Shown here: piece after piece, positions 1-45,634 of the stretch
How positions within the stretch are numbered: position 1 is the first letter of the stretch
Layout of the letters: each line of letters starts with the position of its first letter
DNA from: Ruminococcus sp.
Lineage (GTDB): Bacteria > Bacillota > Clostridia > Oscillospirales > Ruminococcaceae
NCBI GenBank assembly: GCA_021770655.1
Contig: JAETQO010000031.1
Span: forward strand, 1-45,634
Direction: 5' to 3'
DNA: 45,634 nucleotides
Program-made: the position numbers and the translations under genes
The notes under the pieces: model-generated
What the model was told of the DNA's origin: nothing
The model's input: the letters and a program-made list of their open reading frames with translations, nothing else
Database searches by the model: none

Positions 1-117
1 TCAAAGCTTTCAGGCAACAAGAAATATTATGTAAGGGTTCGCTCCTACACGGTTGTGAACGGCACGAAATATTACGGCGCTTGGTCGACTGCAAAGAGTG
101 TGACGACTAAGAAATAA
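1..117 (+). CDS. C-terminal end of a secreted or surface protein (fibronectin-III-like tail), partial
   Basis: Only the last 38 codons are in the window; the frame runs open from base 1 to a TAA at 115-117. The fragment reads as the end of a fibronectin type III-like beta-sandwich: a YYVRVRSY strand followed by YYGAWSTAKS. The same arrangement (YYVKARDY, then WYGSWTTAKK) closes the beta-helix protein at 5296-8103, so the two proteins probably share a C-terminal module. What precedes this module is outside the window. A strong terminator follows directly. Probably exported, by analogy with the other protein. Confidence 0.75.
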   Translation, partial: SKLSGNKKYYVRVRSYTVVNGTKYYGAWSTAKSVTTKK

Positions 118-120
118 CGA

Positions 121-154
121 AAAAACGAGACTGCATATGCGGTCTCGTTTTTTG
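121..154 (+). terminator. Rho-independent terminator of the partial secreted-protein gene
   Basis: ACGAGAC pairs with GTCTCGT around a GCATATGC palindrome, followed by six T. It begins 4 bases after the stop codon. The A-run on the other side could also let it work leftward. Confidence 0.85.
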
Positions 155-200
155 TTGTCTACTGAAAACTGCCAGTTCAACCGGCGGCTTTCGATAGATA

Positions 201-233
201 AACAAAGCCGGAGCGGGGAATTCCCGTCCGGCA
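201..233 (-). terminator. Terminator downstream of tRNA-Arg
   Basis: Read leftward, GCCGGACGGG pairs with CCCCGCTCCGGC (one bulge) around AATTC, followed by TTTGTTT. It lies 4 bases beyond the encoded CCA of the tRNA. Confidence 0.7.
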
Positions 234-236
234 TAC

Positions 237-313
237 TGGTACGCCTGATGCGATTTGAACGCACGACCTTCAGAGTCGGAGTCTGACGCTCTATCCAGCT
301 GAGCTACAGGCGC
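237..313 (-). tRNA. tRNA-Arg (anticodon CCG)
   Basis: Full cloverleaf on the minus strand: acceptor GCGCCTG with CAGGCGT (a G-U closing pair), D-stem GCTC/GAGC, anticodon stem TCAGA/TCTGA enclosing the loop CTCCGAC, so the anticodon is CCG, reading the arginine codon CGG. The T-arm is GTGCG-TTCGAAT-CGCAT. Discriminator A and the 3' CCA are encoded. It lies downstream of metG in the same direction, so it may be read from its own promoter or by readthrough. Confidence 0.95.
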
Positions 314-318
314 ATATG

Positions 319-350
319 CAAAGGCGGATTGTGTCCGCCTTTTCTTTTTG
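319..350. terminator. Hairpin between metG and the tRNA gene
   Basis: AAAGGCGGA pairs with TCCGCCTTT around TTGTG. The T-rich side (TTTTCTTTTT) favours termination of rightward transcripts. Leftward, from metG, only three T follow, so it may be a weak metG terminator or a processing hairpin ahead of the tRNA. Confidence 0.55.
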
Positions 351-361
351 TTTGTGTGTTC

Positions 362-2314
362 CTATCTCAGCTTAGCTCCGCAGGGCAGACTCTGATCAGG
401 GAATACCACGCTTGCCGCGCCGTCCGGGGTGTCCGCCGCACAGATCATTCCATTGGACTCAACGCCGCAAAGCTTTACAGGCTTGAGATTTGCCACAATG
501 ATGACCTTCTTGCCGATAAGATCCTCAGGCTTGTACCACTGGGCAATGCCGGATACTACCTGTCTGCCGCCCATGCCGTCGTCAAGCTGTAAGCAGAGCA
601 GTTTTTTGGATTTTTTCACCTTCTCGCATTCTTTTACAAGCGCAACTCTTAGGTCAACTTTGGCAAAATCATCAATGGTGATCTCATCAGCTACCGGAAC
701 AGGCTCAAATCCGTCGTCCTTTTCAGCCTCAGGCTCAGCCTTGTTTCCGATTATCTTGTTCAGCTCCTCGATCTCCTTGTCAACGTCTATTCTCGGGAAT
801 ATTATCTCGCCCCTGTGAACAGTTACATTCGCAGGAAGAACGCCGAATTTTCCGGCATTTTCATAGGTCACATCATCGTTTCCTGCACCTATCTGTTCCC
901 ATACCTTCGGCATTGTCGCAGGCATAAAGCAGCTGAGCAGTGACGAAACTATCCTTATTGTGTCAAGCAGATTGTAAAGTACAGCCGCAAGTCTTGCCTT
1001 TTTGCTCTCGTCCTTTCCGAGTATCCACGGTGCAGTCTCGTCAATGTACTTGTTCGCACGGGATACCACTTTGAATATCTCGGCAAGCGCATTGTTAAGC
1101 TGAGTTTTATCCATAAACTCGTCAACCTTGCCTCTGAGAGCCGATGCCTCTGCAATAAGCTCGTCATCGAACTCGCCCGTTTCTCTCTCTTCGGGGAGCG
1201 TTCCGCCGAAGTATTTGTCCGCCATTGTAACCGTTCTCGATACCAGATTACCCAGTCCGTTGGCAAGGTCGGAATTTATCCTGTTTATCATGATCTCGTT
1301 TGAGAACGAGCTGTCTGCGCCAAGAGCCATTTCACGAAGAATATGGTATCTGATAGAATCCGCGCCGTATCTCTCGCCGAGAATGAACGGGTCAACAACG
1401 TTGCCCAGTGATTTGGACATCTTCTGTCCGTTAAAGGTTATCCAGCCGTGAACCGCAAGGTGCTTAGGCAGAGGAAGCTCCAACGCCATAAGCATAGCAG
1501 GCCAAATGATAGCGTGAAATCGCATAATATCCTTTGCTACCATATGAACGTCCGCAGGCCAGAACTTGTCAAAGTCGTTATATTCTCCGTTCCAGTAACC
1601 GAGAGCGGAAATATAGTTTGAAAGTGCGTCGATCCATACATAAACAACGTGACCTTCGTCAAAGGTAACGGGAATACCCCACTTAAATGTAGTTCTTGAA
1701 ACGCAGAGATCCTCCAGACCGGGCTTAATGAAGTTGTTTACAAGTTCAGTAGCTCTTGTTTTCGGCTGGAGATAATCCGTCTCAGTCAAAAGCTTTTCGA
1801 TCCTGTCCGCAAAAGGAGACATTTTAAAGAAGTAAGCCTCCTCCTTAGCTTCGGTCACTTCACGGTGACATTCAGGACAGCAGCCGTTCTCGTCCAGCTG
1901 AGATTCCGTCCAGAAGCTTTCGCAGGGAGTGCAGTATTTTCCTTTGTATTCGCCCTTATAGATATAACCCTTGTCATAAAGAGCCTTGAAGATCTTCTGA
2001 ACCGTTTCAACGTGATAATCGTCGGTAGTTCTTATATATCTGTCATAGCTGATGTTCATATAGCTCCACAGCTTTTTAAAAGTCTTGACGATCTCGTCAA
2101 CATACTCCTTAGGAGTAACGCCCTTTTCGGCGGCTTTCTGCTCGATCTTCAGACCATGCTCGTCTGTACCTGTTAAGAACATAACGTCATATCCCTGCAT
2201 ACGTCTGTATCTTGCAATAGAATCGCAGGCAACCGTCGTATAGCAATGACCGATATGCGGATTGCCGGACGGATAATAAATAGGCGTAGTAATATAAAAC
2301 GGTTTTTTCTCCAT
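362..2314 (-). CDS. metG: Methionyl-tRNA synthetase with C-terminal tRNA-binding domain
   Basis: Charges initiator and elongator tRNA-Met with methionine in the cytosol. The 650-residue product has the class I signature HIGH at residues 20-23 and KMSKS at 298-302. A zinc-knuckle insert has Cys128, Cys131, Cys145/146 and Cys149. The helical anticodon-binding domain follows, and the last ~105 residues form the EMAP/Trbp-like OB fold (KVDLRVALV and NLKPVKLCGVESNGM) that dimerises and grips tRNA. Length and domain order fit the long bacterial form. The ATG has GGAGGTC upstream and a sigma-A promoter about 55 bases away, leaving no room for a T-box. A Family 1 repeat lies directly upstream of the promoter. 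Confidence 0.97.
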   Translation of the reverse strand: MEKKPFYITTPIYYPSGNPHIGHCYTTVACDSIARYRRMQGYDVMFLTGTDEHGLKIEQKAAEKGVTPKEYVDEIVKTFKKLWSYMNISYDRYIRTTDDYHVETVQKIFKALYDKGYIYKGEYKGKYCTPCESFWTESQLDENGCCPECHREVTEAKEEAYFFKMSPFADRIEKLLTETDYLQPKTRATELVNNFIKPGLEDLCVSRTTFKWGIPVTFDEGHVVYVWIDALSNYISALGYWNGEYNDFDKFWPADVHMVAKDIMRFHAIIWPAMLMALELPLPKHLAVHGWITFNGQKMSKSLGNVVDPFILGERYGADSIRYHILREMALGADSSFSNEIMINRINSDLANGLGNLVSRTVTMADKYFGGTLPEERETGEFDDELIAEASALRGKVDEFMDKTQLNNALAEIFKVVSRANKYIDETAPWILGKDESKKARLAAVLYNLLDTIRIVSSLLSCFMPATMPKVWEQIGAGNDDVTYENAGKFGVLPANVTVHRGEIIFPRIDVDKEIEELNKIIGNKAEPEAEKDDGFEPVPVADEITIDDFAKVDLRVALVKECEKVKKSKKLLCLQLDDGMGGRQVVSGIAQWYKPEDLIGKKVIIVANLKPVKLCGVESNGMICAADTPDGAASVVFPDQSLPCGAKLR

Positions 2315-2368
2315 AAAAAAAGACCTCCGTTATTTTAAGTATTATATGCCAAGCATACATCTATACTT

Positions 2369-2397
2369 ATTATACAACTTCTCCCCCCTCCCGTCAA
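2369..2397 (-). promoter_or_regulatory. Sigma-A promoter of metG
   Basis: TTGACG (2392-2397), 17-base spacer, TATAAT (2369-2374) on the minus strand. The A-run and AATTCGGG end of a Family 1 repeat begin within 11 bases upstream of the -35 box. Confidence 0.8.
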
Positions 2398-2399
2398 GC

Positions 2400-2866
2400 T
2401 TTTTTTTAATTCGGGTCGCAGCTGCCTGCGGGCGCCTCTCTTTTGTAGCCCGAAGACCTGTCCGATCGTAAACCGCACCTAGCATTAAACCGCACATAGT
2501 CCGTCTGGCTGTTCTTCTGCAAGCTTGTTGTAACCGTTTTTGTATGTAGGGGACGATTTTTTATTTTCTTGCCCGAAGGCTTGCTTGGTCGTAAACTGTA
2601 CTTTGTCCGTCTGGTTGTTCTTCTCAAACCTTGCTGTAACTGTTTTTGTATGTAGGGGACTGCGTCCTCGACAGCCCGAACATCCCGCAGTCCGTTCGGC
2701 TGTTCTTCTATCGCATTAAAATATAAATAAATTCACACCAACGTATAATAAGAACAACCAAACGCACCTTGTACGGTTTAATGCTATGTAAAAGACCCTG
2801 CAAAACGGGTCTTCGGGCGGGATAGTTACTCCTTAAACTATCTTGCACCCCGAATTAAAAAAAATC
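2400..2866. repeat. Family 1 foldback repeat, copy 1
   Basis: About 467 bases filling the metG to anti-sigma gap. The left end is a T-run plus AATTCGGG (2408-2415), with CCCGAAGACC, then AGCATTAAACCGCACATAGT. A second, diverged arm starts near 2572. A core near 2650-2755 begins TGTAGGGGAC, contains a GCCCGAAC/GTTCGGC hairpin and ends in AATAAGAAC. The right arm is a reverse-complement arm (CGGTTTAATGCTATG, GGGTCTTCGGGC) ending CCCCGAATT at 2848-2856 plus an A-run. No credible coding sequence. The right end provides the TAA stop of the leftward anti-sigma gene. Confidence 0.85.
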
Positions 2867-3868
2867 TAAAAGCTTATTGACATCGGGCAGATTTTCTGCG
2901 CTTTCTTCTATGCTTTCAAAATCGGCGTTTTCTTTTCTGCAACCGTCTGTTTCCATAGTAAGATGGAACAAACCGTTTTCATAGATGAAATTAATACGGT
3001 AGCCTATAACGACTTCTTCATCGTCTGAACTGTCCAAAGACGGTTTTGCCACTTCATCGTATATAGCAAAGACCGTGCCGTTGTCATTTTTGAAACTGCC
3101 GGCAGATTTGTAGCAGACCGCGTAACCGTCTCTTTCCGTGTATTCCGATTCACCGTAAAGTGTTTCTTCTCTTTCGGTAACGTCAACGCCGCGTTTTTTG
3201 GTAAAGTATACGCCGTTCAGATCAGCATAAACGCCGTATTCGTTGTCTTTCCAGCCTGTAAATACAGACATATCGTAAGGATCGTCATAGGACGTGAAAT
3301 CGGGTCCCGTTGACATTATGTGATCGCTATACCCTATGGTGAACATTCCTCCGCCCAATACGGAATCCAGAAAATCGGAGTAGGGCAGTATTATTCCGCA
3401 TTCTTTTACGTTGTCCACAAGCTGAGAATAAGTATCAAAGCGTTTTGATACACTGATAACGTCTGTGTTTTCGTCCTTTTCAATGCCCTCGTGGTAATCA
3501 AGCGAATACTCCGTACGGCTATTGCCGTTTTTGTCACCCTCAAAAGTGATGCTCAGCTCGCCGCTTTCCAGAAACTTTCCGCAGTCAAACCCCTCGATAG
3601 GTTCTGCTTCGCCTAAGTTTATCTTTTCGTCGTCTATCACGCTGTAAGTCGAGATACCGAACAGGGATTTTGCAAATGTGCTAATGGAGGTAAAGTTAGC
3701 CGCGCACACTGTGATTATTGCAAGACAGGATACACAGGCTGTTGCCTTTATCCAGACTGGAGTTTTTCTTTTTGGCTTTATTTCAGCTGTCCGTGTAACA
3801 TTTTCCAGAATGTCTTCGTCAGCGTGAAGACCGTTCAGCGCTTGTTTATAGTTGTAGGTAAAATTCAT
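2855..3868 (-). CDS. Probable membrane-bound anti-sigma factor
   Basis: 337 residues: a short cytoplasmic N-terminus (~37 residues), one membrane span at about 38-60 (VWIKATACVSCLAIITVCAA), then a ~275-residue acidic extracytoplasmic domain. It lies 63 bases downstream of an ECF sigma gene in the same direction, the usual place for a cognate anti-sigma factor in Firmicutes; the layout resembles DUF4179-type proteins. I recognise no zinc-binding ZAS motif, so the role rests on context and topology. ATG start preceded by GGAAAGGAACGGG. The stop codon TAA is made from the AATTAAAA end of the Family 1 repeat, so the last codons (DFF) are set by the repeat junction. Confidence 0.7.
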   Translation of the reverse strand: MNFTYNYKQALNGLHADEDILENVTRTAEIKPKRKTPVWIKATACVSCLAIITVCAANFTSISTFAKSLFGISTYSVIDDEKINLGEAEPIEGFDCGKFLESGELSITFEGDKNGNSRTEYSLDYHEGIEKDENTDVISVSKRFDTYSQLVDNVKECGIILPYSDFLDSVLGGGMFTIGYSDHIMSTGPDFTSYDDPYDMSVFTGWKDNEYGVYADLNGVYFTKKRGVDVTEREETLYGESEYTERDGYAVCYKSAGSFKNDNGTVFAIYDEVAKPSLDSSDDEEVVIGYRINFIYENGLFHLTMETDGCRKENADFESIEESAENLPDVNKLLDFF

Positions 3869-3898
3869 ATGATCCCGTTCCTTTCCAAAAAATTTCGG

Positions 3899-3933
3899 GG
3901 AACACCGTAAAAAGCCGTCAAGCGGTGTTGCCT
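3899..3933. repeat. Small hairpin with Family 2-like ends between sigma and anti-sigma genes
   Basis: AACACCG (3901-3907) pairs with CGGTGTT (3923-3929); read leftward it starts GGCAACACCGC, matching the terminal repeat of the 179-bp Family 2 element. It overlaps the sigma stop region and lies in the transcript between the two genes, so it could set their ratio. It may be a solo remnant of Family 2. Confidence 0.5.
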
Positions 3934-4408
3934 AATCAAATTCGTATCCTTTAAGTTTTTCTTTCAGCTGTTCTCTCGCCCTCAGCAGTCTTGTGCGGAC
4001 TGTTGACGGAGTTGTTTTCATCAGCCTGGCGATCTCCACTGCCGTATATCCTTCGTAATAATGGAGATAAACAGTCATTCGATATTTTATATCCAGAGAA
4101 TTCACAGCTGATATGATTTCAAAGCTGTCATCGCTTTTAAACTCTGTTTTCAGATCTGCGTCTTCTAGGTCTATGTTTTTTCTGTGCGGCGACGACACGA
4201 TTTTTTTACATTCGTTCACAGCGACCTTGTACAGCCAGTTCTTTGCGTGCTCGTCTGATTGAAAAGTTTTTTTGCACAGATACAACTTCAGCAGAGCTGT
4301 TTGAACTGCGTCGTCGCAGTCCGCACTTTTTTTCAGATATGTATAGCAAAGTCTGTATAATGAATCCTTGTATAAGCTTCCGAGCCTGATAAATTCTTCC
4401 TCCTGCAC
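3932..4408 (-). CDS. ECF-type RNA polymerase sigma factor
   Basis: 158 residues from the preferred start. Region 2 includes DCDDAVQTALLKLY and AKNWLYKVAVNECKK (core binding and -10 recognition); region 4 is a helix-turn-helix, YTAVEIARLMKTTPSTVRTR (-35 recognition). No region 1 or 3, as in ECF sigmas. Start choice: an ATG at 4417 directly abuts GAGGAG and is too close; the GTG at 4408 has 9-base spacing, so translation probably starts there. It is the first gene of a two-gene unit with the membrane anti-sigma factor. The signal and target genes cannot be read from the sequence. Confidence 0.9.
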   Translation of the reverse strand: MQEEEFIRLGSLYKDSLYRLCYTYLKKSADCDDAVQTALLKLYLCKKTFQSDEHAKNWLYKVAVNECKKIVSSPHRKNIDLEDADLKTEFKSDDSFEIISAVNSLDIKYRMTVYLHYYEGYTAVEIARLMKTTPSTVRTRLLRAREQLKEKLKGYEFD

Positions 4409-4452
4409 AGCCGTCATCTCCTCTCTATTGATTTGAAAAGCCTTTCATATAT

Positions 4453-4480
4453 ATTATCCTTTATCCCCCTAAATCGTCCC
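4453..4480 (-). promoter_or_regulatory. Possible promoter of the sigma/anti-sigma pair
   Basis: GGGACG (4475-4480), 16 bases, GATAAT (4453-4458) on the minus strand. The -35 is poor for sigma-A, and an ECF-type self-activated promoter is possible. A Family 1 end (CCCGAAT) lies 7 bases upstream of the GGGACG. Confidence 0.35.
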
Positions 4481-4481
4481 A

Positions 4482-4938
4482 TTTTTTATTCGGGTCGCAA
4501 GGTACTTCTGGGAGTAACTTTTCCCGCCCGAAGACCTCGCTTACATTAACTTCTCCATAGCACTAAACCGCACATAGTCCGTTTGGTGGCTCTCAGCAAC
4601 GTTAGTAAATGTAGGGGCTGGCGTCCTCGACAGCCCGAACATCCCGCAGTCCGTTCGGCTGTTCTTCTATCGCATTAAAATATAAATAAATTCACACCAA
4701 CATATAATAAGAACCCCCAAACGGACTATGTACGGTTTAATGCTATGGAAAAGACCACACAAGCGAGGTCTTCGGGCTGAGTCGTAAATCCTTGAAGTAC
4801 CTATCGACCCGAATTAAAAAGAACGGTTTAATGCTATGGAAAAGACCTGCGACCCGAATTAAGAAAAGAGGGCTGAGTCGTTATTCCTTGAAGTACCTAT
4901 CGACCCGAATTAAAAAGAGCGACCCGAATAAAAAAAAA
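4482..4938. repeat. Family 1 foldback repeat, copy 2, with extra partial arms
   Basis: Left end ATTCGGG at 4488, CCCGAAGACC at ~4529, CATAGCACTAAACCGCAC, a core 4608-4712 nearly identical to copies 1 and 7, then a right arm ending CCCGAATT at 4808-4815. Beyond it are shorter nested right-arm pieces ending CCCGAATT or CCCGAAT near 4859, 4910 and 4929. The last A-run is used as the T-tract of the neighbouring leftward terminator. A 91-codon open frame through the nested part is a repeat artefact. Confidence 0.85.
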
Positions 4939-4964
4939 CTGCCGCCAGCGTTTTGGCAGCAGTT
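4928..4964 (-). terminator. Terminator of the small acidic protein gene
   Basis: Read leftward: AACTGCTGCC pairs with GGCGGCAGTT (one mismatch) and is followed by T9. The T-tract is the A-rich end of Family 1 copy 2 read on the other strand. Confidence 0.8.
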
Positions 4965-4976
4965 CTGTGTTTTTAC

Positions 4977-5216
4977 TTATTCTTCGTCCTCTTCCTCATC
5001 GAATTCATCTTCGTCATCAGATGGGATCGGAATGTCTGCTAAAGGCTCGTCTGCGCTTCTGAAATAGGCGTTAAAATCGAAACGTCCCATGCAAATACGC
5101 TCCCAATACGGCTTGCCCTGCTCAAGTACCAGAATGTTATGTTCGTGAACCTCCAGCACGTCGTAGTTCTTTCCGTATGAGTCTTTTACAACATCGCCCT
5201 TTACAACATTGGTCAT
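4977..5216 (-). CDS. Small acidic protein of unknown function
   Basis: 79 residues from the ATG at 5216. The first ~55 residues look like a small beta-rich fold (VVKGDVVKDSYGKNYDVLEVHEHNILVLEQG), and the last ~20 are almost all Asp/Glu (DDEDEFDEEEDEE). No signal peptide or membrane span. A GTG at 5225 would add three residues but overlaps the GGAAGG site, whereas the ATG at 5216 has 8-base spacing. It has its own near-perfect sigma-A promoter and terminator, so it is a single-gene unit that is probably well expressed. I do not recognise the family; an acidic tail often implies binding to basic partners such as ribosomal or nucleic-acid-binding proteins, which is only a guess. Confidence 0.8.
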   Translation of the reverse strand: MTNVVKGDVVKDSYGKNYDVLEVHEHNILVLEQGKPYWERICMGRFDFNAYFRSADEPLADIPIPSDDEDEFDEEEDEE

Positions 5217-5244
5217 TACATTCACCTTCCTTGTTTATGCCTAA

Positions 5245-5273
5245 ATTATATCATATTATAAGACCGTTGTCAA
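5245..5273 (-). promoter_or_regulatory. Sigma-A promoter of the small acidic protein
   Basis: TTGACA (5268-5273), 17 bases, TATAAT (5245-5250): exact consensus on the minus strand. The predicted transcript starts about 22 bases before the ATG at 5216, which supports that start. Confidence 0.9.
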
Positions 5274-5295
5274 TTGGCTTTCCGAATTTTTTGCC

Positions 5296-8103
5296 CTAAA
5301 CGCTTATCTTTTTCGCCGTCGTCCAAGAGCCGTACCATTTTGTCTTTGATACGGTTTTGTAGTCTCTTGCCTTAACGTAATAAGTCTTTCCCGACTTTAA
5401 TCCGCTTATCTCATCGGCAGCTTTTGAGTTTTTCGTGATCCACACAGACTTGTAGTTCTTAAAATCGACATTGTCGGCATACAGTATCTGATAGCCCGTT
5501 GCAGAAGCGTGTTTTGTTACCGTGACCGTAGCCTTCAAGGCTTTTTTATCTGCCTTTACCGTTATCTTCTGATTCTGCGGAACTATCTTAAAACTCTTTG
5601 TTACAGTACCCTTGTAATTGCCCTTTCCGGTAATGGTTATTTTCGCCGTGCCTATGTTGGTGTTGGAGGAGTACTTCAATGTGTAATCGGTGCCGCTTTT
5701 AAGCGTCTTGCCTTCGTTTTTCAAGGTGAGCGCAGGCTTTATTGCTTTTCCCGTCCATATCTTTTTGTCGGGCAGACCGCTTATCGCCACATTTGAAAGA
5801 TTTGACGTCTTTGCCGAAACGATTTTAAGCGCCGAGGAATATCCTCCGTATACTTTTTGACTGCCTATCTTTTCATAGCATCTTACCTTGTAATAGTAGG
5901 TGTTCTGTCCGAGTACCTTTTTGTCGGTAAAGCTTGTTTTTGCAGAAGTGCCGACAAGCGAATATTTTCCGTTTGAACCTGTCTTGCGGTATATTTCATA
6001 GCCGCACATACTGGTCGAACCGCCGGAATATTTTATGCCTATCCCGTTAGCAGAAACAGAGGTCTTTGCAATACCCGAAACCGTCGGCAGAGTTATGGAG
6101 GAGTTCGAGCTTTTCGCTATGCCCGAAGCCTTTACGTTTTTGATAGTGTTGTTTTTCAACTCGGCACTGCTGTAAGAAGAAACGCTTATGCCGTTTTTTC
6201 CTGCGGTATCGATGTTGTTTCCCTCAACGCCAATGTCTGTGTCGCTTGACCCCGAAACCGAAATGCCGTTTCCCGTACTGCCTGAAATCTTGTTGGAAAG
6301 CACCTCAACGTTTTCGCTTCGGTTTGTTATGGTCACGCCGTCCTTGGAGGATTTGACAATGGTGTTGCCCGTGACCTCTCCGCTTGTTTCAAGTGAGTAT
6401 GCAACGCCGTGTCCGTTACAGCCCGTTATCTTGTTGCCCTTGCAGTCCGCCTCGGAATTACAGTAAACTGTGATCCCGTTTTCCGCCGCGCCGGTTATGC
6501 TGTTGCCCGTCAACTGAGCGGAGGAATCCGCCGAAACGGAAATACCATGCTTCTGCGGCTTATACACTACGTTGTTTGACAGAATATTTTCATTAGAGTC
6601 GCTGAAAATGTTGACGCCGTTAAAGTTTGCATTTGAGATCGTGTTGCCCGTAAGAGTGTTGAAGGAGCTGTCGGACATCAGTATTCCGCTTCTTGCGGAG
6701 TTGGTAATAAGGTTATCGGTTATTTCAAGCTCACTGCTGTCCGTTATGTTCACGTTGTTTTTATCTCTGAAATTCATTCCATCGCTTATGCAGATAAAAA
6801 TATTGGAATCGATTTTACAGTTTGCGGCGTCGTTTATTACAAGGGTCGTGCCTCTGGATTCTATCCTGTTGTCACGGATATCGACTCCCGAAATGCAGAA
6901 ATTATGATCGGGAATTACCTCGTTGTCCGAAACGTCATATCCGTAAAGCATTATCCCACAGGTGTAGCCGTTTTCATCGGTAGCGTTTGTGGAAATATCG
7001 TTTGAGCATATCACGGAGTTTGCGTCGGAAACGACATTTTCAATCGCCTGAGTCATTGTTCCCTGAGCGGGAGCGTGAAAATTACTGTCGGGAAGTCTTG
7101 ACATAGACTTGAACTCGATTCCGCTTGCGCAGTTCTTGAGAGTATTTCCGGAGATCGTGCAGTTTCTGTAATTGTACATTATCATCGCCGTGCCGCTGAG
7201 GTTTTCAAAGGTGTTGTTCTCAATGAGAATGTTGTCGTAATAAACGCCTACGGTCGCCGAATGAGAGCCTAATCCCCGGCATATGCCCGAAAACAGATTA
7301 TCTCTTATGATCACATTCTCGCAGGCGGTATCGTCAAAAGGTTCATAGCCCGGGAAAACCTCCGCGCTGTTTATGCAGTCAAGCTGAATAGCCTCTTTCT
7401 GAAGATCTCCGCTGTAGCCGGTAAAAGTGCAGTTCTCGATCGTGATGTTGGACGCGCCTCCTATTTCCAGATGATGACCGTCCTGATTGTTTGTAACGGT
7501 GAGATCCTTGAGGAGCAGATTTCTGCAATGAGCAAATCTCATGTTTGAGAATTCCGCAAGGCTCGGATATTCGTCGGTGTTACCGTTCCATGTCCCGCCT
7601 TGGATAATTATGTTTTCTGCTCCGTCATATCCGCCGATACCGTTCTGATCGGTTCTGAGCAGCGGTCCGTAGGGCGTACAGCGTTTAAGCTCCGCTCCCT
7701 CCTCACAATATATCCAAGTGTTGCTGTAGACCACAAGGGAATTTGAAAGCAGATATGTTCCCTCTGGAATAATGATCTTAGTGAGCACTCCCTTTTCGGA
7801 GTTCTCTTTGGCTTTGTCCAGCGCCGCCTGAATCTGTCCGTCTGCCACGCCTATTCCCGTGTTGTCGGCATTGAATTCCTTTTCGGCGTCTATCTCTATT
7901 ACCGCAAGGCTGTCGAGGTCAAAAACAGCGCCGACAGCGTTTGCCCCCTTTTGCTCTTCCTGATCGGCAGAAACACCGTAGCTGTCCGAAATTCTGCCCG
8001 GAATAGCGGACAACAGCATAGAAACCATAATCAGCGTCATTATAAACGCAGTTAAACGTTTTGATATTTTTCTTTTGTAAAAAACGTCTGATAGCATTAA
8101 CAT
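5296..8103 (-). CDS. Secreted right-handed beta-helix repeat protein with C-terminal fibronectin-III-like domains
   Basis: 935 residues. Signal sequence or anchor at about residues 14-38 (basic KRKISKRL, then a hydrophobic run). From ~70 there is a pectate-lyase-like/NosD parallel beta-helix: many rungs of the form ITxNTITxxxxxGI. It opens with the usual GVADGQIQAALDKA and IIIPEGTYLL motifs, then IENNTF- and ISGNTL-type turns to about 640. The tail holds Fn3-like and Ig-like modules (YEIYRKTGSNGKY; NYKGTVTKSFKIV) and ends WYGSWTTAKKISV, as in the partial protein at 1-117. Such proteins bind or cleave polysaccharides; no lyase catalytic set is evident, so substrate is unknown. Start: AAGGAG lies 10 bases before the ATG at 8103; the longer frame to 8133 lacks a site. 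Confidence 0.85.
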   Translation of the reverse strand: MLMLSDVFYKRKISKRLTAFIMTLIMVSMLLSAIPGRISDSYGVSADQEEQKGANAVGAVFDLDSLAVIEIDAEKEFNADNTGIGVADGQIQAALDKAKENSEKGVLTKIIIPEGTYLLSNSLVVYSNTWIYCEEGAELKRCTPYGPLLRTDQNGIGGYDGAENIIIQGGTWNGNTDEYPSLAEFSNMRFAHCRNLLLKDLTVTNNQDGHHLEIGGASNITIENCTFTGYSGDLQKEAIQLDCINSAEVFPGYEPFDDTACENVIIRDNLFSGICRGLGSHSATVGVYYDNILIENNTFENLSGTAMIMYNYRNCTISGNTLKNCASGIEFKSMSRLPDSNFHAPAQGTMTQAIENVVSDANSVICSNDISTNATDENGYTCGIMLYGYDVSDNEVIPDHNFCISGVDIRDNRIESRGTTLVINDAANCKIDSNIFICISDGMNFRDKNNVNITDSSELEITDNLITNSARSGILMSDSSFNTLTGNTISNANFNGVNIFSDSNENILSNNVVYKPQKHGISVSADSSAQLTGNSITGAAENGITVYCNSEADCKGNKITGCNGHGVAYSLETSGEVTGNTIVKSSKDGVTITNRSENVEVLSNKISGSTGNGISVSGSSDTDIGVEGNNIDTAGKNGISVSSYSSAELKNNTIKNVKASGIAKSSNSSITLPTVSGIAKTSVSANGIGIKYSGGSTSMCGYEIYRKTGSNGKYSLVGTSAKTSFTDKKVLGQNTYYYKVRCYEKIGSQKVYGGYSSALKIVSAKTSNLSNVAISGLPDKKIWTGKAIKPALTLKNEGKTLKSGTDYTLKYSSNTNIGTAKITITGKGNYKGTVTKSFKIVPQNQKITVKADKKALKATVTVTKHASATGYQILYADNVDFKNYKSVWITKNSKAADEISGLKSGKTYYVKARDYKTVSKTKWYGSWTTAKKISV

Positions 8104-8129
8104 TTTGTTTTGTCTCCTTAAAATGCGTC

Positions 8130-8230
8130 GCACAACTTACAGGCAACGTCACACGATCATTGCCGTGCGTATTGCCTACAGCTAACACCGCACAGCCTGC
8201 GGAAAACGTCATTGCTGTGCGGTGTTACCC
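8130..8230 (-). promoter_or_regulatory. Structured 5' leader of the beta-helix gene (two hairpins)
   Basis: The ~130-base leader holds two stems: AACACCGCACAGC with GCTGTGCGGTGTT (about 8184-8226), and GGCAATACGCACGG with CGTGTGACGTTGCC (about 8142-8176). Both contain the motif CGCACRGCAATGA. The outer stem carries GGTAACACCGCACA, the terminal repeat of Family 2, so the leader may derive from that element. No known riboswitch class was recognised. Confidence 0.5.
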
Positions 8231-8240
8231 ATACAATATT

Positions 8241-8269
8241 ATTATAAAACATCAAAGCGTTTATGTCAA
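8241..8269 (-). promoter_or_regulatory. Sigma-A promoter of the beta-helix gene
   Basis: TTGACA (8264-8269), 17 bases, TATAAT (8241-8246) on the minus strand; exact consensus. Confidence 0.88.
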
Positions 8270-8444
8270 CGGAAGTGAAGTTTTTTTACTTTTAATTTGA
8301 AATTTTAGTGAACGTTGCACAAATCCGGACTTGATTTTTTGACATATAAATACAGCGGCTTGGGACGTTTTTTTCGGGCATTAATCGGGTCTTGTCCGCA
8401 TATAGATATATTACATAACTATGTCATGGAAAGGAAGTAGTATT

Positions 8445-11138
8445 ATGCTGGAATTACTGGACAGAAAACTGCCTGATGAACTGTCGTCAACTTCAAAGGG
8501 GCTTACCTCCGCCGAGGCGCGCAAGCGGCTTGAAACGGACGGAGAAAACCGACTTGCAAAGAAAAAAAGAAACACCGTCCTCAAGATATTCGCCGGACAG
8601 TTTCACGACGTTATGGTGATGATACTCCTTGCTGCCACGGTCATTTCCGTTGTCCTAGGGCAGTATGCCGACGCCGTTCCTATCGTGCTTATCGTGGTTA
8701 TAAACGCCGTTCTGGGCTTTGTGCAGGAATACCGCTGTGAAAAGACCCTTGAAAAGCTTGAAAGCATGACTGCGCCGACAGCAAGAGTCTATCGTGACGG
8801 CAGGCTTGTGAAGATACCCGCCGCCGAGGTGGTGGCAGGCGATGTTTTCCAAGTGGAGGCAGGCGACAGAATACCCTGCGACGGATACATAAACTCCGCA
8901 AAAGCGCTTTCCTGCGATGAGTCTGCGCTTACGGGCGAGGCTGTTCCCGCAGAAAAAAGAGCAAGGGTGAGCGAGGTGGATTTCACCGCCCTCAACAAGG
9001 ATTATATGGTGTATATGGGTACTGTTGTGACAAAAGGTACGGGAGAAATGACCGCCGTTGCTACGGGACAGCGAAGTCAAATGGGCAGAGTTTCAACAAT
9101 GCTTGAGGAGATCGAGGAGCCCGATACGCCGCTCCAGAGAAAGCTGGGCGAGCTTGGAAAGACTCTTGCGATCATCTGCATTGCAGTATGTATAATAGTA
9201 TTTCTTGCAGGCGTTCTCAGGGGCGAGCCTGTGCTTGATATGGTTATGACGGGAATAACCATTGCTATTGCCGCTATCCCGGAGGGCCTCCCCGCAACAG
9301 TCACTATAGCTCTTGCGCTGGCTGTGAGAAAAATGCTCAAACGTCAGGCGCTTGTCCATAGACTTCATTCCGTTGAAACGCTCGGCTGTGCAACGGTAAT
9401 ATGTACCGACAAGACCGGCACGGTGACGATGAACAAAATGACCGTAACGGACATCTATACTTGTACGGAAAGAGAAAACGAGTATACGTTTTCCGACTCG
9501 GATCCGGACGGCGAGGGCGTATTTTCTGCGGACGGGCAAAAGCTTATGTCATGGGAAAGCCCCGACCTGAGCCGTATCATGCTCTGCGGAGCAGCCTGCA
9601 ATAATGCAAAGCTTTCTCAGCCCGAAATATGCCGGAAACGAAACAGGGGAGGAAAGCCCTCTAAATTCTGCGCCGACGGCGACCCCACCGAGGGAGCGAT
9701 ACTCTGCGCCTGTGCAAAAGCAGGAATAAGCGTTGACAATCTTGGCTACAGACGGCTTGACGAGCAGCCCTTTGACAGCGAAACACGCTCAATGACGGTG
9801 GATTGCGCCGACGAGGCTGGGAAGAAGATAAGCTTTAAGAAAGGCTCTCCCGACGTGATATTAAAAGAGTGCGGATATGCTTTCAGTTCAAAAGGCGAAG
9901 CCCTGCCTATGACGGGAGTGCAAAGAATAGCTATAGCCGCAAAGAACGACTTCTATGCCCGAAAGGGTCTGAGGGTCATCGCCTTTTCTCAGAAAACCGA
10001 TGACAGATGGATATTTCTGGGGCTTATGTCTATGAAAGACCCGCCGCGTCCCGAAGCGAAAAAAGCCGTTGCGGAATGTGAACGCGCAGGCATAAAAACG
10101 GTCATGATAACAGGCGACCACAAGCTTACCGCCGCGGCGATAGCAAAAGAGGTCGGCATAATGAAAGAAAATTCACTTGCGCTAACGGGTGAGGAGCTTG
10201 ACAGAATGTCCGACGAACAGCTTGGCGGAGTTATAGAAAGCTGTAGGGTATTCGCAAGGGTCACTCCCGCTCACAAGCTGAGAATAGTGAAAGCTTTTAA
10301 AAACCGCGGACACGTCTGCGCAATGACAGGCGACGGAGTAAACGACGCTCCCGCAGTCAAGGAGGCGGACATAGGCGTGTCAATGGGTATTTCAGGTACA
10401 GAGGTCACAAAGCAGGCGGCGGACGTTATCCTGCTTGACGACAATTTCGCCACCCTCGTAAATTCCGTGGAGGAGGGCAGAACGATCTATCAGAATATCA
10501 GGAAATTCGTGCGCTATCTTATATCCTGCAATATCGGCGAAGTCGTAACAATGCTTGGCGGTATCATAATGGGGCTTCCTATGGTGCTTCTGCCTGCTCA
10601 GATACTTCTTGTGAATCTTGTGACCGACAGCCTGCCTGCTATTGCGCTGGGCCTTGAACCGCCCGAAAGGTCGGTAATGAAAAAGCCGCCCCGCAAGGAG
10701 GACGACAGCTTTTTCAGCGGAGGTCTTATGTGGAGGATAGTCATAAGGGGGTTGCTTATCGGTATCTGTACTCTTGCAAGCTTTACCGTATTGCTCAGGT
10801 CAAGCGGCTCGCTGGAAACGGCGAGAACGGGCGCGCTTGTCACTCTTGTGCTTAGCCAGCTTGTGCACGTTTTTGAATGTAAGTCGGAGGAGAAAAATCT
10901 TTTCACCGTTCCCTATCTTTCAAATCCGTTTCTTCTTTTTGCGGTAGCGGTCTCGGCGGCCGCACTGTTTGCGGGAATATGCCTGCCCATATTGCAGGGC
11001 GTTTTCTCCACCTGCATAATGACCGCAGGAGAATTTGCTTTGTCCGCAGGAGCGGCACTGCTTGTACCACTGGCGGCGGGAATATTTTCGGGCAGAAAGA
11101 AATCTGAAAATCTTATAGTTTGCAGGGATACGCAATAA
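8445..11138 (+). CDS. P-type calcium-transporting ATPase (type IIA)
   Basis: 897 residues; pumps Ca2+ (possibly Mn2+) out across the cytoplasmic membrane at the cost of ATP. Cation ATPase N-terminal domain (1-60), first membrane pair (~50-95), actuator domain with TGEA near 163, and M4 with PEGLPA near 279, the SERCA-type calcium site. The phosphorylated Asp is in DKTGT near 322, followed by the nucleotide-binding domain (FKKGSPD), TGDGVNDAP hinge and a C-terminal bundle of about six spans. Start: the ATG at 8421 has no site; AAGGAAG lies 7 bases before the ATG at 8445. Single gene with its own terminator, divergent from the beta-helix gene. No convincing promoter was found in 8300-8444. Confidence 0.95.
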   Translation: MLELLDRKLPDELSSTSKGLTSAEARKRLETDGENRLAKKKRNTVLKIFAGQFHDVMVMILLAATVISVVLGQYADAVPIVLIVVINAVLGFVQEYRCEKTLEKLESMTAPTARVYRDGRLVKIPAAEVVAGDVFQVEAGDRIPCDGYINSAKALSCDESALTGEAVPAEKRARVSEVDFTALNKDYMVYMGTVVTKGTGEMTAVATGQRSQMGRVSTMLEEIEEPDTPLQRKLGELGKTLAIICIAVCIIVFLAGVLRGEPVLDMVMTGITIAIAAIPEGLPATVTIALALAVRKMLKRQALVHRLHSVETLGCATVICTDKTGTVTMNKMTVTDIYTCTERENEYTFSDSDPDGEGVFSADGQKLMSWESPDLSRIMLCGAACNNAKLSQPEICRKRNRGGKPSKFCADGDPTEGAILCACAKAGISVDNLGYRRLDEQPFDSETRSMTVDCADEAGKKISFKKGSPDVILKECGYAFSSKGEALPMTGVQRIAIAAKNDFYARKGLRVIAFSQKTDDRWIFLGLMSMKDPPRPEAKKAVAECERAGIKTVMITGDHKLTAAAIAKEVGIMKENSLALTGEELDRMSDEQLGGVIESCRVFARVTPAHKLRIVKAFKNRGHVCAMTGDGVNDAPAVKEADIGVSMGISGTEVTKQAADVILLDDNFATLVNSVEEGRTIYQNIRKFVRYLISCNIGEVVTMLGGIIMGLPMVLLPAQILLVNLVTDSLPAIALGLEPPERSVMKKPPRKEDDSFFSGGLMWRIVIRGLLIGICTLASFTVLLRSSGSLETARTGALVTLVLSQLVHVFECKSEEKNLFTVPYLSNPFLLFAVAVSAAALFAGICLPILQGVFSTCIMTAGEFALSAGAALLVPLAAGIFSGRKKSENLIVCRDTQ

Positions 11139-11142
11139 AAAG

Positions 11143-11187
11143 AAGGACTGCAAAGCGTTTGATGTACGCTTTGCAGTCTTAGTTTGT
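11143..11187. terminator. Bidirectional terminator between the Ca-ATPase and CotH-like genes
   Basis: GACTGCAAAGCG pairs with CGCTTTGCAGTC. Rightward it is followed by TTAGTTTG; leftward by CTTCTTTTTATT. It serves the ATPase gene and probably the convergent CotH-like gene about 70 bases away. Confidence 0.85.
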
Positions 11188-11256
11188 ATAAGCTTGCAAG
11201 AATTTGGGGCAGAGCCCTTGTCGCTCCTGCATGAGCGGCATCTCCTTTACTTTTTC

Positions 11257-13665
11257 TCACCAGAAACTCTTTTTAAACACAGCCTTTATCTCCATGTCGC
11301 CGTCCACCTTTACGGTGATATTCCGGTTTTCCTCGTCCTCTTCGGGTACGCCCTCCCAGCGCACAAAGCGCCAGCCTTTTTCTGCCCTTGCGGACAGCGT
11401 TATTTCGCAGCCGTCGTAATAACTGCCTATGCAGTCCTTTTCTAAAACAACGCCGCTTATAGTTACTTTTCCGTGTTCGCAGTCGCTTGAAGAGATCTCT
11501 ACTCTCCGCTGAGGAGAAAGCCTGTATTCCCGTTCAAGATAACCCTGCACTTTTTCAAATCTGTTTTCCATAAAATCGTCCCAGCGCCCAAGCATTTTAT
11601 CCGTTGCATTGTTTTTATCAGCCCATGTGGGGAAACGCTTGAAATAATTGTCAAGCTCATCATAATATACCGACTTGTAGTATTCAAGATATTCTTCAAA
11701 CCTGCCGTATTCAAAATTAACACTGCCGACTTGACATATTGAAGAAATAAACTTCATTCTGAAAGCCTCGCTGTCAAGCAGGCTGATTATCATTCCGCCC
11801 AGTTTCATGTGGCTTTTTTCTTCAAGATAATCGAACATATTCAATGTGTCGTATTTGGTGTTGTAGTGGTTTCCTGACGATTCGGTATCGAACAGCATGA
11901 AACGCCAGCGTCCGTCGGCGTATTTGTTTGAGCTTTCAATATCCCTTACCCGCCAGCAGGCGTAATTGTTCTGCGGCCAGTCGTCGTTGAAAATATAACA
12001 CTCCGTGGCAACATAATCCGCAAAGCTGTCCATATCCAGCATTGTGCAGGCTTTCTTGTAATTTTCCTCATCGGACATATCAGAAAGGGAGATGAAATCG
12101 CACATTTCGTCAAAAAGCTTTTCGTCCTGAGGCTCGCCCTCGTCAAGCTTGTCGTTTTTATAGACTATCACATTGCTTTTGGAAACTCCGTAAACGTCCG
12201 AAAAATAATCGTCGCTGTAATCGTTCTGGAGGGTATATAGTCCCCAGTATTCGCCGTCAATAAACAGTACGCAGGCCTTGCCTTTCTGCGTTTCGGACTC
12301 TCTTCCCGAAACCATGTCCTGTATCATCGTGTCCTTGAATTTTGAGTAATTCGCGTCGTTTCCGCCGTTCCTCAGCACAAAGGTCTTATAGCTTGAAATA
12401 AGATTTCCGTCCTTGTCCGTAAGGTCTTCCAACAGCGGATAATCAAACGAGCCTTTTCCGTAATCTCCTCTTGCGTAAAATCGGAAGGATTTCTGATAGT
12501 CGGCTCTTGACCAGCCGCCCTGAGTTCGCACTCCGCAGTCCTGTGAGATAAGCCGCTTTCCGTCGCTGTCAAAATATTCGATATAGCATTCCTTTTCCCA
12601 TTCCCTTCCGCGCTGATTGTAGTTAGCGGGAACAGAGCCGTTTCGGGCGTGGTCGGGATATTGTTCGTCATATTCCTCGTAAACTTCTCCCAGACAGTAG
12701 ATTCCGTCCTGCTCGCTGTAAAGATCATCGGGATCGGTGATCATTGAAATTATGGGCAGGTCCGAATGCTCCGCACTCGAAATGCCGACGAAATAGCTTG
12801 CGGTAACAGTCTTTCCGCATATGCCGCTCGTCCCCTCCGCACAGGCTCTTATGACCGTGCATTTGTCAACGTCCGTGTCTGAGGGCAGACCGATATTTTC
12901 CTCTCTGTAGTCAAGCTGTATCTTCATCGGGTCGTATGCCGACAGCACGTTTTTGTCGCCGCTTCTGTCGGAGATCTCCAACGAGTCCGTATAGACCTGT
13001 CTTGTGGAGGATACCGCCGGGTCGGTACCGTCCGTGGTGTAGTAGATTTTCTGTCCCTCGCCTGCGTATATCTCAAGGCTGAAAGGTTCTTCATACATTC
13101 CGCTTTGTACGGAAAGCTCAGGCGTGTCGCCGATAGTTTTGTCCGAATTTTCCGCCATAGGGGTCGGCTCCGAAACATACATTTCTCCGTTTTCGTTGCG
13201 GGAATAGCTTACCCCCGAATTAAGAACAGGGAGGGTAACGCTTTCCCTTTCAAAGAATCTGTAGTTCAGCGTGACGGTGTCGCCGTTTGCTTTTCCTATG
13301 TTAAAGCCTGCGGTGGGAAAGTCCTGTCCGTCAAAACCCTCCTTTGAGCAGTAAACGATAATATGTTCTTTGGCTTTCACAGTATAATTACCGAGCTTAT
13401 AACGTTCTCCTCCGTTTTTTGAAAGAGAAAAGCCCGAAAGTGAAACGTCCTTGTCTGTGGGATTGTATATCTCTATCCAGTCGCAGTATTCTCCTGTTTT
13501 GTCCGTAACCTTTGCGGTTATTTCGTATTCTCCGTCATTGTCGGGGCATATCTCGCTTATGTATATTTTCGGTGGAGTAAATATCACGGCTGATATAATT
13601 ACGGTAATGATCGCTCCGACAGCGCAGCCTGCGGCAATGATTACGGATCTTTTTTTTATTTTCAA
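11257..13665 (-). CDS. Membrane-anchored CotH-like protein with lamin-tail and chitobiase-like domains
   Basis: 802 residues. N-terminal membrane anchor (~5-28), lamin-tail domain (~30-150: ISEICPDN, DWIEIYNPTDKDVSLSGFSLS), a chitobiase C-terminal-like sandwich (PFSLEIYAGEGQKIYYTTDGTDP), the CotH kinase-like domain (~310-690), and a final InlB-like repeat (CEHGKVTISG to GWRFVRWEG). In the CotH domain the GVRTQGGWSR, NGGNDANYSKFKDTMIQDM, WPQNNYACWR and WRFMLFDTE blocks match the family. CotH of Bacillus phosphorylates spore-coat proteins; clostridial surface forms are uncharacterised and often cell-wall or cellulosome associated. Start: the ATG at 13746 lies inside the promoter; the TTG at 13665 has GGGAGG 7 bases upstream. 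Confidence 0.85.
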   Translation of the reverse strand: MKIKKRSVIIAAGCAVGAIITVIISAVIFTPPKIYISEICPDNDGEYEITAKVTDKTGEYCDWIEIYNPTDKDVSLSGFSLSKNGGERYKLGNYTVKAKEHIIVYCSKEGFDGQDFPTAGFNIGKANGDTVTLNYRFFERESVTLPVLNSGVSYSRNENGEMYVSEPTPMAENSDKTIGDTPELSVQSGMYEEPFSLEIYAGEGQKIYYTTDGTDPAVSSTRQVYTDSLEISDRSGDKNVLSAYDPMKIQLDYREENIGLPSDTDVDKCTVIRACAEGTSGICGKTVTASYFVGISSAEHSDLPIISMITDPDDLYSEQDGIYCLGEVYEEYDEQYPDHARNGSVPANYNQRGREWEKECYIEYFDSDGKRLISQDCGVRTQGGWSRADYQKSFRFYARGDYGKGSFDYPLLEDLTDKDGNLISSYKTFVLRNGGNDANYSKFKDTMIQDMVSGRESETQKGKACVLFIDGEYWGLYTLQNDYSDDYFSDVYGVSKSNVIVYKNDKLDEGEPQDEKLFDEMCDFISLSDMSDEENYKKACTMLDMDSFADYVATECYIFNDDWPQNNYACWRVRDIESSNKYADGRWRFMLFDTESSGNHYNTKYDTLNMFDYLEEKSHMKLGGMIISLLDSEAFRMKFISSICQVGSVNFEYGRFEEYLEYYKSVYYDELDNYFKRFPTWADKNNATDKMLGRWDDFMENRFEKVQGYLEREYRLSPQRRVEISSSDCEHGKVTISGVVLEKDCIGSYYDGCEITLSARAEKGWRFVRWEGVPEEDEENRNITVKVDGDMEIKAVFKKSFW

Positions 13666-13717
13666 GCGGAAACCTCCCGAAAAAATTTTAAAAGTCCAAG
13701 TAAAATATAATAAAGTA

Positions 13718-13746
13718 ATTATACCAATTTTGTCGATTGATGTCAA
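13718..13746 (-). promoter_or_regulatory. Sigma-A promoter of the CotH-like gene
   Basis: TTGACA (13741-13746), 17 bases, TATAAT (13718-13723) on the minus strand. This promoter sits inside the longest open frame and therefore rules out its ATG as the start. A Family 1 end (AATTCGGG at 13758) begins 11 bases upstream of the -35 box. Confidence 0.88.
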
Positions 13747-13750
13747 CTTT

Positions 13751-14095
13751 CTTTTTTAATTCGGGTCGCAAGGTACTTCAAGGAGTTACGACTCAGCCCG
13801 AAGACCTCGCTTGCATGATCTTTTCCATAGCATTAAACCGCACATAGTCCGTCTGGTGGTTCTCGGTATTTTTTGTTCGGGTCACAAGGTACTTCAAGGA
13901 GTAACAACTCAGCCCTCTTTTCTTAATTCGGGTCGCAAGGTACTTCAAGGAGTTACGACTCAGCCCGAAGACCTCGCTTGCATGATCTTTTCCATAGCAT
14001 TAAACCGCACATAGTCCGTTTGGTGGTTTTCAGCAACGTTAGTAAATGTAGGGGGCTGGCGAAAATTGTCTTTCGGTTAACTCACGGCAATTTAT
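13751..14095. repeat. Family 1 repeat, copy 3 (left arms only, nested)
   Basis: Three left ends (AATTCGGG at 13758, TTCGGG near 13874, AATTCGGG at 13925), two complete arms with CCCGAAGACCTCGCTTGCAT and CATAGCATTAAACCGCACAT, and a core with TGTAGGGGGC and the AAAATTGTC...CGGCAATTT hairpin also present in copy 4. There is no right arm, so this copy is truncated. Bases 14096-14198 show nothing further. Confidence 0.8.
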
Positions 14096-14198
14096 CGTCC
14101 TGTTTATTCCGCAGTTTGTTTTGTTATTCCCACAATTACTGCCTTAATAATTACTTACTGCTCATTCACCTTTCCCCTTGCAAATATCAGTTTTGATA

Positions 14199-14236
14199 TA
14201 AAAACAAAGCCGCAGGAACGCTCCTGCGGCTTTGTC
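14199..14236 (-). terminator. Terminator of the zinc-ribbon protein gene
   Basis: Read leftward: AAAGCCGCAGGA pairs with TCCTGCGGCTTT and is followed by TTTGTTTTTAT. It lies 20-55 bases past the stop codon. Confidence 0.88.
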
Positions 14237-14254
14237 GGAAATATTCGGTTTCGT

Positions 14255-16282
14255 TTACGGAACCAGTGTAGTTTCCGCCTTGGAATCCTTTGAATCCTTA
14301 GTTGTTGTAGTAGCCTTTGTATCGGCTTTTGATTCATCGGTCTTTTCAGTTGCCGCAGTTGTTGTGGTTGCGGCGGTTGTGGTCGTCGCAGATGTTTCAT
14401 CGTCATTCTTGTCCTTGTCGGAGCCTGAAGCATTTGCCGTACACTTGGTTAAGGTGTAGTCCTTGAGGTCGACCATATCCTTCTTGAAATCGCTGTCCTT
14501 GTCGAAATAGTCTGCGCTGAAGTTGACGTCCTCAGTGAAAGTTTCACCGTCGGCAACGATGTTCCTGCAATAAACAGCTGCATAGAAAGTAGCCTTATTG
14601 TTCTTGTCGTCGTCGGTCTTTACTGTGATCTTGTAAAGATTGATGACCTTGTTTACATCTCCCCAGGAGTCGTAATTTGTATCGTTTGTAAATGCAACAT
14701 AAGTGTCCACTTTATCGAATGATTCGATAGATTTTACCTTGCCGTCGAAATCAGTACCCAAAGGAGAATAGTGACCCTTGATGTCATTTTTCATATCCTC
14801 GATCTTTTCGTCGATAAGAGTCTTATAAGAATCCATAGCCGCGATTCCGTTATCGGAAGTAACATATGCAGGGAAGCTGTCGTCAACTTTGATCTCTTTA
14901 TAATACTGAGTATCGCCCCAGCCGTCGCTTTCGGTGTCGCCGCTGAGCGTGATACCGTTTTCGCCGAGGGTGGATTTAGGGGAGCAGGTTACCTTGAAAG
15001 TTGCGCCTTCGCCTATGTAGCCGTCACATTCAACGCTGTAGTAAACGTAATCCTTTATCTTATCGTTGATAGACTCCTCCTTAACGGAAGAAACTCTTAC
15101 AAACGGGATTCCTCCAGAGCAGTTGTATTCCAGTCCCTCGAACGGGTCTATGGTAGTCGTTTCGCCGAGACCCTCGACAGTATATTCCTTGGTTATCTGA
15201 TTATCCTTAACGGCGCCCTTTGCGTATGTGTAGTACTTGCCGTCGTATTCAAACCAGCACTTGTCGCCTGATTCCTCAACACCGTATACGCTGAGATTGC
15301 AGGTAACCGTATACTTGTCGCCGTTTTTAAGATTCTCGGTATAATAGTCGTAATCATAATAGAGGAACGGATAAGCCGAGCCGGTATCGACGGAAACCGT
15401 ACCGTATCCGTCAAAGCCGCTGAATGAAACCTTAACGTCCTTGAAGAAATCAATTTCCTCGCCGACCTTGAGATCCTTTACCGTAAGCTCAAATTCTGTG
15501 TTTTTAAGCTTGATGTTCTTATCCTTGAGCAGATCCTCGTTGTACTTAACGGTGCATTTTACCTTGTCGCCGTTTTTGAGGTTCTTGTTGTTGTCTATCT
15601 TGAGCTTTATCCTGTAGTTTCCGTCCTTGTCCTGCTTGAGCAGAGCCGCTCTCATGCTTCTGGCCTCTTTGGCGTCGTCCACCTTGGAAAATGCCTTTTT
15701 GAGCGTGGAGTTGTCAAGGGAGAAATACTTGCTTACGGTTTCTTTTCCCTTTGAATCTGTAAGCTCGTCAAGGTCAAATTCATCAGCGTAGTCGCCGAGA
15801 AGTGCAGACGCGTCGGAAGCCGAGTAGTAATAGCTTTCGTAGCAGTTAAGCTCAGCCTCTACCGTTCCGCAGCCCTCGATACCCTTGAATTCGATCTTAA
15901 AGAGGTCCTTAGCGTCAATGACCTGATACTTAAGAATGTTGCAGAGAATAATAATACCCACGACCAGGACTATTACAGCCGCTCCGATAATAACAGACAG
16001 TTTTTTGTGAGATACAAACCAGCCTCCCAGCTTGGTAAACGGATTGGGCTTTGGCGCAGTCTGCGGCGCAGGCGCCTGACTGTATGCAGGCTGTGCATAC
16101 TGAGCGTTCATATCCGGCTGTACAGTCTGCTGTACGGGTGCCTGTGCCGGAGCCGCCTGCGGAGCTGAGCTTATTCCTGCTTCGGCTTCCATTTGAGCCA
16201 CGGAAGCGCCGCATCCGCCGCAGAATTTTTCCTCCGGTCCGATAGGAGTTCCGCACTTTGAGCAAAACTTGATAGTGTTCAT
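14255..16282 (-). CDS. Zinc-ribbon membrane protein with large extracytoplasmic region
   Basis: 675 residues. Cytoplasmic zinc ribbon at the N-terminus (CSKCGTPI at 6-13, CGGCG near 21), a Pro/Ala/Gln-rich linker (~30-85), one membrane span (~95-118, LSVIIGAAVIVLVVGIIIL), then ~500 residues of beta-rich, Lys/Asp-rich extracytoplasmic repeats. It ends in a ~50-residue Thr/Ala/Lys/Asp-rich low-complexity tail (TTTTAATTTTAAT). This layout is common in clostridial zinc-ribbon proteins of unknown role; the repeats look Ig-like, possibly cell-wall contacting. Start: the open frame reaches 16390, but GGAGG lies 6 bases before the ATG at 16282, which begins directly at the ribbon. No clear promoter was found. 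Single gene. Confidence 0.85.
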   Translation of the reverse strand: MNTIKFCSKCGTPIGPEEKFCGGCGASVAQMEAEAGISSAPQAAPAQAPVQQTVQPDMNAQYAQPAYSQAPAPQTAPKPNPFTKLGGWFVSHKKLSVIIGAAVIVLVVGIIILCNILKYQVIDAKDLFKIEFKGIEGCGTVEAELNCYESYYYSASDASALLGDYADEFDLDELTDSKGKETVSKYFSLDNSTLKKAFSKVDDAKEARSMRAALLKQDKDGNYRIKLKIDNNKNLKNGDKVKCTVKYNEDLLKDKNIKLKNTEFELTVKDLKVGEEIDFFKDVKVSFSGFDGYGTVSVDTGSAYPFLYYDYDYYTENLKNGDKYTVTCNLSVYGVEESGDKCWFEYDGKYYTYAKGAVKDNQITKEYTVEGLGETTTIDPFEGLEYNCSGGIPFVRVSSVKEESINDKIKDYVYYSVECDGYIGEGATFKVTCSPKSTLGENGITLSGDTESDGWGDTQYYKEIKVDDSFPAYVTSDNGIAAMDSYKTLIDEKIEDMKNDIKGHYSPLGTDFDGKVKSIESFDKVDTYVAFTNDTNYDSWGDVNKVINLYKITVKTDDDKNNKATFYAAVYCRNIVADGETFTEDVNFSADYFDKDSDFKKDMVDLKDYTLTKCTANASGSDKDKNDDETSATTTTAATTTTAATEKTDESKADTKATTTTKDSKDSKAETTLVP

Positions 16283-16478
16283 TTCATACCTCCATAATAC
16301 TTCTTTTATAATGACAAAATACAATAGTTTAATATTTTGCTTATATAAAATAAGTATAAAGCCGAAGGTGTGAAAAGTCAAGAAAAACAACGTTTTTTCG
16401 GGCGTTTATGAACAATTTTCGTATATTTGTACAATTTGCCGATGACGAAATATACTGTTTGGTAACATTTCATACATA

Positions 16479-16577
16479 TTTCAAGGAAAGCGCTGATTAA
16501 ATCAAATTTGCCTCGTTCAAATGGGTAAATTCACGCGGCTGAATTTGATACGCTTCGCTATAATCAGCGCATTCCTA
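16479..16577. repeat. Family 3 palindromic repeat, copy 1
   Basis: AAGGAAAGCGCTGATTAAATC at the left end faces ATAATCAGCGCATTCCT at the right; GCGCTGATTA pairs exactly with TAATCAGCGC. Inside are AATTTG...GAATTTGAT and ACGCGGCTG. The right end overlaps the TAG stop of the leftward DUF4363 gene, so it lies immediately in its 3' untranslated region and could act as a hairpin terminator or stabiliser. The rest of 16283-16478 holds nothing I can support. Confidence 0.75.
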
Positions 16578-16949
16578 AAATACAGAATAAAGGTGTGGGA
16601 ATTGGCTGTCATAAATTTTTTTCGCCCATGCCTTTATGCTTTCGCATTCGGAGAGAAAATCCTCTGAGTCCCGTTCAAGGAGCGCAGGAAGTTTTGCAAC
16701 GGAATATGAGATGTCGTCCAGTGTGCAGGTCTGAGAAAGATATGATACCTTGACATAGTATTCCCGCCAGTAGTCCTCCAGTTCGTCAAGCATTTGTTTG
16801 GTATTCTCTGAACCGTCTCGGTAGCTCTGAGCGGTGCTGTCGATAAGCCGGAAAAGCTTATCGTTCGCTTTTTCGACAGCAAAAATGGAATAGACCGATA
16901 CGGCGGCGATGGAACAGAGTATTACAACGCAAACAGCCAGACGTTTCAT
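16575..16949 (-). CDS. DUF4363 family protein
   Basis: 124 residues with an N-terminal membrane anchor or uncleaved signal (MKRLAVCVVILCSIAAVSVYSI) and an alpha-helical, probably extracytoplasmic remainder (WREYYVKVSYLSQ, DDISYSVAKLPALLERD). This matches the DUF4363 family, which in Clostridia is usually encoded next to DUF421 proteins. Its ATG overlaps the stop codon of the DUF421 gene by 4 bases, so the two are translationally coupled. Function unknown. The stop codon falls in the terminal repeat of the Family 3 element. Confidence 0.8.
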   Translation of the reverse strand: MKRLAVCVVILCSIAAVSVYSIFAVEKANDKLFRLIDSTAQSYRDGSENTKQMLDELEDYWREYYVKVSYLSQTCTLDDISYSVAKLPALLERDSEDFLSECESIKAWAKKIYDSQFPHLYSVF

Positions 16950-17626
16950 TTTTTCTGCTCCTTTCCGATAACGGTTATTTTTCCGCTGTCGTCGGCGGTG
17001 CAGATATACACCTGCCTGAGCGGAACCTTTTTTTCATCAAGCTTTTCCATAAGCCAGTCCCTGTCCTTTCCGATAAAACGCAGGGTGGAATCGATTATCT
17101 TTCCGTTGTCTACCACAAGCTGAGGCGGATCGCCTTCATCATCGTCAATAATTTTCATAGAGCCGTTTGTGACCGGACGAAACTGCTGTTTCTGATAGAC
17201 CGATATTTTACCCGTGGTTTCCACGACAGCAAGCTGTACCTCGCAAATATCGAAGATTCCCATACTTCTAAGAGATTCCATAAGATCGTCTGCCGAAAAA
17301 CGCAGATCCTTTAGTTGTTTCTGATCTATCTTTCCGTCCGACACCACTATTTTCGGCGAGCCGCAGATAATTTTTCTCAGCCCACGGAATTTAAGCGAAA
17401 AATGAGAAAGGATAACGTCAAGGCACACCAGTGTAAATATAGGCACAACGCCCATAGCCATAGGTATTGTAATGTCCTCTATAGGCAGGGTTGCGATATT
17501 GGACATAAGCACCGTAATGACAAGCTCCGAGGGCTGAAGCTCTCCGATTTGTCTTTTTCCCATAAGCCGCATGCTTAAAACTATCAAAACATAAAGTATT
17601 ATCGCTCTGAAAAACACAATCAACAA
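16946..17626 (-). CDS. DUF421 (YetF/YcaP-like) membrane protein
   Basis: 226 residues. Three N-terminal membrane spans include the conserved MRLMGKRQIGELQPSELVI block and a VVPIFTLV segment. The cytoplasmic part has the RKIICGSPKIVVSDGKID and LMESLRSMGIFDICEVQLAVVETTG strands typical of DUF421. In Bacillus YetF-type proteins are linked to spore function; no reaction is known. Start uncertain: GTG at 17635 overlaps the AAGGTGA site, so TTG at 17626 is preferred. A Family 1 repeat begins immediately upstream of the ribosome binding site, leaving no space for a promoter, so transcription must begin inside or beyond the repeat. Confidence 0.85.
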   Translation of the reverse strand: MLIVFFRAIILYVLIVLSMRLMGKRQIGELQPSELVITVLMSNIATLPIEDITIPMAMGVVPIFTLVCLDVILSHFSLKFRGLRKIICGSPKIVVSDGKIDQKQLKDLRFSADDLMESLRSMGIFDICEVQLAVVETTGKISVYQKQQFRPVTNGSMKIIDDDEGDPPQLVVDNGKIIDSTLRFIGKDRDWLMEKLDEKKVPLRQVYICTADDSGKITVIGKEQKK

Positions 17627-17635
17627 AAAAATCAC

Positions 17636-18245
17636 CTTTTTTTAATTCGGGTCGCAGTGTACAGCGTAAAAGTACGACTCAGCCCGAAGACCTCGCTTGC
17701 ATTAACTTCTCCATAGCATTAAACCGCACAAAGTCCGTTTGGTGGTTTTCAATAATGTAGGGAACGATAAAAATTGTCGTTCGGCTAACTCACGGCAATT
17801 TTCATGCCTTGAACCAACGTAGCGAAAAAACTACCAACCTCACTAAGTACGGTTTAGTTTTTCAACAACATTCAGAAGAACAACAAAACGCACTCTGTAC
17901 GGTTTAATGATATGTAAAAAACCACACAAGCGAGGTCCTTGGGCGGTAAAAGTCACTCTCAGAAGTACCTCTCGACCCGAATAAAAAATACCAAACGGAC
18001 TATGTGCGGTTTAATGCTATGGAGAAGTTAATGCAAGCGAGGTCTTCGGGCTGAGTTGTAACTCCTTGAAGTACCTATCGACCCGAATTAAGAAAAGAGG
18101 GCTGAGTTGTGACTCCTTGAAGTACCTATCGACCCGAATTAAGAAAAGAGGGCTGAGTTGTGACTCCTTGAAGTACCTATCGACCCGAATTAAGAAAAGA
18201 GGGCTGAGTTGTAACTCCTTGAAGTACCTTGCACCCCGAATTAAA
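17636..18245. repeat. Family 1 foldback repeat, copy 4 (longest)
   Basis: About 610 bases filling the gap between the divergent DUF421 and gerA genes. The left arm starts AATTCGGG at 17644 with CCCGAAGACCTCGCTTGCAT. A core at ~17755-17810 carries AAAAATTGTC...GGCAATTTT. Two right arms follow (the first ending CCCGAATAAAAAA near 17983), the second running into a tandem array of 51-bp units and ending CCCCGAATT at 18234-18242. No real gene inside. Confidence 0.85.
18048..18245. repeat. Tandem array of 51-bp units inside Family 1 copy 4
   Basis: The string GGGCTGAGTTGT recurs at 18048, 18099, 18150 and 18201, exactly 51 bases apart. Units are nearly identical (GTAACTCC or GTGACTCC; ...TATCGACCCGAATT or ...TTGCACCCCGAATT). 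Because 51 is divisible by three, an open frame of 17-residue repeats results; it has no ribosome binding site and is treated as an artefact. Each unit holds one end-proximal hairpin of the foldback arm. Confidence 0.9.
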
Positions 18246-18268
18246 AATAGTTTGCGGAAAATATTTGA

Positions 18269-18297
18269 GAATATTCTTGATTGATACGCAGATAATA
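18269..18297 (+). promoter_or_regulatory. Possible sigma-G (forespore) promoter of gerABC
   Basis: GAATA (18269-18273), 17 bases, GATAATA (18291-18297), close to the Bacillus sigma-G consensus GHATR / CATWHTA with one mismatch. No sigma-A promoter was seen here. Germination operons are normally forespore expressed, so the fit is functional as well as sequence-based, but it remains weak. Confidence 0.35.
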
Positions 18298-18298
18298 A

Positions 18299-18385
18299 AG
18301 AAAGCGCTGATTAAATCGAATTCGCCCCGTTCAGCTGTGGAAACTCACGCGGCTGAATTTAAGGCAACACCGCACAACTATTTTA
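18299..18385. repeat. Chimera of Family 3 left half and Family 2 left end
   Basis: GAAAGCGCTGATTAAATCG...ACGCGGCTGAATT matches the left two-thirds of Family 3, then switches at TTTAAGGCAACACCGCACAACTA to the left end of Family 2. Neither right end is present. It lies directly upstream of the gerA ribosome binding site and would be in the leader of the germination operon. Confidence 0.7.
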
Positions 18386-18405
18386 TGAAAGGCAAAGGGA
18401 TTGAA

Positions 18406-19899
18406 ATGAACACACCCGATTACCGAACCTATAAAGATGTAAAAATAAATCCCGATCTGAGCGGCGCAATGACAGACCTGCGCGCTGTTACGGGAAATAC
18501 AATGGACCTCAATATCATGTTCGTGAAAGTAAGCGGAGTGGACTGCGCTGTGGCGACTATTGAGGCTATGACCTCGACAAGTGCAATGTCCGAGCTTATT
18601 TTCCGTCCGCTGATGAATTTGGAGCTTCACAAGAAAAGCAATGCGGAAGGCGTTTTCAGTTTTCTCACGGAAGAAAGCCTGCTGGCGGCGGAGAGAAAGA
18701 CCGTCTTTACCTACGGCGACGTTATACAGTATCTTTTCTCAGGCTTTGCGGTTATTTTTGTGGAAAGCCTTTCAAAAGCAGTCGTTTACAGTATACAGGG
18801 TTATGACAAGCGCTCCGTTTCCACGCCCGAAAGCGAACAGACGATAAAGGCGGCTCAGGATTCCTTTACCGAAACCATAAGGACAAATCTTTCGCTTATA
18901 AGACGCAGAATGAAAACTCCGTCCCTCAGATTTGAGATGATGCAGATAGGAAAACGTTCGTCAACCGATGTGTGTATGATGTATATGTGCGACAGGGCAA
19001 GCTCCGAAACAGTTGACGCACTGAGAAAACAGCTTTCAAAGATAAAGCTCGATACCGTACTTACTACAGGATATATCGAACCGTTTATCGACGAAAGCTT
19101 TGGCTCGTCCGTCTTTTCTCAGATGTCCTATTCCGAAAGACCGGATATGATATGTACAAGGCTCAATCAGGGCAGGATATGTATTCTGGTGGACGGAACG
19201 CCTTTCTGCATAATCTGTCCCGCGCTTTTTGCGGAAAATTTCCAGACTATGGACGATTACTGCGAAAAGCCTTATTATGTGACCTTTATGCGCTGGCTGA
19301 AATATATAGCCTTTTTCCTTGCGGTGGCTTTTCCGGGGCTTTATGTCGCTCTCGCCAACTTTCACCCGGAGGTCTTTACGCTGAAATTACTGCTTAACCT
19401 TGCCGTGTCCGAGGAGGCGACGCCTTATCCTCTTACAGCGGAGGTTTTTATGCTTATGGTTCTGTTTGAGATAATGAAAGAGGCAGGCCTAAGATTGCCA
19501 AAATCCGTCGGCAGTGCGGTTTCTATCGTCGGCGGTCTGATAATCGGAGACGCGGCGGTTAAAAGCGGACTGATCTCCGCACCGCTGCTTATAGTCGTGG
19601 GTATTACCGCTACGTCCTCCTTTGTCATTCCGAGCCTTAATCAGCAGACCACGATACTAAGGCTTGTGTATATTCTTGTGGGCGGCTGTTCGGGGCTTTA
19701 CGGTATCGCCGTCTGCACTTTACTGCTTATAGCCAACATCAACGCTATGGACGATTTCGCTATATCCTATACAGCGCCGGTAACGCCGTTTTTCCCGAAA
19801 GGAATAACGGACGTGATCTCACGGAAAAGCTTTAAGTCCTATGAACGGACGGAAAGCACTATGAAAGAATACAGAGAAAAACGGGGGGAGAAAAGCTGA
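18406..19899 (+). CDS. gerA: Spore germination protein GerA/SpoVAF family, subunit A
   Basis: 497 residues. The N-terminal cytoplasmic half forms two subdomains (to ~280). The C-terminal half has about five membrane spans and the family hallmark region with FHPEVFT, SEEATPYPLTAEVFMLMVLFE and IVGGLIIGDAAVKSGL. In spore formers the A subunit forms the oligomeric nutrient-gated channel in the inner spore membrane with B and C subunits. Start: the frame is open from 18229 through repeat sequence, but AAAGG lies ~7 bases before the ATG at 18406, and the protein aligns from there by eye. First gene of gerA-gerB-gerC; its TGA overlaps the gerB ATG. The cue recognised is not predictable. Confidence 0.92.
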   Translation: MNTPDYRTYKDVKINPDLSGAMTDLRAVTGNTMDLNIMFVKVSGVDCAVATIEAMTSTSAMSELIFRPLMNLELHKKSNAEGVFSFLTEESLLAAERKTVFTYGDVIQYLFSGFAVIFVESLSKAVVYSIQGYDKRSVSTPESEQTIKAAQDSFTETIRTNLSLIRRRMKTPSLRFEMMQIGKRSSTDVCMMYMCDRASSETVDALRKQLSKIKLDTVLTTGYIEPFIDESFGSSVFSQMSYSERPDMICTRLNQGRICILVDGTPFCIICPALFAENFQTMDDYCEKPYYVTFMRWLKYIAFFLAVAFPGLYVALANFHPEVFTLKLLLNLAVSEEATPYPLTAEVFMLMVLFEIMKEAGLRLPKSVGSAVSIVGGLIIGDAAVKSGLISAPLLIVVGITATSSFVIPSLNQQTTILRLVYILVGGCSGLYGIAVCTLLLIANINAMDDFAISYTAPVTPFFPKGITDVISRKSFKSYERTESTMKEYREKRGEKS

Positions 19900-20960
19900 T
19901 GAAAAAGCTCACGTCATTACAGCTCTGTATGCTGTTGATATGCGGCAGAGCTTTCACTCTTATGACCTTTCTGCCGGCAGGTTCGGATAATTCTCTGATA
20001 TATATGATCGGCACGGTCGTTTCCACTCTGATACAGGCGGCGATCGTTATACCGATCATAATATTTCAGCAAAAGTTTCAAAACGAAAATCCCTGCACGC
20101 TGGCTTTAAGCAGGTCAAAGCCGCTGGGTATCTTCGTGACCCTGCTGTATATGTTATATTTCGCCCTTGTGATATTCTACGTTATCGGTACGTTCACATA
20201 TTTTATGGATTACTATTTTTCCGATTATATCCCAAGAATAATGATAGTTATAAGCTCTGCCGCGGCGGCGGTGTATGTTGGAAAAATGAATACCGGCGTA
20301 ATAGGAAAAACAGGAGCGGTGGTATTTGCGCTGTTTCTGTTTTTCACCGCGACTCTTGTGATAAGCTCGCTGGAAAACTTCTCAACGGTCAATTTTCATC
20401 TTGCCGACAATGATGTTTCCGGCGGCATCTGGCAGGCGGCAAAAGGAGAGCTTTCAAGAAACGCCGATCTGATCTTTCTTGTGTTTCTGCTTCCCGACCT
20501 TAAAGGCAAGGTAGGAAAATCCTCGGCAGTCTTTCTTGCGGTGAGATTTGCTCTGGTGGAAATAATCATGGGTTTTGTCACCATTATTCTCGGAGATTAC
20601 ACTATGTATTCAAAGCTTCCGTTTTTCTCCCTTGCCGCATATTCCAAGACTTCCATAATAGAACGCTACGATGCGGCTATAATGTCGGTATGGGTAATGC
20701 TTGCAATAATAAAGCTCGGTATGTACGTTCACTGTACGGCGAGATGCGTAAAATATACTCTGCCTAAGCTGAGCTTTGTAACGTCGGCGATAATAGCCTC
20801 TGCCGTACCTGCAGCGGCGTCTCTTTTTTATCTTATTCCGCACAAATGGGAGACTATAGCTTACAGCTCCGTTAGCAGTATCCCCCTGATAATTCTTGCG
20901 GCAGTGGTACCGTTATTGATGATCTTGTTTATGAGGGGGCGTAAAAATGAAAAAGCGTAG
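19899..20960 (+). CDS. gerB: Spore germination permease, GerB subunit
   Basis: 353 residues, essentially all membrane: about ten spans of the amino acid/polyamine/organocation superfamily, as in GerAB/GerBB/GerKB proteins. This subunit is thought to bind the germinant (an amino acid or sugar) in the inner spore membrane. The ATG overlaps the gerA stop (TGATG), and the 3' end overlaps gerC by 14 bases, so the three are coupled in one transcript. Length is typical (350-370). The N-terminal span carries LTSLQLCMLLICGRAFTLMTF, where many homologues also start their first helix. Confidence 0.9.
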   Translation: MKKLTSLQLCMLLICGRAFTLMTFLPAGSDNSLIYMIGTVVSTLIQAAIVIPIIIFQQKFQNENPCTLALSRSKPLGIFVTLLYMLYFALVIFYVIGTFTYFMDYYFSDYIPRIMIVISSAAAAVYVGKMNTGVIGKTGAVVFALFLFFTATLVISSLENFSTVNFHLADNDVSGGIWQAAKGELSRNADLIFLVFLLPDLKGKVGKSSAVFLAVRFALVEIIMGFVTIILGDYTMYSKLPFFSLAAYSKTSIIERYDAAIMSVWVMLAIIKLGMYVHCTARCVKYTLPKLSFVTSAIIASAVPAAASLFYLIPHKWETIAYSSVSSIPLIILAAVVPLLMILFMRGRKNEKA

Positions 20961-22125
20961 GCTTCAGATAATTGCAGTTATTATGATAACCGCAGTAACA
21001 CTGCTGTTTTCATCTTTCGGAAGGGTGCTGGATATTGACGACAGAGTCCTTGTTCACGCAATGGGAATAGATTTTGCGAACGGCGAATATAACGTTACTC
21101 TACAGGTCTTTACGACTCAGGGAATGGGTTCGGATACCCCCGTTGACGTAAGCCAGTCGAACATTCAGGTAATAAGCCGTAAAGGAAAGACGGTACGAGA
21201 GGCTATAGACGGCTGCCAATACGAGCTTGGCAAAGAGATATTTCTGGGACATTTACAGCTTATCTGTTTCGGAAACACGGTGGATTTTTCAAATCCCGAG
21301 GAACTTTTTTCTTTTGCTATAAAGGACAAGAATGTCTTTCTCGGCGTAAAGCTTTGCATGACTGAAAACACAGCCGAAGAGCTTATGAACGTTCAGCTTA
21401 CCAGAGGAACGATGTCATCGGAGAATTTCACCAAAGTAATAGATATGGGCGTTAAAAACTGTATTACTGTAGAATGCCGTCTTATTGATTTTCTTTCCTG
21501 CATAAATTCTCCTCAGTATGTTGCTATGCCGATCCTTACGGAGGAGCAGTCTGCGGAAAGCGGCGGCTCGCAGGAACAGCAGGGCGGACAGGCTTCGGGG
21601 CAGGGCGGAGGACAGGAGCAGAACAGCCGGCAGGAGCCGGTCATAAAAATAAGCGGGACCGCTCTGATAAAAAACGGCGAGGTCCTTGACGATTATCTTA
21701 CCCATAGCGAAGCTTCCGGAACGGCGTGGCTGATGGGAAAGGCCAAGCAGTACGATATGGTTATCGAATATGAAGACCGCCGTCTGGACGTAAAGGTTAC
21801 AAACGACGGCAGAAAAATAAAGCTTGAAAATAAAAACGGCGAGCTTATATATAAGGCGGATATAACGGTGCTTGCGCACGCGTCCATGGACGTAAGGACC
21901 GAAGAAGATTCCGAGAAGATAGCTAAGCTTGTAAACGAACAGCTCAAAGAGTATTTCTATTCTGCATGGGATAAGACCGTAAAGCAAAACGGAGAGGATA
22001 TATTCGGCATATGGAAAATGCTGAGGCATCAGTACCCGAAAAGCTATATGGAATATGAGGACAGGCTTGATGAGATATACTCGGCGGTAAAGCTGAATGC
22101 AAATATAAAATGCAGGGTTGAGTGA
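20947..22125 (+). CDS. gerC: GerC-type germination protein lacking a lipobox cysteine
   Basis: 392 residues, the length of GerAC/GerBC/GerKC proteins. The N-terminus is a hydrophobic export segment (IIAVIMITAVTLLFSSFG) followed by VLDIDDRVLVHAMGIDF, which matches the conserved start after the lipobox. However, the usual lipid-modified Cys (as in LSGCWD) is replaced: LLFSSFG contains no Cys. The protein may be anchored by the uncleaved helix instead. A Gly/Gln/Ser-rich linker (~200-230) separates domain 1 from the C-terminal domain (GTALIKNGEVLDDYL, ALHASM-like strands, KQNGEDIFGIWKMLRHQYP). Last gene of the operon. Confidence 0.88.
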   Translation: MKKRRLQIIAVIMITAVTLLFSSFGRVLDIDDRVLVHAMGIDFANGEYNVTLQVFTTQGMGSDTPVDVSQSNIQVISRKGKTVREAIDGCQYELGKEIFLGHLQLICFGNTVDFSNPEELFSFAIKDKNVFLGVKLCMTENTAEELMNVQLTRGTMSSENFTKVIDMGVKNCITVECRLIDFLSCINSPQYVAMPILTEEQSAESGGSQEQQGGQASGQGGGQEQNSRQEPVIKISGTALIKNGEVLDDYLTHSEASGTAWLMGKAKQYDMVIEYEDRRLDVKVTNDGRKIKLENKNGELIYKADITVLAHASMDVRTEEDSEKIAKLVNEQLKEYFYSAWDKTVKQNGEDIFGIWKMLRHQYPKSYMEYEDRLDEIYSAVKLNANIKCRVE

Positions 22126-22158
22126 TCGACACAGAGCGGCAGTTATTGCTGTGCTGTC

Positions 22159-22255
22159 TTAAGGAAGCACTGATTAAATCAAATTCGCCCCGTTCAAACA
22201 ATGAAACTCACGCGGCTGAATTTGATACGCTTCGCTTTAATCAGTGCATCCTTAA
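22159..22255. repeat. Family 3 palindromic repeat, copy 2 (complete, TTAA ends)
   Basis: 97 bases. Ends are TTAAGGAAGCACTGATTAAA and TTTAATCAGTGCATCCTTAA, complementary over the length save one position. Compared with copy 1, the stem pair GCGC/GCGC is GCAC/GTGC here, a compensated change. TTAA at both ends matches the Family 2 flanks. It lies 34 bases after the gerC stop. Confidence 0.8.
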
Positions 22256-22331
22256 TATAGCCAAAGCTTCGGCGAATTTAACGTCGGGGCTTTGGCGCTG
22301 GGAATACGTTGGATAACAGATTACAAATAAG

Positions 22332-22372
22332 AGAACTCCGGCAAAGTGAAAATACTTTGCCGGAGTTTTGCT
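22332..22372. terminator. Bidirectional terminator between gerC and the pseudouridine synthase gene
   Basis: AACTCCGGCAAAGT pairs with ACTTTGCCGGAGTT around GAAAAT. TTTTGCTT follows rightward; leftward CTTATTTGT follows. It serves the convergent gerABC and rluA-like transcripts. Confidence 0.85.
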
Positions 22373-23208
22373 TATGTTTTCAGTTTTAACATATCATCGG
22401 GCAAGGGAGCGTAAACTGTAATGTGTTCTCCGCTTGCGGGACTGATAAAAGCGATCTTACTGCAATGAAGAGCCTGCCTGCCGATAAGGGTTTTATCTCC
22501 GCCGTAAAGATCGTCGCCGAGAAGAGGAAAGCCTATATGCGCCATGTGTACCCGTATCTGATGAGTGCGGCCCGTTTCAAGCTGAAATTCCACAAAGGAA
22601 ACCCTGTCCGTGCTTTCGGTCACTCTGAGATCAGTGGCGGCATATTGTCCGTCATCTCTTATACAGCGCTTTATTATCGATTCTTTTTCTCTTGCTATGG
22701 GAGCGCATATACGGCCGCCCGCAAAAGGAAGCCGAGGTGTTGCTCCGATATAGGTCTTTTCAAAGCATTTCTGCAATGCGTACGCCGCGCGCTGGCTTTT
22801 TGCGGCAAGCACACAGCCGCTGGTGTCGCGGTCAAGTCTGTTGACAGGGCGAAACGCCAGTTCGGGGTAAAGAGCGGCAAAAAGATTTCCCAGGGTATCT
22901 CCCTGATGCTTTATGGACGGGTGACAGGGCATATGCGGCGGCTTTGAAAATACCACCGTTTCTTCGTCCTCAAAAAGTATTTCGGTTTTAAGCTCAGGAT
23001 TGGCTTCAAGCGCTTCGCTCCTGCCCTCGTTTATGACAATGTTATCTCCGCACGCAACATGATCGACCGTTCTGATAAGCCGTCCTTTGCAGGTCATGCC
23101 GTTTTCCGTCCTTTTGAGCCGTGTGATAAGCCTTCGGGAAAACCCTCTTGAACGCAGTACGCTTTCAAGCTCCTTTCCGTTTTCCTCTGCCGTCACCGTT
23201 ATTATCAT
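22372..23208 (-). CDS. RluA/RluD-family pseudouridine synthase
   Basis: 278 residues; converts specific uridines in 23S rRNA or tRNA to pseudouridine. An S4-like RNA-binding segment is at the N-terminus (ESVLRSRGFSRRLITRLK). The catalytic motif NRLDRDTSG has Asp126, followed by the GRTHQIRVHMAHIGFPLLGDDLYGG block that closes the active site. Which of RluA/C/D it equals cannot be set from sequence alone. Its start ATG overlaps the stop of the upstream DUF975-like gene (ATGA type), so it is the last gene of a leftward unit with that membrane protein and probably the histidine phosphatase. Confidence 0.93.
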   Translation of the reverse strand: MIITVTAEENGKELESVLRSRGFSRRLITRLKRTENGMTCKGRLIRTVDHVACGDNIVINEGRSEALEANPELKTEILFEDEETVVFSKPPHMPCHPSIKHQGDTLGNLFAALYPELAFRPVNRLDRDTSGCVLAAKSQRAAYALQKCFEKTYIGATPRLPFAGGRICAPIAREKESIIKRCIRDDGQYAATDLRVTESTDRVSFVEFQLETGRTHQIRVHMAHIGFPLLGDDLYGGDKTLIGRQALHCSKIAFISPASGEHITVYAPLPDDMLKLKT

Positions 23209-24038
23209 GCGCTGTATTTCCTCCAGCGTTTTATCATTCCCGGCATTTTATCCTGCCAGTAATCTCCCAAAATATCCTCCATAAGAATAATATAGCATAT
23301 CTCAAAATATGGATATATCACAAATATGGGATATACAAAAACAAGCGTGGGTGTAAATTTTACAAAGGACAGCATAAAGAAAATGTATCTGCCATGCTGT
23401 CCGTCCATAAGTCTTACGGAAAGATCGCAGGCGTCAAAGATGTTCGTTCTCGGATTAAGCGCCATTATGTATGGGGTAAGAGCAAGAGAGATCCAGTAAT
23501 GTATCATTACTCCCAGCCAGACGCAGGAAAAGCCCAGAGAAAGCATAAACGAGAGAAGTCCCGCCGAGGTAAGCTCGCTCAGCTTGCATATCCAGCCCCA
23601 GTAATACACTCCGTAGATTCCTACGGCAAGGGGAACGGCGGAGAAAAGCTTGATAAGATTAAGTATAAAAGAGTTGTAAAGCGATTTTCGGAAATATGTA
23701 AAGGAATGAGCCGCCATATACTGCCTTGTAGCGAAATAGTTGCCGTTCTTTGAAAGATCAAGGAACAGACGGCGTATAACGTTCATTTCATTTGTCAAAG
23801 CGGTGATTGCTATAATAAGATTCAGAGCCCAGAAAATCTGCACGTTTCTCCTGCTGCGCAGGCCCTCGAAAGAGAAGAAATATTCCCAGTCAAGCCGGCA
23901 GAACAGAAGATACAGCGAAAGCTCGCACATTATGAGAAATATTATTATCGCAAGCATAAACGTCATAAGTGAAACGCAGTTGCCACCGTTTGCGTTGATG
24001 CGCTTTTTGGCAAGGCTTTTGATCTCTTTAAGACTCAA
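23205..24038 (-). CDS. DUF975-like integral membrane protein
   Basis: 277 residues with about six membrane spans. The N-terminal LSLKEIKSLAKKRINANGG resembles the LKxxAKxxLKGNWG opening of DUF975 proteins. The later block LNPRTNIFDACDLSVRLMDGQ followed by FFMLSFVKFTPTLVFVYP fits the conserved LSxRLMKG...LSF region of that family. Function unknown. Start uncertain: GTG at 24047 overlaps the AGAGG site; TTG at 24038 has 8-base spacing and is preferred. It lies 37 bases downstream of the phosphatase gene and overlaps the pseudouridine synthase by 4 bases. Confidence 0.75.
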   Translation of the reverse strand: MSLKEIKSLAKKRINANGGNCVSLMTFMLAIIIFLIMCELSLYLLFCRLDWEYFFSFEGLRSRRNVQIFWALNLIIAITALTNEMNVIRRLFLDLSKNGNYFATRQYMAAHSFTYFRKSLYNSFILNLIKLFSAVPLAVGIYGVYYWGWICKLSELTSAGLLSFMLSLGFSCVWLGVMIHYWISLALTPYIMALNPRTNIFDACDLSVRLMDGQHGRYIFFMLSFVKFTPTLVFVYPIFVIYPYFEICYIILMEDILGDYWQDKMPGMIKRWRKYSA

Positions 24039-24074
24039 TCCTTTCACCTCTTTTTTATCTGTTTTTTGCGGTAT

Positions 24075-24734
24075 TTATTCGCTTTCGTAATCCTCTATGG
24101 TATAATCGGGATATTCCTCATACTGCGGAGGATATTTGCCGATCACCTCGAAGGCGTTTGAACGCTGCCACATGGACGCGGTCACCAGCACTTCAAAGCC
24201 CTCGCCGAAATCGCAGGCATAATCCATAGGCTTTCTTTTCGGAACGCCGAAACCTGCCAGCATATTCATTATTATTCCGCTGTGAGTGCAGACCGCAACG
24301 TTTGTAAGCCCCTCGTACATCATATCCGATATAATGATATTGAGCGCCTCATAGCATCGGTTTATCACATCTCTTACAGACTCGCCTCCCGGAGGCGGAT
24401 TGTCAAGTCCTCCCTTGATGAACCGTTCGTATTCAGGGTCGTTCATAAGCTCGTCCGCAGTTTTATTTTCAAATTTTCCAAAGTCCATTTCCCTCAGCTC
24501 GGGCATTTCCGCCACAAGTCGGTTGGGCTGTAAAATGGATACGGTCTGTCTGCACCTTTTCAAAGGAGAGGTGTAGACCTTCTGCACCGACGGGTAATCG
24601 TATTTTTCAAGCTTTTCGTACAGATCCTCCGCACCCTCCTTGCAGAGCGGCAGGTCGGTAGTGCCGATATAACGTCCGTCAAGATTTGCCTGAGTCATTC
24701 CGTGGCGTATAAATGTGATTCTGTAGCCTTTCAT
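24075..24734 (-). CDS. Histidine phosphatase family protein (phosphoglycerate mutase-like)
   Basis: 219 residues from the preferred start. RHG motif at residues 10-12 (phospho-accepting His11), a second arginine in YTSPLKRCRQT, acidic residue in ELREMDFGKFENKT, and the second catalytic His in VCTHSGIIMNM. These are phosphate-transfer residues of cobalamin phosphatase/PhoE-type enzymes; the substrate is unknown. The C-terminus is extended and acidic (YPPQYEEYPDYTIEDYESE). The frame is open to an ATG at 24803, adding 23 residues with a CPHCEKN motif, but MKGYRITFIRHG is the usual family opening. Neither start has a good ribosome binding site, so this is uncertain. Divergent from the XRE regulator. 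Confidence 0.85.
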   Translation of the reverse strand: MKGYRITFIRHGMTQANLDGRYIGTTDLPLCKEGAEDLYEKLEKYDYPSVQKVYTSPLKRCRQTVSILQPNRLVAEMPELREMDFGKFENKTADELMNDPEYERFIKGGLDNPPPGGESVRDVINRCYEALNIIISDMMYEGLTNVAVCTHSGIIMNMLAGFGVPKRKPMDYACDFGEGFEVLVTASMWQRSNAFEVIGKYPPQYEEYPDYTIEDYESE

Positions 24735-24813
24735 GTTTTTTTCACAGTGCGGACAAAGCCGCCTATGAAACTTCACCTGCCTTCGTAAAATATTGCGCTC
24801 CATCTGAAAAAAA

Positions 24814-24859
24814 TCTATTTACAAACGGAATAAAATTCTATTTACAAATGAAATAAAAT
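24814..24859. promoter_or_regulatory. Tandem 23-bp direct repeat over the XRE promoter (candidate operator)
   Basis: Two adjacent 23-base units (24814-24836 and 24837-24859) read TCTATTTACAAACGGAATAA and TCTATTTACAAATGAAATAA, each ending AAT, differing at two positions. The second contains the -35 box of the XRE gene; both lie in the leader or promoter region of the divergent phosphatase gene. Position suggests an autoregulatory binding site for the XRE protein; this is inference. Confidence 0.55.
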
Positions 24860-24869
24860 ATTGTATAAT
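24841..24869 (+). promoter_or_regulatory. Sigma-A promoter of the XRE regulator gene
   Basis: TTTACA (24841-24846), 17 bases, TATAAT (24864-24869). A ~110-base leader follows that holds a GC-rich hairpin near 24889-24929 (GCCGTCGG-like arms). Confidence 0.7.
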
Positions 24870-24985
24870 GTATTATAGTGTCTTAAACGGCATCGTCACC
24901 GTATGCGGCGAAAGCGTAAGCCGACGGCATTGTTTTCAGCTTTTTGGGGTTATTGTCTTTAAGACAGCGTTTGGGGGAGTGTTTT

Positions 24986-25615
24986 ATGCAGGATAACGAA
25001 AACACCGGTTTTCTTCGCGAAGTCGGCGAAAAGCTCTGCGCGGTGAGAAAATCGAAAAAGCTTACTCAGAGCCAAACTGCTCAGGCGGTGGGTACGACCC
25101 AGTCCTGTATTTCCGATATAGAGAACGGAAAAAAGCAGGGCTGTCTGAATCTTATCATAAAGCTTATAAGATTTTACGGCGTGTCCTACGAGCTTATACT
25201 CGGAGAAAGCGGAAATTCCCACTATACCTTTCCTCAGTATTCAGGTGAAATCCCCGACGACGGAGGAATGGAGCTTTTATCGGCTCTTGTTGCAGGAAGC
25301 GGCGGCAGTCGTCTGTCGGAACAGCTTTCCGAAACGGTAAGGGTCTGCATATATATGCTGTTCCGAAAGGTTTATGGGCAGAACCCATATAATTCCGAAA
25401 AGATATTCTCGCTGGGTTCGGACGAAGCGTCGGAACTTTGCCTGCGTTTTCTGGAAAACTCGTCCGCAGAGCTTGACAAGTGCTTTGAAAAAAGCAAAGT
25501 AATAAAAAAGCGGCTTGAACTTCCTGTTGAAAAAAGCGGGGATCTGAGACGTTTTGTAAAAAGCTGTGAGCAGATCCTGATCGGCGGACAATCTTCTGAA
25601 AAAGCCGATGACTGA
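24986..25615 (+). CDS. XRE-family helix-turn-helix regulator
   Basis: 209 residues. Residues ~10-70 form a Cro/CI-type HTH: VGEKLCAVRKSKKLTQSQTAQAVGTTQSCISDIENGKKQ, with the LIIKLIRFYGVSYELIL helix after it. The remaining ~130 residues are helical and unrecognised, with a Lys-rich stretch (KSKVIKKRLELPVEKS); perhaps ligand binding or dimerisation. No membrane span. Start: GGGGGAG lies 8 bases before the ATG at 24986; the longer frame begins at TTG 24944 without a site. It is transcribed away from the phosphatase gene, and direct repeats overlap its promoter, so self-regulation is likely. A Family 1 repeat begins ~55 bases after the stop. Confidence 0.88.
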   Translation: MQDNENTGFLREVGEKLCAVRKSKKLTQSQTAQAVGTTQSCISDIENGKKQGCLNLIIKLIRFYGVSYELILGESGNSHYTFPQYSGEIPDDGGMELLSALVAGSGGSRLSEQLSETVRVCIYMLFRKVYGQNPYNSEKIFSLGSDEASELCLRFLENSSAELDKCFEKSKVIKKRLELPVEKSGDLRRFVKSCEQILIGGQSSEKADD

Positions 25616-25671
25616 GCCGCTTATCGCTAACAAGCATTATAACATACTTCTTTATACATTTCAAGTCTTTC

Positions 25672-25985
25672 TTTTTAATTCGGGTCTTTTTTTAATTCGG
25701 GTCGCAGCTGCCTGCGGGCGGGTTTATTTTGTAGCCCGAAGAGTTCGTCCGGTCGTAAACCGAACATAGCATTAAACCGTACATGGTGCGTTTGGCTGTT
25801 CTTCTACGACTTTGTTTCAAGGCACGGAAAAATGTATGGGCGATGAAAATTGTCTTTCTTTTTAATTCGGGTCGCAGCTGCCTGCGGGTGGGTTTATTTT
25901 GTAGCCCGAAGAGTTCGTTCGGTCGTAAACCGAACATAGCATTAAACCGTACATGGTGCGTTTGGCTGTTCGCGTTAGTGATTGC
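25672..25985. repeat. Family 1 repeat, copy 5 (two left arms in direct orientation)
   Basis: A ~110-base unit occurs twice in the same direction (from 25693 and from 25865): AATTCGGGTCGCAGCTGCCT, TAGCCCGAAGAGTTCGT, CGGTCGTAAACCGAACATAG, CATTAAACCGTACATGGTGC, TTTGGCTGTT. A solo AATTCGGG precedes the first at 25677. Variant arms resemble the left arm of copy 1 (GCAGCTGCCTGCGGGCG). No right arms. Bases 25986-26060 show nothing but a ribosome binding site at the end. Confidence 0.8.
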
Positions 25986-26064
25986 AGAGTGTGACGGGAC
26001 GATGTGGAATTTGTCCTCTAACAGTATATATTGGCGGTCATAACTATGTTAAGGAGGAATAACA

Positions 26065-26136
26065 ATGTTCTGTCTTTGTCAACCATTCCTCATTCCTAAT
26101 TTCTCATTGTCAAGGGAGCTGTTTTATGAAGTTTGA
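26065..26136 (+). CDS. Possible 23-codon leader peptide overlapping apbE
   Basis: A strong site, AAGGAGG with 7-base spacing, precedes an ATG at 26065 that opens a 23-codon frame (MFCLCQPFLIPNFSLSRELF...) ending TGA at 26134-26136, inside the apbE coding sequence (overlap 11 bases). The apbE start has its own GGGAG. This could be a coupling or sensing leader peptide, or the degraded start of a lost gene. The peptide sequence itself matches nothing I know. Confidence 0.35.
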   Translation: MFCLCQPFLIPNFSLSRELFYEV

Positions 26137-27130
26137 CGGGAAACGCCTTGCCGCAGCAGTGTGTGTGACAGCCCTTGCCGTGGCGGGAGCGTTTATGATA
26201 AATAAAAGGGAAATAAAGCGCAGTGAAACCTTTTTCGCTATGGACTGCGCCTGTACCGTCACTATGTACGGCGGCGACATTTCCTCGGTAAAGGAGAGAA
26301 TCTCTGAGCTTGACAAAAAGCTGTCTGCTTACGGAGAAGACTCTGAGATATACAAGGTAAATTCGGAGGGGCAGGGAACGCTTTCCGATGAAACGGCAGA
26401 ACTTGTGGAACGCTCTCTTGATCTTACGAAAAAATACGGCGGAGCGGATATTACCGCAGGTGCGCTTACAAAACTCTGGAATGTTGCAGGCGAATCTCCC
26501 TCGGTGCCCTCCGATGAGGAGATTGCGGAATCGTTGGTAACTGTAGGAAGCAAAAACGTAAGGCTTGAGGGGAATGTCTGCACACTTGAAAACGGAGCGC
26601 AGCTTGATTTTGGCTGTGACGGAAAGGGCTTTGCTCTGGACGAGGTGAAAAAGGAGCTTGACCTTCAAGATGTTTCCTGTGCGGTTGCGACTTTCGGCTC
26701 TTCAAGCCTGCTTTACGGTGAAAAGCCCGACGGCAAAAGCTTTACGACTTCGGTGACTGATCCTTTCGACGACGGGAAAACCTGTCTGAGCTTTACGAGC
26801 GGAGAGTGCTTTGTTTCTACCTCCGGCGGCTATGAAAGATATTTTGAAGCGGACGGAGAGAAATACTGTCATATATTTGATCTTTCCACAGGCTATCCCT
26901 GTAAATCTGACCTTGTGTCCGTGACGGTTGTGTGTCAAAGCGGTATCCGATCGGATTTTCTGTCTACCTGCATTTATCTCGGCGGAACGGATTCGCTGGA
27001 TAAGTGGCTGCATACGGAGGATATAGAGGTCATCGCTATAGGCGAGGATAAAAGCGTTTACTGCTCCGACAGTATTAAGAGCAGAATAACAGTAAATAAT
27101 AATGAGTTTGTCATTAAGACAGCACTTTAA
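26126..27130 (+). CDS. apbE: FAD:protein FMN transferase (ApbE)
   Basis: 334 residues. ApbE transfers FMN from FAD to a Thr of target proteins outside the membrane. N-terminal anchor (~8-25) with no clear lipobox, FFAMDCACTVTMYG opening, LSAYGEDSEIYKVN, LDFGCDGKGFALD (FAD-binding Gly region), STSGGYERYFE, and HIFDLSTGYP (family HIxDPxTGxP). It is followed after ~660 bases of repeats by rnfCDGEAB. Its substrates are almost surely RnfD (TGAT at 153-156) and RnfG (TAAT at 156-159) of this window. Start ATG at 26126 has GGGAG 8 bases upstream. It may not share a transcript with rnf, because repeats separate them. Confidence 0.93.
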   Translation: MKFDGKRLAAAVCVTALAVAGAFMINKREIKRSETFFAMDCACTVTMYGGDISSVKERISELDKKLSAYGEDSEIYKVNSEGQGTLSDETAELVERSLDLTKKYGGADITAGALTKLWNVAGESPSVPSDEEIAESLVTVGSKNVRLEGNVCTLENGAQLDFGCDGKGFALDEVKKELDLQDVSCAVATFGSSSLLYGEKPDGKSFTTSVTDPFDDGKTCLSFTSGECFVSTSGGYERYFEADGEKYCHIFDLSTGYPCKSDLVSVTVVCQSGIRSDFLSTCIYLGGTDSLDKWLHTEDIEVIAIGEDKSVYCSDSIKSRITVNNNEFVIKTAL

Positions 27131-27166
27131 TGCAGTGTCGTTCGGCTGTCGCATGACGCTTTAGTA

Positions 27167-27345
27167 TTAAGGCAACACCGCACAACTATTGTCTAACGGC
27201 TTTGTACACGTCTAACTTGCCAATTTTCCGTTATCTTGCACAGAGACTTCTTGAAAGACACAAGTATTCCTGCGTCGTTTCTATACAATCTAACGAAAAA
27301 TTTTCTGCGTTATCCGCACACAACAGTTGTGCGGTGTTACCTTAA
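27167..27345. mobile_element. Family 2 MITE-like element, copy 1 (179 bp)
   Basis: The ends are TTAAGGCAACACCGCACA and, inverted, TTAAGGTAACACCGCACA; the terminal repeats run ~21 bases with one difference. TTAA at both edges suggests a TTAA target. The interior (TCTAACGGCTTTG...ATTCCTGCGTCGTTTCTA) has no coding potential. A second full copy at 37972-38150 is nearly identical and the same length, which argues for recent mobility by a transposase elsewhere. Confidence 0.8.
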
Positions 27346-27368
27346 ATAAAAAAATTCATATCAAAGTA

Positions 27369-27782
27369 CATTAAGGCAACACCAACCGCACCTTGTGTGG
27401 TTTAATGCTATGTAAAAGTTAATGCAAGCGAGGTCTTCGGGCTGAGTCGTCACTCCCAGAAGTACCTATCGACCCGAATTAAGAAAAGACGTCACTCCTT
27501 GAAGTACCTTGCACTCCGAATAAAAAAACACCAAACGGACTATGTGCGGTTTAGTGCTATGGAGAAGTTAATGCAAGCGAGGTCTTCGGGCTGAGTCGTC
27601 ACTCCCAGAAGTACCTATCGACCCGAATTAAGAAAAGACGTCATTCCTTGAAGTACCTTGCACTCCGAATAAAAAAACACCAAACGGACTATGTGCGGTT
27701 TAGTGCTATGGAGAAGTTAATGCAAGCGAGGTCTTCGGGCTGAGTCGTTACTCCCAGAAGTACCTTGCGACCCGAATTAAAA
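27369..27782. repeat. Family 1 repeat, copy 6 (tandem right arms before rnfC)
   Basis: Starts with a Family 2 scrap (TAAGGCAACACC) then ~2.7 units of a 149-bp tandem repeat: GGTCTTCGGGCTGAG recurs at ~27432, 27581 and 27730. Each unit is a right arm (GCGGTTTAGTGCTATGGAG, AATGCAAGCGAGGTCTTCGG, GAAGTACCTATCGACCCGAA) plus a partial arm ending CACTCCGAATAAAAAAA. The last end, CCCGAATTAAAAA, touches the rnfC ribosome binding site, so this array is the immediate upstream leader of rnf. Confidence 0.85.
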
Positions 27783-27794
27783 AGGAGGATATTT

Positions 27795-29096
27795 ATGAAA
27801 CTCAACAGTATTTTCCTGCCCCACAAAAAGGGGACGGAAAACAGCGAAACGGTGGCGTTGCCGCTGCCCGCAAAGGTGAAGATATCCATGTCACAGCATA
27901 TGGGCGCTTTTTGCGAACCGCTGGTGAAAAAGGGCGACCGTGTGCTGGTCGGACAGAAGATCGGCGACAGTCAGGCGTTTATGTCCTGTCCGGTCCACTC
28001 TTCCGTTTCGGGAACGGTCACGGCGGTAACTGATCTGCTTCTTCCGGGGGGAAAGGTCTGCAAGGAAGTCGAGATCGATACAGACGGACTTCAGGAGGTA
28101 TCGCCGGAGGTCAAGCCTCCCGTGATAATCGATAAGGCGAGTCTTTGCGAGGCGGTAAAGCAGTCGGGCTGCTGCGGCATGGGCGGAGCTGGTTTCCCCA
28201 CTCATATCAAGCTTAACTATAACGAGGCGAAATGTAAGGTCGATACTCTCGTTATCAACGCCGCCGAGTGCGAGCCTTACATAACCAGCGACTACCGTGA
28301 AATGATAGAAAACTGGGAGGACGTTATGACGGGCATTCTGCTTGTAAAAAGCGTTCTGGGACTTGACCGCGTTGTCATCGGTATCGAGGACAACAAGCCT
28401 GCCGCAATAAAGATCCTCAGAGAAAAGACTGCGGGAGAGGACGGCGTCGAGGTCAAGGTACTGCGTTCCTGCTATCCGCAGGGTGCGGAAAAGGTGATAG
28501 CCTATAACACAACGGGCAGGGTAATCATGGAGGGTCAACTGCCCTCGGATCAGGGGCTTATCGTTATGAACGTCACTACCGTAGGCTTTATCGGGCAGTA
28601 CTCAAAAACGGGAATGCCGCTTATTACAAAACGTCTTACCGTTGACGGCGACATAGTGGCTACGCCCTGCAACGTGAGCGCACCGATAGGCGTGACCCTT
28701 TCGGAGATTCTTAAATTTGCCGACTGCAATCTTGAAGCGGCGCATAAGATACTTCTGGGCGGTCCGATGATGGGAATGTGCGTTTATGATACAGAGATGC
28801 CACTTTCAAAAACCAACAACGCCGTTCTGGCGTTCAAAGCCGAGATCGACAGGAAAAAGATCGAGGATAAATGCAGGCAGACCAACTGCATAAAATGCGG
28901 AAGATGTATTTCGGCGTGTCCGCTGAACCTCATGCCTACCGAGCTTGAAAAGGCTTACGACAGACGGGATAAAGAGGCGCTGAACAAGCTTAAAGTCGGA
29001 CTGTGTATGAACTGCGGTTCATGCTCCTATGTGTGTCCTGCAAAGAGAAATCTTGCGGAGAAGAATCAGCTTGCAAAAGCTTTTGCAAGGTCGTGA
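27795..29096 (+). CDS. rnfC: Rnf complex subunit C (RnfC), ferredoxin:NAD+ oxidoreductase
   Basis: 433 residues, peripheral cytoplasmic subunit that binds NADH and FMN. N-terminal sandwich (ALPLPAKVKISMSQHMGAF), Rossmann-like NADH/FMN domain with GCCGMGGAGFPTHIK near 117-131, SLBB-like region, and two 4Fe-4S sets near the C-terminus (CIKCGRCISACP and CMNCGSCSYVCP). First gene of the operon order C-D-G-E-A-B. Start: ATG at 27795 with GGAGG 6 bases upstream; the longer frame from 27765 lies in the repeat. There is no space for a promoter between the repeat and the ribosome binding site. Confidence 0.96.
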   Translation: MKLNSIFLPHKKGTENSETVALPLPAKVKISMSQHMGAFCEPLVKKGDRVLVGQKIGDSQAFMSCPVHSSVSGTVTAVTDLLLPGGKVCKEVEIDTDGLQEVSPEVKPPVIIDKASLCEAVKQSGCCGMGGAGFPTHIKLNYNEAKCKVDTLVINAAECEPYITSDYREMIENWEDVMTGILLVKSVLGLDRVVIGIEDNKPAAIKILREKTAGEDGVEVKVLRSCYPQGAEKVIAYNTTGRVIMEGQLPSDQGLIVMNVTTVGFIGQYSKTGMPLITKRLTVDGDIVATPCNVSAPIGVTLSEILKFADCNLEAAHKILLGGPMMGMCVYDTEMPLSKTNNAVLAFKAEIDRKKIEDKCRQTNCIKCGRCISACPLNLMPTELEKAYDRRDKEALNKLKVGLCMNCGSCSYVCPAKRNLAEKNQLAKAFARS

Positions 29097-29143
29097 CCGA
29101 ACAGTCCGGCAGTTCTGCCTGCAAAGGCGTAAATATTTGAAAA

Positions 29144-29168
29144 GGAGGTATGCTCCGTAACGGAGCAT
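29144..29168 (+). promoter_or_regulatory. Hairpin between the ribosome binding site and start codon of rnfD
   Basis: GGAGG (29144-29148) is followed by the perfect stem ATGCTCCG (29150-29157) / CGGAGCAT (29161-29168), then nine bases to the rnfD ATG at 29178. Linear spacing is 29 bases, too long; with the hairpin folded it is ~10. A TGA in frame just upstream of 29178 rules out an earlier start. Confidence 0.6.
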
Positions 29169-29177
29169 GGTTGAAAT

Positions 29178-30116
29178 ATGGAAAAGCTTACGGTCAGTCC
29201 CTCTCCTCACATAAGGGACGGTATTACGACCTCTAAGGTCATGACTCACGTTCTTATCGCACTTTGCCCTGCGCTGATAATGTCGGCAGTGGTATTCGGC
29301 GGAAGAGCGCTTATGCTTACGGGCGTTTGTATGCTCACGGCAATAATCTGGGAAAAGCTTTGCAACATCGTTATGAAAAGATCGGATACCACAAGGGACA
29401 TTTCGGCGGCGGTAACAGGAATGCTGTTGGCGTTCAATCTCCCCGTAACAATGCCCTACTGGCAGGCGGCTATCGGTACTTTTGTGGCGATCGTCATTGT
29501 AAAACAGCTTTTCGGCGGTCTGGGGCAGAACTTTGCAAACCCGGCTATCGTAGGAAGAATAGTACTTATGCTTGCTTTTACGGGCAATATGACCAACTGG
29601 GTCGTGCCGTTTTACGATCCCGATAAAATTGTAACGGGAGCAACGCCGCTTGTGAACAAGACGGCAAGCTATATTGATCTGTTCCTCGGAAGAACGGGAG
29701 GCTGCCTCGGAGAGGTCTCAGCGGCGGCGCTAATTATCGGCGGACTTTATCTCTGCATAATGAAGATAATCTCGCTTGACACTCCTCTCGCATTTATCGG
29801 AACGGTATTTATATTTTCCTATCTCTGCGGCGAGGACGGTATCTATCAGATACTGGCGGGCGGAGTAATGCTGGGTGCGTTCTTTATGGCGACCGATTAT
29901 GTCACAACGCCTATAACCAGAACAGGAAAGATAATTTTCGGCGTAGGCTGCGGAATAATCACCTGCGTGATACGTTTCTGGGGCTCTTATCCCGAAGGCG
30001 TTTCATTCTCTATCCTGCTTATGAATATCCTTACGCCTTATATCGATATGGCGACAAGAACAAAGCCGATAGGAGCTGTCGTAAAGAAAAAGGAGGCCAA
30101 AGCTGATGAAGGATAA
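29178..30116 (+). CDS. rnfD: Rnf complex subunit D (RnfD), flavinylated membrane subunit
   Basis: 312 residues with about nine membrane spans. SPHIRDGITTSKVMTHVLIALCPAL opening is typical. The covalent FMN site is Thr156 in VTGATPL. GQNFANPAIVGRI and the C-terminal YPEGVSFSILLMNILTPYID are family blocks. RnfD is homologous to NqrB and forms part of the ion-conducting membrane core. Start ATG at 29178 is 81 bases after rnfC, with a hairpin placed between ribosome binding site and start. The 3' end overlaps rnfG by 11 bases. Confidence 0.96.
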   Translation: MEKLTVSPSPHIRDGITTSKVMTHVLIALCPALIMSAVVFGGRALMLTGVCMLTAIIWEKLCNIVMKRSDTTRDISAAVTGMLLAFNLPVTMPYWQAAIGTFVAIVIVKQLFGGLGQNFANPAIVGRIVLMLAFTGNMTNWVVPFYDPDKIVTGATPLVNKTASYIDLFLGRTGGCLGEVSAAALIIGGLYLCIMKIISLDTPLAFIGTVFIFSYLCGEDGIYQILAGGVMLGAFFMATDYVTTPITRTGKIIFGVGCGIITCVIRFWGSYPEGVSFSILLMNILTPYIDMATRTKPIGAVVKKKEAKADEG

Positions 30117-30666
30117 AATTATGCCGCCTCTGGTGCTTACAATGATCTGCGTGGTAGTCTGCGGACTGCTGGTAATGGCGTACAACGCTACATATGTGGA
30201 TAATACGGGCGTGCTTACCGACGATATGAAAGCGGGCTGTAAGGAGATATTCGGAGAGGGCAGCTATGAAATAATGCTTGACCCCGACGCTGAGGAGAAA
30301 ACTCCCGTTACCTTTGACGCCGAGGGCGTGAACTCGATAATCACGGATAAGGAAAACAAGACCTGCCTTATCGAAATAACCGAGGACGGTTATTCAAAGG
30401 GCGGACTTCACCTGCTTGTGGGTATAAACTCCGAGGGAGCGATAGAGGGAATATATTTCCTTTCTATAGGCGAAACTCCGGGTCTTGGTACAAAGGTGCA
30501 GAACGACAGCTTCCTTGGACAGTTCAAGGGCTTCAATACGGAAACGGACGAGAATTCCATAGACAACGTAACGGCGGCGACCTTTTCCTCTAAGGGTATG
30601 AAATCCGCCTGCAAAAAAGCGGTAAAGCTTTACGACGAGCATAAGGAGGAGATATTCAATGGCTGA
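30106..30666 (+). CDS. rnfG: Rnf complex subunit G (RnfG), flavinylated electron carrier
   Basis: 186 residues: one N-terminal membrane span (~7-27) and an extracytoplasmic FMN-binding domain. LGTKVQNDSFLGQF leads into the flavinylation motif DNVTAATFSSKG, with Thr159 as the FMN-bearing residue; the usual SGAT is TAAT here, a Gly-to-Ala change, still within the ApbE target pattern. Homologous to NqrC. Overlaps rnfD by 11 bases and rnfE by 8, so translation is tightly coupled. Confidence 0.95.
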   Translation: MKDKIMPPLVLTMICVVVCGLLVMAYNATYVDNTGVLTDDMKAGCKEIFGEGSYEIMLDPDAEEKTPVTFDAEGVNSIITDKENKTCLIEITEDGYSKGGLHLLVGINSEGAIEGIYFLSIGETPGLGTKVQNDSFLGQFKGFNTETDENSIDNVTAATFSSKGMKSACKKAVKLYDEHKEEIFNG

Positions 30667-31345
30667 TAAACATTCAAACTGGTATGAATTTACCAAAGGA
30701 CTTATCAAGCAGAATCCTACCCTTGTGACTTTGCTTGGAATGTGTCCCACTCTCGCCGTGACCACTATGGCGAAAAACGGAATAGGTATGGGGCTTGCCA
30801 CGACTTTTGTGCTTGTCTGTTCAAACCTTGTAATATCCCTGCTGAAAAACGTTATACCGAAAGCGGTAAGACTTCCTTGCTTTATCGTTGTGATAGCGGG
30901 CTTTGTTACGCTTATCGAATTTCTTATGAAGGGCTATATTCCGGAGCTTTACGATTCACTGGGCGTGTTCCTGTCGCTCATTACGGTAAACTGTATAATC
31001 CTCGGCAGAGCGGAGGCGTTTGCAAGCAAGAATAAAATTCTGCCCTCGATTCTGGACGGACTCGGAATGGGACTTGGATTTACGCTGTCGCTGTTCTGCA
31101 TGGGTTCTGTAAGAGAGATACTCGGAACAGGTTCATGGATGGGAATAACGATCCCTGTTATTTCCGAAAATCCAATGACGGTGTTTATCATGCCGGCAGG
31201 CGGATTTTTCGTGCTGGGCTGTCTTATCGCGCTTGTGAATAAGATCGCAAAGAAAAAACCGCCGCAGGAGATATCATGCTCCTCATGTCCCAACGCCGCA
31301 ATGTGCAAGGGGCAGTGCAGAGATGAAAAGGAGGCTTGCGAATAA
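30659..31345 (+). CDS. rnfE: Rnf complex subunit E (RnfE)
   Basis: 228 residues; six membrane spans of the RnfA/RnfE/NqrD/NqrE family. Early GLIKQNPTLVTLLGMCPTLAVTT is diagnostic; each of RnfA and RnfE gives half of a symmetric pair that holds a membrane-embedded iron site (the cysteine in LGMCPTLA and one in VNCIILGRAEA). C-terminal tail adds a Cys-rich piece (CSSCPNAAMCKGQC), not usual for the family and possibly metal binding. Overlaps rnfG by 8 bases and rnfA by one base (TAATG). Confidence 0.94.
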   Translation: MADKHSNWYEFTKGLIKQNPTLVTLLGMCPTLAVTTMAKNGIGMGLATTFVLVCSNLVISLLKNVIPKAVRLPCFIVVIAGFVTLIEFLMKGYIPELYDSLGVFLSLITVNCIILGRAEAFASKNKILPSILDGLGMGLGFTLSLFCMGSVREILGTGSWMGITIPVISENPMTVFIMPAGGFFVLGCLIALVNKIAKKKPPQEISCSSCPNAAMCKGQCRDEKEACE

Positions 31346-31914
31346 TGAGCTACATACTTATCCTTATAGGCTGTGTGTTTGTAAACAACGTGGTGCTTTC
31401 ACAATTTATGGGCATATGTCCGTTCCTCGGCGTTTCCAAGCAGATGAAATCCTCTGTCGGAATGGGCGCGGCGGTAATATTCGTAATGATATGCGCCACA
31501 GCTATAACATACCCCGTTTACAGACTGCTGGAGAAATTCGGCATAGAATATCTTAAAACCGTAGCGTTCATTCTCGTAATAGCGATGTTTGTTCAGCTTG
31601 TGGAGATCGTTATGAAAAAGATGATGCCGCCGCTTTATAAGGCGCTTGGCGTTTATCTTCCCCTTATCACCACAAACTGCGCAGTGCTGGGCGTAACTAT
31701 CGGCAATATCGACAACGGCTATAACTTTGCTCAGTCGCTTACCAACGCACTCGGCACAGGTCTTGCCTTTACGCTTGCGCTTCTGCTTTTCAGCGGAGTA
31801 AGATCGAGAATAGAAAACTGCGATTTTCCCGAAACCTTCAAGGGCGTTCCCGCAACGCTTATAGCGGCTTCGATAGTTTCTTTGAGCTTTATGGGCTTTT
31901 CGGGAATAATATAG
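31345..31914 (+). CDS. rnfA: Rnf complex subunit A (RnfA)
   Basis: 189 residues, six spans, partner of RnfE. Starts MSYILILIGCVFVNNVVLSQFMGICPFLGVSK, which is the family opening; the Cys in MGICPFLG and in TNCAVLG match the iron-site positions of NqrE/RnfA. Start: ATG at 31345 overlaps the rnfE stop and has AGGAGG 10 bases upstream; the frame's earlier TTG at 31336 is unlikely. Confidence 0.95.
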   Translation: MSYILILIGCVFVNNVVLSQFMGICPFLGVSKQMKSSVGMGAAVIFVMICATAITYPVYRLLEKFGIEYLKTVAFILVIAMFVQLVEIVMKKMMPPLYKALGVYLPLITTNCAVLGVTIGNIDNGYNFAQSLTNALGTGLAFTLALLLFSGVRSRIENCDFPETFKGVPATLIAASIVSLSFMGFSGII

Positions 31915-31926
31915 GAGGAAGATAAC

Positions 31927-32715
31927 ATGGAATACTTAGTTCCTATCGCAATATTTGCCGCTCTGGGCATTCTGGCGGGCGTGCTTTTGACGGCCGCGTC
32001 AAAGGTTTTCGCAGTAAAGACCGACGAAAGAACAGAGGCCGTTTCGGAGGCTCTTCCGCAGGTAAACTGCGGTGCCTGTGGTTTTTCCGGCTGTTCGGAC
32101 TATGCCGACGCTATTGTGAACAAGGGTGCGGAGTGTAACCTTTGCAAGCCCGGAGGAGAAAGTGCGGCAAAGAAGATCGCCGCAATAATGGGCGTGGAGG
32201 TCACAGCCGCTGAGCCTGAGGTCGCCTTTGTGCGCTGTTCCGGCGACTGTAACCATACTCCTCATAAGTATGACTATGACGGAGTTCAGAGCTGTGCCGC
32301 CTGCAACAGATTTTACGACGGAAGTAAGCTTTGCACAAGCGGCTGCTTAGGCTACGGCGACTGCGTTTCCGTCTGTCCGCAGGGAGCGATCTCTATAGTA
32401 GACAGGATAGCCAAAATCGACAAGGCGAAGTGCATAGGCTGTGGATTGTGTGCAAACGCCTGTCCGAATAACCTTATCGCCGTGAGAAAAATCTCCCAGC
32501 CCGTGGATATTTGCTGTTCGTCAAGAGATGTGGGCAGGGTCACAAGATCAATATGTCCAAGCGGTTGTATAGGCTGTAAGCTTTGCGAGAAAAACTGTGA
32601 GGCAGGAGCGATCAAGGTGGAAAACAATCATGCAGTCATAGATTACGAAAAATGTACAGGCTGCGGAAAATGCGCAGAGGTCTGCAAGGTTCACGCCGTA
32701 AGAAAGATTATGTAA
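31927..32715 (+). CDS. rnfB: Rnf complex subunit B (RnfB), polyferredoxin
   Basis: 262 residues. N-terminal membrane anchor (~1-24), an Fe-S domain with CGACGFSGCSDYADAIV and a further CNLC, then ferredoxin repeats with CIGCGLCANACP, CIGCKLCEKNCE and CTGCGKCAEVCK plus CTSGCLGYGDCVSVCP. It accepts electrons from reduced ferredoxin and passes them into the membrane complex. ATG preceded by AGGAGGAAG, 12 bases after rnfA. Last gene of the operon; a candidate terminator appears only 315 bases later. Confidence 0.96.
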   Translation: MEYLVPIAIFAALGILAGVLLTAASKVFAVKTDERTEAVSEALPQVNCGACGFSGCSDYADAIVNKGAECNLCKPGGESAAKKIAAIMGVEVTAAEPEVAFVRCSGDCNHTPHKYDYDGVQSCAACNRFYDGSKLCTSGCLGYGDCVSVCPQGAISIVDRIAKIDKAKCIGCGLCANACPNNLIAVRKISQPVDICCSSRDVGRVTRSICPSGCIGCKLCEKNCEAGAIKVENNHAVIDYEKCTGCGKCAEVCKVHAVRKIM

Positions 32716-32727
32716 AAAGGTGCGGGT

Positions 32728-32814
32728 CCAGCGGCGCGACGCTGGTCGGGTGCAGGGTGAAACGCCTGCCGGGTCAAGGGCAGCGCCCTTGCAGGGTATG
32801 GGGCAGCGCCCCAT
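32728..32814. repeat. GC-rich palindrome cluster after rnfB
   Basis: Three small hairpins close together: CCAGCG/CGCTGG (32728-32745), AAGGGCAGCGCCCTT (32776-32790) and ATGGGGCAGCGCCCCAT (32798-32814). GC content is far above the flanks. Such GGGCAGCGCCC strings are familiar as extragenic palindromes in gut Clostridia. No gene was found in 32716-33255; bases 32815-33029 hold nothing I can name. Confidence 0.5.
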
Positions 32815-33029
32815 TTCGGCGACAGCCGAACAGGCGCAGATCAAGTAAAAAGCAGAACAGCAAAAGAAAATCATTGATGCCACTTTGACAGAATGTCGCC
32901 ATCTGCGCCGTTTCAACTTTTCGCATTGATCGGTCTTTCCTCGCAAAGAGCCTGCGATTTTGCGGCGCGGATAAGTCCGATCGAAACAGATAAAACACAA
33001 AACCAAAGTCATTAGCATCAAGCAGAATC

Positions 33030-33066
33030 AGCCGTTCGGGATAAGCAAGTACCCCGAACGGCTTTT
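33030..33066 (+). terminator. Rho-independent terminator, probably of the rnf operon
   Basis: AGCCGTTCGGG pairs with CCCGAACGGCT around ATAAGCAAGTAC-type loop, followed by TTT and C. It lies 315 bases past rnfB and ~80 bases before the murT promoter. Confidence 0.7.
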
Positions 33067-33096
33067 CGTATTTGTACACAATATCACCGACCGAAG

Positions 33097-33120
33097 CCTT
33101 AAATTTGGTCAAATTTAAGG
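33097..33120. promoter_or_regulatory. Perfect inverted repeat upstream of the murT promoter (candidate operator)
   Basis: CCTTAAATTTG and CAAATTTAAGG, 11-base arms with a 2-base centre, 27 bases upstream of the -35 box. The short centre and AT-rich arms suggest a dimeric regulator's binding site rather than an RNA hairpin. The regulator is unknown. Confidence 0.45.
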
Positions 33121-33147
33121 AAACTTGCAATAACCCCCTGAAATTCC

Positions 33148-33176
33148 TTGACAAGACGGATTAATTGTTCTATTAT
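33148..33176 (+). promoter_or_regulatory. Sigma-A promoter of murT-gatD
   Basis: TTGACA (33148-33153), 17 bases, TATTAT (33171-33176). ATG of murT follows ~80 bases later with GGGAG. Confidence 0.8.
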
Positions 33177-33255
33177 TATTTTATATGTTGTCTATAATAA
33201 TGACAGACCCTGCGCCGTGAAAACGGCTGTATAAATATTTCGGGAGTATCATAAT

Positions 33256-34617
33256 ATGAGTATAAAAAACGCATTTACCATAGTTTTCGGAAAGCTTATG
33301 GTCAAAATCCTCCGACTTCTGGGCAGAGATGCGGGAAATTTTCCCGGACTTGTGCTTTGGACTGTAAATAAGGACTGCCTGAAGGCTTTCAAGGTGGAGT
33401 GTCCGATAATAGCCGTTACGGGTACTAACGGAAAAACCTCCGTTACAAATTATCTCAGTCATATTTTTTCAAGCGGAGGAAAGAAAATAATAACGAATCC
33501 CCAGGGCAATAATCTTGATACGGGTATATGCTCACTGCTTTTACAGCACTGCGATATGAAGGGAAGAGTGAAAGCCGACTATCTTGTCCTTGAAACCGAC
33601 GAATCCCACGTTCCCGTGGTCTATTCAAAGCTTAAGCTTGAAACTCTCGTCCTGCTGAACTTTTTCCGCGACCAGCTTGACCGCAACGGCGAGGTGGAAA
33701 CGCTGATACTGAAAGTGAAAAAGTTCCTTGAAACTTTTGAGGGGAACGTCGTACTCAATGCGGACGACCCCAACGTTGCAAGACTGGGACTTGCAAACCC
33801 CAATAATAAAAATATATACTATTTCAGCGTGGATAAATATTCCGGCGCAACTGATAAGCCTTACGAGGTCGGCGAGGGAAAGTTTTGTCCTTTCTGCGAT
33901 ACCGAGCTTGTCTATGACTATTATCAGTATTCTCATATCGGCAGATTCCATTGTCCAAAATGCGGTTTCGGCAAAGTCAAGCCCTACACTCAGATAAAAA
34001 ACGTCGATCTTTCAGCGCCCTCCTTTGAGGCGGACGGAGAGACCTATAAAACCGCTCATAACAGTATCTATTATATGTACAATATGTCGGCGGTCTATTC
34101 AGCCGCAAAGCTCTATAAATTTGATAAATCCGTTCTCCGCGATACCTTTGAGCATTTCGAGGTTAATAACGGCAGAATGGAGCGTTTTGAGATAGGCGGC
34201 AGCAGACTGCTCGTTAACCTTGCAAAGAATCCCGTGGGAGCAAATATGACTCTGCGCGTCATGAACGAGCAGGAAGGCTCTAAGGAACTGCTGTTCGTGC
34301 TTAACGACAACCTTGCGGACGGTCACGACGTTTCGTGGATATGGGATATCAACTTTTCCGTTTTCAAGGACGTTGACAGAGTTATCACCAGCGGTACAAG
34401 AGCTTACGATATTGCTATAAGAATAAAGTGTTCGGGCTATGACCCCGATAAGATTTTCGTTTATCCCGATCTCGATGACGCTATGAAAGCGCTTTTCTCC
34501 ACGGTCGGAGAAAAATTCGCAATAGCGAACTATACCGCCGTTCAGCCGACAAGAGCGGCGATAAAGCGTTATAAAAATTCCTGTGAAAGAACGGAGGAGC
34601 AAAATGGAAAAGCTTAA
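33256..34617 (+). CDS. murT: Lipid II isoglutaminyl synthase, Mur ligase subunit MurT
   Basis: 453 residues. With GatD it converts the D-Glu of lipid II to D-isoglutamine in the cytosol, an ATP-dependent step in Gram-positive peptidoglycan. Mur ligase P-loop TGTNGKT at 55-61, ETDESHV, and VLNADDPNVARL. A zinc-binding insert has Cys211, Cys214, Cys233 and Cys236 (CPFC, CPKC), as in Staphylococcus and Streptococcus MurT. The C-terminal DUF1727 domain carries NLAKNPVGANMTLR. ATG has GGGAG 9 bases upstream. The end overlaps gatD by 14 bases. Confidence 0.96.
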   Translation: MSIKNAFTIVFGKLMVKILRLLGRDAGNFPGLVLWTVNKDCLKAFKVECPIIAVTGTNGKTSVTNYLSHIFSSGGKKIITNPQGNNLDTGICSLLLQHCDMKGRVKADYLVLETDESHVPVVYSKLKLETLVLLNFFRDQLDRNGEVETLILKVKKFLETFEGNVVLNADDPNVARLGLANPNNKNIYYFSVDKYSGATDKPYEVGEGKFCPFCDTELVYDYYQYSHIGRFHCPKCGFGKVKPYTQIKNVDLSAPSFEADGETYKTAHNSIYYMYNMSAVYSAAKLYKFDKSVLRDTFEHFEVNNGRMERFEIGGSRLLVNLAKNPVGANMTLRVMNEQEGSKELLFVLNDNLADGHDVSWIWDINFSVFKDVDRVITSGTRAYDIAIRIKCSGYDPDKIFVYPDLDDAMKALFSTVGEKFAIANYTAVQPTRAAIKRYKNSCERTEEQNGKA

Positions 34618-35344
34618 ACTTCTGCATATGTATCCCAATATGCTTGACCTATACGGCGACAGCGGAAATGTTGAGATATTGTCTTACCGATGCAGGGAGA
34701 GAGGGATCGAGCTTGAAGTTTCAACGCACATGATAGGTGACAGAGAAACGGATTTCACTCAGTTCGATATTATCTACCTCGGCGGAGGAGCGGACTTTGA
34801 GCAGCAGCTCCTTGCAGAGGATTTGCTTTCCTGTAAGGATAAGATAGCGGCGGCTTATAACGCAGGCTCTTTCTTTCTGATGATATGCGGCGGCTATCAG
34901 CTTATGGGACAGTACTATAAGGATTCCAACGGCGAAAAGATCCCCGGTCTGGGGCTTTTCGATTACTATACCTCGGCTTCAACGGATAAACGGTGCAGAT
35001 GTATAGGCAATATAGTCGTGGAAACGGAGATAGACGGTGAGAAATATAAAGTCATCGGTTTTGAAAATCACGGCGGACAGACCGTGAACGTAAAAAGTCC
35101 GTTCGGAAAGGTGCTTTACGGAAACGGAAACGAGTTTGAGAGCAGTGCAGAGGGTTATACCGAGGAAAACGTTATTGCAACCTACCTTCACGGACCTCTG
35201 CTTTCGAAAAATCCCAAGCTCAGCGACAGGATAATTTCCTATTGTATGACCGTACGTCAAGGCGTAAAGTATCTGCCGAAACCGCTGAACGATAAGCTTG
35301 AAAACGACTGCCGCAAACAGCTTTTTGAAAGATTGGGTGTGTAA
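34604..35344 (+). CDS. gatD: Lipid II isoglutaminyl synthase, glutaminase subunit GatD
   Basis: 246 residues, class I glutamine amidotransferase fold. Nucleophile Cys95 in MICGGYQLMG and catalytic His196 in TYLHGPLL, positions close to Cys94 and His189 of the S. aureus enzyme. It releases ammonia from glutamine and channels it to MurT. Start: ATG at 34604 with GGAGGAGC just upstream; an earlier frame ATG at 34583 would lie deep in murT without a site. Overlap of 14 bases with murT shows coupling. Confidence 0.95.
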   Translation: MEKLKLLHMYPNMLDLYGDSGNVEILSYRCRERGIELEVSTHMIGDRETDFTQFDIIYLGGGADFEQQLLAEDLLSCKDKIAAAYNAGSFFLMICGGYQLMGQYYKDSNGEKIPGLGLFDYYTSASTDKRCRCIGNIVVETEIDGEKYKVIGFENHGGQTVNVKSPFGKVLYGNGNEFESSAEGYTEENVIATYLHGPLLSKNPKLSDRIISYCMTVRQGVKYLPKPLNDKLENDCRKQLFERLGV

Positions 35345-35346
35345 AA

Positions 35347-35700
35347 ATGCTGTCGCTTTTCAGAAAAAAGACGGCGGAGTATGAACCGCCGCTGAAGAAG
35401 AAAATCAAGGATATGAAATGCCGCAAAATAAATTTTGTGGACGAGGGCTTCGACACTCTCGGAAAGGAAATGTCCGACGACCCTAAAGCGATAATGCGTC
35501 TGAAACCGGTGAATTACTATGCCGTAAAAAACGCATATATTATGGGAAAGGTCTACACCTCCGAGGACTGTTCGGAAAATTACGTTCAGTTTTTCCGCTA
35601 TGAGCATGAGCACGAAACGGGGAAAACGGATATATATCCGCTGGATAAGGAATTGCTTTCAAAAGCCCTTGCGAAAGTCGGGATAATCATTGATGTGTAG
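35347..35700 (+). CDS. Small protein of unknown function in the murT-gatD unit
   Basis: 117 residues. Basic N-terminus (FRKKTAEYEPPLKKKIKDMKCRK), then a mixed alpha/beta part (VNYYAVKNAYIMGKVYTSEDCSENYVQFFRYEHEHETGKTDIYPLDKELL). No signal peptide or membrane span. It begins 2 bases after the gatD stop, has no promoter, and shares the terminator, so it is cotranscribed with the lipid II amidation pair. I do not recognise the family. A cell-wall role is inference from place only. Confidence 0.8.
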   Translation: MLSLFRKKTAEYEPPLKKKIKDMKCRKINFVDEGFDTLGKEMSDDPKAIMRLKPVNYYAVKNAYIMGKVYTSEDCSENYVQFFRYEHEHETGKTDIYPLDKELLSKALAKVGIIIDV

Positions 35701-35730
35701 ACAGTGCTGTGTTGCCTTAAATGAAATAAT

Positions 35731-35780
35731 AAAAAGCAAGAGGAGTCACATTGAGTGAAACGTCCTCTTGCTTTTTTATT
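35731..35780. terminator. Bidirectional terminator between the murT unit and nadA
   Basis: AAAAAGCAAGAGGA pairs with TCCTCTTGCTTTTT; T6 rightward and T5 leftward (from the opposite A-run). Just before it, 35704-35721 (GTGCTGTGTTGCCTTAA) resembles the right end of Family 2. Confidence 0.9.
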
Positions 35781-35802
35781 TTAGGTGCGTCAATGTATTC
35801 GG

Positions 35803-36726
35803 TCAACCGCCGAGCCTTATCATTTCGTCAATACATTTTTTTGCCGAGGCGATTTCCTCCGAAGTCATTTTTATTTCAAAGCCTCCGCCGTTTCCGATAC
35901 CCTCGCAGGTCTTGTAAACGTCCATAAGAGTGGTAAGCTTCATGTTCGGACAGATTATCTTTTTCGACAGTATGTAAAATTCCTTGTCCGGGAAACGGTA
36001 CTGCAAATGCTCCGCAATGGAGATCTCCGTTCCGATGATAAACTCCTTTGAGTCCGACTCGGCAGCATAATTCATTATGCCGGAGGTAGAACCTGCATAA
36101 TCAGCCATAGCCGTGACTTCGGGTATACATTCAGGGTGGCAGAGAACAAGCGCGTCGGGGTGAGCGGTCTTTGCGGCGATCATATCCGCTTTGGTGACCG
36201 ATGCGTGTACGGGACAACCGCCCTGCAAAAGCTTTATATCCTTGTCGGGACACTGATTTTGCACGAATGTTCCGAGATTGCAGTCCGGGATAAAAAGAAT
36301 TTTATCCGCGTCCATATTCTTCACTATCTTGACAGCCGAAGAAGAGGTCACGCACACGTCGCATACCGATTTCAGCTTAGCCGTGGTGTTTATGTAGCAA
36401 ACCACCTTGCGCTCAGGATCCTGCGCCTTAATAGCCTCGATCATTTCAGGCTCCATCTGTTCTGCCATAGGGCAGCCTGCCTCGGGGTTGGCAAGATAAA
36501 CGTTCTTGTCCGGCGAGAGCATTTTTGCCGTTTCCGCCATAAAATGCACTCCGCACATAAGGATATTCTTAGTGGACACCTTCTGCGCCTCTACGCTCAG
36601 CTTGTAAGAATCGCCGGTAATATCCGCGATCTCAACGATCTCTTTAGCTTGATAGCTGTGGGCGAGAATACAAATGTCCTTTTCCTTTTTCAGCTTTAAT
36701 ATTTTCTCCTGTACGTCTTTTATCAT
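35803..36726 (-). CDS. nadA: Quinolinate synthase
   Basis: 307 residues; condenses iminoaspartate with dihydroxyacetone phosphate to quinolinate, the first committed NAD step, using a 4Fe-4S cluster. The three expected ligand cysteines are visible: MCGVHFMAET, GGCPVHASVTKADM and KTCEGIGNGGG. ILAHSYQ near the start and YINTTAKLKSVCDVCVTSSSAV are family blocks. Start: TTG at 36744 has no site; AAGGTGA lies 5-6 bases before the ATG at 36726. nadB and nadC are not adjacent. Single gene; its promoter abuts a Family 1 repeat. Confidence 0.95.
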   Translation of the reverse strand: MIKDVQEKILKLKKEKDICILAHSYQAKEIVEIADITGDSYKLSVEAQKVSTKNILMCGVHFMAETAKMLSPDKNVYLANPEAGCPMAEQMEPEMIEAIKAQDPERKVVCYINTTAKLKSVCDVCVTSSSAVKIVKNMDADKILFIPDCNLGTFVQNQCPDKDIKLLQGGCPVHASVTKADMIAAKTAHPDALVLCHPECIPEVTAMADYAGSTSGIMNYAAESDSKEFIIGTEISIAEHLQYRFPDKEFYILSKKIICPNMKLTTLMDVYKTCEGIGNGGGFEIKMTSEEIASAKKCIDEMIRLGG

Positions 36727-36772
36727 ACTTATCACCTTTTTCAAAGTTTTTTCGACTCAACTATACTCCCTA

Positions 36773-36801
36773 ATTATATTATGACGGCACCGATTTGTCA
36801 A
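36773..36801 (-). promoter_or_regulatory. Sigma-A promoter of nadA
   Basis: TTGACA (36796-36801), 17 bases, TATAAT (36773-36778): exact consensus on the minus strand. A Family 1 end (AATTCGGG at 36813) starts 11 bases upstream of the -35. Confidence 0.88.
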
Positions 36802-36803
36802 TC

Positions 36804-37146
36804 TTTTTTTTAAATTCGGGGTGCAAGGTAGTGCAAGGAGTGACTTTTCTAGCCCGAAGACCTCGCTTGCATTAACTTCTCCATAGCATTAAACCGTACA
36901 TAGTCCGTTTGGTGGCTCTCAGCAACATTAGTAAATGTAGGGGCTGGCGTCCTCGATAGTCCGAACGTCCTGCAATCCGTTCGGTTGTTCTTCTATCACA
37001 TTAAAATATAAATAAATTCACACCAAGGCATAATAAGAACACCCAAACGCACTTTGTACGGTTTAATGCTATGGAAAAGACCACACAAGCGGGATCTTCG
37101 GGCTGAGTTGTTACTCCTTGCACTACCTTGCACCCCGAATTAAAAA
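36804..37146. repeat. Family 1 foldback repeat, copy 7 (best complete example)
   Basis: About 343 bases, two arms and one core between the divergent nadA and thiT promoters. Left end AATTCGGGGTGCAAGGTAGT, right end (inverted) AATTCGGGGTGCAAGGTAGT: both arms share the unusual GGTAGTGCAAGGAGT variant seen nowhere else here, which suggests arms are matched within a copy. Core 36935-37044 as in copies 1 and 2. Each end sits 9-11 bases from a -35 box (nadA to the left, thiT to the right). Confidence 0.88.
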
Positions 37147-37150
37147 GAAC

Positions 37151-37179
37151 TTGCATTTTGTGACGAAGTGTGTTATAAT
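37151..37179 (+). promoter_or_regulatory. Sigma-A promoter of thiT
   Basis: TTGCAT (37151-37156), 17 bases, TATAAT (37174-37179). The CCCGAATT end of Family 1 copy 7 finishes 9 bases upstream of the -35. The riboswitch begins ~10 bases after the -10. Confidence 0.78.
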
Positions 37180-37187
37180 AATTATGC

Positions 37188-37276
37188 AAATACGGGAGCC
37201 GAATGTTTTTTGGCTGAGAAAGGGCGAATCAACGTCCTGACCGCACCTGATATGGGTAATGCCAGCGTAGGGATTT
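37188..37276 (+). promoter_or_regulatory. TPP riboswitch (THI element)
   Basis: Contains the invariant strings GGCTGAGA (after AGCC, stem P3), GACC, CACCTGAT, GGGTAATGCCAGCGTAGGGA. It controls thiT: in excess thiamine pyrophosphate the aptamer favours the terminator at 37290. A possible antiterminator pairs TATACG (37276-37281) with CGTATA (37291-37296), the latter shared with the terminator stem, so the switch is transcriptional. Confidence 0.93.
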
Positions 37277-37289
37277 ATACGGAGTTACT

Positions 37290-37322
37290 GCGTATACCTG
37301 TGCATGGGTGTACGCTTTTTTC
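37290..37322 (+). terminator. Riboswitch-controlled intrinsic terminator
   Basis: GCGTATACC (37290-37298) pairs with GGTGTACGC (37307-37315), then T6. Its 5' arm can alternatively pair with TATACG upstream. Confidence 0.85.
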
Positions 37323-37367
37323 TTTATGTTGTGCAGTTTGCAAAATACATATGAAAGGAAAGATATT

Positions 37368-37955
37368 ATGAAAAAAGCAAAAACATTAATGCTTGTGGAG
37401 GGTGCAGTAATGATAGCTCTTGCAACAGTGCTGAGTTTTATCAGAGTGTATAAACTGCCGTGGGGCGGTTCAATTACTCTGCTTTCCATGTTGCCTATTG
37501 CAGTATTCAGTATTAAGTACGGCGTGAAAAAGGGATTGTGTGTAGCTTTTGTTTTCTCGCTGATCCAGTTTGTTCAGGGTGTGACTGACGGACTTTTCGG
37601 CTGGGGTCTTACTCCGGTCATGCTTGTTGCCTGCATCTTGCTTGATTACATACTTGCATACTCTGTTCTGGGTTTTGCGGGAATGTTTAGGAGCAAAGGC
37701 TCAGGAGGCTGGCTTGCAGGAACTATGCTTGCTCTGTTTTTGAGATTTGCCTGTCACTTTGGTAGCGGTGTTATAATCTGGAAATCATTTGGCGAGCTGT
37801 GGGACGGATTTTCAACAAACAACAGCTATCTGTACAGCTTCCTGTACAACGGTTCGTATATGCTGCCGGAAATGATCTTTACGGGTATCGGAGCATTCCT
37901 GCTGTTTAAAATTCCGCAGACCAGAAAAATGCTTACCGTCAAGGACGAGCAATAA
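37368..37955 (+). CDS. thiT: Thiamine transporter ThiT (ECF-type S component)
   Basis: 195 residues, six membrane spans. Substrate-binding subunit of an energy-coupling-factor transporter, taking up thiamine with a shared EcfA/EcfT module encoded elsewhere. VEGAVMIALATVLSFI, LPWGGSITLLSMLPI, and KYGVKKGLCVAF blocks are typical; the WGGS and LxPV segments lie where ThiT contacts thiamine. Start: the longer frame from 37308 runs through the riboswitch terminator; the ATG at 37368 has AAAGGAAAG. The upstream TPP riboswitch supports the substrate assignment strongly. Confidence 0.95.
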   Translation: MKKAKTLMLVEGAVMIALATVLSFIRVYKLPWGGSITLLSMLPIAVFSIKYGVKKGLCVAFVFSLIQFVQGVTDGLFGWGLTPVMLVACILLDYILAYSVLGFAGMFRSKGSGGWLAGTMLALFLRFACHFGSGVIIWKSFGELWDGFSTNNSYLYSFLYNGSYMLPEMIFTGIGAFLLFKIPQTRKMLTVKDEQ

Positions 37956-37971
37956 GCTGTCCGCAGTACAA

Positions 37972-38150
37972 TAAAGGCAACACCGCACAACTACCGCCTA
38001 ACGGCTTTGCGTACGTCTAACTTGCCAATTTTCCGTTATCTTGCACAGAAACTCCTTGAAAGACACAAGTATTCCTGCGTCGTTTCTATACAATCTAACG
38101 AAAAATTTTATGCGTTATCCGCACACAATAGTTGTGCGGTGTTACCTTAA
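37972..38150. mobile_element. Family 2 MITE-like element, copy 2 (179 bp)
   Basis: Same length and nearly the same sequence as 27167-27345, same orientation. Left end AAAGGCAACACCGCACAACT (TTAA decayed to TAAA), right end inverted TTAAGGTAACACCGCACAAC. Sits between thiT and the secA promoter. No open frame. Confidence 0.8.
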
Positions 38151-38186
38151 TGTCTAAGCGTGTTGGTTTGAGTTCTGAAAAAAAAC

Positions 38187-38215
38187 TTGACTTTTGGGCG
38201 GGAATATTGTATAAT
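38187..38215 (+). promoter_or_regulatory. Sigma-A promoter of secA
   Basis: TTGACT (38187-38192), 17 bases, TATAAT (38210-38215), preceded by an A8 run. Confidence 0.82.
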
Positions 38216-38221
38216 ATAATA

Positions 38222-38350
38222 GTGTTTTTATATCAAAAACTAAAGTAAAAATATTTTCGTAATTAAGGCTGAGGCGTGCGTTTGCGGATAAACGTAAGAA
38301 AAGTCTGCCCCTGAGCCTTTTGTCGGGAACAGAATAAAGGTGGATTGAAA
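38222..38350 (+). promoter_or_regulatory. Structured leader of secA (possible attenuator)
   Basis: The ~130-base untranslated leader has AAGGCTGAGG (from ~38265) able to pair with CCCCTGAGCCTT (to ~38320), enclosing an inner CGTTT/AAACG hairpin; the outer stem is followed by TTGTC after TTTT. This could be an attenuator or a secretion-sensing element. No known RNA family recognised. Confidence 0.4.
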
Positions 38351-41122
38351 ATGGGATTGTTTGATAAGATCTTCGGTAATTACTCCAAAAAAGAGCTGGC
38401 GAAAATCGAGCCTATAAAAAATAAGGTGCTTGAACTGGAAGAGAAATATGCCGCAATGTCCGATGAGGAGCTTGGAGGACAGACAGCCGTGCTGAAAGGA
38501 AAGCTTGACGAGCTTTCAACGCTGGACGATGTCCTGCCGGACGCTCTTGCGGTGTGCCGTGAGGCGGCATTCAGAGTGCTCGGCAAAAAGCCTTACCCCG
38601 TTCAGATCATCGGCGCAATAGTTCTTCATCAGGGACGTATCGCCGAGATGAAAACAGGTGAAGGTAAAACTCTCGTAGCCTGCCTTGCTGCGTATGCAAA
38701 CTCGCTTACGGGAAAAGGAGTTCACGTCGTTACAGTTAACGATTACCTTGCTAAATTCCAGTCTGAGGAAATGGGAAAGGTGTTCCACTTCCTTAATACG
38801 TCTATCGGCGTAGTGCTTACGGGTATGAGCAAGGAGCAGAAGAGGGAGGCCTATAACGCCGATATTACTTACGGTACAAATAACGAGTTCGGATTTGACT
38901 ATCTCCGTGACAATATGGTCATCTATAAAAAGGATAAGGTGCAGAGAGAACACGCCTTCGCTATCGTGGACGAGGTGGACTCTATACTTATCGATGAGGC
39001 GAGAACCCCGCTTATAATTTCAGGACAGGGCGATAAGTCTACAAAGCTCTATACCCTTGCGGACAGATTTGCAAAAACGCTGAAACCTGTTACGGTCGTT
39101 GAAATGGACGATAAAGCGGATAACGATCTGCTGGACGGAGATTATATCATCGACGAGAAGGCAAAGACCGCAACTCTTACCAAGAGCGGCGTAAAGAAAG
39201 CCGAGAAAGCTTTCAATGTTATCAACCTTATGGACGCCGACAATATGACCCTCGCTCACCATATCAATCAGGCGATCAAGGCTAACGGCGTTATGAAAAA
39301 GGATATAGACTATGTCGTAAAGGACGGTGAGGTCCTTATCGTTGACGAGTTTACAGGCCGTATCATGCAGGGCAGACGTTTTAACGACGGACTTCATCAG
39401 GCTATCGAGGCGAAAGAGGGCGTCGAGGTCGCAAGAGAGTCAAAGACCATTGCAACCATTACTTATCAGAACTATTTCCGCCTTTACGGAAAGCTTTCCG
39501 GTATGACGGGTACAGCCCTTACCGAGGAGGACGAGTTCAGAGAGATTTATAAGCTGGACGTTATCGAAGTGCCGACCAATAAGCCGGTAGTAAGGATCGA
39601 TCATCCGGACGTAGTTTATAAAACCGAAAAGGGTAAATATAATGCTGTCATTGACCAGATAATCGAGTGTCATAAAAAAGGACAGCCTGTCCTTGTAGGT
39701 ACGGTTTCTATCGAGAAATCCGAGTATCTGTCAAGACTGCTTAAAAATAAAGGCATCAAGCATGAGGTGCTGAATGCCAAGTATCACGATAAGGAAGCGC
39801 TTATCGTCGCTCAGGCGGGTAAATTCGGCGCCGTTACCATTGCTACGAATATGGCAGGACGTGGTACCGATATTATGCTGGGCGGAAACGCAGAGTATAA
39901 ATCGCTGGCAGAGCTTCAGAAAATGGGCTATTCCGAAGAAACAGCCGTGGAGGCTTCCGGCTTTTCCAATACCGAAGACCCGGAGGTTCTTGAAGCAAGA
40001 GCCAAGTATAAGGAGCTTTACGCCAAGTATTCCGAAGAGGTCAAGGAGCTTGCCGAAAAGGTAAAGGAAGCAGGAGGACTTTATATCATCGGTACGGAAA
40101 GACACGAATCAAGACGTATCGATAACCAGCTGAGAGGACGTTCGGGACGTCAGGGCGACCCCGGCGAAAGCACATTCTTCCTCTCCCTCGAAGACGACCT
40201 TATGAGAATTTTCGGCGGCGAAAGAATAACCGCTATGATGGATACCCTTAAGGTGGACGAGAATACGCCTATACAATCAAAAATGCTTTCAGGCGTTATC
40301 GAATCTTCCCAGAAGAAGATCGAGGGAAGAAACTTTAATATTAGAAAGAACGTTCTCAATTACGACGACGTAATGAATACACAGCGTGAGATAATCTACA
40401 GCCAGAGACAGAAGGTACTGGACGGAGAGGATCTCCACGAGAGTATTCTTGGTATGATAAAGGAGTTTGTTGAGGATTCCGTTAATATGTATGTCGTAGA
40501 CGACGAGATTCAGGACGACTGGAACCTTCAGGGACTTAAGGAAAGACTTCTCGGACTTATCACAGTGGACGACGATTTCAATTATACCGCTCAGGAGCTT
40601 GACGAGATAACCAAGAAGGATATTATCGATAGGCTTGAGGACAGAGCGCTCAAGATATATCAGAAGCGTGAGGACGATCTGGGTACGGAGCTTCTCCATG
40701 AGATAGAAAGAGTCGTACTCCTTAAAGTTGTTGATACAAAGTGGATGGCGCATATCGACGATATGGACGAACTGAAAAGAGGTATCGGTCTGCGCTCCTA
40801 CGGTCAGAAGAACCCTGTTGTCGAGTACCGTATGGAAGGTATGGATATGTTCGATGATATGATCGCTTCTATCCGTGAGGATACCGTAAGAATGCTGTTC
40901 ACCATTCAGGTAAGAAAGAATACCGCCGCTCCTAAGAGAGAAGACGTCCTCAAACCGGCGGAGCATCATAATATGACTGTCAGAAAGGCTAAGAAGCCGG
41001 GCAGAAACGACCTTTGTCCATGCGGAAGCGGAAAGAAATATAAAAACTGCTGCGGTGCGGGAAATCAGCAGCCTGCCGAGGAACAGGCTCCTAAGAATGA
41101 CGCCGAGAGCAGCGAAGAATAG
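38351..41122 (+). CDS. secA: Protein translocase ATPase SecA
   Basis: 923 residues; ATP-driven motor that pushes preproteins through SecYEG. Walker A MKTGEGKT near 101-108, Walker [14 protein letters not shown], preprotein cross-linking domain, second motor half with MAGRGTDI and [21 protein letters not shown], helical scaffold, and the C-terminal zinc motif [13 protein letters not shown] near 893-905 that binds SecB or lipids in other species. Start: AAAGGTGG precedes the ATG at 38351; the frame's TTG at 38345 is too close. Single gene with promoter and terminator. Confidence 0.97.
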
Positions 41123-41130
41123 AATAACTG

Positions 41131-41163
41131 AAAACAGGACGGTTTCTTGCCGTCCTGTTTTGG
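41131..41163 (+). terminator. Terminator of secA
   Basis: AAAACAGGACGG pairs with CCGTCCTGTTTT around TTTCTTG; begins 9 bases after the stop. Confidence 0.88.
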
Positions 41164-41227
41164 GGTATATATGATGAAAACGTTTGCTGGAATAATACAA
41201 AAATAATATAGACAGGAGCTGGTTAAT

Positions 41228-42484
41228 ATGTCCACAGCCTTTAAAAATGCAGATATACTTCTGCCGAAAAATATCGATATGTCAAAATGGGCGGTAGTTG
41301 CCTGCGACCAGTATACGTCGGAGCCTGAATACTGGGCGGACGCAGAAAAGATCACCGAGGGCGAAAGATCAGCCCTTAACCTTATTCTGCCCGAAGTCTA
41401 TCTCGAGGACGATGATGTCGATGAAAGAATTGAAAAGATACACGAGAATATGAATGAGTATATCAATGCGGAGATTTTCAAGGAGTATAAAAACGCAATG
41501 ATATACGTGGAAAGAATACAGTCGGACGGGAAGCTGAGAGCGGGTATTGTAGGCGCAATAGACCTTGAGCAGTATGATTACCGCAAAGGCTCAAAGTCCG
41601 CGGTAAGGGCAACCGAGGCTACCGTCGTTGAAAGAATACCGCCGAGAATAAAGGTAAGACGCGGCGCACCCGTTGAACTGCCGCACATAATGATACTTAT
41701 TGACGACGAGGGAAAAACCGTTGTCGAGCCGCTTGCGGATAAAAAACCTGACTTTGAAAAGGTCTATGACTTTGACCTTATGAAAAAGGGCGGTCATATC
41801 AGCGGATATGTGATCGACGGGGATTCTCAGAAAGGGATCATCTCAGCCCTTGAAAAGCTGGGCGATATAAACGCTTTCAATGCGAAGTACGGCCTGAATG
41901 AAACCTCACCGCTGGTTTATGCTATGGGCGACGGAAATCACTCTCTTGCTACCGCGAAGGAGTTTTACGAGGAGCAGAAGAGAAATAATCCCGATAAAGA
42001 TATGAGCGGTGCTGCTTGCAGATATGCACTGGTAGAGATAGTCAACCTCCATTCTCCTGCGCTTGAATTTGAGGCTATACATAGGATAGTTACAGGCGTT
42101 GACACGTCAAAGCTTATGTCGGAAATGACGGCAGCCCTCGAACTTGACGAGGTCAGCTCCGAGCAGAAAATAACCGCAGTCGAAAACGGCGTGGAAAAGG
42201 ATATGTATATCCATAAGCCTACCTCAAAGCTTACGGTCGGCTCTTTGCAGAATTTCCTTGACGAATATGTAAAGGAAAACGGCGGAAAGATAGATTATAT
42301 CCACGGTGCGGACGTGGTAAAGGAGCTTTCAAAGAAAGAAAACTCCATAGGCTTCCTGCTCCCCGATATGTCAAAATCCGAGCTTTTCCCCACAGTTATA
42401 GTTGACGGCGCTCTGCCGAGAAAAACCTTCTCGATGGGACACGCCGAGGATAAGAGATTTTATGTGGAGGCAAGGAAAATATAA
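41228..42484 (+). CDS. DUF1015 family protein
   Basis: 418 residues, the length of DUF1015 proteins. Family blocks: WAVVACDQYTSEPEYW near the start, RATEATVVERIPPR, PHIMILIDDEG, and the signature MGDGNHSLATAKEFY; C-terminal LFPTVIVDGALPRKTFSMGHA. Soluble. Members are common in Clostridia and Thermotogae and have been suggested to act on serine or phosphoserine in the SerK/ParB-like nucleotide kinase group; I cannot confirm a reaction. ATG with AGGAG 9 bases upstream. Promoter unclear: the best match overlaps the ribosome binding site. Followed by the epimerase gene after 166 bases. Confidence 0.88.
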   Translation: MSTAFKNADILLPKNIDMSKWAVVACDQYTSEPEYWADAEKITEGERSALNLILPEVYLEDDDVDERIEKIHENMNEYINAEIFKEYKNAMIYVERIQSDGKLRAGIVGAIDLEQYDYRKGSKSAVRATEATVVERIPPRIKVRRGAPVELPHIMILIDDEGKTVVEPLADKKPDFEKVYDFDLMKKGGHISGYVIDGDSQKGIISALEKLGDINAFNAKYGLNETSPLVYAMGDGNHSLATAKEFYEEQKRNNPDKDMSGAACRYALVEIVNLHSPALEFEAIHRIVTGVDTSKLMSEMTAALELDEVSSEQKITAVENGVEKDMYIHKPTSKLTVGSLQNFLDEYVKENGGKIDYIHGADVVKELSKKENSIGFLLPDMSKSELFPTVIVDGALPRKTFSMGHAEDKRFYVEARKI

Positions 42485-42507
42485 ATCCGGATAATGCACC
42501 TTAACGA

Positions 42508-42535
42508 TTGTATGAAGATCATAAATTGGTATAAT
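42508..42535 (+). promoter_or_regulatory. Possible sigma-A promoter of the epimerase gene
   Basis: TTGTAT (42508-42513), 16 bases, TATAAT (42530-42535). A small AAGCGTCACGCTT hairpin follows at the transcript start, and the leader is ~110 bases. Confidence 0.45.
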
Positions 42536-42650
42536 AAGCGTCACGCTTAGATTTTTAAAGTGGGATATGTAAAAAACAAAGCAATTAATTGGGTCGGCGT
42601 CGTCGGAATGATTACGCAGATAAAATCTATTTTATAAGGAGCAAAATGCA

Positions 42651-43820
42651 ATGATTATTACGGAAGTAAGAAAAGAACTGACAGAACACATTATTCCTTT
42701 CTGGAATAAGCTTAGGGACGACGAAAACGGCGGATTTTACGGCTATATGGGCTATGACCTTGCCCTTGATAAAAAAGCAGATAAGGGCGTTATCCTACAT
42801 TCCAGAATTTTGTGGTTCTATTCCAAGGCGTATATCACTCTGAAAGACGAAACCCTGCTTGGTTATGCGAAACACGCTTACGAGTTTATTAAAAATCACT
42901 GCATAGACTATGAATTCGGCGGCGTTTACTGGATGATGAGCTATAAGGGCGAGCCTGTGGATACAATGAAGCATACCTATAATATTGCTTTTGCTATCTA
43001 TGCTCTCTCCTGCTATTATAATGCCTGCGGCGATAAAGAGGCGCTTGAGCTTGCCTATAAGCTGTTTGAAGATATCGAGAACAATACCCTTGACGAGTAC
43101 GGCTACAGAGAGGCTTTCGACAGAAAATGGAACATTGTATCAAACGACGCACTGTCGGAAAACGGTCTCCAGGCTGATAAGACAATGAACGCTATCCTCC
43201 ACCTTATCGAAGCCTATACCGAGCTTTATAAGGCAGATAAAAACGAAAAGGTGGCACAGCGCCTTAAATTCCAGCTTTCTCAGATGCGGGACATCGTTTA
43301 TACTCCCGAAACCAACGCGCTTAAAGTTTTCTTCGATACAGCATTTAATCTGGTGGGCGATATACATTCCTTCGGTCACGATATTGAAGCTACGTGGCTT
43401 ATGGATCTTGCCTGCGATACGTTGGGCGACGAGGAGCTTAAAAAGCAGTTCGCCGAAATGGATCTGAAAATTTCCTATAACATTCAGAAGATCGCCCTTG
43501 AAAACGGCGCACTCAACAACGAGCGTGAGAAAGATAAGATAGACAAAAAGCGCGTGTGGTGGGTAGAGGCAGAGTCGGTAGTAGGCTTTATAAACGCTTA
43601 CCAGCACAGCGGCGACAAGAAGTTCCTTGAAAGCGCAGGATCGGTATGGGAATATATAAAGGCTGAAATAATCGACAAAAGAGAAGGCTCTGAGTGGTAC
43701 TCTGAGGTGTCCTTCGACCACAAGCCTCATGACTGGAAAGAGATCGTCGGACCGTGGAAATGTCCTTACCACAACGGCAGAATGTGCATGGAGGTAATTT
43801 CAAGAGGCGTTGATTTATAA
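42651..43820 (+). CDS. Cellobiose 2-epimerase (AGE family)
   Basis: 389 residues; turns cellobiose into 4-O-beta-glucosylmannose, feeding mannosylglucose phosphorylase pathways for cellulose and mannan breakdown products. Single (alpha/alpha)6 barrel. HSRILWFYSKAY, FGGVYWMM, KHTYNIAFAIYAL, EAFDRKWN, NGLQADKTMNAILHLIEAYTELYKA, GDIHSFGHDIEATWL (catalytic His region), RVWWVEAESVVGFINAYQ and WKCPYHNGRMCMEV follow, from memory, the R. albus enzyme closely over the whole length. ATG has AAGGAGC 11 bases upstream. It overlaps the PHP-domain gene by 11 bases. Confidence 0.93.
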   Translation: MIITEVRKELTEHIIPFWNKLRDDENGGFYGYMGYDLALDKKADKGVILHSRILWFYSKAYITLKDETLLGYAKHAYEFIKNHCIDYEFGGVYWMMSYKGEPVDTMKHTYNIAFAIYALSCYYNACGDKEALELAYKLFEDIENNTLDEYGYREAFDRKWNIVSNDALSENGLQADKTMNAILHLIEAYTELYKADKNEKVAQRLKFQLSQMRDIVYTPETNALKVFFDTAFNLVGDIHSFGHDIEATWLMDLACDTLGDEELKKQFAEMDLKISYNIQKIALENGALNNEREKDKIDKKRVWWVEAESVVGFINAYQHSGDKKFLESAGSVWEYIKAEIIDKREGSEWYSEVSFDHKPHDWKEIVGPWKCPYHNGRMCMEVISRGVDL

Positions 43821-44508
43821 ATACGAAACTCATCTCCATACGGCGGAGGCCAGCGGATGCGCCTCGGCAAGCGGTGCAGAGCAGGCAAGGCGTTACAAGG
43901 CTCTGGGCTATGACGGGATAATCGTCACCGACCACTTCTTCAACGGCAATACCGCCGTAACAAATTACTATGATTGGTGCGATCGTGTGGACAGATTCTG
44001 CAAAGGCTATGAAAACGCCAAGGCGGAGGGAGATAAAATAGGCTTAAAGGTCTTTTTCGGTCTGGAGTATTCCTATTTCGGCGCAGACCTGCTCACCTAT
44101 GGTATAGATAAGAACTTTCTTTATGAAAACGAAAATATCTGCGATATAAGCTTTTATCAGTACGCCGATAAGGTCCATAAGGCAGGGGGAATACTTGTCC
44201 ACGCTCACCCGTTCAGAGAGGCAGGGTATATCCACGAAATAAAGCTCCTGCCTAAATGGATAGACGGTATAGAGGTCTATAACAGCGGCAACCGCAAAGA
44301 GGTCTATAACGACCGTGCGAAATGGTATGCCGAGCAGTTCGGATTTGTCATGACCGCCGGTACGGATAATCATCATCTGTGGCTTGACGAAAAGCGCATA
44401 AGCGGCGTTGAGGCAGAACAGCCGATTAATTCCATAGAGGATTATATAGCTTTTCTCCGTGACGGGAAACTTACCCCGATAATTCCGGAAACGCCGGCTG
44501 AAACATAG
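43810..44508 (+). CDS. PHP-domain metal-dependent hydrolase
   Basis: 232 residues with PHP metal ligands in order: ETHLHT (residues ~6-11), TDHFF, GLEYSYFG, HAHPFREAG and AGTDNHHLW. PHP proteins hydrolyse phosphoesters (histidinol phosphate, nucleotides, nucleic acid 3' ends) with three metals; the substrate is unknown. Start is a TTG at 43810 within the epimerase end, with AAGAGG only 2 bases upstream and GGAGG further away; no other start precedes the essential first His motif, so coupled reinitiation after the epimerase is likely. Context suggests sugar-phosphate work, but this is inference. Confidence 0.88.
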   Translation: MIYKYETHLHTAEASGCASASGAEQARRYKALGYDGIIVTDHFFNGNTAVTNYYDWCDRVDRFCKGYENAKAEGDKIGLKVFFGLEYSYFGADLLTYGIDKNFLYENENICDISFYQYADKVHKAGGILVHAHPFREAGYIHEIKLLPKWIDGIEVYNSGNRKEVYNDRAKWYAEQFGFVMTAGTDNHHLWLDEKRISGVEAEQPINSIEDYIAFLRDGKLTPIIPETPAET

Positions 44509-44518
44509 TATAAAAATA

Positions 44519-44560
44519 AAAACTTCAATGATGTCTTTTTCGTCATTGAAGTTTTTTCGT
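44519..44560. terminator. Bidirectional terminator between the PHP gene and the leftward pair
   Basis: AACTTCAATGA pairs with TCATTGAAGTT around TGTCTTTTTCG, with T6 rightward and A5 at the left side giving T5 leftward. Confidence 0.88.
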
Positions 44561-44561
44561 A

Positions 44562-45149
44562 TTATGAAATGTCGCTTTCTTTTACAGATACGTCATCGGA
44601 ATCGGATTCCGTATCATCGACAAATACATATTTTTTAGATTTACCTAAAGTAAATGTGTTCTCGTCCTTATAAGTAAATCCTGAAATCAAACATATATCT
44701 CCATTTCGGTATTTTTCGAGTTTTATGCATACTGCGTCGCCTGAATCATGCATCGTTTGAATCTTATAGGGTCTTGGCTTGCTCCATGTTTCGATATACT
44801 CATTTTTTACAGTTTCATCGATACTCATGCCGCCGTTGAAAAAATTAGAAATTACAAAATCCTCGACATCGCCGTTATATAGAATAGTGCTGTCATTCTG
44901 AACTTCAAAGTATTCTTTTGATGTATCTCCGTCAAGGTAATAATTTCCGATTTTTAATGTCGGTTCTTGATATGTTTCATCATGAGAGCAGTTATATCCT
45001 AATGTATTTATTCCGCTATCTGATTCTTTGGCAGGTGGTTTATTGTCGGATATAATATTTTTTAAAACAAAAAACCATACAAGCAATACAATGGCGATAG
45101 CTATGGTGATGCAGACGGACGTCATTATCGTTTGTCTATTTTTTTTCAT
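44562..45149 (-). CDS. Membrane-anchored protein of unknown function
   Basis: 195 residues. Short basic start (MKKNRQ), one span (~9-33, SVCITIAIAIVLLVWFFVL), Pro/Ser/Asp linker, then a beta-rich extracytoplasmic domain (LKIGNYYLDGDTSKEYFEVQNDSTILYNG) and an acidic tail (DDTESDSDDVSVKESD). I recognise no family; the YYLDGD...YFEVQNDGT-type repeat is seen in small clostridial surface proteins. Start overlaps the upstream gene by 14 bases, with AGGAAG 8 bases before the ATG. Confidence 0.75.
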   Translation of the reverse strand: MKKNRQTIMTSVCITIAIAIVLLVWFFVLKNIISDNKPPAKESDSGINTLGYNCSHDETYQEPTLKIGNYYLDGDTSKEYFEVQNDSTILYNGDVEDFVISNFFNGGMSIDETVKNEYIETWSKPRPYKIQTMHDSGDAVCIKLEKYRNGDICLISGFTYKDENTFTLGKSKKYVFVDDTESDSDDVSVKESDIS

Positions 45150-45525
45150 AATAACGACTTCCTGTTTTTATGGTTATAGAAGAATTTGTTCTTTCAACAG
45201 TTCCACTAAGATAAGTATCTGCTGGTGATCTACTTACATAATTTCCTGATTTGTTTACTATTACAAATCCTGTAAAGCTGGCATTGAATTTTTTTGTGTC
45301 AATATTAAAAACATTAGTTGAAGCTTTAATATAGGTATTTTCTACATCAGAAAAAACAACCATGGCATAGCATTTTTTTGGCTGAATTTCAATGTAGGAA
45401 ACATCATTTGTAACATTCCAATAAATTCCGTCGTATGCCGAATTGTGAGAATACTCCGCCGAGCAAGTGAACGGTAACACTGCCGCTACTACTGTTGCCA
45501 AGAATAAACTGATAATTTTTTTCAT
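45136..45525 (-). CDS. Small secreted protein of unknown function
   Basis: 129 residues with a cleavable signal peptide (MKKIISLFLATVVAAVLPFTCSA) and a beta-rich mature part (GIYWNVTNDVSYIEIQPKKCYAMVVFSD, TGFVIVNKSGNY, SGTVERTNSSITIKTG). Lipobox is absent. First gene of a two-gene leftward unit. Start: the frame extends to 45558, but AAAGGCGG lies 9 bases before the ATG at 45525, which opens directly on the signal peptide. A hairpin overlaps the ribosome binding site, and an inverted repeat overlaps the promoter. Confidence 0.75.
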   Translation of the reverse strand: MKKIISLFLATVVAAVLPFTCSAEYSHNSAYDGIYWNVTNDVSYIEIQPKKCYAMVVFSDVENTYIKASTNVFNIDTKKFNASFTGFVIVNKSGNYVSRSPADTYLSGTVERTNSSITIKTGSRYYEKK

Positions 45526-45536
45526 AATTATAATCC

Positions 45537-45553
45537 GCCTTTCTGCGAAAGGC
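45537..45553 (-). promoter_or_regulatory. Hairpin sequestering the ribosome binding site
   Basis: GCCTTTC and GAAAGGC form a 7-base stem with a 3-base loop; the 3' arm is the AAAGGC of the ribosome binding site for the gene starting at 45525. May damp translation. Confidence 0.5.
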
Positions 45554-45599
45554 ACCAATGTGGTTATGAAAAAGGCGCTTTCGCTAAAAATGTATATAT

Positions 45600-45628
45600 G
45601 ATATAATGTAGTTGAGTGAAACGGTCAA
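45600..45628 (-). promoter_or_regulatory. Sigma-A promoter of the leftward secreted-protein pair
   Basis: TTGACC (45623-45628), 17 bases, TATATC (45600-45605) on the minus strand. Confidence 0.6.
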
Positions 45629-45632
45629 CTAC
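45608..45632. promoter_or_regulatory. Inverted repeat over the -35 box (candidate operator)
   Basis: GTAGTTGA (45608-45615) and TCAACTAC (45625-45632), 8-base arms, 9-base centre, covering the spacer and -35 box. The window ends 2 bases later, so a larger site could continue outside. Confidence 0.45.
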
Positions 45633-45634
45633 AG

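What the first reader, a model, noticed from the sequence alone, without database searches (positions are those of the whole stretch)
2400..37146. Family 1: a dispersed foldback element in seven intergenic regions, no protein
Copies at 2400-2866, 4482-4938, 13751-14095, 17636-18245, 25672-25985, 27369-27782 and 36804-37146 share ATTCGGG/CCCGAAT ends, a TTCGGG...CCCGAA hairpin, the string CATAGCATTAAACCGCAC, and (copies 1, 2, 7) a core starting TGTAGGGGC or close to it and ending AATAAGAAC. Complete copies have left and right arms in inverted orientation. About 3 kb of this 45.6 kb window is this family, all between genes. I know of no described element matching it.
Basis: seen in the sequence. 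Interest (0 to 1): 0.7.

Follow-up and report, generated by a model that had tools for sequence, protein, structure and literature searches.

The report
Modular intergenic repeat in a Ruminococcus
One Ruminococcus genome carries an apparently undescribed family of non-coding DNA repeats, built from swappable blocks that extend outward in fixed steps and often sit close against the start signals of genes, which makes it a good test case for how such repeats spread in bacteria.

Summary
In the stretches I held, the genome has 69 clusters and 175 hits of a 113-nt directional "arm". "Foldback" fits only part: 23 of 69 clusters have arms in both orientations; in the window only copies 1, 2, 4 and 7 do. 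Arms face outward, and partial arms are added outward at fixed registers. The two arms of one foldback copy are no more alike than arms of different copies; allele blocks are only loosely linked. The gaps holding copies 4, 5 and 6 are short and armless in Ruminococcus bicirculans. No arm turned up in 28 congeners, 147 other genomes of a family draw, plasmids, phages or viral contigs, within the limits of each search. I found no target duplication, no covarying RNA structure, and no partner among four transposase families tested. Best reading: a lineage-specific, BOX- or BrickBuilt-like interspersed repeat that spread as a non-autonomous element by a machinery not identified here. It is not shown to be a MITE.

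The parts
2402..2862 (.). copy 1: left arm 2402-2515 (-), core 2516-2750, right arm 2751-2862 (+)
4482..4938 (.). copy 2: left arm ending 4592 (-), core 4593-4709, right arm 4710-4821 (+), outer partial arm to 4917 and, by reading, a short terminal repeat to about 4938
13752..14095 (-). copy 3: two full left-facing arms (about 13752-13863 and 13918-14029) with a 51-nt-type partial arm between; inner side runs, by reading, into a palindromic core to about 14095; no right arm
17638..18248 (.). copy 4: left arm ending 17748 (-), core 17749-17876, two right arms (17877-17989, 17985-18096, +) and three 51-nt outer units to 18248
25672..26091 (-). copy 5: two left-facing arms of a divergent loop type (25688-25802, 25857-25971), a terminal mini-repeat at about 25672, and the far 5' module (GAGGAATGGTTGACAAAG, 26074-26091, minus strand)
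27380..27784 (+). copy 6: three right-facing arms alternating with two 40-nt partial units; by reading, the outer end abuts the Shine-Dalgarno of rnfC (27795)
36807..37147 (.). copy 7: left arm ending 36918 (-), core 36919-37035, right arm 37036-37147 (+); the left end is beside a TTGACA-17-TATAAT promoter (36801-36773, minus strand), the right end, by reading, beside a promoter before the TPP riboswitch

Best explanation
This is a lineage-specific family of small non-coding interspersed repeats that spread as non-autonomous elements into the short gaps between genes. Its working end is the outer 50 nt or so of a 113-nt directional arm (TTCGGG, about 30 nt, CCCGAATTAAAAAGA), which nearly every copy keeps. 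Shown: dispersal through the genome, a constant outer end and polarity, outward addition of terminal units of about 91, 51 and 17-19 nt, mosaic arms, short armless gaps in relatives, and one core subfamily at unrelated loci. Inferred: that whole elements were inserted by an enzyme acting in trans; that arrays grew by slippage or unequal exchange between direct copies; that copies exchange blocks by gene conversion; and that copies survive only where they leave promoter, ribosome-binding site or coding end intact, which is why many ends sit close against start signals.
For: Arms: 175 hits, 112 full, in 37 stretches (279,394 nt including the window) of a 2.657-Mb genome. CGGTTTAATGCTATG with up to 2 mismatches occurs 152 times genome-wide, 0 in the reversed-pattern control; my own count in the held stretches gives 146. 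Outer end: 170 of 175 hits reach arm position 108 or beyond; starts fall at 1-6 (117), 22-23 (26), 62-65 (18), others 14. Of the 44 partial arms starting at 22-23 or 62-65, 39 lie within 3 nt of the outer end of another arm. Copies 2 and 7 are 89% identical over their whole length at unrelated loci, and at least five clusters share core sequence. Gaps in relatives, between matched protein ends: apbE-rnfC 39 nt in R. bicirculans, 45 in G028, 27 in a Ruminococcus MAG, about 664 here; in R. bicirculans hth-apbE 156 against 510 and duf421-gerA 107 against about 770; no convincing arm in those stretches. Distribution: 0 of 28 congeners by a 26-mer with up to 3 mismatches; in a draw of 148 family genomes only this one matched the sequence model. 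Ends: 31 of 87 outer ends have an outward sigma-70-like promoter within 22 nt and 15 of 87 a Shine-Dalgarno plus reading frame, against 9.8% and 4.9% of intergenic positions in stretches of two relatives. Blocks such as GGTTTA, TTCGGGC and CGAATT stay near invariant while arms of different clusters average 80% identity.
Against: No target-site duplication above chance in 22 of 23 two-armed clusters (one was not tested). No transposase candidate: PF01797, PF00665 and PF07282 have no match, and the one PF01609 match has no arm nearby; other families were not searched. The two arms of a cluster are not more alike than swapped arms (innermost pairs n=19, p=0.71; outermost n=17, p=0.06), and L-L, R-R and L-R similarities are alike (0.79, 0.76, 0.78), which simple copying of two-armed units does not predict for most clusters. 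Stop codons at ends: 11 of 87 (13%) against 11% of intergenic positions, though 3% at A-tracts. Copies 1, 2, 3 and 7 of the window have no tested empty site. Gain in this lineage is inferred from absence in relatives; loss is not formally excluded. The distribution searches are limited: one search is exact only, and one search scored 25 candidates per genome with stricter filters.
Confidence: 0.6

Rival explanations
1. The repeats spread mainly by recombination, without an enzyme of their own: template switching or unequal exchange copies terminal blocks between repeats, and the tandem arms are minisatellite-like products. No transposition is going on now.
For: Arms are mosaics: in 99 typed arms loop end with inner block (p=0.41) and loop with inner block (p=0.19) are not linked beyond shuffles, the other four block pairs moderately so (V 0.30-0.44). 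Arms of one cluster are independent draws. No target duplication and few transposases among four families. Same-orientation arms within a cluster are more alike (0.87, 31 pairs) than arms of different clusters (0.80).
Against: A constant outer terminus at unrelated flanks, and whole-element copies 2 and 7 at unrelated loci, are hard to get by homologous exchange alone.
Confidence: 0.22
2. The arms are cis-acting regulatory or structural RNA units kept for function, as proposed for BOX elements: the hairpins act on transcripts of the neighbouring genes.
For: Ends lie close to promoters and ribosome-binding sites more often than controls. A two-armed copy folds strongly (copy 7, z -15.7). Each pair of the stem TTCGGG/CCCGAA is kept in 92-100% of 112 full arms although the loop between changes.
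Against: RNAalifold on 34 arms gives -1.46 kcal/mol, 5 pairs and no compensatory change. The TTCGGG/CCCGAA stem hardly varies and its commonest variant (9 of 112) breaks a pair. Most of the strongest linked columns are near neighbours and few of them pair. No Rfam match to the repeat.
Confidence: 0.1
3. The arms are protein-binding sites of the chromosome (as gyrase or nucleoid-protein sites in E. coli BIMEs are, recalled), amplified by selection for that role.
For: Short near-invariant blocks with variable spacers in 112 arms, and tandem arrays of sites.
Against: Found in one genome only of those searched, which is unusual for a core chromosome function; no binding data. The Y1 transposase of the REP/BIME kind has no match.
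Confidence: 0.06

Closest known systems
BOX elements of Streptococcus pneumoniae (PMC3049150, passages read)
   Same: Small interspersed repeats made of modules, with a variable number of tandem internal modules; proliferated in the species' past; found clustered with other repeat families.
   Different: Here the tandem units are copies of the terminal part added outward at fixed registers, arms occur in outward-facing pairs, and no covarying RNA structure was found. The passages say an IS with similar ends has been proposed for BOX; none is known here. BOX module sequences were not compared.
BrickBuilt MITE of Porphyromonas gingivalis (PMC4596501, outline with abstract and section 5 read)
   Same: Species-level intergenic repeat containing a minisatellite; 19 loci, leader and tail modules, some copies lacking one or both.
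   Different: BrickBuilt has a 23-nt internal repeat between a leader and a tail; here the repeats are terminal, 17-113 nt, in 69 clusters.
REP/BIME arrays with RAYT transposases (recalled)
   Same: Palindromic intergenic units, alone, in tandem and in inverted pairs.
   Different: The Y1 transposase family (PF01797) has no match in this genome; the units are longer and modular.
Drosophila FB foldback elements (recalled)
   Same: Long inverted arms containing tandem subrepeats around a variable core.
   Different: Bacterial, short, and with arms that are not matched within a copy.

Membership tests
MITE | short, non-coding, many dispersed copies | tested here: met
   175 arms in 69 clusters; arms overlap reading frames of 150 aa or more by over 40 nt in 5 of 175 cases, not examined; long gaps between arms hold ordinary-looking frames (judged by eye)
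MITE | terminal inverted repeats at both ends of each copy | tested here: inconclusive
   23 of 69 clusters have arms in both orientations; of 46 with one orientation, 19 carry a different far-end module on the inner side and 8 have under 150 nt of inner side in hand
MITE | target-site duplication | tested here: not met
   22 of 23 two-armed clusters tested: distribution like that of swapped flanks
MITE | autonomous relative with the same ends in the genome | tested here: inconclusive
   PF01797, PF00665, PF07282 no match; one PF01609 match without arms; other families not searched
REP/BIME | REP-associated Y1 transposase in the genome | tested here: not met
   PF01797 no match in the own genome; the control rings in 5 of 14 known genomes
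BOX element | modular repeat with a variable number of tandem units | tested here: met
   units of about 91 and 51 nt, and short terminal repeats, appended in varying number
BOX element | boxA, boxB and boxC sequences | not tested
   BOX models were not at hand
structured RNA family | covarying base pairs or an Rfam match | tested here: not met
   no Rfam match to the repeat; no compensatory pair in the arm

The most novel reading that the evidence does not exclude
A bacterial repeat whose ends extend themselves: copies of its terminal 17, 51, 91 or 113 nt are added outward at fixed registers by a dedicated process, without a classical transposase, until the repeat abuts gene start signals, where its A-tract end takes over as upstream promoter or ribosome-site spacer.
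Probability: 0.1. Interest if true: 0.75.

Novelty: new variant of a known kind. Interest (0 to 1): 0.5.

Why it matters
In a genome where few transposases were found by the four families tested, a non-coding family has reached 69 clusters; the three window sites that could be compared are short and armless in the nearest named relative. Its fixed registers, constant polarity and mosaic arms give testable constraints on how such repeats grow and move. It also places repeat ends beside promoters and ribosome-binding sites of many genes, so strain differences in array length could change expression.

Tried and rejected
Known RNA family: no Rfam match to the repeat in window or in L060 5300-5800. 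Plasmid, phage or virus origin: no match to copy 7 or to the exact 26-mer. Hidden transposase between arms: reading frames in seven regions were judged by eye as ordinary or short, without a family search; the only PF01609 match (L194) has no arm sequence nearby. Inverted repeats around it were listed and show nothing like the arm. A weak arm hit in G028 (11.6 bits) aligns poorly and lies, by reading, in coding-looking sequence: taken as chance. Conserved RNA structure of the arm: not supported. Target-site duplication: none. Literature searches listed no paper on this repeat, judged from titles and abstract starts; two searches listed 15 of 76 and 6 of 9 papers, in the held open-access library only. 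Papers: PMC4596501 outline with abstract and section 5; PMC3049150 and PMC10969869 passages only; all others search listing only. A first estimate of flush ends used loose criteria (30 of 85 promoter, 24 of 85 SD, 33 of 85 stop); the stricter test with controls is the one I rely on. 3 of 92 ends had no anchor and were dropped; of the 89 left, 87 could be classified. One search ended in a script error after its first results; redid the rest. My cluster rule splits where a right-facing arm is followed by a left-facing one, so polarity is judged, which has no such rule.
Full report
What was claimed and what is there. The finding named seven intergenic copies of a foldback element. All seven are present and repetitive. 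The window is a whole contig (C35) of a 2.657-Mb, 92-contig genome. Its genes look like ordinary chromosomal ones (Pfam matches for metG, P-type ATPase, ger, apbE, rnf, murT/gatD, nadA, thiT and secA products).

Anatomy. The building block is a directional arm of 113 nt: AGAACCACCAAACGGACTATGTGCGGTTTAATGCTATGG, a variable middle, TTCGGGC, a loop of about 30 nt, CCCGAATTAAAAAGA. In 175 arm hits the outer end is constant (170 reach position 108 or beyond). The inner start falls at 1-6 (117), 22-23 (26) or 62-65 (18), with 14 others. Partial arms are appended outward: 39 of 44 of the two main partial types lie within 3 nt of another arm's outer end. Of 97 arms with no like-facing arm within 130 nt on their inner side, 84 are full. 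Short terminal repeats of 17-19 nt were seen at 16 places by pattern. Polarity: with hits linked under 1500 nt there are 62 clusters, and in 60 of them left-facing arms lie to the left of right-facing ones; in the other two, right-facing arms are followed by left-facing ones after 708 and 795 nt of gene-like sequence.

Two kinds of cluster. Linked under 700 nt and split at those places there are 69 clusters: 23 with both orientations, 22 left only and 24 right only. Of the 46 with one orientation, 19 carry a far-end module like GAGGAATTGTTGACAAAG within 700 nt on the inner side in the expected sense, 2 in the other sense, and none on the outer side; 8 have under 150 nt of inner side in hand; 4 of 23 two-armed clusters also hold the module. 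By reading, many run from this module through a connector and a palindrome ending CCCCTACA into the arm. The GAGGAAT runs and the TGTAGGGG palindrome also occur in G015 without arms. G015 contig 1 has the length of R. bicirculans 80/3 chromosome I, and the same gene block. At least five two-armed clusters share core sequence (window copies 1, 2, 7, C43 and, inverted, C49). Copies 2 and 7 match over their whole length at 89%.

Mosaic arms. The middle and loop blocks come in several alleles. In 99 arms that my patterns could type, four of six block pairs are linked (V 0.30 to 0.44 against 0.20 to 0.22 in shuffles), while the inner block is not linked beyond chance to the loop (p 0.19) or the loop end (p 0.41). 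Arms of one cluster in opposite orientation are not more alike than swapped arms, while same-orientation arms in a cluster are (0.87 against 0.80, no significance test). This fits exchange between copies and local tandem duplication, not faithful copying of matched pairs.

Structure. Copy 7 folds very well as a single strand because its arms are complementary (z -15.7). The arm on its own shows no covariation: RNAalifold gives 5 pairs and none compensatory, and the TTCGGG/CCCGAA stem is too constant to be informative, with 9 of 112 arms breaking one pair. Near-invariant blocks with replaced spacers look more like protein-recognition sites than an RNA fold; this is inference.

Where the ends lie. 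Of 87 outer ends, 31 (36%) have an outward promoter-like pair within 22 nt, 15 (17%) a Shine-Dalgarno and reading frame, and 11 (13%) an inward reading frame ending there; 54 have at least one. Intergenic positions in stretches of two relatives (8,150 position-directions, not independent) give 9.8%, 4.9%, 10.9% and 24%; the 92 of them that start with AAAAA give 13%, 5.4%, 3.3% and 22%. So gene starts are enriched about threefold, and stops only against the second, small control. Copy 6 ends at the ribosome site of rnfC, copy 7 beside a perfect promoter on the nadA side. I read this as survival of insertions that spare signals, helped by A-tracts that resemble natural upstream sequence; target choice is not excluded.

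Origin. The gaps that hold copies 4, 5 and 6 are short in R. bicirculans (107, 156 and 39 nt between matched protein ends), and the gap of copy 6 is short in two further relatives; sequence in the gaps is too diverged to place the insertion point exactly. Copies 1, 2, 3 and 7 were not resolved; for copy 7 no thiT match appears beside nadA in the G015 stretch. No arm occurs in 28 congeners by 26-mer at up to 3 mismatches (20 of the 29 genomes including the own are at least 90% complete), in 60 relatives by blastn of copy 7 beyond core matches in G015, in 147 other genomes of a family draw by sequence model (stricter filters, 25 candidates scored per genome), or by exact 26-mer in 84,980 species genomes (the own genome may be left out). 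Distant versions could be missed. Gain in this lineage is the simplest reading.

Mechanism. Non-autonomous spread followed by recombination between copies explains dispersal, the constant end, whole-element copies and mosaics. The enzyme is missing: three transposase families have no match and the fourth gives one match with no arms. No target duplication was found. I therefore do not file it as a MITE. It works most like BOX or BrickBuilt repeats (PMC3049150 passages, PMC4596501 abstract and section 5), with an unusual outward-growing end.

Noticed in passing
window 27157-27345 and 37962-38150: A second repeat family with palindromic ends TTAAGGCAACACCGCACAACT, 92% identical copies; the exact 21-mer is also in 8 of 194 loci then held, some of them overlapping the same place.
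   Followed up: partly
window 16488-16582, 18302-18396, 22165-22259: A third short repeat (AAGCGCTGATTAAATC...), two copies 65% and 85% identical to the first.
   Followed up: no
window 37182-37290 (+): TPP riboswitch before thiT, 50.4 bits, just under Rfam's gathering score of 54.3, so missed by the default scan.
   Followed up: yes
whole genome G000: Few transposases by the families tested: none of PF01797, PF00665, PF07282 and a single PF01609 match, in a genome rich in small repeats.
   Followed up: partly
L155, L158, L160, L033 (R. bicirculans-like G015): Intergenic-looking GAGGAATGAGGAATT runs, some followed by a hairpin-like ATCGCC...GGCGAT, in L158 with a T-run (by reading).
   Followed up: no
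L138 4397-4621, L148 409-648, L053 3585-3869: Another repeated stretch next to arms, whose reading frame gives LTERKGAAGQNFPSNSPRPPRNFDR in three contigs.
   Followed up: no
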